Below, piece after piece: positions 1 through 52,989 of a stretch of 52,989 bases of DNA. The stretch is taken from contig CANGFT010000026.1 in assembly GCA_947453205.1 (NCBI GenBank), positions 1-52,989 of the forward strand, read 5' to 3'. The notes beneath the pieces are model-generated. The model was given only the letters and a program-made list of their open reading frames with translations. It did no database searches and was not told the DNA's origin. Positions within the stretch are counted from its first letter, which is position 1. Every line of letters starts with the position of its first letter. A program made the position numbers and the translations under genes. Origin of the DNA: Beijerinckiaceae bacterium. GTDB lineage: Bacteria; Pseudomonadota; Alphaproteobacteria; Rhizobiales; Beijerinckiaceae.

Positions 1-1650
1 CCGGCAGCATTCAGATCCGCCGACTGGACCGCCAGCGTGATGGTGTCGGCGCCTGCGCCGCCGTCAACCGTATCAAGGCCGATGAAACCAGCGACCGTGT
101 CATTGCCCGATCCGCCGATGATGCTGTCGGCGCCAGAACCGCCGGTGATCGAGTCCGCGCCACTGCCGCCAGTGATCGAAAATCCCTCGGACTGCGCAGA
201 CAGAGTGATGGTGACGCCTGTCGTCACGCCAGAGGCGCTGACGGCCTCCACCAATGTGATGCGCGTGTCCGTGGCGCCTGCGGTGTTGAGATCGGTCGAC
301 GTTCCCGTCAGGACGATCGTATCCGCCGTTCCAGCGCCTCCGTTGACGGTGTCAGCGCCAAGGAACCCGTAAATGATGTCGTCGCCGCTGCCCGCGCTGA
401 TGTTGTCAGCACCGGCGCCGCCAGTGAGCGAGTCTGCGCCACTGCCGCCCGTGATGGAGAAGCCTTCGGCCTGGCCAGTCAGGGTGATCGTCACGCCTGC
501 GGTCGCGCTCGCCGCAGAAACAGCCTCCACCGCCGTGATGCGGGCGTCCGTCGCACCCGCAGTGTTGAGATCGCCCGACGTCGCCGTCAGCGTGATCGTG
601 TCTGCGCCGGCGCCTCCATCCACCGTGTCAGCGCCGAGGAAACCAACAATCGTGTCATTGCCAGACCCACCGCTGATGCTGTCCGCGCCGGAGCCTGCGG
701 TGAACGAGTCTGCGCCGCTGCCGCCCGTGATCGAGAAGCCCTCGGTCTGGTTGCTGAGCGTGATCGTGACGGCGGCCGTCATTGCGGAGGCGGACACCGC
801 CTCCACATTGGTGATCTGCGCATCGCCGGCAGCATTCAGATCCGCCGACTGGACCGCCAGCGTGATGGTGTCGGCGCCTGCGCCGCCGTCAACCGTATCA
901 AGGCCGATGAAACCGACGACCGTGTCATTGCCCGATCCGCCGCTGATGCTGTCCGCGCCAGAACCGCCGGTGATCGAGTCTGCGCCACTGCCGCCAGTGA
1001 TCGAAAATCCCTCGGACTGCGCAGAGAGGGTGATGGTGACGGCTGTCGTCACGCCAGCGGCGCTGACGGCCTCCACCAATGTGATGCGCGTGTCCGTGGC
1101 GCCTGCGGTGTTGAGATCGGTGGACGTGCCCGTCAGAACGATCGTATCCGCCGTTCCAACGCCTCCGTTGACGGTGTCAGCGCCAAGAAAGCCGTAAATG
1201 ATGTCGTCGCCGCTGCCCGCGCTGATGTTATCCGCACCGGAGCCGCCAGTAAGGGAGTCAGCGAAATCGCCGCCCGTGATGGAGAAGCCTTCGCTCTGAC
1301 CAGTCAGGGTGATCGTCACACCTGCGGTGGCGCTCGCCGCAGAAATGGCCTCCACCGCTGTGATGCGGGTGTCCGTCGCGCCAGCAGTGTTGAGATCGCC
1401 AGACGTCGCCGTCAGGACGATCACATCGGCGGTCCCACCAATGCCGCCGTCGATCGTGTCGGCGCCTACAAAACCAATGATCGTGTCATTGCCAGAACCG
1501 CCGGTGATCGCGTCGGCGCCGGTTCCGCCAGTGATGGAGAAGCCTTCCGTCTGGTTGACCAGCGTGATGGTGACGCCTGCGGTCGCCCCCGCAGCCGAAA
1601 TGGCCTCGACCAAGGTGATGCGCGAATCCGTGCCGGCTGCCGAGGTGAGA
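1..1650 (-). repeat. 825-bp higher-order tandem repeat inside the RTX gene
   Basis: The segment that begins at 1 (ccggcagcattcagatccgc) recurs at 826, an offset of 825 bases or exactly 275 codons, equal to three 92-residue units. Over about 370 bases the two copies differ at only a few codons. Similarity continues more weakly to about 1650. This indicates a recent in-frame duplication of a three-unit block on top of the older single-unit repeats. Confidence 0.8.
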
Positions 1651-3107
1651 TCGGCAGACGTCGCCGTGAGGATGATGGTGTCTGCTGTCCCGACGCCGCC
1701 GTTGACGGTGTCGGCGCCAAGGAACCCATAAATGAGGTCGTCGCCGCTGCCCGCGCTGATGTTGTCACCGCCCGCGCCGCCTGTGATGGAGTCGGCGAAA
1801 TTGCCGCCCGTGATCGTGAACGCTTCGGTCTGGGCGGTCAGGGTGATCGTCACGCCAGCGGTCGCGTTTGCGGCCGAAAGAGACTCCACATTCGTAATTT
1901 GCGCGTTGCTCGCGAGATTGAGGTCGCCTGACGTCTCCGTCAATGAGATCACATCGGCGGTCCCGACGCCGCCATTGACTGTATCGGCGCCGACAAAGCC
2001 AATGATCGTGTCATTGGCGCCGCCGCCTGTTATGGCGTCGGCGCCAGTTCCGCCCGTGATGGAGAAAGCCTCGGTCTGGGCGGTGAGCGTTATGGTGACG
2101 CCTGCGGTCGCGCTCGCCGCCGAAATGGCCTCCACCGCTGTGATGCGCGTATCTGTAGCTGCAGCGGTGGTGAAGTCGGTGGATGGCCCCGACAGCGCAA
2201 TCGTATCTGTGCCTGCGCCGCCGTTGACCGTGTCAGCCCCGACGAAACCAATGATCGTATCGTTGCCAGACCCGCCGGTGATCGCATCGGCGCCAGTTCC
2301 ACCAGTGATGGAGAAGCCTTCCGTCTGGCTTGTGAGGGTGATGACCACGCCGGCTGTCGCTGCAGAGGCGTCGATGGATTCCACACCCGTAAGGCGCGCA
2401 TCTGTGGCGCCATTGAGGTCTGTTGATGTGGCCAGAAGAACAAGCGTGTCGACGCCTGCCCCGCTGTCCACTGTATCGGCGCCTAGAAAACCGCCGATCG
2501 TATCATTGCCCGAACCGCCGATGATGCTGTCGGCCCCCGAACCGCCGGTCAGCGAATCCGCGAAGGCGCTGCCGGTGATGGTGAAGCCTTCGGTCTGGCC
2601 CGACAGGGTGATGGTGACGCCCGCTGTGGCGCTGGCCGCCGAAATGGCTTCAACACCTGTGATGCGGGCGTCCGTGAGGCCGGCGCTATTCAGGTCGGCG
2701 GAGGTGGCGGTCAGTTGGATCGTATCCACACCCCCGCCGCCGATCAGGGTATCTGCGCCTACGAAGCCTATGAACGTGTCCGCGCCCGAACCGCCCGTGA
2801 GCGAGTCAGCGCCGGTTCCGCCCGTGATCGAGAAGCCTTCGGTCTGATTGGTCAGAGTGATCGTGACGCCGGCGGTGGCGGCGGAAGCTGAAATCGCTTC
2901 GACATTGGTGATCTGCGCATCCGTCGCGCTGTTCAGGCTGGTCGCCGTCGCAGTCAGCGTGATGACGTCTATGCCTGCGCCGCCATCAACCGTATCCGCG
3001 CCAGCAAAGCCTTGAATCGTATCGTCGCCAGCATCGGCAAGAATAAGGTCAGCCGAATTGTTGCCGCTAAGCAGATCAGCACCGGTAGTGCCGTTGATTG
3101 TAGGCAT
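1..3107 (-). CDS. RTX-type tandem-repeat secreted/surface protein (C-terminus off the left edge)
   Basis: The minus frame is open from an ATG at 3107 to the left edge, giving 1035 residues without a stop. It begins MPTINGTTGADLLSG and consists of about eleven units of roughly 83-93 residues. Each unit has glycine/aspartate-rich nonapeptide-like motifs (ITGGSGADSITGGSGADSI, GGSGNDTI) followed by a conserved segment like TDTRITAVEAISA and GVTITLTGQ. GGxGxDxUx repeats are known to bind calcium as parallel beta-rolls in proteins exported by type I secretion. No Sec signal is visible at the N-terminus, which fits a C-terminal secretion signal lying outside the window. No type I secretion genes are adjacent. 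Plus-strand proline-rich ORFs here are antisense shadows of the repeats. The role (adhesin, S-layer-like or other exoprotein) cannot be assigned. Confidence 0.85.
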   Translation of the reverse strand, partial: MPTINGTTGADLLSGNNSADLILADAGDDTIQGFAGADTVDGGAGIDVITLTATATSLNSATDAQITNVEAISASAATAGVTITLTNQTEGFSITGGTGADSLTGGSGADTFIGFVGADTLIGGGGVDTIQLTATSADLNSAGLTDARITGVEAISAASATAGVTITLSGQTEGFTITGSAFADSLTGGSGADSIIGGSGNDTIGGFLGADTVDSGAGVDTLVLLATSTDLNGATDARLTGVESIDASAATAGVVITLTSQTEGFSITGGTGADAITGGSGNDTIIGFVGADTVNGGAGTDTIALSGPSTDFTTAAATDTRITAVEAISAASATAGVTITLTAQTEAFSITGGTGADAITGGGANDTIIGFVGADTVNGGVGTADVISLTETSGDLNLASNAQITNVESLSAANATAGVTITLTAQTEAFTITGGNFADSITGGAGGDNISAGSGDDLIYGFLGADTVNGGVGTADTIILTATSADLTSAAGTDSRITLVEAISAAGATAGVTITLVNQTEGFSITGGTGADAITGGSGNDTIIGFVGADTIDGGIGGTADVIVLTATSGDLNTAGATDTRITAVEAISAASATAGVTITLTGQSEGFSITGGDFADSLTGGSGADNISAGSGDDIIYGFLGADTVNGGVGTADTIVLTGTSTDLNTAGATDTRITLVEAVSAAGVTTAVTITLSAQSEGFSITGGSGADSITGGSGADSISGGSGNDTVVGFIGLDTVDGGAGADTITLAVQSADLNAAGDAQITNVEAVSASAMTAAVTITLSNQTEGFSITGGSGADSFTAGSGADSISGGSGNDTIVGFLGADTVDGGAGADTITLTATSGDLNTAGATDARITAVEAVSAASATAGVTITLTGQAEGFSITGGSGADSLTGGAGADNISAGSGDDIIYGFLGADTVNGGAGTADTIVLTGTSTDLNTAGATDTRITLVEAVSASGVTTGVTITLSAQSEGFSITGGSGADSITGGSGADSIIGGSGNDTVAGFIGLDTVDGGAGADTITLAVQSADLNAA

Positions 3108-3318
3108 TTCAGCTTATCCACCCAGCTAAAGCGATACTGACTCAACGATAACCTACGGCTTGAGTCCAAGCAAATTTAGATTTTAACTGAATTATTTCAT
3201 TGCATGTTTCGTTTATAAGAAAATTTCAGAAATAGATGATTCGAAATGACCTTCGCTGGGATCATCAGACGTTAACTCTGGCTTAAGAAATGCTTAAGCT
3301 TTTCTTTTCGGAGCGCGC
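3108..3318 (-). promoter_or_regulatory. AT-rich intergenic region upstream of the RTX gene, with a CTTAAG hairpin
   Basis: This 211-bp gap is clearly more AT-rich than its surroundings, especially 3150-3240, and must hold the RTX promoter. A weak candidate on the minus strand is TTGCTT, 17 bases, TATCGT, about 50-80 bases before the start. At 3281-3299 GCTTAAG and CTTAAGC form a 7-bp stem around a 5-base loop. The T-rich run lies on its plus-strand side, so it is not a canonical terminator for the dehydrogenase gene ending at 3319. Only a weak ribosome-binding site precedes the RTX ATG. Confidence 0.35.
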
Positions 3319-4383
3319 TCATCCCATGATCCAGCGCGCGCCGCTGGCCTGCGCGAGCGTCCGCACCTGCGCCAGCAATCCGGCTCCCACGGGAATCCCC
3401 GCTTGCCTGCGCTTGGCGGCGTTGGCGCGCTCGGGGTCGCCGGCGACCTGGACCGGCTTTTGCGGATCGACGGGGCGGGTCTGGCGCAAAGACTCGCAAA
3501 AACCCGCCACATCTTCGCGGAAGGCCTGCCCGTCGCGAAATAGGCCGGGATCCATGACGAAAAAGAAATGCGCCAATGAGCCCGTCCTGGGCTGGCTCGC
3601 CTCTTCCGGCCGCAGCAGCATGGGCGCGCCCGCAAGGCCCGCCGAGAGGATGCGCGCCATGGCGGCGAGGCCATAGCCCTTGTGGCTCGCGCCCTCGGGC
3701 GTTCCGCCAAGCGACGTCAGGAAGCCCTTGCGCTCGATGAGATCGAGCGGGTCGGTTGAGGGCAGGCCATCGCTCGACATCACCCAGCCCTCTGGCACGG
3801 GCAGCTTTTCATTGGCCTTGTTGCGCACCTTGCCCGACGCGACCGTCGCGGTGGCCATGTCCAGCAGGAAGGGCTCCCCCTCCTTGCCCGGCGCGGACAT
3901 CGACCAGGGATCGGTGCCGAGCCTGCCCTGCGCGCCGCCCGTAGGCGCCACCGTGACGCCCGGCGTCGTTGTGGTGCTCATGCCGATGAAGCCGGCCTCG
4001 GCGGCCATCTTCGTGTAATAGCCGCAGGCGCCGTAATGGGCGGTGTTGCGCACGACCACGCAGGCGATGCCGATGGCGCGCGCCTTGGCGATGGCGACCT
4101 CCATGGCCAGCTTGCCTGCGGGATGGCCGAGCCCGCCGCCTGCGTCCACTAAGGCGGAGACGGGCGTCTCCTGCTCCACCGTCGGGGAAGCGCCGATATT
4201 GAGCAGCCCCGCCCGCCGCAGCCGGTCATAGGGCGGCAGCATCGACATGCCGTGCGAGTCGATGCCGCAGAGATCAGCATAGGAGAGGACGTCAGCCGTC
4301 GTCGCCGCATATTCCCGCGCCATGCCCCAGGCCTCCAGAATGAGCTGGATCTGTTCGCGATGGACTTCGAACGGACGGGTCAT
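3319..4383 (-). CDS. Malate/L-lactate dehydrogenase family (Ldh_2) oxidoreductase
   Basis: The 354-residue protein matches the Ldh_2 family of NAD(P)-dependent 2-hydroxyacid dehydrogenases, which includes malate, sulfolactate, ureidoglycolate (AllD) and diketogulonate reductases. Family landmarks are GIDSHGMSMLPPY near residue 40, the VVVRNTAHYGACGYYT segment near 110 containing the conserved histidine, and a C-terminal GTPEGASHKGYGLA segment. Length is normal for the family. The ATG at 4383 is preceded by GGGAGAGG. It is the last gene of set A, 129 bp after the Bug receptor gene. The neighbours (hydantoinase-type HyuAB and a carboxylate receptor) suggest oxidation or reduction of a hydroxyacid released in the same pathway. 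The exact substrate is unknown. Confidence 0.85.
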   Translation of the reverse strand: MTRPFEVHREQIQLILEAWGMAREYAATTADVLSYADLCGIDSHGMSMLPPYDRLRRAGLLNIGASPTVEQETPVSALVDAGGGLGHPAGKLAMEVAIAKARAIGIACVVVRNTAHYGACGYYTKMAAEAGFIGMSTTTTPGVTVAPTGGAQGRLGTDPWSMSAPGKEGEPFLLDMATATVASGKVRNKANEKLPVPEGWVMSSDGLPSTDPLDLIERKGFLTSLGGTPEGASHKGYGLAAMARILSAGLAGAPMLLRPEEASQPRTGSLAHFFFVMDPGLFRDGQAFREDVAGFCESLRQTRPVDPQKPVQVAGDPERANAAKRRQAGIPVGAGLLAQVRTLAQASGARWIMG

Positions 4384-4447
4384 GGAACGCCTCTCCCTGA
4401 GCTCTGCGCCTTTGCGGCTTTGCCGTCAGCAAAGCTCATTCGCGCCG

Positions 4448-4499
4448 CCAAGTCGAGGGGCCAAGTCGAGTGGCCAAGGCGAGAGGTCAAGGCGAGAGG
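4448..4499. repeat. 13-bp tandem repeat, four copies
   Basis: Four near-identical 13-base units lie in the gap between the Bug receptor gene and the Ldh_2 gene: CCAAGTCGAGGGG, CCAAGTCGAGTGG, CCAAGGCGAGAGG and TCAAGGCGAGAGG. They are not part of a plausible gene. They fall in the transcribed spacer of set A, so they could arise by slippage or act as a spacer or protein-binding element. Confidence 0.75.
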
Positions 4500-4512
4500 C
4501 CAAACCGCCGCT

Positions 4513-5541
4513 TTATTGCAGCGGCGCAGTCAGCTCCTTCATGCGCTCGATGACTTCAGGGGGCTGGGCGGCGACATCGGCCACCAGATCCTGCAGCGAC
4601 TGGCCATCGAGCGTATCCGAGCCCAAACGGCGCTTCTCGGCGTCCGCAAGAAATTCCGGATCCTTCGCCATCTTGTCGAAGGCGGCCCGCAGCGCCGCCG
4701 TGCGCGCCTTGTCATTATCGGGCGGGGCCAGCAGAGCGCGCCCGACGGACGAGGTCGAAGAGATCAGCTTCATGGCGCCCTTGTCGAGCGGACGGTCGAC
4801 GATCTCCATCACGGTCGGCACATCGGGGAATTCGCGAAAACGCTCGAGGGCGATGACATAGAGGATCTTGATCTTCTTTTCTTCAATCCACTCGCGCTTC
4901 GTCAGCAGATAATCCCAGCTCGTGCTGCCAATGCCCTGCGCCTCGCCGCGCTCAAGCGCGAGCCCCATGGCGGCGCTGGAGGGATAGCCCAGCACGACCT
5001 TGTATTTCGTGCCGAGAATGCGGTTCAAAGCCCAGGGCATCGTCGCCGAGGTGCCCGCAGCCGCCACCGCAGCAAGCGGCGTTTCGATCCTCTTGGCGTC
5101 CTCGACGCTCTGAACGGGCGACGAGTGCCAGGCCAGGCCAATGAGGACGCTGGAATCCACGCGGCCGATATAAGTGAACTTCTCGTATTCGTATTTGCGG
5201 CGCGCATCGTTGATCTTCTCGGTGATGTAGGTCGGCTGGAACATGCCAAGCACCGTTCCGTCCCTGGGCGCGACAGAATAGACATATTCCGCCGCTGCGA
5301 TGCTGCCCGCCGCAGGCATGTTGCGCGGCACAATGGCGGGATTGCCCGGAATGAATTTCGACAGATGCATGGCCGCAAGGCGGGCGCTGAGATCATAGCC
5401 GCCCCCCTCGCCGACGCCGATGATGAGCTGGATCTGCTTGCCCTTGTAGAAATCCTCAATCGGATCGGCGCAGGCCCCCTGTGCGCCAAGCGCGAGCGCG
5501 AGAGGGAGCGCGAAGGCGGACAAAGCCATTCTGATGGGCAT
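4513..5541 (-). CDS. Bug/TctC-family periplasmic solute receptor (set A)
   Basis: This approximately 342-residue protein is a tripartite-tricarboxylate-type (Bug) extracytoplasmic receptor. It has an N-terminal signal peptide ending near ALGAQGACA, then DFYKGKQIQLIIGVGEGGGYDLSARLA and NMPAAGSIAAAEYVYSVAPRDG, the two loops that bind the carboxylate ligand in this family. The ATG at 5541 has AAAGGA eight bases upstream. The alternative ATG at 5550 overlaps the hyuB stop (ATGA), so translational coupling is possible. It lies third in set A after hyuA and hyuB and probably supplies or senses their substrate. No TctA/TctB membrane genes are nearby. Confidence 0.88.
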   Translation of the reverse strand: MPIRMALSAFALPLALALGAQGACADPIEDFYKGKQIQLIIGVGEGGGYDLSARLAAMHLSKFIPGNPAIVPRNMPAAGSIAAAEYVYSVAPRDGTVLGMFQPTYITEKINDARRKYEYEKFTYIGRVDSSVLIGLAWHSSPVQSVEDAKRIETPLAAVAAAGTSATMPWALNRILGTKYKVVLGYPSSAAMGLALERGEAQGIGSTSWDYLLTKREWIEEKKIKILYVIALERFREFPDVPTVMEIVDRPLDKGAMKLISSTSSVGRALLAPPDNDKARTAALRAAFDKMAKDPEFLADAEKRRLGSDTLDGQSLQDLVADVAAQPPEVIERMKELTAPLQ

Positions 5542-5546
5542 CGCAA

Positions 5547-7403
5547 TCATCCTTTCCGCGCCTGCGCAGCCTTGGCGGCACGCAGCAGGTTGGTCGCCGC
5601 GACATCGACGTGGCCATCTGCGGTCAGGACGACGCCATAATCCTCATGCGCGCTTTTGGCGGTGACATAGCCTTCGCTGACATCGAAGGCGACGCGGAAA
5701 GGGTCACGCTCGAGGGGAGAGCCAAAGCCCCCTCCTCCGCCGGAGCGGGCATAGAAGCCCTCCCTGGGCGCAAGGCGCTGCATGAAGACCTTGGCGTTGG
5801 GCGGATCGCGCATCTCGCCGCCCTCCAGCTCCACCGTCACTTCGTTGCCAAAACCATCCAGCCCGCCGCCAAGTCCCCAGGGCGCGCAATGCATCCGGTC
5901 GACCTGCGCATTGAGCGTCATGGGCACACGCGCCACAACCTTGCGCTCGATGCCAAGCCCGCCGCGAAACTTGCCGGCGCCGCCTGACCCGTCGCGCAGG
6001 GCGAGCCGTTCGACGAAGAAGGGATATTTTGATTCCAGCGATTCGACGGGACTGTTATGCGTGTCGCCGTCATTGAGGCAGACCGTGGCGCTCATGCCAT
6101 CCTCGGTCATCTTCGCGCCCCAACCGCCGCCAAGCGGGCCGAAACCGCCCATGAAGAACGCTCCGGTCTTCGGCGCGATTCCATGGACGCGCACGCTGAG
6201 CAGATCGGCGTGATGGCCTGCGATGACACGGTCGGGAATCGCCGCCTCCAGCGCCTTGAAAATGGTGTCCACGATGGTCATCGGGAAGGTCATCCACCAG
6301 CGCATCGCGGCAGGCTTGACCGCGCTGACGATGGTGCCGGGCGCCAGCACGACCTTCAGCGAACGGAAGCTGCCTTCGTTGATGGGATAATCCGTCGGGG
6401 AGGTCACGCATTTATAGGCGACCTGCGCGCAGGCGTAGCCGGTGGTCTCGCCCGAATTGTAAAATCCGCGCACCTGTTTTGCGACGTCCGACAGATCGAT
6501 GGTCATATCCTCACCGGAGACGATCACCTTCACCTTGATGGGGATGCGCTTGCCGATGTCGACGCCGTCATCATCCATATAGGACGTCGCTTCATAGACG
6601 CCATCGGGAATGTCGCGGGTGCGGGCGCGGGCGGCGCGCTCGGACTGCTGCATGATGTTGCGGATCGCCGAAAGCGTCTCGACCCGGCCATAACGCGCGA
6701 GCAATTCACCAAAGCGCCGCTCGCCCGTGGTGACCGCAGTGATCTGCGCGCGCAGATCGCCCATGGCGCGATCGGGATCGCGCACGTTCATGCGGATGAT
6801 CTCGACGATGTCGTCGTTGACCACGCCTTCGCGCTGATATTTCACGATGGGGATCTGGATCCCCTCCGAATAAATGTCGGTGGTGACGCCGCCAAGCGTG
6901 CCGCCGACATCCGGCCAATGGGCCATGCAGCAGGCGAAGGCGCAGAGTTCGCCCTCGAAGAAAATAGGTTGGCTGAAGGTGAAATGATTGAGATGGCTGC
7001 CCGTGAGATAGGCGTCGTTGGTGACATAGATGTCGCCAGGCCTGATGTTGTCGCGGCCGAAATGGGCGATCTTGGCGCGCACGGTCTCCGACATGCCGCG
7101 AATGAACATGGGCAGGCCAAGGCCGATGGAGATGGTGTCGCCTTCAGCCGTGAACAGACCAACCGTGAAGTCCAGGGCTTCATAGATGATCATATTGTAG
7201 GCGGTGCGCATGAGGTTCGACTTCATCTCCTCCGTCACGGCGAGCACGCCGTTACGGATGATTTCGGTCAGGACCGGATCGGAAGCCGCGAAGCGTCGCT
7301 TTTGAGCAGAGGGTTTCGACGCCGTCTTCGCAGGGCGCTTCGCAGATGTCTTGACGACTTTTTTGGCGGACTTGGCGGCTGCCGCAGATTTGCGCAAGGA
7401 CAT
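5547..7403 (-). CDS. Hydantoinase B/oxoprolinase family protein (HyuB, set A)
   Basis: The 618-residue protein is the B subunit of the hydantoinase/oxoprolinase/acetophenone-carboxylase family, which with HyuA performs ATP-dependent ring opening or carboxylation. Family features include DPVLTEIIRNGVLAVTEEM near residue 43, RTAYNMIIYEALDF, the TNDAYLTGSHLNHFTF segment near 130, and a glycine-rich C-terminal block (RDGSGGAGKFRGGLG). The start overlaps the hyuA stop by one base (TGATG). It is about 35 residues longer than the two other HyuB proteins here because of a Lys/Ala/Ser-rich N-terminal tail resembling a histone H1 tail (KSAKKVVKTSAKRPAKTAS). The substrate is unknown; N-methylhydantoin, 5-oxoproline, lactams and aryl ketones are known in the family. 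Confidence 0.9.
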   Translation of the reverse strand: MSLRKSAAAAKSAKKVVKTSAKRPAKTASKPSAQKRRFAASDPVLTEIIRNGVLAVTEEMKSNLMRTAYNMIIYEALDFTVGLFTAEGDTISIGLGLPMFIRGMSETVRAKIAHFGRDNIRPGDIYVTNDAYLTGSHLNHFTFSQPIFFEGELCAFACCMAHWPDVGGTLGGVTTDIYSEGIQIPIVKYQREGVVNDDIVEIIRMNVRDPDRAMGDLRAQITAVTTGERRFGELLARYGRVETLSAIRNIMQQSERAARARTRDIPDGVYEATSYMDDDGVDIGKRIPIKVKVIVSGEDMTIDLSDVAKQVRGFYNSGETTGYACAQVAYKCVTSPTDYPINEGSFRSLKVVLAPGTIVSAVKPAAMRWWMTFPMTIVDTIFKALEAAIPDRVIAGHHADLLSVRVHGIAPKTGAFFMGGFGPLGGGWGAKMTEDGMSATVCLNDGDTHNSPVESLESKYPFFVERLALRDGSGGAGKFRGGLGIERKVVARVPMTLNAQVDRMHCAPWGLGGGLDGFGNEVTVELEGGEMRDPPNAKVFMQRLAPREGFYARSGGGGGFGSPLERDPFRVAFDVSEGYVTAKSAHEDYGVVLTADGHVDVAATNLLRAAKAAQARKG

Positions 7404-9520
7404 CAGCGGCTCCTTCCGGTGTTGCCGATTTCAATAATGAGATTGCCGAAGGTGTCGACGGACAGAACATCACCCGGCCAGACCACCGTGGTGGATGCAT
7501 GCTCCTCGACAAGCGCCGGTCCCGTGATTTTATTGCCGGCCCGCAGCGCATCACGAATGAAGACCGGGGTGCGCATCGCCGTCTTGCGGCCGTCGAAATG
7601 CACAAGACGCTGGCCTGCGCTTGCGGCTGCGGGCGGATTTCGGGTTCCGCGCGTGATCTCTTCGAGCGGGGGTTTTTTCATGACCCCGCTCACCGTCACG
7701 CGCAGGCTGACGATCTCAGCCGCCTCTCTGGGCGCGCAGGTGCCGTAGCGCAACTGATGCTCGGCGTCGAAACGCTCCTTCACGCCTTGACGATCCTGCT
7801 TGCGAAGCAAGGCGCGCGGCAGTTCGATGGTCACCGCATGTTCCTGACCGACATAGCGCATGTCGGCCCAGAGCACCGTGTTGACCTTGAGGGCGCCCGC
7901 GCCGCCGCGCTCCAGCGCCGCGCGGCCCTGCGCGATGAGGTCGGCGTAGACCGCGTCCATATCCTTGAAGGAGAGCGTCGCAAGCCGCGCGGGCCATGTG
8001 CGGACATAGTCATACCGCAGATCCGAAAAGAGCATGCCGAAGGCGCAGAAATGACCGGGCGCGCGCGGCACGATCACGCGGGCCATGCCGATCTCACGCG
8101 CAATTGCGCAGGCGTGCAAGGGCCCCGCGCCGCCATAGGCGATCAGCGGAAAGGCGGCGGCGTCGAGACCGCGCTCCGTCGTGACTGTCTTCACCGCCCA
8201 TGACATGGCGGTGGCGGCGATGCGCAAAACGCCCTTCGCGGCCTCTATCACATCAAGACCGAGCGGCTCTGCGATCTTCTTCGCGATGGCCGCCCGCGCG
8301 GCCGCGACATCAAGCTGCATCGAGCCGCCGAGGAAACGGTTCGCGGCAAGGCGTCCGAGCACGAGGTTGGCGTCGGTGACCGTCGGCTGCTCGCCGCCGC
8401 GTCCATAACAGGCCGGGCCTGGCTCGGCCCCCGCGCTGCGCGGGCCCACATGCAGGGCCTGGCCTTCGTCGAGCCAGGCGATGCTGCCACCGCCGGTGCC
8501 CACCTCGAAAATATCGATCATCGAGGTCTGCACGGGCAAGGCGCGGTCATAGCCGCCCACCAGCGCCACGCTGTTGGTGAGCGCCTGACCTTTGTAGATC
8601 ACGCCAGCCTTGGCGGTTGTGCCGCCCATGTCGAAGGCGATGGCCTCTTCCTGCCCCATGGCCGCGCAAAGGGCCTGCGCGCCAATGACGCCCGCCGCAG
8701 GGCCGGATTCGAGCATGCGGATGCACTGCTCCTTGGCCTGCGCGGATTCGTAGAGGCCGCCCGTCGACTGCACGAGCATGAAGGCGCCGGTGAAGTTCTC
8801 TCTGGCGAGGTGATCGTCAATCTCGGCGATGTAATCGCGCACGCGCGGGCCGACGAAGGCGTTGGCGACCACCGTCGAGCAACGCTCGAACTCGCGATAT
8901 TCCTGCGACAGTTCATGGGAGGCGCTGACGAAGACGCCGGGCAACTCCTGCGCCACAATCTCCTTCACGCGCCGTTCATGGGCGGGGTTGCGGTAGGAAT
9001 GCAGAAACATGACCGCCACAGCCTCGACATCGAGCGCCCGCAGCTTCCCGCAGACCTCGCGCACGCCAGCTTCATCGAGCGCCACATGAACATCGCCCTC
9101 GGCCGTCATGCGTTCGCGCACTTCAAAGCGCATGGAGCGGCGCACCAGCGGATCATGTTTGCGGAAATAAAGATTGTAGGCGTCAGGCCGGTTGATGCGC
9201 CCGATCTCATAAACGTCCCGAAAACCTTCCGTCGTGATCAGCGCGGTGCGGGCGCCAGTGCGCTCCAGCATCGTGTTGATGGCGATGGTGGAGCCATGCA
9301 GGAAGAGCGAGGCGTCAGCGACGTCGGCGCCCGCCTCCGCGACGCCTGTGTTGATCCCATCCACAAGATGCGCAGGCGTCGAGAGGGTCTTTCCGAGCAG
9401 CAACTTGCGCGTTCGCGCGTCAAAGGCAGCCACATCAGTGAAGGTGCCGCCGATGTCGGATGCAAGCCTGAGGGATTGGCGGAGGGATGGGCGCGCTGCG
9501 GTCTTTGGTTTTTTTGTCAT
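7403..9520 (-). CDS. Hydantoinase A/oxoprolinase family protein (HyuA, set A)
   Basis: The 705-residue protein is an ASKHA-fold HyuA subunit. It has the phosphate-binding motif SDIGGTFTDVAAFD near residue 21, HGSTIAINTMLERTGA, a second phosphate motif AFDMGGTTAKAG near 300, GTGGGSIAWLDEG, and the adenosine-region motif YGGAGPLHA near 470. In related enzymes HyuA binds and cleaves ATP to activate the ring amide or the carboxylation substrate while HyuB completes the site. It is the first gene of set A, and the divergent gap to the next gene holds its promoter. No good ribosome-binding site is visible before the ATG. It is the longest and most divergent of the three HyuA proteins in the window. 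Confidence 0.9.
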   Translation of the reverse strand: MTKKPKTAARPSLRQSLRLASDIGGTFTDVAAFDARTRKLLLGKTLSTPAHLVDGINTGVAEAGADVADASLFLHGSTIAINTMLERTGARTALITTEGFRDVYEIGRINRPDAYNLYFRKHDPLVRRSMRFEVRERMTAEGDVHVALDEAGVREVCGKLRALDVEAVAVMFLHSYRNPAHERRVKEIVAQELPGVFVSASHELSQEYREFERCSTVVANAFVGPRVRDYIAEIDDHLARENFTGAFMLVQSTGGLYESAQAKEQCIRMLESGPAAGVIGAQALCAAMGQEEAIAFDMGGTTAKAGVIYKGQALTNSVALVGGYDRALPVQTSMIDIFEVGTGGGSIAWLDEGQALHVGPRSAGAEPGPACYGRGGEQPTVTDANLVLGRLAANRFLGGSMQLDVAAARAAIAKKIAEPLGLDVIEAAKGVLRIAATAMSWAVKTVTTERGLDAAAFPLIAYGGAGPLHACAIAREIGMARVIVPRAPGHFCAFGMLFSDLRYDYVRTWPARLATLSFKDMDAVYADLIAQGRAALERGGAGALKVNTVLWADMRYVGQEHAVTIELPRALLRKQDRQGVKERFDAEHQLRYGTCAPREAAEIVSLRVTVSGVMKKPPLEEITRGTRNPPAAASAGQRLVHFDGRKTAMRTPVFIRDALRAGNKITGPALVEEHASTTVVWPGDVLSVDTFGNLIIEIGNTGRSR

Positions 9521-9690
9521 TCACGTCATCGCCGGGAGATGGAGAGTATCGCACGATCCGACCTCGCCAAGTCAGCGCAAGCCTGTGTGGCTGCGCTTCA
9601 TCAGGCGAGGAGCTTCAGGCGCCTGTATTGCGCTTTTGCGCAAAACCGCGCAAGTTTTGCCCCATGAGGTTGAATGCGTCAAGAAAGCGG

Positions 9691-10071
9691 ATGGGCCTGA
9701 AGCTCTCTGCGGCCACAGCAGGCGAAGAGCTGTTGTCGGGCGCTGCGCTGGCGCGCCAATGGGCGAGCGCGGATTTGTTTTCAGGGGCGCTCGGGGGCTG
9801 CCTTTGCGCTGGCGGCTTTCACGTTCCAATCGACGCCGCCGCCGTGGCGCTGGATCTGCTGGCCTATCTCGAAGATAAATACGCCAGCAGCGACAAAGCG
9901 CCGCTTGCAGGCTTCGTCAAGCAGGCCATGGCGGGCACAGGCCATTTCGGGGATTGGCTCGCCAGTCTGGATCACTCCACACTGCAGGCGGAGGATCTGG
10001 CGACGCTCATGGCCGACCTCAAGACCACGCTCGACACGATGTCGGGCTCGCGCGGATTCGCCTGCGCCTGA
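9691..10071 (+). CDS. Small protein of unknown function
   Basis: A 126-residue ORF with normal GC-rich codon use reads MGLKLSAATAGEELLSGAAL and ends GSRGFACA, finishing exactly where the convergent acyl-CoA dehydrogenase gene ends. The ATG at 9691 has AAGAAAG upstream; ATGs at 9664 and further upstream lack a site, and the longest form would run into hyuA. It has two close cysteines (GGCLCAGG) and an alanine/leucine-rich helix, with no signal peptide or recognisable domain. Its existence as a gene rests on ORF length, codon use and its fit in the gap, so it is probable rather than certain. Confidence 0.5.
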   Translation: MGLKLSAATAGEELLSGAALARQWASADLFSGALGGCLCAGGFHVPIDAAAVALDLLAYLEDKYASSDKAPLAGFVKQAMAGTGHFGDWLASLDHSTLQAEDLATLMADLKTTLDTMSGSRGFACA

Positions 10072-11223
10072 TCAACGCGCCTTCATGCCCATGAGATTGG
10101 CGAGCAGATTGCGCTGGGTCTGCGAGGTTCCTGCGGCGATGGTGGCGGAGCGCGAGTCGCGGAAATAGCGTTGCATGTCGAACTCTTCGTTCAGCCCGTA
10201 GCCGCCCATGATCTGCACGCCCATATTGGCGTGCCGGGCATACATCTCGGACGTGTAGAGCTTGGCCTGGGTGATCTCGCGCAGGGCGTCCCGGCCCTGG
10301 GCGGCAAGCCATGCGGCGCGCCACATCAGCAGCTTGCCCGCCTCAAGCTCGCTCTGCATGTCCGCAAGCATATGCCCGATGGCCTGAAACGAGCCGATGG
10401 GCTGGCCGAACTGCACGCGCTCGCCCGCATATTTCACGGCAAGATCGAGCACCGCCTGCGCGCCGCCGCAATTTCCTGCAGCCGACACGGCCCGTTCATA
10501 TTGCAGCCCGCCCATCAGGCAATCCCAGCCGCCGCCCTCCCCGCCAATGACCCGGTCGGCGTCGACGGGCGCATCGCGCAAAAAGACCTCATAAGTGCCC
10601 ACCGTGCGCCGCCCCAACATGCCGAGCTTGCGAAGCTCGACCCCGGGCGCGTCATTGTCGATGAGGATATGCGTGACGCCCTTGCGATAATGAACCGTTT
10701 TGTCGGTCTTCACATAGGCGCAGATGACGCTGTTCTTGAGCCCGGCGCCGGTGGTCCAGAGCTTCTGGCCGTTGACGATGTAACGGTCACCGTCGCGCAC
10801 AGCCATGGTGTGGATATTGCCGACATCAGAGCCCGCATCAGGTTCGGAAATGCCGATGGCGAACTTTATTTTTCCGTCGAGCAGACGCGGCAGCCAATAG
10901 GCGCGCTGTTCGTCCGTGCCCTTGCGCAGCACGTTGAGGCCGCAGAAAATGCTGCCTGCGAAGGCCATGGTGAGATCGGTGGAGACGCGCGAAAGTTCAT
11001 AAATCACCAGCGCAAGGTCGAGCGCGTCACCGCCAAGGCCGCCGACCTCCGCCGGGAACGGCAGGCGCAACAGCCCCGCCTCCACCCAGGCCTGATAGAG
11101 CTCTTCGGGAAAACTGCGGTCCCCATCCCATTTGCGCACGGCTTCGGGCGGGGCATGGCGCGCCATCAATTTGATGACGCTTTCGCGCAGCATCTCCTGT
11201 TCTTCGGTGAAGTCGAAGTTCAT
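10072..11223 (-). CDS. Acyl-CoA dehydrogenase
   Basis: The 383-residue FAD enzyme has the full acyl-CoA dehydrogenase architecture: N-terminal helical domain, ISEPDAGSDVGN near residue 135, NGQKLWTTGAG near 160, and GERVQFGQPIGSFQAIGHMLADM near 268. The usual catalytic Glu in the C-terminal YEGT motif is replaced (TIAAGTSQTQR). A Glu in helix G (GLQYERAVSAAG) sits where isovaleryl-CoA dehydrogenase has its base, so the enzyme is probably active with the alternative base. It is the last gene of the operon with the ADP-forming acyl-CoA synthetase (4-bp gap) and the hydratase/lyase, which fits alpha,beta-desaturation of the CoA thioester made there. Its stop abuts a convergent gene with no spacer. 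Confidence 0.92.
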   Translation of the reverse strand: MNFDFTEEQEMLRESVIKLMARHAPPEAVRKWDGDRSFPEELYQAWVEAGLLRLPFPAEVGGLGGDALDLALVIYELSRVSTDLTMAFAGSIFCGLNVLRKGTDEQRAYWLPRLLDGKIKFAIGISEPDAGSDVGNIHTMAVRDGDRYIVNGQKLWTTGAGLKNSVICAYVKTDKTVHYRKGVTHILIDNDAPGVELRKLGMLGRRTVGTYEVFLRDAPVDADRVIGGEGGGWDCLMGGLQYERAVSAAGNCGGAQAVLDLAVKYAGERVQFGQPIGSFQAIGHMLADMQSELEAGKLLMWRAAWLAAQGRDALREITQAKLYTSEMYARHANMGVQIMGGYGLNEEFDMQRYFRDSRSATIAAGTSQTQRNLLANLMGMKAR

Positions 11224-11227
11224 GGAC

Positions 11228-13330
11228 TCAGCTCATCACGATGAGGGCGTCGAGCGCCAAGGCGCCCTCGCCCTGCGCATAGACATTCACGGGATTGACG
11301 TCGATCTCGGCGATGCGCGGATCAGCCTGCATCAGCGCGCCGATCATGGCGGCGATATTGGCGAGCGCATCGACGTCGCGGGGCGCAGCGCCGCGCAGTC
11401 CGCCCAGAAGCGCTGCGCCTTTCAGTTCGCCGAGCCTGGCGATGATCTCCGCCTTGCTCGCCTGCGCTGGAAGGAGAACCGCGTCATGCAGCGCCTCGGT
11501 CCAGACGCCGCCAAGGCCCACGACGATCACAGGCCCCCAAAGCGGATCACGACGCGCGCCGACGATCATCTCCAAGCCGCCGCGCGGCGCCATGCCCTCC
11601 ACGAGCACGCCATCAAGCTGCAAGGCGCCGTCATAAGCCCGCACATTGGCGAGCAGCCTGCCATGGGCCTCCACGAGCGCCGCTTCATCCGCGAGACCCA
11701 CGATCACGCCGCCCGCTTCGCTTTTATGCGCGAGGGAATCGGCCTGCGCTTTGATGACGACGGGATAGCCGATGCGCGCAGCGATGGCGCGGGCTTCATC
11801 AAGATTGCGCGCAAGGCCGCCATGCGGGGTCGAGACGCCCAGCGCGTTGAGGATCGCCTTGCCGCGCCACTCCGCCACGGGGCCATGCGTGTCCAGCGCG
11901 AGCGGCTTCAGAGTGGGCGCGGCCACGTCGTCCTGCGGCTGCGCGCGCCCATGGGCCGACAACCGCGCCAGTGCGCGCAAGGCGCGGTCGGGGGAGCGGA
12001 AGAAGGGGATGCCGCTGTCGCGCATCTCCTCCATGAACTGGGGATCGAGCGGATAATCATCGCCCATGTAAACAACCGCCACGGGCTTTGAGGTCGCCTC
12101 CAGCACTGGCCGCATGGCGCGCCATTTGTTGATCTGCTGCGGCTTGCCGCCGCCCATGGCCGCCACAAGCAAGAAGCCTACGCGCGGATCATCAAGCAGG
12201 GCCGCGGCGCTGTCGCCAAACAGGCTCGGCTTCTGCATGCCGGCCGCCGTGATGTCGAGGGGATTGTCGATGGCCGCGAAGGACGGCAGCACCGCGCGCA
12301 GGGCGTCATGGGTGCTTTGCGAAAGCTCCGGCAGGTCGAGGCCGATCTCCTCGCAGAAATCGAGCGAGAAGCCCCGCAGCGCGCCAGAATTGCTGAGCAC
12401 GCCAACGCCGCCTGTGACGGGCTTTGGATAGCGCGTGACGAGCGTCGTCACATCGAAGAGTTCATCAAGCCCGCCGACCACGATGACGCCCTCGCGCTCC
12501 ACGCAGGCGCGCATGATGGCGTGGTCTCCGGCGAGCGCCCCGGTATGGGACTTCGCGGCCTCTCGCGCGCGCATGCTCTGGCCGGGATGCAGCAGGACGA
12601 TGGGCTTTGAGGCCGCCCGCGCCCGCGCCGCCAGCTTGAGAAAACGCTGGGGATTGCGGATCTGCTCGACAAAGAGCGAGAAGGCGGTGATGGAGGGATC
12701 GTCGATGAGCAGGTCGAGGTAATCCTCAGCGCTCAGCACGGCTTCGTTGCCGGTGGAGACAGATTGCGCCACCGGCACGCCGCGCCCCATCAGGGCGTAG
12801 CGGATATTGCCCTGCATGGCGCCGCTCTGAGCCACCACGCAAACGCCGGGGCCATTGGTCGGGTGAGGCTCCACCGGCTCGAAGGTGAGCGGCACGCCAT
12901 CGGCATAGTTGACGCAGCCAATGCAATTGGGGCCAAGCACGACCATATCTGCGTCGCGCGCAGCCCTGGCGAAAGCCGCCTGCGCGACGGCGCCCGCCTC
13001 GTCTTGTTCGCTGAAGCCTGAGGCGAAGACGACGACGCCGCCGACGCCCCGCCGTCCGCAGGCCTCGATGGATTCCTGCACCGCCTGCGCGGGAACGATG
13101 AGGACCAGCGCATCCACGCCCATGGGCAGATCATCGATGGAGGGAACGCAGGGCGTTCCATCGATCTCCGTCCTGCTGCGGCTGACGAAATGCAGCGCGC
13201 CCGGATAGGCGAAGCGCCGCAGGTTCACCAGCACATTGTTTCCAACGGACAGGGGCTCGGGAGAGGCGCCGACCACGGCGATGGACCGTGGCCGCAGAAG
13301 CCGCGCGAGCGGGGAACGCTGATCGCTCAT
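11228..13330 (-). CDS. ADP-forming acyl-CoA synthetase (acetate--CoA ligase family, alpha-beta fusion)
   Basis: The 700-residue protein joins the two subunits of NDP-forming acyl-CoA synthetases. Residues 1-130 form a CoA-binding Rossmann domain (RPRSIAVVGASPEPLSVGN), followed by a ligase domain with VLGPNCIGCVN and the phospho-histidine motif AAKSHTGALAGDHA near 260. From about 470 to the end it has an ATP-grasp domain (GYPVVIKAQADSLAHKSEAGG). It would convert an organic acid, ATP and CoA to acyl-CoA, ADP and phosphate. It lies between the hydratase/lyase gene (3-bp gap) and the dehydrogenase gene (4-bp gap), so it likely activates the acid that these enzymes process. No signal peptide; cytoplasmic. 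Confidence 0.9.
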   Translation of the reverse strand: MSDQRSPLARLLRPRSIAVVGASPEPLSVGNNVLVNLRRFAYPGALHFVSRSRTEIDGTPCVPSIDDLPMGVDALVLIVPAQAVQESIEACGRRGVGGVVVFASGFSEQDEAGAVAQAAFARAARDADMVVLGPNCIGCVNYADGVPLTFEPVEPHPTNGPGVCVVAQSGAMQGNIRYALMGRGVPVAQSVSTGNEAVLSAEDYLDLLIDDPSITAFSLFVEQIRNPQRFLKLAARARAASKPIVLLHPGQSMRAREAAKSHTGALAGDHAIMRACVEREGVIVVGGLDELFDVTTLVTRYPKPVTGGVGVLSNSGALRGFSLDFCEEIGLDLPELSQSTHDALRAVLPSFAAIDNPLDITAAGMQKPSLFGDSAAALLDDPRVGFLLVAAMGGGKPQQINKWRAMRPVLEATSKPVAVVYMGDDYPLDPQFMEEMRDSGIPFFRSPDRALRALARLSAHGRAQPQDDVAAPTLKPLALDTHGPVAEWRGKAILNALGVSTPHGGLARNLDEARAIAARIGYPVVIKAQADSLAHKSEAGGVIVGLADEAALVEAHGRLLANVRAYDGALQLDGVLVEGMAPRGGLEMIVGARRDPLWGPVIVVGLGGVWTEALHDAVLLPAQASKAEIIARLGELKGAALLGGLRGAAPRDVDALANIAAMIGALMQADPRIAEIDVNPVNVYAQGEGALALDALIVMS

Positions 13331-13333
13331 GGA

Positions 13334-14182
13334 TCAATCCCGGCGATAGGCGCCAAGGCCCGGACGATAGGACTTCTCGTCGAGGAACTGCTTCATGCCC
13401 TTGTCGGCGCCCTTTTCCGGATCCCAGAACTTCGTCTGGTCGGATTTGGCCGCAAGATATTCCGCCGCCGCATCCCACGACATTTCGCGGGTGTAGTGGT
13501 AGGCGGTCTTGCAGGCGCGCAGGACATTCGGGTTCTTTTCGATCAGCTTCTTCGCAATGGCGGTCGTCTTCGCCACGAGCTGATCCTTGGGCACGGCGAA
13601 ATTCACGATGCCGATGTCCTCGGCGGTGCGTCCATCAAAGGTCTCGCCGGTGAGGATATAATAGAGCGCCTTGCGCTGGGAGAGCGCCATCGCCACCGAC
13701 TTCGTGACGATGCCGGCGGGGATGATGCCCCAGTTGATTTCCGAAAGGCCGAACGTCGCCTCCTCATCGGCCACGGCGAGGTCGCAGGCAAGAAGCACCT
13801 GGAAGGCGCCGCCAAAGCACCAGCCATTGACCATGGCGATGGTGGGCTTGGGGTAATGCATCATGCGCCGCCACTGCCAGGCGGAATTGGCGCGATAGAG
13901 GCGCTCGCGCAGCATCGGGTGGCCCGCGTCCATCTCGCGGAAATATTCCTTGAGGTCCTGGCCGGCCGAGAAAGCGTCGCCAGCGCCGGTGATGACCACG
14001 CAGCGCGCGCTCTCCTCCATCTCCAGCACGTCCATCACCTGCACCATCTCATAGACGATGGCGGGGTTGAAGGCGTTGCGCTTGGAGGGACGGTTGAGTG
14101 TCACCCAGGCGATGCCCTCCTCGATTTTGACGAGAACATTCTCCTGCGGCAGGGACTCAAGTCCCGGGGGCTTCTGGGTCAT
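13334..14182 (-). CDS. Enoyl-CoA hydratase family, p-hydroxycinnamoyl-CoA hydratase/lyase homologue
   Basis: The 282-residue crotonase-fold protein closely resembles p-hydroxycinnamoyl-CoA hydratase/lyase (HCHL), which converts feruloyl- or coumaroyl-CoA to the aldehyde and acetyl-CoA. Diagnostic stretches are SAGQDLKEYFREMDAG, TIAMVNGWCFGGAF, ATFGLSEINWGI and KGMKQFLDEKSYRPGL. The catalytic Glu of HCHL (Glu143) is present as Glu148. By alignment from memory, the ring-hydroxyl-binding Tyr239 is Ala244 and Ser123 is Gln128, so the ring substituent recognised may differ. First gene of the operon with an ADP-forming ligase and a dehydrogenase, which would fit a side-chain-shortening route for phenylpropanoid-like acids. 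Confidence 0.85.
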   Translation of the reverse strand: MTQKPPGLESLPQENVLVKIEEGIAWVTLNRPSKRNAFNPAIVYEMVQVMDVLEMEESARCVVITGAGDAFSAGQDLKEYFREMDAGHPMLRERLYRANSAWQWRRMMHYPKPTIAMVNGWCFGGAFQVLLACDLAVADEEATFGLSEINWGIIPAGIVTKSVAMALSQRKALYYILTGETFDGRTAEDIGIVNFAVPKDQLVAKTTAIAKKLIEKNPNVLRACKTAYHYTREMSWDAAAEYLAAKSDQTKFWDPEKGADKGMKQFLDEKSYRPGLGAYRRD

Positions 14183-14248
14183 GGATTCCTCCTTGAATCG
14201 TTCACCCCCTTATGCAGGGCGGAGGAACCGTGGCCAAGCGGTTTTTCA

Positions 14249-14267
14249 GCGCGAAATATTTCCGCGC
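14249..14267. promoter_or_regulatory. GC-flanked near-palindrome upstream of the hydratase/lyase operon
   Basis: The 19-base sequence GCGCGAAATATTTCCGCGC is an interrupted palindrome, with GCGCG/CGCGC arms around AAATATTT, lying 67-85 bp upstream of the ATG at 14182. This is a typical place for an operator of a CoA-thioester-responsive repressor, but no regulator gene is adjacent. It is a candidate only. Confidence 0.25.
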
Positions 14268-14360
14268 CTCCAAACTCGAAAGCTCGGCAAACGGGGCGAC
14301 AGAACATCCAGATATCTGAAATATAAAGGGTTCTGGACCCACATAGAGCCGATCGGCGGC

Positions 14361-14759
14361 CTATCGGGCGACTGGATTGACCGAAAGCTGGATCCGGCCA
14401 CCCTCCATGGAGACAGACCAGGTCGGCTGCTTCTTTTCGGTCGAACCGCTGGCGGCAGTCGCCGCCCGGGGCGCCTGAACCGGGGCCTGCGCAGCAGCCA
14501 TCGCCGCCGCATTGGCGTTGAACAGATCCTGGAAGGCGTTGCGACCGACCTCCGCGCTTTCAGGACCGCCCCCCGCGACCGCTCCGGACCGTCCGGCCGA
14601 CTTGTCCGCATGGAAGCCGGTCGCGCCGATATGGGCATAGGTCAGCATTTCGCGGGAGGAGACGTCGGAATTGGAAAGCCCCCAACCCAGAGGCTCCTGT
14701 TTCGAGCCACCCGAGACGGACCTGACAGAAAGTGAAACCGAATTGCTGATAGGTATCAT
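14361..14759 (-). CDS. Small protein of unknown function, possibly exported or surface-associated
   Basis: A 132-residue ORF starts MIPISNSVSLSVRSVSGGSK and has a serine-rich N-terminus, a glycine-rich middle, an alanine/proline/glutamine-rich linker (AAAMAAAQAPVQAPRAATAA) and a C-terminal strand-like tail WSVSMEGGRIQLSVNPVAR. The ATG has GGGGGG six bases upstream. No domain is recognised and there is no classical signal peptide. It stands alone between the hydratase/lyase operon and set C. The low-complexity linker suggests an extracytoplasmic or filament-associated protein, but this is not demonstrated. Confidence 0.65.
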   Translation of the reverse strand: MIPISNSVSLSVRSVSGGSKQEPLGWGLSNSDVSSREMLTYAHIGATGFHADKSAGRSGAVAGGGPESAEVGRNAFQDLFNANAAAMAAAQAPVQAPRAATAASGSTEKKQPTWSVSMEGGRIQLSVNPVAR

Positions 14760-15155
14760 GGCATGCCCCCCGAAACACGGATGCGTGATAAGCGTGTTAG
14801 AGCATTTTTAATGCCAACTGTGCTTGGGGCGCCTGAACAGGTGATTCGCGGCTATTCAAGAGCTTGCGGAATACTTAATCACCGCAATTTAAAGCATTGA
14901 TCTTGAATATGTTCTGCGCCGAAAATTCTGAAAGCTCCCGCCCAGGTCAGACCGGCCTGAAGCCTTCATGGAGCCCGAGCGCCGCCCGCCATCTCAGGGC
15001 TTTGACGGCAGATTTGGATCATTTGAGGGGGTTGAGGCGCAAATCTGACCCTCCGGCGTCCATGCCTTCCACCCTCTTTTCAACCCTCCATAAGACGCTC
15101 GGCATGGAAGGTTCAGACATCGTCCTGACACGGGGATGATGCGAGCCTGCCAAAT
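14760..15155. other. 396-bp intergenic region without a convincing gene
   Basis: The left part holds the leader and possible sigma-54 promoter of the minus-strand gene ending upstream at 14361. A plus-strand ORF of 80 codons at 14897-15139 lacks a ribosome-binding site and any family resemblance and is not called. The right part (15059-15115) carries complementary CCTTCCA and TGGAAGG segments about 45 bp apart, just downstream of the set C stop at 15156. No clear terminator with a T-run was seen. Confidence 0.6.
14801..14817 (-). promoter_or_regulatory. Candidate sigma-54 promoter
   Basis: Read on the minus strand the sequence is TTGGCATTAAAAATGCT, which has the invariant GG and GC dinucleotides 10 bases apart and matches the TGGCA-N6-(T)TGC(A/T) consensus in nearly all positions; one T of the -12 element is A. 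It lies about 42 bp upstream of the ATG at 14759, a usual distance. The match is by eye and a chance hit is possible. Confidence 0.4.
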
Positions 15156-16178
15156 CTACGGCTTCGCCGCCTTGCGCAGCCTCTCAAGCGATTGCGGGTC
15201 TGTCGCATGGAGCCTTGCAATGAGCGCTTCGATCTCCGCCCCGCCCATCGGCGCGTTGATTTCGAGCGCCGACTTCTCGGCGTCAGCGAGAAAAGCTGGG
15301 TCTTTCACCATGCGCTCGAAGCCCTTCCGCAGGGCGGCAACGATGGCCGGGGGCGTGCCGGGCGGCGCGGCATAGGGGCGGCCCATGCTCTGGCGCGAGA
15401 GGGCGATCTCCATGATCGCCCGATCCTGCGGCGAATCGATGAGATCGATGGCGAGCGGCAGATCGGGCAGTTCGGGGTGGGGCGCCAGCGAAAACTGAAA
15501 AAGCGGAATGACCTTTTTCTGTTCCAGCCAATCTCTGCGTGTGCGCTTGAGATTGTCCCAGGAGAAATTCAGACGCCCCTCGATCTCGCCGCGCTCCATG
15601 GCGAGATCCTGCGCAGCGGTTCCCTGATAACAGCAGATCATCTTGAACTGCGTCCCCGCGAAAGCATTGAGCAGCGCGCCAAACACAGCCGCATCGCCTG
15701 ACACGCCGCCTATAGGCACGATGATGGGACGCTCTCGCAACGCGGCGACAGTCTGAACCGAGCTCTTATGCCAGGCGATGGCGAGGCTGACCTCGGCGTT
15801 GAGGCTGGCGATCCAGGACAGTGCTCGCGGGTCGAACTTTCCATGCGGTTCCGCGCCCTGCAAAAGCGGCTCGGTGGGCAAGCCACGATAGAGGGCGGCG
15901 ATGACCGTGCCATCCTTCGGCGCGACCTCGCTGAGAAAATTCGCAGCAATAAGACTGTCCGCGCCGGGCATCAACCTGATCTGGACGCTCGGCCCGCCAT
16001 CAAGATGCCGACCGAGATGGCGATGAACGAGCTGGGCATAATTCGTATAGGCGCTGCCCGCTGCGTCGGCCGCGATCACCGTGATCTGCTTGCCGCGAAA
16101 ATCTATCGCCTGCGCCTGTGCGACGATTGGCGACAGGAGCGCAAGCGAGAGAAGAGCGGCTTTCAAAAAGACTTTCAT
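15156..16178 (-). CDS. Bug/TctC-family periplasmic solute receptor (set C, third)
   Basis: The 340-residue protein has a signal peptide (MKVFLKAALLSLALLSPIVA, cleavage near AQA) and the Bug fold landmarks FRGKQITVIAADAAGSAYTNYAQ and EVAPKDGTVIAALYRG. The first ligand loop is AADAAGSAY rather than the usual GxGGGYD, so its ligand may differ from those of its paralogues. It is the last gene of set C, 15 bp after the preceding Bug gene, and is likely co-transcribed with the amidohydrolase. Confidence 0.85.
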   Translation of the reverse strand: MKVFLKAALLSLALLSPIVAQAQAIDFRGKQITVIAADAAGSAYTNYAQLVHRHLGRHLDGGPSVQIRLMPGADSLIAANFLSEVAPKDGTVIAALYRGLPTEPLLQGAEPHGKFDPRALSWIASLNAEVSLAIAWHKSSVQTVAALRERPIIVPIGGVSGDAAVFGALLNAFAGTQFKMICCYQGTAAQDLAMERGEIEGRLNFSWDNLKRTRRDWLEQKKVIPLFQFSLAPHPELPDLPLAIDLIDSPQDRAIMEIALSRQSMGRPYAAPPGTPPAIVAALRKGFERMVKDPAFLADAEKSALEINAPMGGAEIEALIARLHATDPQSLERLRKAAKP

Positions 16179-16193
16179 GCCAGGGGCTCCGCG

Positions 16194-17228
16194 TCACTCC
16201 ACGCCAAACAACGGCCGGGCCCTAAGGATGACGCTTTCGGGAATTTTATAAATTTCCGCAATGGTGTCGGCGAGCTTTTCGGCGCTGAGCGGAGCGACCA
16301 CGGCGTTCAGCATCTTCGCGTCGGCGAGAAAAGCCTCATCGCGCACCATGGCCTCGAAGGCGCTGCGGAGGGCCTTGAGCCGCGCAGGCGGCACACCCGG
16401 AGGCGCCGCCAGCGGTCGACCATAATACCAGGGGCCAGCCAGCAGAAGAAGCACCTGTCGATCCTCCTCGGAGGTGGCGAGATCGAAGGCGTTGGGAATG
16501 CCCGGCAGCGTGGGGTCGTCATTCAACCCCGCGCGCAGCACGATCTGCAATTGGCCTGCGGTGAAGGCCTGCCAGAGATTTGTCTTCAGCGTGGTCGCCA
16601 TCAGCCCGCAATGGCCGGAGACCTCGCCCTTTTCAGCGGCGTGATTGAGTTCGTTCATGCTGCCGTAGCCCGGCACCAGTTTCAACTTGAGCCCGAGCGC
16701 GCTGGTGAAAACCCGCGTTGCGGCATAGGTGGCGCCGGATATGGCCGTGCTCCCCACGACATATTCCCGCGCTTGCAGATCCTTCACATCGAGCTTGCCG
16801 GGGGTCCAGAAGCCGCAGGTGAAGTAATCATCGGCCACGCTGCCGAGCCAGTTGATGAGGCGCGGATCAAAGCGCGCCACCTGTGGCTGCAGAAGCGGCT
16901 GGATGGTGGCGACGGGGATCAGCAGACCCAGCGTAGCGCCGTCGCGCGGCGCCACATTCATCAGGTAGTTAAGCGCATTGAGGCTTCCGGCGCCCTGCAT
17001 GTTCTGCACGATCATGGACGGCTGCCCGGACAGCTGTTTGCCAAGATGGCGCGAGACCAATCGCCCATAAAGATCGAAACTGTCGCCGGTGGCCGAGCCC
17101 ACGATCAGCTTGATGCTTTTGTTTTTGTAAAATTCGGCTTCGGCGTCCGTCTGCGCAACCGCAGGCGCGATGAGGGACGAAGCAGCGCAGAGCGCCGCGA
17201 AGAAACGCCGGGCGATCCAGGCCTTCAT
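16194..17228 (-). CDS. Bug/TctC-family periplasmic solute receptor (set C, second)
   Basis: The protein is about 344 residues from the ATG at 17228, which is preceded by a G-rich site (GGGGG) and followed directly by a signal peptide (MKAWIARRFFAALCAASSLI, cleavage near AVAQ). An upstream in-frame start at 17288 would add a 20-residue extension before the signal and is unlikely. Bug landmarks are FYKNKSIKLIVGSATGDSFDLYGRLV and NMQGAGSLNALNYLMNVAPRDG. It lies 84 bp after the amidohydrolase gene and 15 bp before another Bug gene. Confidence 0.85.
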   Translation of the reverse strand: MKAWIARRFFAALCAASSLIAPAVAQTDAEAEFYKNKSIKLIVGSATGDSFDLYGRLVSRHLGKQLSGQPSMIVQNMQGAGSLNALNYLMNVAPRDGATLGLLIPVATIQPLLQPQVARFDPRLINWLGSVADDYFTCGFWTPGKLDVKDLQAREYVVGSTAISGATYAATRVFTSALGLKLKLVPGYGSMNELNHAAEKGEVSGHCGLMATTLKTNLWQAFTAGQLQIVLRAGLNDDPTLPGIPNAFDLATSEEDRQVLLLLAGPWYYGRPLAAPPGVPPARLKALRSAFEAMVRDEAFLADAKMLNAVVAPLSAEKLADTIAEIYKIPESVILRARPLFGVE

Positions 17229-17312
17229 TTCTTTTACCCCCAGATCTTCATCGCCCACGGCGATATGCGGCGCGATGCGCCGGAGCATCCCATGCTCCGG
17301 CCTTTCATGGCC

Positions 17313-18335
17313 TCATTCGGCTGCGACCGCCACCGGCGCGCGCCTCACCGGCAAGTTCAGGATGCGCACCGCATTGTCATAATAGAGCTTGCGCTTCTGC
17401 TCGTCGGTCAGTTCGATTTCGGACAGAAGCGCGAGACATTCGGCCGGCTCCCAGCAGGGATAGTCCGTGCCATACATGACATTGTCGATGCCGTAATAAT
17501 CTATGGCGAAGCGGATGCCCGCAGCATGGGGCGAAACAGTGTCGGTGAACATGTTGCGCAGATAGTGGCTCGCAGGCTTCGGCAACTGCGCACCCTTGGT
17601 GTTCTTGTCCATGCGGCCGGACTGATAGGGCAAGGCGCCGCCGGTATGGGACATGACGATCTTGAGGCCGGGATTGCGCTCAAGCGTGCCAGACAGCACA
17701 AGCCGCATCGCCGCCACGCTCACCTCGACCACGCGGCCCAGCGAAGAGTGCAAGGCGCCGCCGTAGCCATTAAGCATGTTGTTGAACATGGCGTCGGTGG
17801 GATGAATGAAGACCGGCAGGTTCAATTCCGCGCAGCGCGCATAGAAGGGCTGCAAACGCTCCGCATCAATGCGCGGATCGGCGCCGATGGAGCCGGGCAG
17901 GTTGACGCCGATGAGACCGAGCCGTCCGACGGCGTCCTCCAGAACGTCCATCGCGATCTTTTCATCCTGGAAGGGTATGGCCGCGCTGGCGAAGAAGCGG
18001 CCGGGATGCCTGCGCTGGGCGGCCGACATCTCCTCGTTCCAGAGGATCGCGAGGTCGCGGCCCTCCTCCTTCGGCAAGGCGGAGAAGAAGACCGAGAAGG
18101 GACCGATGGAGCCGACCGCGTCGATCTGATGGCCAAGCGTGTCCATATACTGGAACTGCGCGTCGAGATCGTACCATTCGGCCCCGCCGTTCAACACGCA
18201 GTCGATGTCGGACCGCAGGGTCGTGGTGTAGCCGCCGCGGTCATTGGGCTTGGAGATGGGGAAATCCGTCCGAGCGCACATCTTGTTGAGGACGGAGCGC
18301 GGCCACCAGTGAAAGTGGGAATCAATGATGTGCAT
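17313..18335 (-). CDS. ACMSD-like amidohydrolase (Amidohydro_2 family), set C
   Basis: The approximately 340-residue protein begins MHIIDSHFHWWPRS, giving the HxH metal motif of the amidohydrolase superfamily. Further metal or catalytic positions are FIHPTDA, MSHTGGALPYQSGR and the Asp in MYGTDYPCWEP. The family (ACMSD and related) mainly contains metal-dependent non-oxidative decarboxylases and some hydrolases. A start at 18356 adds seven residues; 18335 is preferred because the paralogue at 44737-45780 begins identically. It lies between Bug receptor genes, suggesting it acts on an imported carboxylate or a product of it. Confidence 0.85.
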   Translation of the reverse strand: MHIIDSHFHWWPRSVLNKMCARTDFPISKPNDRGGYTTTLRSDIDCVLNGGAEWYDLDAQFQYMDTLGHQIDAVGSIGPFSVFFSALPKEEGRDLAILWNEEMSAAQRRHPGRFFASAAIPFQDEKIAMDVLEDAVGRLGLIGVNLPGSIGADPRIDAERLQPFYARCAELNLPVFIHPTDAMFNNMLNGYGGALHSSLGRVVEVSVAAMRLVLSGTLERNPGLKIVMSHTGGALPYQSGRMDKNTKGAQLPKPASHYLRNMFTDTVSPHAAGIRFAIDYYGIDNVMYGTDYPCWEPAECLALLSEIELTDEQKRKLYYDNAVRILNLPVRRAPVAVAAE

Positions 18336-18434
18336 GGCTTCACCGTCCATCTTCATGACGCTTATTTGTACAGTGTAACCCGGTTTCCAGCCTTCGCCAA
18401 TGGCCGCAAGGCCGCTGCGGCCCGGCGCCTGCGG

Positions 18435-19472
18435 TCAATTCCCCTCATTCATCTGGCGGATCTTGCGCACGAGGTCCGGCGGCGAGGCGTAGGCGTCGAC
18501 GATGATCTTGCGCAACTCCTCGCCGGAGGTCGGGTCGTTGCATTCAAGGTTCTGCCGCACGCATTCGCCGAGATATGCGGGGTCGCGAAGGGTCGCTGCG
18601 AGCGCCTCGCGCAAGGCCTTTATGCGCGCGGCGGGCATGTCCGGCGGCGCCATGATGGGGCGGCCCACCGCCAGCGGCGCCGAAGCCACCGCCATGAGCG
18701 CCCGCGCCTCAGGCTTGTCCTTCAGAAGATCATCCGCAAAGGGGACATGGCTCAACTCGGGATGCGGCGCGGAGCCGAAATGGAGCAACAGCTTGATCTG
18801 TTTGTTGGCGATCCAGCCGGGTTTGACGGCCTTCAGGGAAGACCAGAAAGCAGAAGGATAGCCCTCGTTCTCGCCCGTCTCCATGGCCATGAAGGCCTCG
18901 TTCTGGCCGGGATAGCCCGCGATCATCTGGATCTTCATGTCGAAAACGGAGGCAAGCACCCGCGCATAAAAGGCGGGCGTGGCGTTCAGGCCGCCCGACA
19001 CGCCCAGCATCAACCCCCGGTTACGCGCCTGCTCCATCGTGTCGACCGGCACCTTGTTCCAGACGATGAGCACACCGACATCCTTGTTGGGGCTGCCGAC
19101 CCAGTTGGTCCTGTGGATGTCGAACTTGGCCTTGTCGTTGCCATAGAGCGGCTCGAACAGGGCGCTGTTCTGGATCATGCCGATGGCAGTGCCGTCGCGG
19201 GGCGCGATATTGTAGATATGGTTGGCCGCCGTCACGCCGCCGGCGCCCGGGAGATTCCGTGGCACGATGCCGGGATGTCCGGGGAGGTGATTGGGTAAAA
19301 ACCGCGCAATGAGCCTCGCCGAAAGATCATTGCCGCCGCCAGCCGTGGAGGAGATGAAAAGCTCGATTCGTTTGTCGCGGTAGAAATCCTCGACCTCGTC
19401 AGCGCGTGCGGCCTGCCCCGCGCACAACAACCCACAGAAGAGGACCGCGCCCAGCGCCACCATACGTTTCAT
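18435..19472 (-). CDS. Bug/TctC-family periplasmic solute receptor (set C, first)
   Basis: The 345-residue protein has a signal peptide (MKRMVALGAVLFCGLLCAGQ, cleavage near AARA) then DFYRDKRIELFISSTAGGGNDLSARL and NLPGAGGVTAANHIYNIAPRDG. The ATG is preceded by GGGAGG. It is the first gene of set C, divergent from the hyuA gene of set D across 187 bp, so both may be controlled from that gap. It has two cysteines in the C-terminal half (YLGECVRQNLECND), uncommon among its paralogues. Confidence 0.87.
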   Translation of the reverse strand: MKRMVALGAVLFCGLLCAGQAARADEVEDFYRDKRIELFISSTAGGGNDLSARLIARFLPNHLPGHPGIVPRNLPGAGGVTAANHIYNIAPRDGTAIGMIQNSALFEPLYGNDKAKFDIHRTNWVGSPNKDVGVLIVWNKVPVDTMEQARNRGLMLGVSGGLNATPAFYARVLASVFDMKIQMIAGYPGQNEAFMAMETGENEGYPSAFWSSLKAVKPGWIANKQIKLLLHFGSAPHPELSHVPFADDLLKDKPEARALMAVASAPLAVGRPIMAPPDMPAARIKALREALAATLRDPAYLGECVRQNLECNDPTSGEELRKIIVDAYASPPDLVRKIRQMNEGN

Positions 19473-19659
19473 GCCCGAGCCTCCCTGTCGTCCGCCAAGG
19501 GGACGTTCATCAATTCAATCCATCATAAAACGGACTTAATAAGGCCGGTCAACCAAGCGATGGGGATGCGGAGACAGAATGTTGCTGGATTCCCCGGCGC
19601 CATTTGTTTAGGTTCATCCAAAGTCAGCCGCACCGCTGACGCAAACATCTGGAGGAAAC
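19473..19659. promoter_or_regulatory. Divergent promoter region between sets C and D
   Basis: This 187-bp gap separates a minus-strand Bug gene from the plus-strand hyuA of set D and must hold both promoters. A short inverted repeat CGTCC/GGACG (19489-19493 and 19501-19505) and an AT-richer patch around 19510-19540 are visible. No confident -35/-10 pair or operator could be picked by eye, and no regulator gene is adjacent. Confidence 0.4.
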
Positions 19660-21717
19660 GTGGCGCTCGTTGTCGCCCTGGATATTGGCGGAACTTTCAC
19701 CGATCTGGTCGCTTTCAATCTCGACAATGGCGAGATCACGCAATCGAAAAGCTCCACCACGCCCTATGACCTTTCGGTCGGGATCCGCAACACCCTGCTG
19801 AAAAGCGGGCTTCCGGTCGCTGCGCTCGACACATTTGTTCATGGCTCGACGGTCGCCATCAACACGGCCATCGAGCGCACCGGCGCAAAGACGGCGCTGA
19901 TCGTCACGCAGGGCACGCGCGACGTCTATCAGATCGGCCGCGGCAACCGACCCGAGTCCTATAATTTCCTGTTCAAGCGCGCCGAACCCTATGTGGCGCG
20001 CCGCAACACCTATGAAGTGGCCGAACGGCTCAACGCCGCTGGCGAAGTGCTCGTCGAACTCGACGAAGCCGCAACCATAGAGGCTGTCGAACGCATCAAG
20101 GCGCAGGGCGCGGAGGCCGTCGCCGTCTGCTGCCTGCATTCGTGGTCGAACCCCGATCATGAGGCGAAGATCGGGCGCATCCTCGCAAAGGGCTTTCCTG
20201 AAGCCTTCCATTCGCTGAGCCATGAGATACTGCGCGAATATCGCGAATATGAGCGCACCTCGACGACCGTGCTGAACGCTTATGTCGGGCCGCGCGTCAG
20301 CCGCTACCTGCGTGATCTTGAATCACTGCTTGAGGAGCTGGGCTTCCAGGGGCTCCTGCTCATCATGCAGTCGAATGGCGGCACCATGTCGCCGGCGACC
20401 GCGATGCGCCTGCCGGTCGCGACCATGGAGTCCGGCCCTGTCGGCGGCATCATCGCGGGCGCGGAGGTCATGCGCGATCTTGGGATCAGCAATGTCATCG
20501 CCTTCGACATGGGCGGCACGACCGCCAAGGTCAGCCTCGTCAAGGAGAGCGAGCCGACCATCGCGCAGGGCTATTATGTGGGCGGCGAAGCGAGCGGCCA
20601 TCCCGTCATGTATCCCGTCGTCGACATTGTCGAAGTCGGCGCCGGGGGCGGCTCCATCGCGTGGATCGACGAAGTGGGCGGCCTCAAGGTCGGGCCGCGC
20701 AGCGCCGGCGGCCATCCCGGCCCCGTGTGTTATGGTCAGGGCGGAACGGAGCCCACCGTCACGGACGCCAACCTCGTTCTGGGGCGCCTTGCTGGCGACA
20801 GCTTCCTTGGCGGCGAAATGCCGCTGAACGTCGAGGCGGCGCGCGAGGCCATCGCCAGGAAGATCGCCGAGCCGCTGGGCATGAGCGTCGAGGCCGCGGC
20901 GCATGGAATCATCCGCATAGCCATCGCCGAAATGTCGCTGGCCGTTCAATCCGTCTCCATCGGCAGGGGTCATGACCCCCGCGATTTCGCCATGGTGGCC
21001 TTTGGCGGCGCAGGCCCCCTGCATGCGGCGGAGATTGCGCGGGAGCTGCATATTCCGCGCCTCGTGATCCCGCGTGTGCCCGGCCACTTCTCCGCGCTGG
21101 GCATGCTGCTCTCGGATCTGCGCCATGACTATGTGCGCACCTATTACAAACCTCTTGAGGCCTGCGACTTCGACGCGCTCCTGCAGATCTTTGCAGAGAT
21201 GCGCGAAGAGGGCGAAACGCTTCTGCGCAGCGAGGGCGTCGCCGCACAAGACATGTCGGTGCAGCTTTATCTCGACATGCGCTATGTCGGTCAGGAATTC
21301 CCGATCCAGACCCGCATCGACGAGGCGAACCTGAAGGCCTGCGACCGCGAGGCGCTGCGTCAGGCCTTTGATCTCGTGCACAACCAGCGCTTCGGCCACC
21401 AGGCCGAGAGCGAGCAGGTCGAGGTGGTCAACTGCCGCCTGACCGCGCGCGGCAAGCGGCCCCGCGTCAGCTTCCCGCCCATCGGCGCGGTCGGCGGCGC
21501 GGCGGCGCCGAAGATGCGCGAGATGATCGCCTCGGATCCCGCGCAGCGCGTCGCATGTCCCGCCTATGATCGTGATCTGCTCATTCCCGGACAGATCATC
21601 AACGGGCCCGCCTGCATTGTGGAATACGCCTCCACGACCATTCTCTTTGAAGGCGACCGGATGGAAGTGCTCGGCACGGGTGAACTGATGATCCATATCG
21701 CTGAGGCCCAGCAATGA
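19660..21717 (+). CDS. Hydantoinase A/oxoprolinase family protein (HyuA, set D)
   Basis: The 685-residue ASKHA-fold ATP-binding subunit starts with GTG, fixed by GGAGGAAAC directly upstream, and reads VALVVALDIGGTFTDLVAFN. Other motifs are HGSTVAINTAIERTGAKTA, AFDMGGTTAKVSLV near residue 285, GAGGGSIAWIDE, TVTDANLVLGRLAG and FGGAGPLHAAEIAREL near 448. It is the first gene of set D and overlaps hyuB by ATGA, as expected for a stoichiometric complex. It resembles the set E HyuA more than the set A one (GYYVGGEASGHPVMYPVVDIV in D, a similar stretch in E). Expected role: ATP-dependent activation of a cyclic amide, lactam or ketone-type substrate. Confidence 0.92.
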   Translation: MALVVALDIGGTFTDLVAFNLDNGEITQSKSSTTPYDLSVGIRNTLLKSGLPVAALDTFVHGSTVAINTAIERTGAKTALIVTQGTRDVYQIGRGNRPESYNFLFKRAEPYVARRNTYEVAERLNAAGEVLVELDEAATIEAVERIKAQGAEAVAVCCLHSWSNPDHEAKIGRILAKGFPEAFHSLSHEILREYREYERTSTTVLNAYVGPRVSRYLRDLESLLEELGFQGLLLIMQSNGGTMSPATAMRLPVATMESGPVGGIIAGAEVMRDLGISNVIAFDMGGTTAKVSLVKESEPTIAQGYYVGGEASGHPVMYPVVDIVEVGAGGGSIAWIDEVGGLKVGPRSAGGHPGPVCYGQGGTEPTVTDANLVLGRLAGDSFLGGEMPLNVEAAREAIARKIAEPLGMSVEAAAHGIIRIAIAEMSLAVQSVSIGRGHDPRDFAMVAFGGAGPLHAAEIARELHIPRLVIPRVPGHFSALGMLLSDLRHDYVRTYYKPLEACDFDALLQIFAEMREEGETLLRSEGVAAQDMSVQLYLDMRYVGQEFPIQTRIDEANLKACDREALRQAFDLVHNQRFGHQAESEQVEVVNCRLTARGKRPRVSFPPIGAVGGAAAPKMREMIASDPAQRVACPAYDRDLLIPGQIINGPACIVEYASTTILFEGDRMEVLGTGELMIHIAEAQQ

Positions 21718-23474
21718 CGAGCGAAATCAAAATCGACCCCGTCACCCTCGAGGTGCTGCGCAACGCCTTGCCAGCCATCGCCGCCGACATGGCGATCGAC
21801 CTGCAGCGCACCTCCTACAACATGATGATCTACGAGGTGCAGGACTTCTGCTGCGCCTTGCTCGATGCGCAGGGGCGGTTGATCTGCCAGAACGTCGGCG
21901 GCGTCTCACACTTCGTCGCCGACCTTGGCGTCGTCATCCGCGATGGACTCGACCGCTATGGCGCGGATGGCTTCAGCGCTGGCGACGTCATCATCACCAA
22001 CCACCAGCGGGTGGCGGGCCAGCATCTCAACAATGTCTGCGTCTACACCCCCTGTTTCGTGGACGGGGTGTTGCAGGGTTTCGCCGTCGTGCGCGCGCAC
22101 TGGGTGGATGTCGGCGGCCTTTCGACCGGCTTCAGCGCAGCGTCCATGGTCGTCGACCCCTGGATGGAGGGCCTGCAGCTCGACCAGATCAAGATCTACG
22201 AAGCGGGCGCGCCCGACCAGAAAGCGCTGCGGATGATCCGCGACAACATCCGTTATCCCGACGCGGCCATGGGCGACCTGCGCTCCCAGATCGCGGCCTG
22301 CCGCATGGCTGAGCGCAGGCTCTCAGGGATCTTCCAGCGCTATGGCGCGCAGACCGTGCATGGCGCGATAGAACGGATCTTCTCCGACAGCGAGGCCAAG
22401 TGCCGCCGCATCGTCAGCGAGATTCCCGATGGCGTCTATGAAGCGCAATCCTTCCTCGATCCCGACGGCGCCGACAAGAGCGACACGGTGCCAGTGCGGA
22501 TCAAGGTCATCGTCAGCGGCGGCGACATGACCATCGACCTCACGGGTTGTTCGCTCCAGCGCAAGAGCGGCCTCAACGGCCGCACGCTCGCGGGCGCCTA
22601 TATCGCCTACAAGGGCCTCACCGCGCCGCTCGAAGCCGTCAACGAAGGCTCGTTCCGCGCGCTGAAGGTCGAGATTCAGGAAGGCAACTTCATGATGGCG
22701 CAATTCCCCGCCGTCATGGCCGGCTGGAGCCGCATGCTGCCGACCGTCGTCGACACGATCCTGCGCGCCCTTGCGCCTGCGCTGCCGGGAACCATACCGG
22801 CCGCGCATCTTGGCACGCTCGGGGGATCCATGACCTTCTTCGGCCGCGATCCCGCCACCGGCCGCGACTTCATTCTCCAGACCATCGAAGGCGGCGGCTG
22901 GGGCGGCAGGCCTTGGGAGGATGGCGTCAACGCCACGGTCTCCGTCTGTCAGGGCGATGTGCGCAACGCGCCCATTGAAACGCTGGAGCTCAAGACGCCC
23001 GTCCTCGTGCGCCAGCGCGCCCTGCGTGATGGTTCGGGCGGGCCGGGCAAGTTCCGCGGCGGCCTCGGGCAGATCACGGAGATGACGAGCCTGTGCGAAG
23101 GGCGCTGGAGCGCCTCCAACGCAGGTCGCCGTCAATGCGCCCCGTGGGGCCTTGCAGGCGGCGGCGCAGGGGCGACCTCGCGCAACTATATGCGCCAGCC
23201 AGATGAAGCTGAGTTCCGCCCTGTCGATCCCGTGCGCGTTCTCTCGCCGCCGATGACCAGCGTCCGCATCGCCACCGCAGGCGGCGGCGGCTGGGGCTCG
23301 CCCCTTGAGCGCGATCCTGAAAAGGTGCTGGCCGATGTGCTCGACGGCTTCATCTCCCTCGCATCCGCCGAGGCTGATTACGGCGTGCGCATCGATGCGG
23401 CGAAAATGACCATCGACACCGCCGCGACCATCGACCGCCGCAAGGACATGCAGGCGCGGGCGAGCAAGAATTGA
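21714..23474 (+). CDS. Hydantoinase B/oxoprolinase family protein (HyuB, set D)
   Basis: The 586-residue B subunit starts MTSEIKIDPVTLEVLRNALP and contains RTSYNMMIYEVQDFCCALLD, TNHQRVAGQHLNNVCVY near residue 95, RDNIRYPDAAMGDLRSQIAA and RDGSGGPGKFRGGLGQI. The segment that in typical family members reads NDPYxGGTHLPD is NHQRVAGQHLNN, a change shared with set E HyuB but not with set A (NDAYLTGSHLNH), marking a D/E subfamily. Translation is coupled to hyuA through ATGA. It pairs with HyuA as the catalytic half; the substrate is not known. Confidence 0.92.
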   Translation: MTSEIKIDPVTLEVLRNALPAIAADMAIDLQRTSYNMMIYEVQDFCCALLDAQGRLICQNVGGVSHFVADLGVVIRDGLDRYGADGFSAGDVIITNHQRVAGQHLNNVCVYTPCFVDGVLQGFAVVRAHWVDVGGLSTGFSAASMVVDPWMEGLQLDQIKIYEAGAPDQKALRMIRDNIRYPDAAMGDLRSQIAACRMAERRLSGIFQRYGAQTVHGAIERIFSDSEAKCRRIVSEIPDGVYEAQSFLDPDGADKSDTVPVRIKVIVSGGDMTIDLTGCSLQRKSGLNGRTLAGAYIAYKGLTAPLEAVNEGSFRALKVEIQEGNFMMAQFPAVMAGWSRMLPTVVDTILRALAPALPGTIPAAHLGTLGGSMTFFGRDPATGRDFILQTIEGGGWGGRPWEDGVNATVSVCQGDVRNAPIETLELKTPVLVRQRALRDGSGGPGKFRGGLGQITEMTSLCEGRWSASNAGRRQCAPWGLAGGGAGATSRNYMRQPDEAEFRPVDPVRVLSPPMTSVRIATAGGGGWGSPLERDPEKVLADVLDGFISLASAEADYGVRIDAAKMTIDTAATIDRRKDMQARASKN

Positions 23475-23481
23475 GGCGATC

Positions 23482-24612
23482 ATGAGCCGGGAACAAGACC
23501 TCAAGAAGCGACTGCAAAGCGCAAGGGCGGAGATGGCCGCGCAGGGCGTCTCGACCCTCGGCGCATTCTATGGGGCGCAGCACAACATGTTGCGCCCCGA
23601 CCCCATCCTGTTGCTGCTCGACTACCGTTGCCTTGGGCCAAGCGCGCTCATCATTCCCATGCAGGGACCGCCGCAACTGCTTCTGAGCCCGGTCTGGGAT
23701 CTTGCGAGGGCGCGTGAGGCCATCGGCGAGCGCGCCGTCGTGACAGCGATTGAAGAAGACGCCTTGCCCGAGTCCATGGCGGCCGGGATCCTGGCCTGCG
23801 GGGGGGCGCTGGCGCTGGCGGGCGCAGATGTGATGCCGGTGGGTCTGGCGCGGCGGCTGATGGCTGCGCTTGGGGTGAAGCCTGCCGATGGCGCGCCGAT
23901 CATCCGCACTTGCGGGGCGACGCGCGCGCCATTTGAGCTTGACCGCGTCGCACGCGCCGCCGCCATCGCGGATGCAGGCTTTGCGCATCTGTGCGAAATC
24001 GCGCGGCCGGGCATGTGGGAATATGAAATCGCCGCAGAACTCGAATGTGCGATGCAGAAGCTTGGCTCCGAAGACAATTTCGGCCTCATGTCGACCGGCG
24101 ACCATAATGTGGCTGTGCGCGCCGTGCGCGACCGCAAGCTCTGCGCGGGCGATCTCATCGTCAGCGAAATCACGCCATGCAACGGCGGCTATTTCGCGCA
24201 GCTGTGCCGCACCCTGATTTTGGGCGAGCCAAGCGATCTGCAGCGAGAGAAATTCGACCTGCTGCTGCGCGCCGAGGACGCGGGACTCGCCATGGCGAAA
24301 CCCGGCTTGCCGACGAGCGGCATCGCCAAGGCGGTGAACGAGGTCATCGGCGGCGCGGGCTATGCCGATTACTGCCGCCCGCCCTATATGCGCACGCGCG
24401 GCCATGGCCTTGGACTTGGCGGCGTGACGCCCGCCGATCTCAACGAGAGCTCCGGCGGCACGTTGCAGCAGGGCATGACCATGGTGGTGCACCCCAACCA
24501 ATATATCCCGGAAACCGGCTATCTCATGCTCGGCGACACCATCGCCATCACGGACGAGGGCCACAGGCTTTTGACGCAAACGCCGCGTCAGCTCTTTTCG
24601 GCGAGGGCCTGA
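23482..24612 (+). CDS. M24-family (creatinase/prolidase fold) protein lacking metal ligands (M24a, set D)
   Basis: The 376-residue protein has a creatinase-type N-terminal domain and a C-terminal pita-bread domain of peptidase family M24. By alignment with aminopeptidase P, the five metal ligands D, D, H, E, E become Glu229 (SEITPC), Gln240 (FAQLCRT), His308 (RGHGLGLG), His337 (VHPNQY) and Gly351 (LGDTIAIT), so only the His is clearly kept. It is therefore unlikely to be a metallo-aminopeptidase. Creatinase shows that the fold can hydrolyse C-N bonds without metal, a plausible role next to HyuAB. It starts 7 bp after hyuB and ends 2 bp before a second M24-like gene, suggesting a heteromeric pair. 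Confidence 0.85.
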   Translation: MSREQDLKKRLQSARAEMAAQGVSTLGAFYGAQHNMLRPDPILLLLDYRCLGPSALIIPMQGPPQLLLSPVWDLARAREAIGERAVVTAIEEDALPESMAAGILACGGALALAGADVMPVGLARRLMAALGVKPADGAPIIRTCGATRAPFELDRVARAAAIADAGFAHLCEIARPGMWEYEIAAELECAMQKLGSEDNFGLMSTGDHNVAVRAVRDRKLCAGDLIVSEITPCNGGYFAQLCRTLILGEPSDLQREKFDLLLRAEDAGLAMAKPGLPTSGIAKAVNEVIGGAGYADYCRPPYMRTRGHGLGLGGVTPADLNESSGGTLQQGMTMVVHPNQYIPETGYLMLGDTIAITDEGHRLLTQTPRQLFSARA

Positions 24613-24614
24613 CC

Positions 24615-25775
24615 ATGCGCACCATGCATTCCGTCGTCAAACGCGGCGCGCTCTATTGGGACCGCGACCTCAGCCCACCCGACATCTACGCCGAGCGGAT
24701 CGCCGCCATTCAAAAACGCATCGCAAGCCATGGCGACGCCGCATGGCTGCTTGTGGGAGATGTGATCCGCCACGGACATGTCGTCTACGCGACGAATTTC
24801 ATGCCGCGCGTGCGCTCGGCGCTGGTCTTCATTCCCGCCGAGGGCGCCCCTACCCTTTTCGCGAACATCAGCTTGCGCGACATTCCGGCGGCGCAGACCA
24901 TCACCGACATTCAGGACATCCGCGCCTTCAGCCGGCTGCCGAAGGATTTGACCACCTTTCTTGAGGAGCGCCTGCCGCAAGGCGGCGTGGTCGGAACCTG
25001 CGGCGTCGAGGACTGCCTGCCCGCCACGGACTGGTGGGCCATTGAGGAAGCTGCGCCGCTCATTTCATGGCGCCCGCGCGACGCTGAGCTTGTCGCCCTT
25101 CGCGCGCGCAAAGGGGCCTTCGAAGTCGCGGCCATCGAGCGATCGATGGCGCTCGCGGATCTCGCGCTCGACGCCGCCCCCGATCTGCTGCGCCAGGGTC
25201 AGTCCATGCGGGTCGTCATAGCCGAACTCGACCGCCTCGTGCGCAGCCGCGGCGCCGAAGACGTGCGCTTTCTCGTCGCCACCGGCGCGCAGACCAGGCA
25301 AGCCCTGCGGCCCGTTGACGACACGACAGCCCAGCCCGGCGATCAGGTGCTGATCTATTGCGCGGTCCAGAACCAGCGCTATTGGGGCGAAGCAGCGCAG
25401 ACCTATGCGATGGGCGCGGCGAGCGACGCGCAGCGCGCTCTTCACACAAGGGCGCGCCTGGCCCTTGACGCCATGGCGGAGAAGATCGCGCCAGGCGTGC
25501 GCGCCAACGCCCTTGCGGAGGCCGCAGCCGAAGTCCTTGAGGGGGATTACGCCAGCGCAGCCCATTATGGACTTGGAGGCGGCGTCGGCCTCGACGCCCG
25601 CGAGATTTTCGAGATCACTGCGAAAGACGCAAGCCCCATCGACGCCGGCGCCACGGTGGCCCTTCGCATCATGCTCCATGGCGCCGATGGCGGATCCGCC
25701 GTCACCGGCACGCTGCATCTGGGCGGGCAAGGCCCGCGCCTTCTGGGCTGTCGTCACGCGCTGATCGTCGTTTGA
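24615..25775 (+). CDS. Degenerate M24-family protein (M24b, set D)
   Basis: The 386-residue protein begins MRTMHSVVKRGALYWDRDLS at an ATG 2 bp after the M24a stop; the reading frame is open far upstream but that part overlaps M24a. It has a creatinase-type N-terminal domain with HVVYATNFMPRVRSALVFIP and a C-terminal M24-like fold. The metal positions are lost: the first Asp region reads VLIYCAVQNQRYWGEAAQTY, the His region HYGLGGGVGLD has Gly, and the first Glu region reads TVALRIMLHGADGG. It probably does not bind the usual dinuclear metal and may be the structural or regulatory half of a heterodimer with M24a. Confidence 0.75.
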   Translation: MRTMHSVVKRGALYWDRDLSPPDIYAERIAAIQKRIASHGDAAWLLVGDVIRHGHVVYATNFMPRVRSALVFIPAEGAPTLFANISLRDIPAAQTITDIQDIRAFSRLPKDLTTFLEERLPQGGVVGTCGVEDCLPATDWWAIEEAAPLISWRPRDAELVALRARKGAFEVAAIERSMALADLALDAAPDLLRQGQSMRVVIAELDRLVRSRGAEDVRFLVATGAQTRQALRPVDDTTAQPGDQVLIYCAVQNQRYWGEAAQTYAMGAASDAQRALHTRARLALDAMAEKIAPGVRANALAEAAAEVLEGDYASAAHYGLGGGVGLDAREIFEITAKDASPIDAGATVALRIMLHGADGGSAVTGTLHLGGQGPRLLGCRHALIVV

Positions 25776-25791
25776 GGCTGCTGGAGGGATC

Positions 25792-26886
25792 ATGAACGAG
25801 ACACAGCCGCCACCCGGCAAATTCCTGACCGACCCCTATCTTGAGTGGACCAGAGGCGAGGGCATTCCGATCTACGAAGACTTCGGGCTGGACTTGCGCG
25901 CGCTTGAGCTCAAGCATTGGGATCGCCTCGGCGTGCCCGGCTGCATCGCCCATGTGAAGGGGCGCGGGGATTTCATGACGATCTTCGTCATCGAAATTCC
26001 CCCCGGCGGCAAGACGGCGCCTATGCGCCACCTCTACGAAGACGCCGTCATCGTCATCAGCGGCCAGGGCAGCACAACCATTGAGGGCCATGATGGCGTG
26101 AAGCATCATTTCGAATGGGGGCCCCGCTCCGTCTTCGCGCCGCCGCTCAATCTGCGCCATCAGTTCTTCAACGCCTCCGGCCAGCAGCCTGCGCGCCTCG
26201 CCATCTGCTGCAACATGCCGGCGGTCTATAATCTCTTCCGCAGCGAGAACTTCATCTTCAACAACACATCGACATTTCCAGACCGTGAAGGCGACCCCAG
26301 CCATTTCAAGGGCGAGGGCTCGTTCATTCCCGTGCGGCCGGGCAAGCATATGTGGGAGACGAATTTTGTTCCCGATGCGCTCAATCTTGAGCTCAAGACC
26401 TGGGCCGCGCGCGGCGCCAACGCCTCCCATATCCAGCTCATCCTCGCCGACAGCATCCTGCATGCGCATCTGTCGGAAATGTCGGTCGGCACCTACAAGA
26501 AATCCCACCGCCATGGCCCGGATGTTCACGTCTTCTGCCTGTCAGGCGAAGGTTATTCGCTGTTCTGGTATGAGAACGACAAGGATTTCGTGCGCATCGA
26601 CTGGACCGAAGGCTGGGTCTTCGCGCCGCCGGACATGATGTATCACCAGCACTTCAACACAAGCCCCGAAAAGACCCGCTATCTGGCCATCGGCCACGGA
26701 AGCGTGCGCTATCCTTTCACGCAGAACATGTGGAAGGTCTACAGGGGTGTCGATGTCGATGTGAAAAGCGGCGGCAACCAGATCGAATACAGGGATCAGG
26801 ATCCGCGGGTGCATCAGATCTTTCTCGATGAAATGGCCAAGAAGGGGATCACCCCGCGCATGGACGCCTATTTTCAGTCGGACTGA
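25792..26886 (+). CDS. Bicupin protein (two cupin domains)
   Basis: The 364-residue protein has two cupin barrels. The N-terminal one (about residues 60-145) contains APMRHLYEDAVIVISGQGS and LRHQFFNAS; the C-terminal one (about 235-310) contains SHRHGPDVHVFCLSGEGYS and MYHQHFNTS. The second barrel keeps a clear His-rich metal site and the first has a partial one. Such bicupins include ring-cleaving dioxygenases (gentisate 1,2-dioxygenase type) as well as isomerases and binding proteins; the exact activity is unknown. The ATG follows CTGGAGGGATC and sits 16 bp after M24b, so it belongs to the operon. Set F encodes two single cupins that together correspond to this arrangement. Confidence 0.85.
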   Translation: MNETQPPPGKFLTDPYLEWTRGEGIPIYEDFGLDLRALELKHWDRLGVPGCIAHVKGRGDFMTIFVIEIPPGGKTAPMRHLYEDAVIVISGQGSTTIEGHDGVKHHFEWGPRSVFAPPLNLRHQFFNASGQQPARLAICCNMPAVYNLFRSENFIFNNTSTFPDREGDPSHFKGEGSFIPVRPGKHMWETNFVPDALNLELKTWAARGANASHIQLILADSILHAHLSEMSVGTYKKSHRHGPDVHVFCLSGEGYSLFWYENDKDFVRIDWTEGWVFAPPDMMYHQHFNTSPEKTRYLAIGHGSVRYPFTQNMWKVYRGVDVDVKSGGNQIEYRDQDPRVHQIFLDEMAKKGITPRMDAYFQSD

Positions 26887-26936
26887 AGCATATTCAACAA
26901 GGGTGCGCGGACAAGCGCCACAAGGGAGGCGACGAC

Positions 26937-27977
26937 GTGCGGCGCTTGCGACATCTGGCGACCATTCTGGGTCTTTGCGCCCTCACGCCCGGCCTCTCCT
27001 CGGCCGCCATGGCCGATGCGGTGGCGGATTTCTATCGGGCCAAAACCCTTGAGATCATGGTCGGGACAGGCCCAGGCGGGGGCTATGACGCCAATGCGCG
27101 CCTTGTGGCGCGGCATATGGGGCGCTTCATTCCGGGCGCGCCGAAAATCATCGTCTCAAACGTGCCAGGCGGGGGCGGGATCACCGCGGCGAACAAGCTG
27201 TTCAACGTCTCGCCACGCGATGGGCTCTCCATCGGCACCTTCAGCAATGCGCTGCTGACGCTGCCCTTGATCAGCCCCGCCGCCACGCGCTTCGACGCCA
27301 CCAAATTCACCTGGATCGGCAGCCTTGCGCGTGAAGACGGCGTCTGCATCACTTCAAAAGCCTCCAATGTCGCAACATGGGATCAGCTTGCGCGCAAGGA
27401 GATCATAGCCGGGACGACGGCGCCGGGCACAACGACCCATGTCTACGCCGCGCTGCTTGCAAACCTGTTCTCAGGGAAATTGCGCCTCATTTCCGGCTAC
27501 CCCGATGGAGGCTCAGTGGTGCTGGCCTTCACGCGCGGCGAAGTGCAGGCGCTTTGCCAGACCTATTCGAGCCTGAATGTGCTGCATCCCGAATGGCTGG
27601 CGCAGCGCCAGGTCAATCCCATCGTCGCCATCGGCCTCAACCGCATTCCCGCCCTCAAGGACATTCCCGCGATCATGGAGTTCACGCGCTCGGAAAACGA
27701 ACGCGACATCGTGCGGATTCTGGTGGCGCCTACCGCCGCTGGACGACCCTTCGCAGCGCCGCCCGGAATCACTGAGGATCGCGCGGCGGCCCTGCGCACG
27801 GCCTTCAAACAGATGAGCGGCGACGCGGAGTTTCTCGCGGACGCCGCCCAGGCGCGCATCGAGGTTCAGATCATGGGCGGGGCTGAGATCAGCAGCCTGC
27901 TCGATGATGTGTCGAAAACGGATCAGGCTATCCTTGAACAGGTCAGGCGCATCGTCGAGCCTGCCTCCGCCAAATGA
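26937..27977 (+). CDS. Bug/TctC-family periplasmic solute receptor (set D, first)
   Basis: The 346-residue protein starts with GTG, preceded by GGGAGG, and has a signal peptide (MRRLRHLATILGLCALTPGL, cleavage near AMA). Bug motifs are DFYRAKTLEIMVGTGPGGGYDANARL and NVPGGGGITAANKLFNVSPRDG. It lies 50 bp after the bicupin gene in set D. Together with the second set D receptor (29508-30635) it replaces the ABC importer found in set E. Confidence 0.88.
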   Translation: MRRLRHLATILGLCALTPGLSSAAMADAVADFYRAKTLEIMVGTGPGGGYDANARLVARHMGRFIPGAPKIIVSNVPGGGGITAANKLFNVSPRDGLSIGTFSNALLTLPLISPAATRFDATKFTWIGSLAREDGVCITSKASNVATWDQLARKEIIAGTTAPGTTTHVYAALLANLFSGKLRLISGYPDGGSVVLAFTRGEVQALCQTYSSLNVLHPEWLAQRQVNPIVAIGLNRIPALKDIPAIMEFTRSENERDIVRILVAPTAAGRPFAAPPGITEDRAAALRTAFKQMSGDAEFLADAAQARIEVQIMGGAEISSLLDDVSKTDQAILEQVRRIVEPASAK

Positions 27978-28092
27978 GGCGCCGGGGGCCGCGCCCTTGC
28001 AAGCGGCCCGCCCAGCCCATAATCTTCACACATGAAACCGCGCCTTTCGGCATGGCGCGGCGTTTCGCAAAACAGACATCATCGGGGGGACC

Positions 28093-29439
28093 ATGGGCTC
28101 GCTCACGCAGGACATAGGCGCTTTCATTGCGGGACTGCGCTACGAGGACGCGCCTGCGGTCGCGACCCCCATCATCCGCAACGGCTTCACCGATTTTGTC
28201 GCGACCGTCGTGCTAGGCCGCAACGACGAGGTCACGACCTGCGTGCGCGACACGCTGGTCGGCCGAAACGAAGACCCCGAGGCGCGCATCCTCCTCAGCG
28301 CCACCCGCAAAAGCGGGCCATCAGCCGCACTTGTGAACGGAACGGCGAGCCATTCGCAGGACTATGACGACGTCGGCCTTGTCGGCATCCAGCCGACCCA
28401 TCCTTCCGCGTCCATCGCACCCGCCATTTTCGCCGAGGCTGAAAGCCTGCAATGCGATGGCAAGGCGATGATCCGCGCCTATGTGGCGGCCTTCGAGGTC
28501 TGGGGCGAACTCGCCTCCCGCGATCCCGATCAGGTCCACCTCAAGGGCTGGCATCCCACCGGCACTTTCGGCGCCATCGCGGCGGCTGCGGGCGCCGCCA
28601 GCCTGCGCGGCCTTTCCGCCAATCAAGCCGCCAACGCCGTCGCCCTCGCCGCCAGCATGGCCTCGGGCGTCATCGCCAATTTCGGCTCCATGGCCAAGCC
28701 CTATCATGCCGGTCGCTCGGGCCAGAGCGGCGTCATCGCGGCGCGGCTGGCGGCGGCGGGCATGACCGCGTCGCGCGATGCGCTGGAATCGCCGCTTGGT
28801 TTCCTTGCGGCCATTTCGCCCAAGGGCCGGGCCGACCTCGACAGCCCCGTGCAGTTCCACAAGCGTTGGTTCATGGAAAGCCATGGGCTCGGCTTCAAGC
28901 TCTTCCCCATGTGCTATGGCGCGCACCGCGCGCTCGACGGCATGTTCACGCTGCTGGGCAAGACGCCTTTCGTGGCGGATGAAGTCGAGCGCATAGAGGT
29001 GGAGTCCAACCAGGGACAATTCTCTAACCTCGTTCAAACCAATCCGCAGAATGTGCTCGACGCGAAATTCAGCATGGAGTTCGCCATGGCCTGCGCCGTC
29101 ATCGCAAAGCGCTGCACGCGGGCCGAGTTCACCCTGGACTTTGTCCACCGCGCCGATGTGCGCGCCCTGATGTCGCGGGTGAAGCGCGTAGTCATCGACT
29201 CCCAGGGCCATGAGGGCGACGGGCTCATCGTTCACCTCAGGGATGGACGGCGCCTTGAGCAGCGCTTCACCTTTCCGCTCGGCCATGCGCGCCGCCCTGC
29301 GCCGGCGGAAGCTTTCTGGACGAAGTTCGCGGATTGTGTGGACGGCGCCTTCGCGCCCGGCCTTGATCGCCAACTTTTCGACCAGCTGCAGTCCATCGAG
29401 CGACTTAACAGCCTCAGCGACCTGCCCGTCGCCAAATAG
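28093..29439 (+). CDS. MmgE/PrpD family protein (set D)
   Basis: The 448-residue protein belongs to the MmgE/PrpD family, whose characterised members include 2-methylcitrate dehydratase, cis-aconitate decarboxylase and iminodisuccinate epimerase. Landmarks are NGTASHSQDYDDVGLVG near residue 85, QPTHPSASIAPAIFA, GWHPTGTFGAIAAAAGAA near 155, and AKPYHAGRSGQSGVIAARLA near 200. GGGGGGACC precedes the ATG. A gap of 115 bp separates it from the Bug gene, so an internal promoter is possible. A second family member occurs in set E. Confidence 0.9.
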   Translation: MGSLTQDIGAFIAGLRYEDAPAVATPIIRNGFTDFVATVVLGRNDEVTTCVRDTLVGRNEDPEARILLSATRKSGPSAALVNGTASHSQDYDDVGLVGIQPTHPSASIAPAIFAEAESLQCDGKAMIRAYVAAFEVWGELASRDPDQVHLKGWHPTGTFGAIAAAAGAASLRGLSANQAANAVALAASMASGVIANFGSMAKPYHAGRSGQSGVIAARLAAAGMTASRDALESPLGFLAAISPKGRADLDSPVQFHKRWFMESHGLGFKLFPMCYGAHRALDGMFTLLGKTPFVADEVERIEVESNQGQFSNLVQTNPQNVLDAKFSMEFAMACAVIAKRCTRAEFTLDFVHRADVRALMSRVKRVVIDSQGHEGDGLIVHLRDGRRLEQRFTFPLGHARRPAPAEAFWTKFADCVDGAFAPGLDRQLFDQLQSIERLNSLSDLPVAK

Positions 29440-29507
29440 GCTTGCTTGAAGCCGCCACAGCCCATCTGATGATTTTAAAAACAAAAAAGCCACGGGAGAT
29501 ATGTTCC

Positions 29508-30635
29508 ATGAAGCTCTCCACCAAGCTTGGATGCTTAGTCGCGGCGGGAACGCTGGCCTGCGCATTCGCCGCGCAAGCGCAGACTCAGGCGCAGACTGGC
29601 GACGCCGCCGAGATCTTTCGCGGCAAGACCGTCACCTTCTTCATCAACTTCACGCCGGGCGGATCGACCGATGTTGAGGGGCGGGTTCTCGCCCGCCATC
29701 TTGGCGCGCATATTCCGGGCAAGCCTGCCGTCATCGTGCAGAACATGGGCGGCGCCGGCGGCTCGATCGGCACCAACTATCTTGGACAGGTGGCCAAGCC
29801 CGACGGGCTGACGCTGGGCTATCTCACCGCATCGGTCGGCAAACAGGCGCTTGGCGAAGCCGAACTTAAGGTCGACCTCAGGGGCCTCGAATTTATTGGC
29901 AATGTCCCCGACGTCAACGTCACCTATATCCGCACCGATGTTCCCCCGGGCATCTCCGTTCCCGCAGACATCATGAAGACCAAGGGTTTCTGGATCGGCG
30001 GACTGACGCCCGACAGCCCGAAAGACCTCGCCGAGCGCCTGCAGTTGGAGATGCTCGGAATCGAGCACAAATATCTCTCGGGGTACAAGGGCTCGCCTGA
30101 AGCGCGGTTCGCGGTGCAGCAGAACGAGATCCAGTTCTACAACGAGGGGCTCGCCTCCTACCGCGCCGCCATCGAGCCCGGCATCGTCAAGAATGGAACG
30201 GTGATTCCCGTTTGGTATGATCCGCTGGAGGAGGGGGGCAAACTCCTCGCCGCCAAAGCTGCGGAAGGCATTCCCGCCCGCCCCTTCCATGAATTCTATG
30301 AAAGTGTGAAGGGTCCGGGCTCCCTGCCGAATGATCTGCGCTGGCAAGCCTATCTGCGGATCAACCAGCTCAGCACAAGCTTCCTGCGCGTGCTCATGAT
30401 GCCGCCGAAAACGCCCCCCGCGGCGGTGAACGCCATGCGGCAGGCCCTCATCGACACTTTCGACGATCCCGCCTATCAGGCGGACGCGAAACAGACCTTC
30501 AACAATATCCCTGAGTTCCGGAGCGGCGATGCGCAAAAGGCGGCGCTTTATGGCGTGCTGGGTCCGCGCCCCGGCGTGCAGGAGTTCATCGCCGACTACA
30601 TCGCAAAGGGCTACCGCTCGGTCGGCAAGAAATGA
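29508..30635 (+). CDS. Bug/TctC-like periplasmic solute receptor, long variant (set D, second)
   Basis: The 375-residue protein begins MKLSTKLGCLVAAGTLACAF with cleavage near AAQAQ. The ATG at 29508 has GGGAGAT upstream; an earlier ATG at 29442 would place 22 residues before the signal peptide. Receptor landmarks are FRGKTVTFFINFTPGGSTDVEGRVLA and NMGGAGGSIGTNYLGQVAKPDG. It is about 30 residues longer than the other receptors here and more divergent, with a C-terminal extension (GPRPGVQEFIADYIAKGYRS), suggesting a different ligand class. It lies 23 bp before the dioxygenase gene. Confidence 0.85.
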   Translation: MKLSTKLGCLVAAGTLACAFAAQAQTQAQTGDAAEIFRGKTVTFFINFTPGGSTDVEGRVLARHLGAHIPGKPAVIVQNMGGAGGSIGTNYLGQVAKPDGLTLGYLTASVGKQALGEAELKVDLRGLEFIGNVPDVNVTYIRTDVPPGISVPADIMKTKGFWIGGLTPDSPKDLAERLQLEMLGIEHKYLSGYKGSPEARFAVQQNEIQFYNEGLASYRAAIEPGIVKNGTVIPVWYDPLEEGGKLLAAKAAEGIPARPFHEFYESVKGPGSLPNDLRWQAYLRINQLSTSFLRVLMMPPKTPPAAVNAMRQALIDTFDDPAYQADAKQTFNNIPEFRSGDAQKAALYGVLGPRPGVQEFIADYIAKGYRSVGKK

Positions 30636-30658
30636 ATGAAGAAATAAGGAGAAAGCCC

Positions 30659-31711
30659 ATGGTTGGCGTTTACGAGCATCCCGCGGACTGGCGCGGTCCC
30701 GATCTGGCGCAGCGCAGCGACTGGGTCCATCACTTCACGCCAGCCGAAGTCTCGGAAATCTCCGCCGCCCTCAGGCATGCCCGCATGCTCGGCAAGACCA
30801 TGCCGACGCTGACGCGGGAGGATTTCCCTCTGCCCACCGTGAGCCTTCAACTGGAACACGCCCGACAGGTGCTTGAAGAGGGGGTCGGCATCTTTCAGTT
30901 TCGCGGCTTCGACGTCGCCCCCTTCAGCAAGGATGACCTGCGGCTCATCTACTGGGGCCTTGGCAAACATATGGGCACGGTCGTGTCCCAAAGCTCGGAT
31001 GGCGATCTTCTGGGCGATGTGCGCAACATCGGCCTCGACATCATGAGCCCCAAGGGACGCGGCTATAAAACTAATCAGAAGCTCTCCTTTCATACGGACA
31101 GCTGCGACGTCGTCGCGCTTTTCGTGATGCGCACCGCGAGGGAAGGTGGGCTCAGCCTCATCGCCAGCTCGGTCGCGATCCACAACGAAATCGCGCGCAA
31201 GCGGCCCGATCTGCTGGAGGTTCTTTACCAGCCTTTCCCCTGGAGCTGGCAGACGCAGGAAGCGCCGGGCGACCGGCCCTGGTATTTCCAGCCGATCTTC
31301 TCGATGTGCGAGGGCAAGATCTCCTGCCGCTACATCCGCGGCCATATCCGCAACAGCCAGCTCTACGACGACGCGCCGCGCCTGACGCCGCAGCAGATCG
31401 AGGCGATGGATTATTATGACTCGCTCTCAGCAAGCCCTGATTTCCATCTGACCTTCATGTTCGAACCAGGCGATGTGCAGTTCGTGAACAATCACACCTG
31501 CCTTCATTCGCGCACGGCCTATACGGACTGGCCCGAGCCCGACCGCTATCGCCACCTCCTGCGCATGTGGCTGGCGACGCCCAACTCCCGCCCCCTCGCC
31601 GAGGGCATGGGAACCATCTATCGCGACCGTTCGCGCGGCGCGGTGCGTGGCGGCTTTCCTACGCGCACGGGCGGATATATCTACGAGTCCAAGGGCTCGC
31701 TGTCGGACTGA
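30659..31711 (+). CDS. TauD/TfdA-type Fe(II)/2-oxoglutarate dioxygenase-like protein (set D)
   Basis: The 350-residue protein has the jelly-roll dioxygenase signature: the HxD pair in KLSFHTDSCDVVALF near residue 145, the distal His in NNHTCLHSRTAYTDW near 275, and the 2-oxoglutarate-binding Arg in RHLLRMWLATP. It is longer than TauD (about 280 residues) owing to N- and C-terminal extensions. The ATG at 30659 has AAGGAG at the right spacing; an ATG nine codons earlier does not. It is the last gene of set D. Such enzymes hydroxylate substrates next to a heteroatom and so release sulfite, amines or phenols; the substrate here is unknown. Confidence 0.85.
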   Translation: MVGVYEHPADWRGPDLAQRSDWVHHFTPAEVSEISAALRHARMLGKTMPTLTREDFPLPTVSLQLEHARQVLEEGVGIFQFRGFDVAPFSKDDLRLIYWGLGKHMGTVVSQSSDGDLLGDVRNIGLDIMSPKGRGYKTNQKLSFHTDSCDVVALFVMRTAREGGLSLIASSVAIHNEIARKRPDLLEVLYQPFPWSWQTQEAPGDRPWYFQPIFSMCEGKISCRYIRGHIRNSQLYDDAPRLTPQQIEAMDYYDSLSASPDFHLTFMFEPGDVQFVNNHTCLHSRTAYTDWPEPDRYRHLLRMWLATPNSRPLAEGMGTIYRDRSRGAVRGGFPTRTGGYIYESKGSLSD

Positions 31712-31721
31712 TGGAATGGAC

Positions 31722-31753
31722 GGGCGGTTTCCTCGCCAAAGGCGGAGCCGCCC
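31722..31753. terminator. Hairpin in the convergent gap between sets D and E
   Basis: GGGCGG at 31722-31727 pairs with CCGCCC at 31748-31753, and an inner stem CGCC-AAA-GGCG (31734-31744) stacks inside. The structure fills the 42-bp gap between two convergent operons, the usual place of a shared terminator. It lacks a T-run on either strand, so intrinsic termination is not certain. Confidence 0.35.
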
Positions 31754-32512
31754 TCACCGCCATTTGCTGAAACGCTTCTCCAGCCGCCGCATGCTCTCAT
31801 TGATGACGATGGCCATGATGGCCAGGGCGCCGATCAGCGCATAGAGCTTGTCGGGCTGAAAGGTTTCGCTGAAGCGCCGCGTGAAATGGCCGACGCCGCC
31901 GGCGGAGGCGTAGAGCTCCGCCAGCAACACCCCGAGCAGCGCCGCTGTGGAGGCGAGGCGCATGCCTGTGAACAGGCTCGGCACAAGATAGGGCAGAGTG
32001 ATGCGGCGGAAGATCTGCGCGCGCGTGGCGCCCATGGAGGCTGCGCTCGTCAGCAGGATCGGCTTGATGCCCTGCACGCCCGCAATCACGCTCACCGCCA
32101 CCGGAAACATGCCATGGCTCACGCCAAAGGCGATCTTCGAGGCAGGACCATTGCCGAAATAGAGCACGAAGAGCGGCAGGATCGTGATCTGCGGAATGGC
32201 GTAAAGCAGCAGCAGAACCGGCATGAAGGTCTGGTAGGTGAATTTGCTCATGGCGATGGACAGGCCAAGCACTAGCCCCAGCGCGAGGGAGAGGATGAAG
32301 GCGAGCGCCAGCACGCCGCTTGTCGTCAGCAGCGCGCGACGAACCTCCGGTTCATAGAAGATCTCGTGCCCGCTCATCACCACCTTCGAGAAGGGGCTGA
32401 AGAAGAGCGAGGTTCCCATGCGCCCGAATATCTCCCAGAGGATGAGAAGTCCGATGATGACGGCTATGCGCGTGACCATGGGGTGCGGCAGTCGGCTGGA
32501 TTGCAGGCTCAT
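31754..32512 (-). CDS. ABC transporter permease, NitT/TauT type (set E, second)
   Basis: The 252-residue membrane protein has about six transmembrane segments and the permease coupling motif region FRRITLPYLVPSLFTGMRLA near residue 170. It starts with an ATG overlapping the stop of the preceding permease gene (ATGA). With the other permease, the ATPase and the NMT1-like receptor it forms a complete importer of the nitrate/taurine/aliphatic-sulfonate/pyrimidine type. It is the last gene of set E. Confidence 0.88.
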   Translation of the reverse strand: MSLQSSRLPHPMVTRIAVIIGLLILWEIFGRMGTSLFFSPFSKVVMSGHEIFYEPEVRRALLTTSGVLALAFILSLALGLVLGLSIAMSKFTYQTFMPVLLLLYAIPQITILPLFVLYFGNGPASKIAFGVSHGMFPVAVSVIAGVQGIKPILLTSAASMGATRAQIFRRITLPYLVPSLFTGMRLASTAALLGVLLAELYASAGGVGHFTRRFSETFQPDKLYALIGALAIMAIVINESMRRLEKRFSKWR

Positions 32513-33309
32513 CCGCCCCTCCGACGCAGTTCAAGAAGGGAGAGGCAGGCGTTCATCGCCGTGGCGATGAGAATGACGAAGACCATATAGGCGAACATGT
32601 TCACCATCTGCATGCCCTCCGCATACCAGACGATGCGATGGCCGAGCCCTTCGAGGGAGGCGATGGTCTCCCCGCCGATGATCGCCAGAAAGCAAAGCAT
32701 CAGCCCAAGGCGCACGCCGCCGAGGATGGTGGGCGCCGCCGCGGGGATCAGGATCCGCCGCAGCAACTGCGCCTTTGTCGCCCCCGTCGAGCGGGCCATG
32801 CGCAGATAGATGGCGTCCACGCCGCTGAACCCCTGAATGGTGTTCAGGCAGATCGGAAAGAAGCCGAAGAGGGCCCCATGGGCGATCTTTGATTCAGGGC
32901 CGATGCCAAGCGCCATGACGGAGATGGGATAGAAGATGATGATCGGGATGGCGTAGAGGCTCGAGATCACAGGCTCGAGCACAACCGTGCTGTAACGGGT
33001 CATGCTGATGAGATAGCCCGCGACGACGCCCGTGAGCACGGCGATCGGGCCTGCGACGGCGAATTCAAAAAAGGTGACGCCCAGATCAGGCAGGGCGCGG
33101 CCAGTTGAAAGGATTCGCCAGAACACCGTCATCACCGCCATGGGCTGGGGGAGAAAAAACGGGCTGATGATTTCCGTCACGGTCAGCAGATGCCACAGAA
33201 CCATGAGCGCGGCGAAGACGGCCAGCTTGGTGAGAAGGCTGAGACGCCGGCCGCGACGGCTGAGCCGCTCCGTCACACCGCCTGAAACGCCCGCCGCCGC
33301 GCCGCTCAC
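32509..33309 (-). CDS. ABC transporter permease, NitT/TauT type (set E, first)
   Basis: The 266-residue integral membrane protein has a hydrophobic first helix (LAVFAALMVLWHLLTVTEII) and the coupling-loop motif LLRRILIPAAAPTILGGVRLG near residue 190. It overlaps the ATPase gene upstream and the second permease gene downstream by four bases each, so the three are translationally coupled. Two different permease genes imply a heterodimeric channel, whereas many importers of this type use one permease. Confidence 0.88.
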   Translation of the reverse strand: MSGAAAGVSGGVTERLSRRGRRLSLLTKLAVFAALMVLWHLLTVTEIISPFFLPQPMAVMTVFWRILSTGRALPDLGVTFFEFAVAGPIAVLTGVVAGYLISMTRYSTVVLEPVISSLYAIPIIIFYPISVMALGIGPESKIAHGALFGFFPICLNTIQGFSGVDAIYLRMARSTGATKAQLLRRILIPAAAPTILGGVRLGLMLCFLAIIGGETIASLEGLGHRIVWYAEGMQMVNMFAYMVFVILIATAMNACLSLLELRRRGG

Positions 33310-34133
33310 GAAAGCCCCTGCCGATCATTGCCGATCGCCGCCAGCACCTCATCGCGCAGCAATTCATAAAGCTCGTTGCGAAGTTCGCTGAAGCGCTGGG
33401 ACGTCATGAAGTCTGGCGTGCGTGGATGCGGCTCATCAATGGTCAAGACCGCCTTGATGCGGCCGGGGCGCGAGGTGAAGACAAAGATCCGGTCGGCCAG
33501 CAACACCGCCTCGGCGAGGCTATGGGTGACGAGGATGATGGTCTTGCGCTCGCTCGCCAGAAGCCGCGACAGATCCTCGCCAAAGATCATGCGCGTCTGT
33601 TCGTCGAGGGCGGCGAAAGGCTCGTCCATCAGCAGAATGTCCGTGCGCAGGCTCAAGGCGCGCGCCAGCGCCACACGCTGCTTCATGCCGCCGGAGAGTT
33701 GATGGGGATAGGACGCCGCGAAGGCTTCGAGGCCCACGCTTTTGAGCGCCGCCGAGGCGATGGGGCCGCGCTCGTCCTTCGGCACGCCCTGAAACTCAAG
33801 CCCCACCTTGATGTTGTCGAGCACGGTGGCCCAGGGCAGAAGGGCGCTTTCCTGAAAGATATAGGCGATCTGTTTTGGCAGGGGGCCGCGCACCGCCTGC
33901 CCGCTGACAAGCGCCGCGCCGCTGGTGGGGGCGATCATGCCGCCGATCACATTCAGCAAGGTGCTCTTGCCACAGCCGCTGGGCCCGATGAAGGCCACCA
34001 TTTCGCCCTGCCGGATCTCCATGTCGATGGCGTCGAGCGCCAGCACCTCTTTCCCGCCTTCGGGCGCGGGAAAGGTGTGGCTCACGCTTTCAACCCTGAC
34101 GAGACTTTCCGCCATCGTGGCCTGCGCCTTCAC
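33306..34133 (-). CDS. ABC transporter ATP-binding protein, NitT/TauT type (set E)
   Basis: The 275-residue ATPase has Walker A GPSGCGKST near residue 53, a Q-loop (YIFQES), the signature LSGGMKQR near 140, Walker B DILLMDEPFAALD near 161 and the switch His in LVTHSLAEAV. All catalytic positions are intact. It starts within the stop of the receptor gene (ATGA) and is followed by two permease genes. It energises import of the solute bound by the adjacent receptor. Confidence 0.92.
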   Translation of the reverse strand: MKAQATMAESLVRVESVSHTFPAPEGGKEVLALDAIDMEIRQGEMVAFIGPSGCGKSTLLNVIGGMIAPTSGAALVSGQAVRGPLPKQIAYIFQESALLPWATVLDNIKVGLEFQGVPKDERGPIASAALKSVGLEAFAASYPHQLSGGMKQRVALARALSLRTDILLMDEPFAALDEQTRMIFGEDLSRLLASERKTIILVTHSLAEAVLLADRIFVFTSRPGRIKAVLTIDEPHPRTPDFMTSQRFSELRNELYELLRDEVLAAIGNDRQGLS

Positions 34134-35125
34134 TTCTTCGCCGGCAGGAACGACTCGTTGTAGAGCGTCTTGGGGTCGGGCTTGTAATCGAGGATTTCGA
34201 GCTCCCCGAGCGATCCCACGATGACCTCCATGGCCTTGGGCAGGAAGCGCATGTCGCGCGACATCATGGGCATGACCTTGGCGAATTCCTGCTTCTGGAT
34301 ATCGACGGGAATGCCTGTCGCCTTCGAGGCCAGCTCCGCCGCCTCGTCGGGATTGGCGAGCATATAATCCACCGTATCGATCCAGCCCGCCAGGAAACGC
34401 GTCACCACATCCGGCTTGCTCGCGATGAGGCGATTGGAGGCGAAGACGACGTGGGTGTGAAAGTCCCCGATCCGGTCGCCGAACAGCAACATGACCTCGC
34501 CTTCGTTCTTCTGGTCGAGCATATAGCCGACAGAGGCCGACATGATGAAGCCATCGACCTGACCGCTCTTCAATCCGGCGATCTGGCCGGTGATCGTGCC
34601 CAGCGGCACGACGCGGACCCCCTCAGGCCCCCAGCCCATCTGGCGGGAGAGTTCGCGCGCGAGCCAATAGGTCAGCGAACCATTGGTGGTGATGCCGAGC
34701 TTTGCGCCCTTCAGATCCTCCGGCTTCCGGAACTTCGAGTTCTTATTGACGATCAGGCCCATGCTGAGGGGCTGGTTGGCGATGACGCCCACCGCCATGA
34801 TCGGCGCCTTCTTGGCGATGAAGCCCATGCTGGGGCCGGAGCCGAGGCCAAACTCGACTTCATTGGCGATCATGCCCTGCTGCATGCGCCCGTCGCCCGC
34901 ATATTGCACGACCTCGATCTTGAGCCCGTGCTTGGCCCAGATGCCCTTGGCGTCGCCAACTTCCGGCGGTGAGAAGGCGAGGGCGTTGGAGGCGGTCTTG
35001 CCGATGCGCACCACGTCCTGCGCCTGCGCGGCGCCCGTGCCAAAGGCGAGCAGCGTTGCGGCGCCAAGCATGGCGCCAAGGCGCCCTGCGCGAGCCAGCG
35101 CGTTCCTGATCGAAGTCCTCACCAT
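34130..35125 (-). CDS. ABC transporter periplasmic receptor, NMT1/SsuA-like (set E)
   Basis: The 331-residue protein has a signal peptide (NALARAGRLGAMLGAATLLA, cleavage near AAQAQ) and the NMT1/THI5-like fold: VRIGKTASNALAFSPPEVG, FGLGSGPSMGFIAKK, DLKGAKLGITTNGSLTYWLA and GQVDGFIMSASVGYML. The ATG at 35125 has GGGAGG at ideal spacing; the frame extends upstream to 35401 but only through the end of the MmgE/PrpD gene. It lies 52 bp after that gene. The ligand is unknown; the family binds sulfonates, nitrate, pyrimidine precursors and aromatic acids. Confidence 0.9.
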   Translation of the reverse strand: MVRTSIRNALARAGRLGAMLGAATLLAFGTGAAQAQDVVRIGKTASNALAFSPPEVGDAKGIWAKHGLKIEVVQYAGDGRMQQGMIANEVEFGLGSGPSMGFIAKKAPIMAVGVIANQPLSMGLIVNKNSKFRKPEDLKGAKLGITTNGSLTYWLARELSRQMGWGPEGVRVVPLGTITGQIAGLKSGQVDGFIMSASVGYMLDQKNEGEVMLLFGDRIGDFHTHVVFASNRLIASKPDVVTRFLAGWIDTVDYMLANPDEAAELASKATGIPVDIQKQEFAKVMPMMSRDMRFLPKAMEVIVGSLGELEILDYKPDPKTLYNESFLPAKK

Positions 35126-35177
35126 TGCGTCCTCCCTTGATGCGCCGCCCATCGGCGACAGGCTCAAGCGTCCATCT

Positions 35178-36500
35178 CTATCGTGCGGCAGGCAGCTGCG
35201 CCTGCAACATCTGCGTGAAGGCTTCCAGCGAGGCGCTGGACTCGAAGGCGTGCACGCCCGTCGCCCAGGCGACGCGGGCCCTCGCCTCGCCCAGGGCTGG
35301 CGACAGGAGGGCGATGGCCTTCTTCTCCATCTCCTCGTTCTCCAACGGATTGGCGGCGTCGCCATGGGCGTTCTCGATGGCGCGAGAGACGACGCCTTCA
35401 TCCGTCGTCACTTCGATGCGCCCCTGCCAGCGCGCCGGATAGGCCTTCTGCAATTCGGCGTCGGGCTCGACGGTGACGCGCGCGGCGAAGGCGTGAAGGG
35501 CGTCGTCCTGCATGAGGAGGGTGCGATCAAGATCCCAAAGACCCTCACGCCGCAAGGCCGCAAGCGCCATCTGGAACCGCACGCTCACATAGCCTGAGGC
35601 GCGTGAATGGCGGTCGATGGGCTGGGAGATCATATGCGCATAGGCCGGGGGCACGAAAACGCGGATTGCGCTTATGCGCTCGACCGCAAGCCCGCCGTCG
35701 AGCAGGTCTATCAGCGCCTGCGTCGGCGCAAGCGCCTGGCGGGCGGTGGAGAAGGGCTTGGCGCCGAGGCCGGGAAGGCTGAGGCTCTCGCCCAGACCCG
35801 AGGTCAGCAGAGACAGGTCTGCATCGAGCCCCTGCGCGTTCTTGAGCCATTCGCCATCGAGCAGGGTCGGATCGCCCTTGTAGCCATTGCGCGCGGCATG
35901 GGCGGCGCGCAGGCCGTTCTGCACGGCGCATTTCAAGAGAACCCAACGACCCGTCGGCGTTCCCTGAAACCGCCCTGTCCGCCCCGACGAAACCATCAGG
36001 GACATCGAAAGCGCATTGACCGTGGCCTCCTGATCGAGCCCCCAAAGGCGCGCGGCGATCGCGGCGACGCCGAGCGGCGTGGCGAAACAGGTGGGCCAGA
36101 CCCCCTTGTAGAGGACCTGGGGACCATTGATCGCCAGCCCAAGCCGCACCATCAGTTCGACGCCGATGCGGATCGCGTCTTCCGCCTGTTCCGGCGAAGG
36201 CTGCGCGCCGATCAGCAGCGCGGCGGGCATGGCGACGGATGTCGGGGTGGTGCAGGAGCCCAGATGAATATCGTCCACCTCGGTGCTGCGGATGACGCCC
36301 GCCGCCGTGGCCGGCGCCTCCGTCCAGTCGCCGGTCTGCCCGAGCCCGAGCAAGGACGCGCCTTCGGGCGAATGGGCGCCAGCGACCAGCGCCACGCCGG
36401 CGTCAGCGATATGCCTGCGCAAATGGGCGCGCTGAGGGGCGGGTAGATCCGCTGAGGACGACGTGCGGACGTAATCGGCGATAAGGCCAAGGCCGGTCAT
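35178..36500 (-). CDS. MmgE/PrpD family protein (set E)
   Basis: The 440-residue protein is a second MmgE/PrpD family member, clearly divergent from the set D one. Landmarks are STEVDDIHLGSCTTPTSVAM near residue 72, GVWPTCFATPLGVAAIAARL near 133, and TGRWVLLKCAVQNGLRAAHAA near 180. Its ATG overlaps the stop of M24b (ATGA), so it is translationally coupled to the hyuA-hyuB-M24a-M24b core. Family functions include dehydration, decarboxylation and epimerisation of dicarboxylic or tricarboxylic acids. A role in processing the acid released by the core is plausible. Confidence 0.85.
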   Translation of the reverse strand: MTGLGLIADYVRTSSSADLPAPQRAHLRRHIADAGVALVAGAHSPEGASLLGLGQTGDWTEAPATAAGVIRSTEVDDIHLGSCTTPTSVAMPAALLIGAQPSPEQAEDAIRIGVELMVRLGLAINGPQVLYKGVWPTCFATPLGVAAIAARLWGLDQEATVNALSMSLMVSSGRTGRFQGTPTGRWVLLKCAVQNGLRAAHAARNGYKGDPTLLDGEWLKNAQGLDADLSLLTSGLGESLSLPGLGAKPFSTARQALAPTQALIDLLDGGLAVERISAIRVFVPPAYAHMISQPIDRHSRASGYVSVRFQMALAALRREGLWDLDRTLLMQDDALHAFAARVTVEPDAELQKAYPARWQGRIEVTTDEGVVSRAIENAHGDAANPLENEEMEKKAIALLSPALGEARARVAWATGVHAFESSASLEAFTQMLQAQLPAAR

Positions 36501-37630
36501 TTTGAAACCTCGTCAGAACGAAGGAGCACTTCGGGTTCGCCCTGCATGCGGGTCAGGACCAGCGCGGAGGCGATGCCGCCCCCTTGGGCTGGATCAAGGA
36601 CGCCGGCCTGAAGGGCGTAGACCGTATTGGCTTGCACAAGCCCCTCGCGGCCTGCGCCGATCTCCCCGCCTTCGCTGAGCGAAAGGCCGATGCGCCGCCC
36701 GAAGAGGCCCGTCAGCGCGGGATGCAATGGCGCCCCAAGCTGCGCCTGCGCGGCCTGCGCAAGCCCCGCCACAGGGGCGCCCGCCTGCATGCCCGCAATG
36801 AGGCCGTCGAGCGCCGCCTTGACCGGGCCGCGCAAAGACTGCGGCGCGCCGCTCTCGACATAGGCGTCCGCCCAGCAACCCAGATATTTCACCGCGACAT
36901 AGGCGAGGAGATGTTGCGGGCGATCCTCGAAACGCGCCGCATAGGGCTCGAAGGTGCGGCCGCCATCGCGGCTCACCAGGGTGCGCACATCATGGACCGC
37001 ACGCTGGCGCGCCATGCGCTCACCCGCAAGGGCTGCGGTCTCAATGTCGTCGCCCCTCTCCCACGCCTCGCGAAGAGCGGCGGCGGCGGCGCGCGCGATG
37101 TCGGCGGCCTCGCGCAGGATCGCGATTTCGCGCGGGCGATGGGTCGCGCGGGCGGCCTCAACGATGTCATCGCCCGGTTCGAGCCTGAAACGATCCCCGA
37201 GGCTCTTTTCGACGGAGCCGAAGAGCAGCGGCGTCATGAGGTCAAGGCCGATGGCGCCCAGCGTTCCGCCCTCCCCCAGCGTCGCCAACCATTCGTCAAA
37301 CCAGCGCCATTCCCAGCCCGTCTTCACATCGGGAACCCAGGTCATGGTGCGCATGGCCGGAATGTCGCGCGACGACATGGAGGCCAGCAGGCGCGGCTCG
37401 CCCTTGGCCGGAATCAGCGCCATGGCCCAGCGCATGCGCGGAATGAAATTGGTGAACCAGGCGAGGGAGCCATGCTCGCGCGCATCGCCATAGAGCAGCA
37501 CGCCCGCCCAGCCGCGCTCGGCCATGGCCTCGCGGATGGCGCCCATGCGGATGTCGAACTCGTCGCGCGGCAGGCGCTCCTCGTCCCAGAGATAGGAGCC
37601 CAGAATGATAGAAGGATGAACCGTCAGCAT
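36497..37630 (-). CDS. Degenerate M24-family protein (M24b, set E)
   Basis: The approximately 377-residue protein starts MLTVHPSIILGSYLWDEERL at 37630, with GAGGGAC upstream; a longer form from 37696 would overlap M24a. It has the creatinase-type N-terminal domain (SLAWFTNFIPRMRWAMALIP, matching HVVYATNFMPRVRSALVFIP in set D). The C-terminal domain again lacks M24 metal motifs: AYVAVKYLGCWADAYVESG at the first Asp region, no His or Glu motifs, and LQANTVYALQAGVL-like sequence near the end. It follows M24a by 10 bp and precedes MmgE/PrpD, the same order as in set D. Confidence 0.72.
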   Translation of the reverse strand: MLTVHPSIILGSYLWDEERLPRDEFDIRMGAIREAMAERGWAGVLLYGDAREHGSLAWFTNFIPRMRWAMALIPAKGEPRLLASMSSRDIPAMRTMTWVPDVKTGWEWRWFDEWLATLGEGGTLGAIGLDLMTPLLFGSVEKSLGDRFRLEPGDDIVEAARATHRPREIAILREAADIARAAAAALREAWERGDDIETAALAGERMARQRAVHDVRTLVSRDGGRTFEPYAARFEDRPQHLLAYVAVKYLGCWADAYVESGAPQSLRGPVKAALDGLIAGMQAGAPVAGLAQAAQAQLGAPLHPALTGLFGRRIGLSLSEGGEIGAGREGLVQANTVYALQAGVLDPAQGGGIASALVLTRMQGEPEVLLRSDEVSK

Positions 37631-37640
37631 GGCATGTCCC

Positions 37641-38762
37641 TCAAGCGGCCACGGAGTCGAGACTGGCGTCGACGTCCGAAAGTGAGATGGCGCCATTGTG
37701 CGAAATGACCACGGTCTCGCCGCACATGAGATAGCCGGTCTCGGGAATATATTGATTGGGATGCATGACGAAGACCATGCCTTCCTCGAGGCGGACCTCG
37801 CTGGTGTCGGTGAGGTCGCCAGGGCGGTCGGAGGTCACGCCGAGCCCGTGGCCGCGCACGCGCATATAGGGCGGCCTGCAGTAATCGCCGTAGCCCGCTG
37901 CGCGGAAACAGTCGTTCATGGCCTCCGTCACCTGCGCCATGGTGGCGCCGGGCACGGCGGCGTCCATGCCGCGGCGCATGGCCTCCTGCAGCAGTTTGTA
38001 TTTGTCGTGCAGGATCTGGGTCGGACGGCCGATCACCGTGGTGCGGCAGATCTGCACGAACTGGCCCTTATAGCAGGGCGTGATTTCGCCAAGGATGATG
38101 TCGCCTTCCTGCAGGATGCGCCGCCCCGCCGCACGCACGGCGAGATTGTGCTGGGAGGCGCTCATCAGCAGGAAGTTATCCTCAGCGCCGAGCCCCTTCA
38201 TATAGGTGTAGATGTCGGCTGCGAGTTCGAATTCGCGCACGCCCGGACGGGCGGCCTCCATGAGCCGCTCATAACCCCGCTCAGCGATCCAGACCGCCTT
38301 GCGCGCGGCGGCGAGCTCGTCCGCATTGCGCACGCGCGCCAGATGCGAGGCGAGCCAATCCACATGGCGCGGCGGCGCAGCGAGCAAGGCCTCGACGCCT
38401 CGGGCGAGCGCGCGGCTCTGCTTGACGAGCGCGCAGACGGCGAGCTTGGCCCCGGCGAGCCCCTCTCGCGCCAGAACCTCCCCCAGCGCCTTGACGAGAT
38501 CGTCAACCGCCAGAGTCCTGTGCGTGGTCGAAAGGGCGCGGGCGCGCTCGCCATCCCATGAGGGGGTCACGATGAGGGTCGAGCCTCCATCGCGCGCGAT
38601 CACCACGGCGCTTTCGCCGATGGGGCGAACGCCGCTCATCACATAGACGGCGTTTGAATCGAGAAAGGAATTCTGCCCGTCGTTGAAAACGAGGAGGCCA
38701 TCCAGCCCTTCTTCCCCCAACCAGGCGGCGGCCTGCGCGGCCCGTTCGTTCTGTCTGGCCAT
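37641..38762 (-). CDS. M24-family protein lacking metal ligands (M24a, set E)
   Basis: The 373-residue protein parallels M24a of set D: LLMSASQHNLAVRAAGRRIL, then GEITPCYKGQFVQICRTTVI in place of the two-Asp motif, RVRGHGLGVTSDRPGDL at the His position, and VMHPNQYIPETGYLMCGET in place of the two Glu motifs. The substitutions (Glu, Gln, His, Cys/Gly) coincide with those in set D, so they are inherited features of a subfamily, not random decay. AGGAAC precedes the ATG, 7 bp after hyuB. A creatinase-like C-N hydrolase is the best guess. Confidence 0.85.
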   Translation of the reverse strand: MARQNERAAQAAAWLGEEGLDGLLVFNDGQNSFLDSNAVYVMSGVRPIGESAVVIARDGGSTLIVTPSWDGERARALSTTHRTLAVDDLVKALGEVLAREGLAGAKLAVCALVKQSRALARGVEALLAAPPRHVDWLASHLARVRNADELAAARKAVWIAERGYERLMEAARPGVREFELAADIYTYMKGLGAEDNFLLMSASQHNLAVRAAGRRILQEGDIILGEITPCYKGQFVQICRTTVIGRPTQILHDKYKLLQEAMRRGMDAAVPGATMAQVTEAMNDCFRAAGYGDYCRPPYMRVRGHGLGVTSDRPGDLTDTSEVRLEEGMVFVMHPNQYIPETGYLMCGETVVISHNGAISLSDVDASLDSVAA

Positions 38763-38769
38763 CTTGTTC

Positions 38770-40512
38770 CTACCCCGCTGCCTGCGCGCGTTTCTCAGCC
38801 CTGACGTTTTGCGTGGCGTCAGTGTTCACGCACTGACCGGCAAGGTCAATGACAACGCCATAATCGCGCAGGGCGCCGTCAAGGCTCACAAGTCCGGCCT
38901 CGACATCGGCGAGCACCAGAGCTGGATCGCGCTCAAGCGGATCGCCCCAGCCGCCGCCCGAGCCTGTGCGGATGATGACCTGCGAATCCGCCGGCACGGG
39001 CCGCATGACCTGATCGACCGACTCAAAGCCATCAGCATTCGCCAGCTTCAGGAAATATTCCGCGCCGCCGCCCTGCCCGCCCCCACGCAGTCCCCACGGC
39101 GGGCAAAGCCGGCGCCGGGGCCGCGACATGTTCCACTTGCCCTCGACGAGGTTGCGCACGCGCACATCGATCCCAAGCCCGCCGCGGAACTGGCCGGGGC
39201 CGCCGGAATCCGGCCGCAAGGACCGCTCCTCGATCACCACGGGCGTCTTGATCTCCATGCTTTCGATAGGCGAATTCTTGACATTGCCCTGACAGACCGA
39301 GACCGAGGCCGACTCGCCATCCCCGATGGGACGCCCGCCCCATCCGCCGCCCTCAAGGCTTTGCAGCACGAAATTCCCGCCTGTGCGCGGATCGCGCCCG
39401 ATGAAGACGATGGACCCGCCGAGGAGGCCGTGATGGGCCGCCGGAATGCGGTCGGGAGCGGCGCCCGCGAGCGCCTTGAAGATCGTGTCTACGACCGTCG
39501 GCACGATGAGGCTCCAGCCGCCCATGGGCGCGGGATAATGCGCCATCATCACATTGCCTTCGGGGATGATGGTTTGCAGCGCCGCAAAAGAGCCTTCGTT
39601 GACCGGCGCCGATGGTTCGGTGAGCGCCTTATAGGCGACGCGCGAGGCCGCGAGCGTGCGCGAATTGATGCCGCCCCGACGCTGCGAGGCGCAGCCCGAC
39701 AGATCGATCGTCATGTCGCCGCCGCTGATCGTGACCTTCGCATGAATGCGAATGGGATCGTTCGGCGTGACGCTGTCGTCGTCATACCAGGACTCGGCCT
39801 CATAGACGCCGTCAGGAATGCTCTCGACGACCTTGCGGCAACGCCGCTCGCTTTCCCTGTAGATCGTGGCGATGGAGGCTTCGACCACATCCGCGCTGTA
39901 GCGCTCATAAACCTCTTCAAGCCGACGCACGCCGAGCCGGCAGGCCGCGATCTGCGCGCGCAGATCACCCATGGAGGATTCGGGGTAACGAATATTGTCG
40001 CGAATGACCGCATAGAGCGTCTTGTTGAGCTTGCCCGCCTCGTAGATCCGCAACTGGTCGAGCTGCAGCCCTTCGAACCAGGGATCGCTCACCATGGGGC
40101 TTGCGCCAAGGCCCGTGCTAGAGCCGCCGACGTCGATCCAGTGCGCGCGGGTCATGGCGAACCCCCGGAGCTTGCCACCGTGGATCATCGGCATGTAGAT
40201 CACGATATTGTTGAGATGCTGGCCTGCGACCCGCTGATGGTTGGTGATGAAGACATCTTCGGGAGCGAAGCCATCGAGCCCCTCGCGCGCCACCACATCT
40301 TCAATGATGACGCCGAGATCAGCGACGAAATGCGAGACGCCGCCGACGTTCTGCGAGATCAGGCGGCCCTTTTCATCGGTCAGCGCGGTGCAGAAGTCGC
40401 AGACCTCATAGATCATCATGTTGTAGGAGGTGCGCTGCAGGTCCGCCGCCATTTCATTGGCGATGGCGGGCAGCGTGTTGCGGATGACTTCGAGCGTGAC
40501 GGGATCAATCAT
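38770..40512 (-). CDS. Hydantoinase B/oxoprolinase family protein (HyuB, set E)
   Basis: The 580-residue protein begins MIDPVTLEVIRNTLPAIANE and contains RTSYNMMIYEVCDFCTALTD, TNHQRVAGQHLNNIVIY near residue 90, RDNIRYPESSMGDLRAQIAA and RPDSGGPGQFRGGLGIDV. It carries the same NHQRVAGQHLNN signature as set D HyuB. GAGGCTGAG precedes the ATG, 7 bp after hyuA. It is expected to form a complex with the set E HyuA. Confidence 0.92.
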   Translation of the reverse strand: MIDPVTLEVIRNTLPAIANEMAADLQRTSYNMMIYEVCDFCTALTDEKGRLISQNVGGVSHFVADLGVIIEDVVAREGLDGFAPEDVFITNHQRVAGQHLNNIVIYMPMIHGGKLRGFAMTRAHWIDVGGSSTGLGASPMVSDPWFEGLQLDQLRIYEAGKLNKTLYAVIRDNIRYPESSMGDLRAQIAACRLGVRRLEEVYERYSADVVEASIATIYRESERRCRKVVESIPDGVYEAESWYDDDSVTPNDPIRIHAKVTISGGDMTIDLSGCASQRRGGINSRTLAASRVAYKALTEPSAPVNEGSFAALQTIIPEGNVMMAHYPAPMGGWSLIVPTVVDTIFKALAGAAPDRIPAAHHGLLGGSIVFIGRDPRTGGNFVLQSLEGGGWGGRPIGDGESASVSVCQGNVKNSPIESMEIKTPVVIEERSLRPDSGGPGQFRGGLGIDVRVRNLVEGKWNMSRPRRRLCPPWGLRGGGQGGGAEYFLKLANADGFESVDQVMRPVPADSQVIIRTGSGGGWGDPLERDPALVLADVEAGLVSLDGALRDYGVVIDLAGQCVNTDATQNVRAEKRAQAAG

Positions 40513-40519
40513 CTCAGCC

Positions 40520-42538
40520 TCACTGCGCCAGAGTGATGATGAGTTCGCCCGTTGGGGCGACCTCGCAGCGATCGGCCGGGAATATCACCGTCGTCGATCC
40601 ATATTCCTGAATGAGCGCTGGCCCCATCAGAACCTCGCCCGCCCGCAACGATGCGCGGTCGCGCACAACGCATTCGACGGCTGGGCCGCTCGCCATGCTC
40701 ACCAGGGCGAGGCGCGGCGGCGTCGACTCCGAGCCCGGCGTGGGCATGCCCGGCTTGGGCCTTGGCGCGCGCGCCACAAGGCGGACGTTTATCATCTCCA
40801 CCGGCTCGTCATCGGCGTTATGTTCATAACGCGCCTGATGAAGCGCATCAAAAGCGCTGCGGATGGAGGCGCGATCAGCATTGGCGATCTGTGCGGGCGT
40901 CACGGGCACCGACAGATTGAACTCCTGTCCGACATAGCGAAGGTCGAGGAAATATTCGACATGGGTTTCCGACTGGCGGGCCATGCCGCGCAAGCCCGCC
41001 TCCAGCTCCGCGATGACCGCAGCGATCTCCTTGAAATCCGCCGTGTCGATGCGCGCGGGGAAGGTGCGCACCGCGTCATGGCGCTCATCGGCGAGCAACA
41101 TGCCCAGCGCCGAGAAATGCGAGGGGAACCACGGGATCACGACCGTGGGAATGCGCAGGTCGCGCGCGATGGCGACCGCATGCAGCGGACCTGCGCCGCC
41201 CGAGGCGACCAGCGCGAAATCGCGGGGATCATAGCCCTTCTCGACCGAGACCTGCCGCACAGCGAGCGACATCTTGGCGATGGCGATGTCGACGATGGCG
41301 CGCGCCGCCGCCTGCGCGTCCATGCCCAGCGGCTTTGCGATGCGTGATTCAATTCCAGCGAGCGCCCCCGCGCGATCAAGCCGCATGTCGCCGCCAAGGA
41401 AACCTTCGGGGTCGAGGCGGCCAAGCACCACATTGGCGTCGGTGATCGTCGGGTCTTCACCGCCAAGCCCGTAGCAGATGGGCCCAGGCGCAGAGCCCGC
41501 GCTGCGCGGGCCGACCTTCAGGGCGCCGTCGTCGAGCCAGGCGATGGAGCCGCCGCCAGCGCCGACTTCGACGATGTCGACCACCGGGATCATCACGGGA
41601 TCGCCGCTTTCATAGCCTCCGACATAATAGCCTTCGGCCATGGCGGGCATGCGGTCGCGCACCAGACTCGCCTTCGCGGTGGTGCCGCCCATGTCGAACG
41701 AGATGGAATTCGGATAGCCGAGCGCCGCCGCGATCTCAGCGCAGGCGATGATGCCTCCGACCGGCCCGGACTCCATCATCATGACAGGCCGACGCGCCGC
41801 AACCTGCGGCGACATGACCCCGCCATTCGACTGCATGATCGACAGTTCGCCCGCAAAGCCATGCTTGCGCAATGATCCCTCGAGCGCGCCCACATAACCG
41901 CTCACCTTCGGGCCGATATAGGCGTTCACCGCCGTCGTTGAGATGCGTTCATATTCCCGATATTCGCGCATGATCTCGTGGGACAGGGAGACATAGACAT
42001 CCGGCAGGGCGCGCCGCAGCGCCTCGCCCGCCTGCTCCTCATGGGAGACGTTAGCATAGGAATGGAGGAAGCAGACCGCCACCGCGTCATAGCCCTGCCC
42101 GGAGATGATCTCGGCCAGCCCTTCGATCTCGGCCTTGTCGAGGGGCTTGCGCACCACCCCGCCCGCCAGCATGCGCTCGTCGACCTCGAAGATGGAGGCG
42201 CGCGGCGTCAGCGGTTTGGGCCTTGCGAAAAAGAGATTGTAGGCGTCAGGACGATTGCCGCGCCCGATGGCGTAGACATCGCGCGTGCCCTTTGTGACGA
42301 GCAGCGCGGTGCGCGCGCCCTTGCGCTCGATCAGCGTGTTGATCGCAACCGTCGAGCCATGGATGAGCTGCGTCGCGTCTGCGAGCCTGAGGCCGCTATA
42401 GTCGATGCAGTCAAGGATTCCATCGACAAGATTGTCGGGCGTCGTGAGCCTTTTGGCGTGATAGAGTTGACCCGCGGCGTCATCGAACGCCACAAGGTCG
42501 GTGAAAGTGCCCCCGATGTCGACCGCAACAAACAGCAA
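40520..42538 (-). CDS. Hydantoinase A/oxoprolinase family protein (HyuA, set E)
   Basis: The 672-residue ATP-binding subunit appears to start with TTG at 42538, six bases after GGGGGG, and reads LFVAVDIGGTFTDLVAFDD. No in-frame ATG lies nearby. Motifs are HGSTVAINTLIERKGARTAL, SFDMGGTTAKASLV near residue 278, GAGGGSIAWLDDG, TITDANVVLGRLD and SGGAGPLHAVAIARDL near 440. It is the first gene of set E, divergent from the LysR gene across 115 bp that contain a strong palindrome, so LysR control is likely. Confidence 0.92.
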   Translation of the reverse strand: MLFVAVDIGGTFTDLVAFDDAAGQLYHAKRLTTPDNLVDGILDCIDYSGLRLADATQLIHGSTVAINTLIERKGARTALLVTKGTRDVYAIGRGNRPDAYNLFFARPKPLTPRASIFEVDERMLAGGVVRKPLDKAEIEGLAEIISGQGYDAVAVCFLHSYANVSHEEQAGEALRRALPDVYVSLSHEIMREYREYERISTTAVNAYIGPKVSGYVGALEGSLRKHGFAGELSIMQSNGGVMSPQVAARRPVMMMESGPVGGIIACAEIAAALGYPNSISFDMGGTTAKASLVRDRMPAMAEGYYVGGYESGDPVMIPVVDIVEVGAGGGSIAWLDDGALKVGPRSAGSAPGPICYGLGGEDPTITDANVVLGRLDPEGFLGGDMRLDRAGALAGIESRIAKPLGMDAQAAARAIVDIAIAKMSLAVRQVSVEKGYDPRDFALVASGGAGPLHAVAIARDLRIPTVVIPWFPSHFSALGMLLADERHDAVRTFPARIDTADFKEIAAVIAELEAGLRGMARQSETHVEYFLDLRYVGQEFNLSVPVTPAQIANADRASIRSAFDALHQARYEHNADDEPVEMINVRLVARAPRPKPGMPTPGSESTPPRLALVSMASGPAVECVVRDRASLRAGEVLMGPALIQEYGSTTVIFPADRCEVAPTGELIITLAQ

Positions 42539-42615
42539 CGTCCGCCCCCCATTTTTCGCAATCGAGTGTCGCGCGCGGCTCGTCCCGTTGACAAGGGGGC
42601 CGAGCAGCTATCAAA

Positions 42616-42637
42616 GTAAGAGGCTATAGCCTATTAC
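42616..42637. promoter_or_regulatory. 22-bp palindrome, candidate operator between hyuA and the LysR gene
   Basis: GTAAGAGGCTATAGCCTATTAC is a perfect 12-bp palindrome (AGGCTATAGCCT, 42621-42632) extended by GTAA/TTAC arms with one mismatched pair, so 20 of 22 bases are symmetric. It lies 17 bp before the apparent LysR start and 78 bp before the hyuA start, in the only shared control region of the two genes. LysR proteins typically bind such dyads in divergent promoters; the classical T-N11-A pattern is not exact here. Confidence 0.6.
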
Positions 42638-42653
42638 CTGATGGAGAAGCGTC

Positions 42654-43556
42654 ATTCTCAGCTCGAGTTTACGCAGGCTGGACGTGTTCCGTGTCGTCGT
42701 TGATTGCGGGGGCGTGAACGCGGCTGCCGACCATCTGGGGATCGCCCAACCCTCGGTGACCGCCCATCTGCGGGCGCTTGAGCGGCAACTGGGATCAACC
42801 CTGTTCCTGCGCAGCCGCGGGCGGCGCAATGTCATCACGCCGACCGGCCAGGCCCTCTATCAATACGCCTGCGACGCCCTGTCGAAGTCGGCGGAGCTGC
42901 AGATCGCCGTCAAACGCTTCGACGCCACCGCCACCCAAACGGTGTCGATGGCCGTGCAACGCGCGCTGGCCAACTATATGCTGCCGCGCGTGCTGGCGCC
43001 CTTCATGCGCAGCCATCCTGCCGCCAATATCCGCGTGCACAGCGAGACGCAGGAGGCGGCGCTGGATCTCTTCCGCGCCGGAGCCGTGGATACGGCCATC
43101 GTCTTCGCAACGCCGGAAGCCCGGGAGTTCGAAGGCGCCATCATCGGCTCCGAACCCCTGCGCATCGTCGCCTCGCCGAGCCACCCCCTGGCGAAGCGCA
43201 AGCGGGTCGCGCTGGCGGAGCTCGAACATTTCGATTTTGTGGGCGCCCTGCGTGATTCTCAGTTCTATGCGCTCGTGGACGCCACGCTGAAAGCGAGCGG
43301 CCTGCCGAAATATCGGGTGATCCTGCATATGCAGGATTCCGTCGCCATCACCAACGCGGTCATCCACGGCATCGGCCTCGCCTGCACGCTCTCCTGCGTG
43401 CTGCAGCAGGGAATCGCGGAGGGCAAGCTGGTCGTGATAGAAACCGACCCGCCGCCGCCGCCTTTGCAGGTGAAAGTGCTGGTGCGTGCGGGCGTTTCCT
43501 GCCGCGAGATCATCGACGCTTTCATTCCCTCTCTGATCGAGGGGCTGCGCTCGTGA
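42654..43556 (+). CDS. LysR-family transcriptional regulator (apparent ATT start)
   Basis: The protein is about 300 residues. An N-terminal winged helix (AAADHLGIAQPSVTAHLRALE) precedes an effector-binding domain (VSMAVQRALANYMLPRVLAPF onward). GTG at 42684 would give 290 residues but cut off the start of the DNA-binding domain. LysR proteins begin with a pattern like LRRLxVF, and here LRRLDVF is encoded just before that GTG. The frame is closed by TGA at 42639, and the only start-like codon in between with GGAG seven bases upstream is ATT at 42654. It is divergent from set E and upstream of a Bug gene, probably controlling one or both with a pathway intermediate as effector. Confidence 0.85.
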   Translation: MLSSSLRRLDVFRVVVDCGGVNAAADHLGIAQPSVTAHLRALERQLGSTLFLRSRGRRNVITPTGQALYQYACDALSKSAELQIAVKRFDATATQTVSMAVQRALANYMLPRVLAPFMRSHPAANIRVHSETQEAALDLFRAGAVDTAIVFATPEAREFEGAIIGSEPLRIVASPSHPLAKRKRVALAELEHFDFVGALRDSQFYALVDATLKASGLPKYRVILHMQDSVAITNAVIHGIGLACTLSCVLQQGIAEGKLVVIETDPPPPPLQVKVLVRAGVSCREIIDAFIPSLIEGLRS

Positions 43557-43584
43557 TTTTCGGCGCCTGAAGGCGGTCGAAAAT
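43556..43584 (+). terminator. Hairpin overlapping the LysR stop codon
   Basis: ATTTTCG (43556-43562) pairs with CGAAAAT (43578-43584), and an inner CGCC-TGAA-GGCG stem-loop lies between them. The stem starts at the last base of the TGA stop. The arms carry A- and T-runs, but the T-run after the hairpin is weak. It probably separates LysR transcription from the Bug gene that starts at 43696. Confidence 0.5.
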
Positions 43585-43695
43585 TCCCTTGCCTACCGTC
43601 GACGCCTCGCCCCATTATCGCGCCGTGATCAAAATACGGGGAAGGCAGACGCTTTCGACCGCGTTCATGACAGTGATGGTGGAGGAAACCGGCCT

Positions 43696-44727
43696 ATGAA
43701 CGTCCGTCTGATCTGCTCAGCCTTTTATGCGCTTTTAGCGGCCTTAGCCCTGCCGCACCCCGCGCGGGCGGATGGCCTCGAAGATTATTACAAGGGCAAG
43801 GAGCTCTCGTTCATCATCGGCTTTGATGTCGGCGGCGGCTATGACCTTTACGCCCGTGTGCTCTCGCGCCATTTCGGTCGGCATATGCCCGGCAAGCCGG
43901 GCGTCATTGTGCAGAACATGCCGGGCGCAGGCGGCATCCGCGCCGCCAACCATATTTACAACATAGCGCCCCGCGATGGCTCAGTGATCGGCATGATCGA
44001 CCAGTCCCTACCGCTCCAGCAACTACTGGAGCCGGAGAGCATGAAGACCGATGTCACGAAGTTCAACTGGATCGGGCGCATCGCCTCCAACAGCGCCATC
44101 CTCTACGCATGGCACACCGCGCCCGTTCAGAAGATCGGGGACGCCTTCAAGGATGAATTGATCATTTCCTCCTCCGGCGGCAATTCACGCATGATGTCGA
44201 ATTTCGTAAAGAACCTTCTCGGCATGAAATTCATGATCGTCACCGGCTACAAGGGCACCAATGAATCGCGCCTTGCAATGCAACGCGGCGAAATCCATGC
44301 CCTCACCCAGCCATGGTCCGCGTTGCGGGCGGAGAACGCCCAATGGCTTGCTGAGAAAAAGATCAACTTGCTGATGCAGGTGGGCGTCGACGCCCATCCC
44401 GAACTGCCGGGCCTTCCGACGGTGGTTGAACTCGCGCGCAATGATGAGGAGCGCAAGCTCCTGTCCTTCATGGCCAGCGGCTCGCGGATCGGGCGCTCAA
44501 TCCTGTCGCCGCCGGCTCAGCCGCCCGAGCGCGTCGCCGCCCTGCGCACGGCCTTCATGGAGACCATGCGCGATGAGGCGTTCATCGCCGAAACGAAAAA
44601 GCTGGCGCTTGATCTCGATCCGATCTCTGGCCAGGAGTTGCAGAACGCAGTCATCGAGTCCGCCAGCCTCAGTCCAGCCATGATCGCAAAGGCGCGCCAA
44701 CTCGCAGGCATCGACGCCCGGAATTGA
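43696..44727 (+). CDS. Bug/TctC-family periplasmic solute receptor (downstream of LysR)
   Basis: The 343-residue protein has a signal peptide (NVRLICSAFYALLAALALPH, cleavage near ARA) and then DYYKGKELSFIIGFDVGGGYDLYARV and NMPGAGGIRAANHIYNIAPRDG. GGAGGAAACC precedes the ATG. The 139-bp gap after LysR contains a hairpin, so it probably has its own promoter. It ends 9 bp before the convergent amidohydrolase gene. It may serve set E or F as a receptor or sensor. Confidence 0.88.
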   Translation: MNVRLICSAFYALLAALALPHPARADGLEDYYKGKELSFIIGFDVGGGYDLYARVLSRHFGRHMPGKPGVIVQNMPGAGGIRAANHIYNIAPRDGSVIGMIDQSLPLQQLLEPESMKTDVTKFNWIGRIASNSAILYAWHTAPVQKIGDAFKDELIISSSGGNSRMMSNFVKNLLGMKFMIVTGYKGTNESRLAMQRGEIHALTQPWSALRAENAQWLAEKKINLLMQVGVDAHPELPGLPTVVELARNDEERKLLSFMASGSRIGRSILSPPAQPPERVAALRTAFMETMRDEAFIAETKKLALDLDPISGQELQNAVIESASLSPAMIAKARQLAGIDARN

Positions 44728-44736
44728 CGCGCCGAT

Positions 44737-45780
44737 TTATTCGGCCGCTGCTGCGGCCGCTCCCGCCATGGCGGCTGCGCCGTTCATATGCGGCAGGCCG
44801 AAGATGCGCCGCACATTGCCCACGAAGAGCTTGTGCTTGTCCTCTTCACTCAGGTCGATCTCGTTGATCAGACGCAGCGCTTCAGCAGGCTCCCAGCAGG
44901 GGTAGTCCGACCCATACATGACATTATCAATGCCATAATATTTGATCGCGAATTCGATCCCGGCTGAATGGGGCGAGACCGTGTCGGTGAACATGCGGCG
45001 CATATATTCGCTGGCCGGCCGCTTGATCTTTGCTGCCTTCGTGTTCTTGTCCATGCGTCCGGACTGATAGGGCAGCGCGCCGCCCGTATGCGAGAGCATG
45101 ATCTTGAGGTCGGGACAATGATCCATCAGGCCTGAGAGGATCAGGCGCGCCGCGCCTACGCTCACCTCGATCACGCGGCCAAGACTGAAGTGAAGCGTGT
45201 CGTTATAACCCGCGAGCATATCCGCGAAGACCGCATCGGTGGGATGCAGGAACAGCGGAATCCCCAGCTCCTCGGCGCGCTTGTAGAAAGGCCACAGACG
45301 TTCTGCGTCAATGCGCGGATCCGTCCCGACGCTGCCCGGAAGATTCGCGCCATAAAGACCCAGTTTCTGGATCGCATGATCCAGCACCTCGATGGCGATT
45401 TTGGCGTCACGCAGGGGAACGGCGGCGGTGCCCCAGAACCGGCCGGGATATTTGCGCTGGGCGGCGGCCATCTCCTCGTTCCAGAGCATGGCGGCGTCAC
45501 GCCCGGCCTCCGGCTCCAATTCGGAGAAATAGACCGACAGCGGCCCGATCGTGCAGACCACGTCGATTTCGTGCCCCAGCGCGTCCATGTCGGCGAGTTG
45601 TGCCTCCAACGGCGCCCATGCCGGATGATCCGGCCGGATCTTCACCGAATAGCCCTCGCGCAGCATCCAGATATAGCCGCCTTTGCCATCGCGCTCGGCG
45701 CGCGGATAGCCCTTGGCCTTGCAGGCCCATTCCAGAAGGGAGCGGGGACGCCAATGAAAATGCGAGTCGATGATATGCAT
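44737..45780 (-). CDS. ACMSD-like amidohydrolase (Amidohydro_2 family), set F
   Basis: The 347-residue protein begins MHIIDSHFHWRPRSLLEW and is a close paralogue of the set C enzyme, sharing NEEMAAAQRKYPGRFWG-like, ANLPGSVGTDPRIDAERLWP, LSHTGGALPYQSGRMDKNT and YYGIDNVMYGSDYPCWEPAE. The HxH motif, LFLHPTDA, LSHTGGA and SDYPCW supply the expected metal and catalytic residues. GGGGAGG precedes the ATG, 15 bp after a cupin gene. It has an alanine-rich C-terminal tail. It is the last gene of set F; decarboxylation or hydrolysis of an aromatic or heterocyclic acid is plausible. Confidence 0.87.
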   Translation of the reverse strand: MHIIDSHFHWRPRSLLEWACKAKGYPRAERDGKGGYIWMLREGYSVKIRPDHPAWAPLEAQLADMDALGHEIDVVCTIGPLSVYFSELEPEAGRDAAMLWNEEMAAAQRKYPGRFWGTAAVPLRDAKIAIEVLDHAIQKLGLYGANLPGSVGTDPRIDAERLWPFYKRAEELGIPLFLHPTDAVFADMLAGYNDTLHFSLGRVIEVSVGAARLILSGLMDHCPDLKIMLSHTGGALPYQSGRMDKNTKAAKIKRPASEYMRRMFTDTVSPHSAGIEFAIKYYGIDNVMYGSDYPCWEPAEALRLINEIDLSEEDKHKLFVGNVRRIFGLPHMNGAAAMAGAAAAAAE

Positions 45781-45795
45781 GGCCTGCCTCCCCTG

Positions 45796-46314
45796 CTACG
45801 CGCCGCCCTTGTAAAGCGGCGACAGCTCCGTCTGGGTGAACTCTGACGCATTGTAATCGAAGAAGGGCATATAGGAAAACGCGATCCAGTGGCATTCAGA
45901 GCCCGGAACCGAATTGAAGTGCTGATGTTCGACGCCGCCTTTCTTGATGGGCAGCAGCAGCAGATCGCCCGCCTCCCAGTCGACGCGTTCGCCATCGACT
46001 ACGGAATAACCAGTTCCTTCAATCACATAGATCACCAGCCCGCCTTGATGGCGATGCTTGCCGGAATGGGAGATCAGGCTGTGGGTGAAGACCCGCCAGT
46101 CCTGCAGGCAGGTGTTCTTATGGATTTCCGCATTGATGTAATAGAGCAGCTTGCCCTGCTTGGTGTTGAAATATTCGCGGTCGTCGAGGCTGACGACGAC
46201 CTGCCCGGTGTTCTGGCGGTCCAGAAACTCGAGCCTGCTGCGAATGAAGATGTCATAGGGCGTCATTGTGCCCGGATCGCGTTCGCGGGTGCGGGTGCGC
46301 TCAAGATCGGCCAT
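45796..46314 (-). CDS. Single-domain cupin, metal site intact (set F)
   Basis: The 172-residue protein has one cupin barrel at about residues 75-155, with ISHSGKHRHQGGLVIYVIEG (HxH and Gly positions) and KKGGVEHQHFNSVPGS (distal His). GAGGAGACGACA precedes the ATG, 10 bp after the other cupin gene. The HQHFN motif also occurs in the second barrel of the set D bicupin (YHQHFN), suggesting that this protein is the counterpart of that half. A dioxygenase or isomerase role is possible; the activity is unknown. Confidence 0.8.
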   Translation of the reverse strand: MADLERTRTRERDPGTMTPYDIFIRSRLEFLDRQNTGQVVVSLDDREYFNTKQGKLLYYINAEIHKNTCLQDWRVFTHSLISHSGKHRHQGGLVIYVIEGTGYSVVDGERVDWEAGDLLLLPIKKGGVEHQHFNSVPGSECHWIAFSYMPFFDYNASEFTQTELSPLYKGGA

Positions 46315-46324
46315 TGTCGTCTCC

Positions 46325-46831
46325 TCACGCCTGCTTCAGAAAGTCAGGGGATTGTTCCAGTTGCTCGAAACCGCAGCCGCGATCGACGCCTGTCGCTGCG
46401 TAAAGATTGGGCTCGACCACAAGCAGGCGCGCATCGCCCTCGCCCGCGTTGAAATGCTGGACGATGATGCCTTCCTTCTTCAGGGGAAGATTCAGCACAT
46501 CGCGGGCCTTCCATTTGTATTTGACGCCGTCGATGGTGGTGTAGCCGGAGCCCTCGACGATGAAGATGATCTGACCGCCCTGGAATTGCAGCCGCCCCGA
46601 GCGGCTGCCGGGCGCAATGGTCTGCTCATGGATCGACAGGGTCGACAGCACGATGTCCTTGATGGCGGGATGCATGTACCAGCGCATGACCCCCTGCGAA
46701 TTCAGCTCCTCCGGCAGATCCTTGCGCCGCACGACTTGAATGCCGCTCGCCCGCTCAGTGCGCTGCTGGTCGCGCAGCGCCATCAACTCGTTCCACAAAT
46801 TGCGGCCTTCCAATTCAGGGCGCGCGCTCAT
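46325..46831 (-). CDS. Single-domain cupin, metal site degenerate (set F)
   Basis: The approximately 168-residue protein starts at 46831, where AAGGAG lies six bases before the ATG; an upstream ATG at 46861 lacks a site and overlaps the Bug gene. Its barrel reads IAPGSRSGRLQFQGGQIIFI, where the first motif has no His, and EGIIVQHFNAGEG with one His left. It probably cannot bind metal in the usual way and may pair with the neighbouring cupin as a non-catalytic partner. Confidence 0.78.
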   Translation of the reverse strand: MSARPELEGRNLWNELMALRDQQRTERASGIQVVRRKDLPEELNSQGVMRWYMHPAIKDIVLSTLSIHEQTIAPGSRSGRLQFQGGQIIFIVEGSGYTTIDGVKYKWKARDVLNLPLKKEGIIVQHFNAGEGDARLLVVEPNLYAATGVDRGCGFEQLEQSPDFLKQA

Positions 46832-46857
46832 GCCAGTCTCCTTTGCATTGTTCTGAG

Positions 46858-47880
46858 TCATTCGTAATATTTCTTAGCGACGGCGATCTGGGCCCGCGTC
46901 GCCTTGTAGGCGTCCTCGATGGAGGCCTGCACGTCCTGCCAGGACGCCGTGCTGAGTTCGAGTTTCTGCTTGTCGGCGTCGCCGATGAATTCCTTGTCGG
47001 CGACGAGCGAGACGAAGGCCTTGCGCATCATCTCCAGCTTGTCGGGGCTGACGCCTGGCGGCAGCATGAGGGATTGACCGATCTCGTCAGGCCCGAAGAA
47101 GAGCTTGAAGATCTCGCGCTGCTCGTCGGTGCGCGCCAGTTCGAAGATGGAGGGAACGCCAGGCAGGTCGGGGTTGGGCATGCGGGTGTATTGGGCCACG
47201 ACATTGATCTTCTTGCCCTCGATCCAGTCGGGCCGGGTCGCCTTCATGAAGGTCCAGGGCATGATGGCCGCCTCAACCTCACCCTGCTCCAGCGCAAGAA
47301 TGGCGTCGGTCGTCCCCTTGTAGCCTGTGATGATCTTGAACTTCGCGTCGGCGACGCCGTTCATCATCTGCGAGGTGATCTGCGCCTGGCTCAGGGGCCC
47401 GGTGCTCGCGATCATCGTCTCGCGTGAACGCAGGTCCGCGATGGTCTTGCTGGCCGAGGTGTGCCAGGTGAAAAGGGTCGCCGTCGGTGAGACGATGCGG
47501 CCCACCCAGCCGAATTTGCGCGCGTCATAACGGATCGGCCCGACCTCCAGCACATGCGCCAGAGCGATGTTGGGCACGGAGATGGCCATGGCCGTTCCGT
47601 CCTTGGGCGCCACTTCATAAAGCCAGTTGGCGCTGATCATGCCGCCAGCCCCCGGCATGTTCTGCGCCACCACATTGGGGTTGCCGGGAATGAATCTTCC
47701 GATATAGCGCGCCACAAGGCGGCCATAGAGGTCGAACGAGCCGCCGGGCGCATTGGGAATGACGAGGTTGAGGGTGCGGCCGCGATAGAAATCCTCAAGC
47801 CCCTGCGCCCGCGCCGACGAGACGGCGAGCAAGGCCGGCAGGACCGCCGCAAGAAGCCGTGGCCAAAGTTTGACTGTCAT
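46858..47880 (-). CDS. Bug/TctC-family periplasmic solute receptor (set F)
   Basis: The approximately 340-residue protein starts at 47880 (GGGGGAG upstream) with signal peptide MTVKLWPRLLAAVLPALLAV, cleavage near ARAQ. Motifs are DFYRGRTLNLVIPNAPGGSFDLYGRL and NMPGAGGMISANWLYEVAPKDG. It lies 22 bp after the Cdc48-like gene and 26 bp before the cupin pair. The first loop, NAPGGSFDLY, resembles SATGDSFDLY of the 16194-17228 receptor, so these two may recognise related ligands. Confidence 0.88.
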   Translation of the reverse strand: MTVKLWPRLLAAVLPALLAVSSARAQGLEDFYRGRTLNLVIPNAPGGSFDLYGRLVARYIGRFIPGNPNVVAQNMPGAGGMISANWLYEVAPKDGTAMAISVPNIALAHVLEVGPIRYDARKFGWVGRIVSPTATLFTWHTSASKTIADLRSRETMIASTGPLSQAQITSQMMNGVADAKFKIITGYKGTTDAILALEQGEVEAAIMPWTFMKATRPDWIEGKKINVVAQYTRMPNPDLPGVPSIFELARTDEQREIFKLFFGPDEIGQSLMLPPGVSPDKLEMMRKAFVSLVADKEFIGDADKQKLELSTASWQDVQASIEDAYKATRAQIAVAKKYYE

Positions 47881-47902
47881 CGCTAGCTCCCCCAACGGTC
47901 GT

Positions 47903-50089
47903 TCAGACGGCGTCCTTGTCGTTCATCCGCGCCGCAGCCTCGAAATCGGCCAGCGTGGGATGGGCGAGCTGCGCATATTCGACCCGCTCGCAGGCGGCCA
48001 GCTTCGCCCGCTCGCACAGATCCCTGATCTCCGCGCCAGACAGATCGGCGATGGCGGGCGCCATGGCGTCGGCCAGGCTCCCCACATCGGGATTGGCGCC
48101 AAGGCCCGGCATGGCCAGCGACAGTGTGAAGATCTCGCGCCGCGCCGCCTCGTCGGGCATGGGCACATGTATCTTTCGTCCGAAACGGCCGGTGCGGATG
48201 ACCGAGGGGTCGATGAGGTCGAGCCGATTGGTCGCGCCGACCACGAGGATCGGCAAACCCGGCTCCAGCGCATCGAGCTGGGCGAGCAATTGGCTGACCA
48301 CGCGTTCGGTGGTCATGGACCCGTCATGCGCGCCGCGAACCGGGGCGATGGCCTCGAGCTGATCGAAGAAAACGATGGCCGGCGAGACCTGCCGGGCGAG
48401 GCGGAAGACTTCGCGGATGGCGCCTTCGGATTCGCCGAGCCATTTGGTGAAGACCTCGGGGCCATTGACCGAAATGAAATTGACCCCGCTTTCATTGGCG
48501 AGCGCCTTGACGAGCAGGGTCTTGCCTGTGCCCGAAGGCCCGTGCAGCAGCACCCCGGACTGACCATCGAGACCTGCGGCATGAAGGAACTCGGGCCGCT
48601 TGAGCATCAGATCCATGAGGCTCTTGAGGCGCTTTTTCTGCGCATGGAGGCCGCCGATCTGGGCGAAGGAGACATCAGACGCAGCCATGAAGGAATCGCG
48701 CAGGGACGAAGGCTTCACCTTCGTCAGCGCCGAATCGAAATCCGCCTCGACGACGCGCAGGTCCGAGGCCGAGATCTTGAAGGCGGAGTGATGGTCGTCG
48801 AGCGACACCATGTGGCGACGCATCGCGCTCAGGCCAGCCTCGCGGCAAAGCTCCATGAGATCGGCGCCCAGAAACCCGTGGGTGCGCCGCGCCACTTCGC
48901 CCAGATGTTTCAGCGCAGCGTCAGACAGGGGCATTTCGCGCGTATGGATCGACAGGATCTCACGACGGCCCGGCGCATCGGGTGGGCCAATGAACAACTC
49001 ACGGTCGAAGCGCCCAGGTCGACGGAACGCCTGATCGACGGCGTCCACCCGATTGGTCGTGGCGAGGACCACGACGGAATCGACCCGTTTGAGGCCATCC
49101 ATCAATGAGAGAAGCTGGGTCACGGCGCGCGTGTCGGCATGGGCGCCCGTCTCGCCGCGCTTGGGGGCTATGGCGTCGAGTTCGTCTATGAAGACGATGG
49201 ACGGCGCGTGATGGCTCGCCTCGGAGAAGATCCTGCGCAGATTGGCTTCGGTCTCGCCCGTATAGGTCCCGATCACATCAGGCCCGTTGAGATAATAAAA
49301 CCGCGCATCGATCTCGTTGGAGACGGCGCGGGCGAGGTGGGTCTTGCCGGACCCCGGAGGCCCGTAAAGGATCACCCCGCGCGGCGGCGCTATGCCCAGA
49401 TGCCGATAGACATGGGGAAAGCGCAGGGGCAATTGCACGAGCTCGCGCAGGATGCGGACCTGTGTCGAAAGACCGCCGACATCCTCGAAAGTGATGTCGA
49501 AAAGCCCCTCCGGCACATGCGAATCGAACTGGTCGAGCAGGATCTGCGTCTGCGGCCCGACGACGCCAGGCGCGCCCTTGAGGGGCGCGACCTCATAGGT
49601 CGTCCCCGCCTGCGAATTGGGGAAGCGGATATAGAGCACGGCGCCGGTGGCGACCGGCGTTTTGCATTCAAGGAGGATCTCGCGGATATAGGGGACAAGA
49701 TCATGCGCGAGGGAGACATCCGCGCCAGGGCGCAGCACCACCCGATCCAGCTCCCGTTCCGCCCAGCGTTCGACCTTCACCTCGTCATTGAGATGCGCCT
49801 TGATCGACTGGCGTCCGAAGCGGTCAAGGCGAATGACGCCCGACCCGCGTGCGAGCCGCCCGGAGACGATGGCGCGGCCCAGCAAGGTGCGGCCTCGATC
49901 GGTGGTCACAAGCAAGAGGTCGCCTGCGGCCGCGCCAAGGGATTCGATCAGCGCCGGATCCAGCTCCACCTGAACAAGCGGCTTGTGAATCTCGTCGCTC
50001 GCCAGATGATCCACAGTGGCATGGACATGCCTGCCCTCACCCTCGCCATGACCATGACCATGGCCGTGCTGCTGAGTCCGCCCGCTCAT
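47903..50089 (-). CDS. Cdc48/VCP-like double AAA ATPase with a Walker B Glu-to-Gln change in D2
   Basis: The approximately 728-residue protein has an N-terminal His/Gly-rich stretch (HGHGHGHGEGEGRHVH), a Cdc48 N-domain (about 35-190) and two AAA modules. D1 has Walker A GPPGSGKT near 241, Walker B FIDELDAI near 298 and Arg fingers in RRPGRFDRE. D2 has Walker A GPSGTGKT near 515, but Walker B reads FFDQLEAI (codon at 48359-48361), replacing the catalytic Glu by Gln. This change blocks hydrolysis when engineered in AAA proteins, so D2 probably binds ATP without turnover. An upstream extension from 50212 is unlikely. Cdc48 homologues unfold proteins; the 22-bp gap to the set F Bug gene suggests co-transcription. 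Confidence 0.9.
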   Translation of the reverse strand: MSGRTQQHGHGHGHGEGEGRHVHATVDHLASDEIHKPLVQVELDPALIESLGAAAGDLLLVTTDRGRTLLGRAIVSGRLARGSGVIRLDRFGRQSIKAHLNDEVKVERWAERELDRVVLRPGADVSLAHDLVPYIREILLECKTPVATGAVLYIRFPNSQAGTTYEVAPLKGAPGVVGPQTQILLDQFDSHVPEGLFDITFEDVGGLSTQVRILRELVQLPLRFPHVYRHLGIAPPRGVILYGPPGSGKTHLARAVSNEIDARFYYLNGPDVIGTYTGETEANLRRIFSEASHHAPSIVFIDELDAIAPKRGETGAHADTRAVTQLLSLMDGLKRVDSVVVLATTNRVDAVDQAFRRPGRFDRELFIGPPDAPGRREILSIHTREMPLSDAALKHLGEVARRTHGFLGADLMELCREAGLSAMRRHMVSLDDHHSAFKISASDLRVVEADFDSALTKVKPSSLRDSFMAASDVSFAQIGGLHAQKKRLKSLMDLMLKRPEFLHAAGLDGQSGVLLHGPSGTGKTLLVKALANESGVNFISVNGPEVFTKWLGESEGAIREVFRLARQVSPAIVFFDQLEAIAPVRGAHDGSMTTERVVSQLLAQLDALEPGLPILVVGATNRLDLIDPSVIRTGRFGRKIHVPMPDEAARREIFTLSLAMPGLGANPDVGSLADAMAPAIADLSGAEIRDLCERAKLAACERVEYAQLAHPTLADFEAAARMNDKDAV

Positions 50090-50129
50090 ACCTTGTCGCC
50101 CCGCATCCCCGAATGATCCTTTATTTATT

Positions 50130-50145
50130 GGCCCATTTATGGGCC
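50130..50145. repeat. Inverted repeat upstream of the Cdc48-like gene
   Basis: GGCCCAT-TT-ATGGGCC forms a 7-bp dyad 41-56 bp upstream of the ATG at 50089, within a 12-base quasi-tandem array of the form TTTATTGGCCCA repeated three times (about 50121-50156). Its position would suit an operator or a leader hairpin for set F. It falls inside the 231-bp gap between the AAA gene and the dioxygenase gene, where nothing else was recognised. Confidence 0.5.
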
Positions 50146-50320
50146 CGTTTATTGGCCGCGCCAAATTCGACGCCAGGCGATAGGGAAAGTTGCAATGCGG
50201 CCGCAGCATCAACTGCAGCCTGCATGCCCTCTTTCCTGCTCATACGGCTTGGCGACCATAAGACCAGCCCAAGCCCGCCCGGTCAACCCGAGCGACCCTG
50301 TGCAGCCGCAGCCAAGCGCT

Positions 50321-51214
50321 TCAGGCGATGCGAGAATCGCCATTGTCGAGGGCGCGTTCGCGGCAGGTCGTGCGCCGCATGTCGCGGACCTCGTTGCGAT
50401 CGTCGAAGGGCGTGGCGCGATGCATGGTGGCGAGATTGTCCCAGATGAGCACGTCGCCCTGACGCCATTTATGCGCATAGACGAATTGCGGCTGCACGGC
50501 GAAATCCATGAGTTCAGCGATGAGCGCGCGCGCCTTGTCGCGCGGATAGCCCAGGATGTCGCTGGCGTGAGAGGCGAGATAGAGCGCCTTGCGGCCGGAA
50601 GGTTCATGCAGATGCACGAGTTTGTGGCGCGCTGGCGGGCGCGTCACACGCTCCTCCTCCGTGGGCTCGGGACCGCCGCCCTGCACGCGGCTGTACCAAT
50701 AGGAATGTTCGACGACGAGATCCTCAAGGCCCACCTTGCGGTCCGGCGGCAAGGCCTCCCAGACCGCGCGCATGTCCGTGAATTCGGTGTCGGCGCCGGT
50801 GGGCGGGGTGATATGCCCGACCAGCAACGAATAGGTGGCGCGCACCTCATAAAAGCTCATGTCGGTGTGCCAGAGGCGATTGGCGCGCTTGTAGGCGAGA
50901 CGCCTGTCGTCGTCAGCATAGATTTCGCCGACGTCGTTGAGGTTGCTCTGATCGACGATCTCGGGATAGGGCAGCCGGACCTCCGTTCCATTGATCTTCG
51001 GCGATTTACCGCGCTCCAGCGGGCCAAGCCGCGCGCTGAAGGCGATATGCTGCTCATTGGTCGGCGGCTCGTCATGGCCGATGACGCAGACCGCATAGGT
51101 CGCAAGCGCAGCCCGAACCGCCTTCATGGCCGCCTCATCGACGGGTCGGCGGATGTCGACGCCTGTCAGGCGCGCGGCATAAAGCGGGTGCAGGGGTTCG
51201 ATCCCAATCGTCAC
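50321..51214 (-). CDS. TfdA/TauD-family Fe(II)/2-oxoglutarate dioxygenase
   Basis: The 297-residue protein starts with GTG at 51214, preceded by GGGAGG. A longer ORF runs upstream through the tRNA gene and is not real. Features are the HxD pair in NRLWHTDMSFYEVRATYSLL near residue 100, TEFTDMRAVWEALP, the distal His in LATMHRATPFDDR near 265, and the 2-oxoglutarate Arg in MRRTTCRER. The segment around HTD resembles 2,4-D dioxygenase (TfdA) more than taurine dioxygenase. It stands alone between set F and tRNA-Lys. It likely cleaves an ether or C-heteroatom bond by hydroxylation. Confidence 0.88.
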   Translation of the reverse strand: MTIGIEPLHPLYAARLTGVDIRRPVDEAAMKAVRAALATYAVCVIGHDEPPTNEQHIAFSARLGPLERGKSPKINGTEVRLPYPEIVDQSNLNDVGEIYADDDRRLAYKRANRLWHTDMSFYEVRATYSLLVGHITPPTGADTEFTDMRAVWEALPPDRKVGLEDLVVEHSYWYSRVQGGGPEPTEEERVTRPPARHKLVHLHEPSGRKALYLASHASDILGYPRDKARALIAELMDFAVQPQFVYAHKWRQGDVLIWDNLATMHRATPFDDRNEVRDMRRTTCRERALDNGDSRIA

Positions 51215-51360
51215 ATTGTCCTCCCAAGTTTCCAGCAAGCTAATACGACTGCGCGATAACGCAAGACGATCGCCGCGAAGACCGAGCTTGACCGATCGAC
51301 TATGGAGTTGGGGCGGTGATGACTGGGTGAGGCTATGCGCCGCTCGCCCGAGGACTTCGA

Positions 51361-51436
<76 letters not shown>

Positions 51437-51596
51437 ATCGAAGTCGCTGACGGCCCAAGGCCGTGAGCGAGGCGGTGTTTAGCAAAGGTCTTTCCGCCTG
51501 TCCAGCGCTTTGCAAAATATATCTTCATTGTCTTGCGCATAGAGCCTGGCGGCCGCAAGTCGTGGCTGACCATCGCCGACATCTGGCGCCATCGCC

Positions 51597-51627
51597 ACAA
51601 AAAACAGCGGGCCCTGCGGCCCGCTGT
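51597..51627 (-). terminator. Rho-independent terminator of leuA
   Basis: On the minus strand ACAGCGGGCC and GGCCCGCTGT form a perfect 10-bp stem (51604-51627) with a 4-base loop, followed by a T-run (51599-51604). It lies 25 bp after the leuA stop at 51652, a textbook intrinsic terminator. Confidence 0.93.
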
Positions 51628-51651
51628 GCGAAACTCCGAACGTCCGAACCG

Positions 51652-52989
<1,338 letters not shown>

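Follow-up and report, generated by a model that had tools for sequence, protein, structure and literature searches.

Each of the two gene sets, D and E, in the window (the whole stretch of 52,989 nucleotides analysed here, from a Beijerinckiaceae bacterium) is, we judge with slightly better than even confidence, one copy of a catabolic module in which HyuAB would open a ring and a one-sided heterodimer of two M24-family proteins, M24a and M24b, would then hydrolyse a C–N bond. The M24 pair is its most unusual feature. More tentatively, at a little under even confidence, we propose that the pair is a new C–N hydrolase of two unequal pseudo-metallopeptidases: a catalytic M24a lacking the two-metal centre and a non-catalytic M24b whose N-terminal domain completes M24a. 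A two-site homodimer would thereby have become a one-site heterodimer, which would work alongside an ATP-driven ring-opening enzyme, with one to five paralogues in each genome handling a family of nitrogen-containing substrates. The module occurs in some mostly uncultured bacteria, often as several diverged copies, and is taxonomically rare.

Set D (19660-31711, plus strand) and set E (42538-31754, minus strand) lie tail to tail inside 23 kb. An earlier note on this DNA had described the order hyuA-hyuB-M24a-M24b in both sets, with two Bug receptors, a bicupin and a TauD-like dioxygenase in D and a NitT/TauT ABC importer in E. Pfam matches confirm all of these genes in place:

19660-21717, plus: HyuA of set D, ATP-binding subunit, GTG start (PF01968, PF05378)
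21714-23474, plus: HyuB of set D (PF02538)
23482-24612, plus: M24a of set D, creatinase-like (PF00557; alignments)
24615-25775, plus: M24b of set D, divergent M24 partner (PF00557, 79.5 bits on the longer frame 24177-25775)
25792-26886, plus: bicupin of set D (PF07883)
26937-27977, plus: TctC/Bug-like receptor 1 of set D (PF03401, under curated cut-off)
28093-29439, plus: MmgE/PrpD protein of set D (PF03972, PF19305)
29442-30635, plus: TctC/Bug-like receptor 2 of set D (PF03401, under curated cut-off)
30632-31711, plus: TauD-family dioxygenase of set D (PF02668)
17313-18356, minus: AH2 of set D, amidohydrolase-2 family (PF04909)
40520-42538, minus: HyuA of set E, TTG start (PF01968, PF05378)
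38770-40512, minus: HyuB of set E (PF02538)
37641-38762, minus: M24a of set E (PF00557)
36497-37630, minus: M24b of set E (PF01321, 23.5 bits, cut-off 22)
35178-36500, minus: MmgE/PrpD protein of set E (PF03972, PF19305)
34130-35125, minus: NitT/TauT-type (NMT1) substrate-binding protein of set E (PF09084)
33306-34133, minus: ABC ATPase of set E (PF00005)
32509-33309, minus: ABC permease of set E (PF00528)
31754-32512, minus: second ABC permease of set E (PF00528)
42684-43556, plus: divergent LysR regulator of set E (PF00126, PF03466)
44737-45780, minus: AH2 of set E, resembling ACMSD and resorcylate decarboxylase (PF04909; PDB relatives)
45796-46314, minus: single-domain cupin 1, E side (PF07883)
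46325-46861, minus: single-domain cupin 2, E side (PF07883, under curated cut-off)
46858-47895, minus: TctC/Bug-like receptor, E side (PF03401)
50321-51421: TauD-family gene, E side

The core genes are spaced by -4, 7 and 2 bp in set D and by 7, 7 and 10 bp in set E, and the NMT1-type binding protein, ATPase and permeases of E form one run (31754-35125). Cupin and TauD genes are present in D, as described, but do not set it apart, the E side having two cupins and, further out, a TauD-family gene; the TauD proteins of the two sides are only distantly alike. MmgE/PrpD had been counted as common to both sets. The best BLASTP match between the two proteins covers 110 residues at 31% identity (E 0.001), which leaves no clear counterparts and rules MmgE out of the duplicated core. 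A fifth gene that D and E do have in common is AH2 (61% identity). Elsewhere in the window, 10072-14182 encodes a p-hydroxycinnamoyl-CoA hydratase/lyase (401 bits, cut-off 276), an acyl-CoA ligase and an acyl-CoA dehydrogenase. A genomic island at the tRNA-Lys gene (51361) was considered and rejected: the neighbouring gene within the window encodes a LeuA-type synthase, not an integrase.

In both sets HyuA (PF01968/PF05378) and HyuB (PF02538) score above the Pfam cut-offs, placing them in the HyuAB superfamily. The ATP motifs of HyuA are intact (DIGGTFTDL, DMGGTTAKV and GGHPGP in set D). In caprolactamase CapB the metal ligands are given as Asp41, His99, Asp102 and His124 in PMC8453981; the corresponding HyuB residues are Asp, His, Asn and His, with Asn at the Asp102 column in 14/14 sequences and the other three kept. 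The same Asn occurs in C4, another copy in this genome with no M24 match nearby, so the substitution was rejected as a hallmark of M24-linked HyuB. HyuA scores 526 and 487 bits against the caprolactamase model NF050156 and HyuB 235 and 230 bits against NF050157, both with cut-offs of 1000 bits. The best scores against the acetophenone carboxylase models NF042975, NF042960 and NF042976 are 326, 249 and 98 bits (cut-offs 1500, 1250 and 1500).

The genome carries four hyuAB-M24a-M24b clusters: D, E and one each on C5 and C51. Between D and E, identity is 55% for HyuA, 59% for HyuB, 39% for M24a and 30% for M24b. Judged from these sequences, the D/E core is an old paralogous module and not a local duplication, because the identities are so low and the genome holds four clusters. 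Trees of the four core proteins have 7-10 of 11 splits in common, although some nodes of the HyuB, M24a and M24b trees are weak (support 46-59); congruence of this kind had been proposed as a check, and independent assembly in this strain is not borne out. D and E each group with their own counterpart from other genomes, and D-type and E-type clusters adjoin in two of these (L001/L017 and L002/L018). Had the sets arisen by a recent tandem duplication within this strain, with the transport genes exchanged later, the tail-to-tail arrangement would be explained, but the low identities, the trees and the two other adjoining pairs make this highly improbable.

The AlphaFold2 models of set E M24a and M24b (pLDDT 91 and 92) each show a complete two-domain pita-bread fold, and the M24b model is recognised as an M24 fold (Foldseek, VIA). 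Against the DoeA model TIGR02993 (cut-off 613 bits), M24a scores 51.5 (D) and 59.6 (E) bits; M24b of D and E has no match to this model, and Pfam does not recognise the M24b of C51. The five metal-ligand columns, D, D, H, E and E in M24 metallopeptidases, read E, Q, H, H and G in 23/23 M24a sequences (E226, Q237, H305, H334 and G348 in set E), four of the five ligands being replaced. Around the former metal site M24a keeps an E and two H residues, which may leave room for a single metal. M24a conserves its catalytic (C-terminal) domain, with E226, Q237, R303, H305, H334, N336 and Y344 invariant in the alignment.

M24b likewise does not keep the full ligand set in the alignment, and lacks most residues that are invariant in M24a and most of the pocket. 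Its second ligand column is acidic in 21/23 sequences, and histidine stands at the H305 column in 9/24 and at the H334 column in 7/24. The N-terminal domain of M24b is more conserved than its catalytic domain, the opposite of ordinary M24 proteins (46 sequences, one place present twice as L045 and L067). Conserved residues include N61, F62, P64, R65 and R67 of an N-terminal loop and, in the catalytic domain, W253 (24/24), R208 (23/24) and D214 (22/24).

Adjacency in other genomes, which the earlier note had named as a check, is found, and the four-gene order recurs there beyond chance. Among 397 genomes sampled from the order, the HyuB subfamily is encoded in the window's own genome only. All 17 other genomes found via M24b encode it, a sample that is not independent for HyuB co-occurrence as M24b selected it; the HyuB E-value limit was 1e-100 in these and 1e-140 in the survey, and 16/17 pass the stricter limit too, the exception (G763) being a truncated match. 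The surveys scored few candidates per genome (mostly 4, 5 or 3), the order and phylum samples overlap, the home genome scores high by construction since its sequences are part of profiles A1 and A3, and the M24b counts cover the D/E type, A1 missing the C5- and C51-type M24b.

At 50 of the 53 places counted, M24b comes immediately after M24a; the count drops loci that repeat a counted place (L115-L123 and L125) and leaves out L023, a weak M24 match, and L014, without M24a. The tightest unit is therefore the M24 pair and not all four genes, because HyuB directly precedes M24a at only 25 of the 53. In the 17 genomes, M24a lies within 12 kb on the contig at 26 of the 47 HyuB places of at least 47% identity (lower rows left out) and at 13 of the 34 in the 55-70% band, both counts being blurred by short MAG contigs. 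M24 pairs without adjacent HyuAB occur at L006, L008, L009, L011, L013 and L016. Both observations count against tight HyuAB-M24 coupling. Order-survey matches L026-L053 are ordinary M24 proteins with no HyuAB match within 2.7-4.1 kb around them; L054 has HyuB-like matches (31-33%) on both sides. Another enzyme that regularly accompanies the M24 pair was sought among one family in 7 loci and four in 3 loci, and rejected for these five: the first is a weak NMT1-type binding protein, and the others are of PEP-mutase, 2-hydroxyacid dehydrogenase, GST and TPP-enzyme types.

The proposal of a conserved core with exchangeable import modules agrees with the other loci. E-type cores carry a NitT/TauT ABC system in L001, L002 and L007, MmgE and Bug receptors in L004, and another ABC importer with SBP_bac_8 binding proteins in L003 and L005. 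A LysR gene occupies the same position as in set E in L001, L002, L004 and L007; both E-side cupins and the E-side TctC/Bug-like receptor are present in L001, L002 and L007, and AH2 lies in one run with the E-type genes in L001. D-type clusters L017-L020 keep the bicupin, and MmgE is absent or different in several clusters. The idea of a modular pathway thus stands for the core and its changing importers, with two amendments: the M24 pair is its tightest part, and AH2 had been overlooked. A family of related substrates, as the note had suggested, is one reading of the D/E adjacency in two other genomes; two steps of a single pathway would account for it equally well.

In the mechanism that we favour, the substrate would enter through the exchangeable binding-protein system, as the protein families suggest. 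HyuA would use ATP to activate a lactam, cyclic imide or hydantoin-like amide, and HyuB would open the activated ring, in keeping with their family and residues. The ring-opened product would pass to the M24 pair, which lacks the usual two-metal centre. M24a would provide the catalytic C-terminal pocket, as in creatinase and ectoine hydrolase, with the invariant residues presumably lining it, and M24b, its own pocket largely gone, would reach over the dimer interface with its N-terminal loop. The residue pattern points to one composite active site per heterodimer, which would hydrolyse the C–N bond. The carbon part would probably be handled by AH2 and MmgE, joined in some copies by cupin or TauD enzymes. 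M24a is present in one to five copies per genome, and these may serve related substrates or successive steps. Weighing against the scheme are the Asn of HyuB, the catalytic-domain residues that M24b retains, the possible single metal of M24a and the absence of a Pfam match for the C51 M24b.

Alternatively, M24a and M24b could be separate homodimeric enzymes acting in sequence, neighbours only through a common pathway. Each predicted model is a complete fold, the two proteins are only ~23% identical, M24b evolves at roughly double the rate of M24a (total branch length 15.6 versus 7.6), and W253 is kept throughout. However, the loss of M24a-invariant residues from M24b, its reversed conservation and its near-constant position beside M24a argue against two independent enzymes, and we consider this reading unlikely, if the strongest of the rivals.

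The two other rivals concern the substrate. HyuAB could be an ATP-dependent carboxylase resembling acetophenone carboxylase, in a locus degrading aromatic ketones or lignin-derived aromatics. The genes at 10072-14182, the resemblance of AH2 to aromatic-acid decarboxylases among its PDB relatives and a weak resemblance of the cupins to gentisate/aminosalicylate dioxygenases are consistent with this. Yet HyuA scores better against caprolactamase alpha than against ApcC (326 and 268 bits), all below cut-off, and each set has a single HyuA and a single HyuB versus the alpha, alpha', beta and gamma core of acetophenone carboxylase (PMC5214803); a carboxylase is rather improbable. Somewhat less probable still is breakdown of opine-like amino-polycarboxylates, or of the lactams derived from them, of the succinamopine or iminodisuccinate type; MmgE would then act as an epimerase. 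The closest solved structure to set D MmgE/PrpD is IDS-epimerase (PDB 2hp3/2hp0, E about 1e-50), Neorhizobium galegae has the module with MmgE, and the passages seen of PMC6733357 place HyuA, HyuB, LysR, ABC transport and mmgE together in the succinamopine catabolic region of Ti plasmid pTiEU6. That likeness is by description, not sequence, the same passages name no M24 pair, and MmgE is not constant among the clusters.

HyuAB and M24 hydrolases are loosely annotated ("hydantoinase", "Xaa-Pro peptidase"), and the recurring unit gives both a common context; it predicts that the label "peptidase" is wrong for M24a and M24b. The pair may exemplify how a homodimeric enzyme divides into catalytic and supporting subunits. 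The earlier note knew of no described system of such composition, and our literature search, covering titles, abstract openings and text passages, likewise returned no description of a HyuAB and M24a/M24b module.

Among known systems, the caprolactamase CapAB of Pseudomonas jessenii (PMC8453981) and 5-oxoprolinase/hydantoinase HyuAB belong to the same two-subunit family, with the ATP motifs of HyuA and three of the four CapB ligands in common. HyuAB here differs in its scores, roughly half the caprolactamase alpha cut-off and one quarter of the beta one, in the Asp102-to-Asn exchange and in its tie to the M24 pair. Creatinase (creatine amidinohydrolase) and ectoine hydrolase DoeA/EutD are single M24 genes, whereas the module has two unequal ones, and they are at most 19% identical to M24a or M24b in structure alignments of predicted models. 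The pTiEU6 region resembles the module in its HyuA/HyuB, LysR, ABC importers and mmgE, and its authors suggest lactam-opine opening as possible; it differs, in the passages seen of PMC6733357, in having opine dehydrogenase-type genes and no named M24 genes. The module itself is present in Neorhizobium galegae, where pHAMBI540a and pNgVX carry LysR, HyuA, HyuB, M24a, M24b, MmgE, a binding protein, ATPase, permeases and AH2 in one run, the counterpart of the C5 copy in the trees. The pHAMBI540a stretch has no match to the D-type bicupin or TauD, and the pNgVX genes are annotated by family names only, the pHAMBI540a record used being unannotated; an N. galegae table in PMC4417242 names N-methylhydantoinase B and Xaa-Pro dipeptidase, possibly genes of this cluster. 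Since N. galegae is a cultured legume symbiont with one copy on a plasmid, the substrate is accessible there to ordinary deletion and growth tests.

The sets D and E both open with hyuA-hyuB-M24a-M24b, M24a and M24b being the M24-fold pair; spacing between these genes is -4 to 10 bp, and the gene positions given in the earlier note are borne out. HyuA, HyuB, M24a, and M24b of D are 55, 59, 39, and 30% identical to those of E, respectively. The earlier note also counted an MmgE/PrpD (MmgE) gene as common to both sets, but the two proteins are not clear counterparts, matching best at 31% identity along 110 residues (E 0.001). An amidohydrolase-2 (AH2) gene, missing from its list, is common to both (61% identity).

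Layout of sets D and E
19660-31711, plus strand: set D
42538-31754, minus strand: set E
17313-18356: AH2 of D
44737-45780: AH2 of E
45796-51421: further E-side genes (two single cupins, TctC/Bug-like (Bug) receptor, CDC48-like AAA protein, TauD-family gene)

In L001, a locus of another genome, the E permeases are followed by AAA, Bug, cupin, and AH2 genes in a single run. The CDC48-like AAA gene (47903-50212, minus strand; TIGR01243 621 bits, cut-off 803) lies within the catabolic gene run, and its place after the E permeases is retained in L001, L002, and L007. The TauD-family gene (50321-51421, minus strand) lies upstream of it. At its start, the mechanically called reading frame overlaps a tRNA-Lys (51361-51436), so the true TauD-family start is probably further in.

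A search with profile A1 (M24b alignment, 50 rows) gives 20 loci in 17 named genomes, with titles including Rhizobiales, Beijerinckiaceae, Roseiarcaceae, Xanthobacteraceae, Rhodospirillaceae, Burkholderiales, and others. The adjacency suggested by the earlier note recurs in these genomes: HyuA and HyuB lie immediately upstream of M24a at nine of the 20 loci (L001-L005, L007, L017-L019). They are not found there at L006, L008, L009, L011, L013, and L016, and the remaining loci are cut short or ambiguous. In four of the genomes behind those six loci (G754, G756, G761, and G764), other M24a copies adjoin HyuB. Two other genomes (L001/L017 and L002/L018) have D-type and E-type sets as neighbours on a single contig. 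HyuB of the subfamily is present in 17/17 genomes at an E-value no worse than 1e-100, the best matches being 55-88% identical and one of them truncated. M24a of the module family occupies 47 places in them, one to five per genome and at least two in 14 of the 17. HyuB (at least 47% identity) lies within 300 bp on the same strand at 21 of these places and within 12 kb at seven more; in reverse, M24a lies within 12 kb of only 26 of 47 HyuB places (same identity threshold).

The M24 pair was counted at 53 M24a places (these 47, four in the own genome, and two in Neorhizobium galegae records). M24b is immediately downstream at 50; the exceptions are L124 (no M24b), L130 (M24b more distant), and L151 (contig end). 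Of the 28 places located via M24a rather than M24b, 25 have M24b immediately downstream; all 28 are in genomes selected by M24b. HyuB is immediately upstream at 25/53, and the upstream sequence is shorter than 1.5 kb at five more. At L014 (1-400), a transposase-like reading frame, judged by eye, occupies the expected M24a position, and an M24a of that genome is on a different contig (L124). At L054 (24-3679), an M24-family gene is flanked by two HyuB-like stretches (31-33%), a further HyuB/M24 setting that does not belong to the module's family.

Trees of the four core proteins (14 clusters) are largely congruent, as the earlier note proposed for a co-evolving module: each pair shares 7-10 of 11 splits, against a mean of ~0.2 and a maximum of 3-4 after label shuffling. 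Six splits recur in all four trees, including the D and E clades; support is weak at some of the remaining nodes. For the most part, the modules have been inherited as units. The proposal of interchangeable import modules is likewise supported, as E-type cores are accompanied by three transport settings: a NitT/TauT ABC importer (L001, L002, L007), MmgE with Bug receptors (L004), and an ABC importer having SBP_bac_8 binding proteins (L003, L005).

HyuB occurs at ten places in the own genome, which comprises 4.2 Mb on 109 contigs. Two copies outside the window, C51 (HyuB 62%) and C5 (HyuB 49%), carry the M24 pair beside HyuB; therefore, the genome holds four modules, not two. Their M24b are strongly diverged, with Creatinase_N at 34 bits in C5 and no Pfam match in C51. 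The gene order is M24a-M24b-HyuA-HyuB in C51 and as in D and E in C5. A third HyuAB set in the window (3319-14182, minus strand) lies with Ldh_2, a Bug receptor, acyl-CoA dehydrogenase, acyl-CoA ligase, and p-hydroxycinnamoyl-CoA hydratase/lyase, and looks like hydroxycinnamate catabolism; the metal tetrad of its HyuB is D-H-H-H.

Close relatives are rare. In 397 same-order genomes, with own sequences included in the profiles, M24b reaches 562 and 473 bits in the own genome and at most 114 elsewhere, and M24a 427-621 and at most 146; M24a places outside the profiles still reach at least 295 bits. HyuB at 1e-140 is found in the own genome only. In a 398-genome phylum sample, which overlaps the order sample, two genomes have an M24b match that passes 1e-30: the own genome, and another that scores 108 bits. 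A scan of 72,556 plasmid records finds HyuB (1e-100) in two records and M24a (60-80% identity) in three, each of them from Neorhizobium galegae. The two of these three that were inspected, pHAMBI540a and pNgVX, hold LysR, HyuA, HyuB, M24a, M24b, MmgE, binding protein, ATPase, permeases, and AH2 in a single run. In pHAMBI540a (L056), hyuB, M24a, M24b, and MmgE are each one continuous match; in pNgVX, frames are broken and the four match piecewise (L055 12207-17172).

HyuA retains the ATP motifs (14/14), and HyuB has Asp-His-Asn-His (14/14) at the metal tetrad of the caprolactamase beta subunit (CapB; ligands as given in PMC8453981). The nearest curated models of HyuAB are the caprolactamase subunits, with scores below cut-off. 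Because of these motifs, the tetrad, and the nearest models, our best guess from sequence is that HyuAB opens an amide ring; it could possibly be a carboxylase instead. At L008 (11224-12219) and L014 (1624-2613), where no HyuAB was found, M24b is followed by a polysaccharide-deacetylase-fold protein, perhaps another ring opener substituting for HyuAB; that of L008 partially matches allantoinase PuuE (122 bits, cut-off 425). AH2 of E comes closest to ACMSD and aromatic-acid decarboxylases, and MmgE of D to IDS-epimerase. The AH2, MmgE, and PuuE-like neighbours hint at ring-opened or ureido-like intermediates.

The module is real and old. No description of it was found in the literature searched; its parts are members of known families, and the claim that stands out most is the putative design of paired pseudo-M24 proteins.
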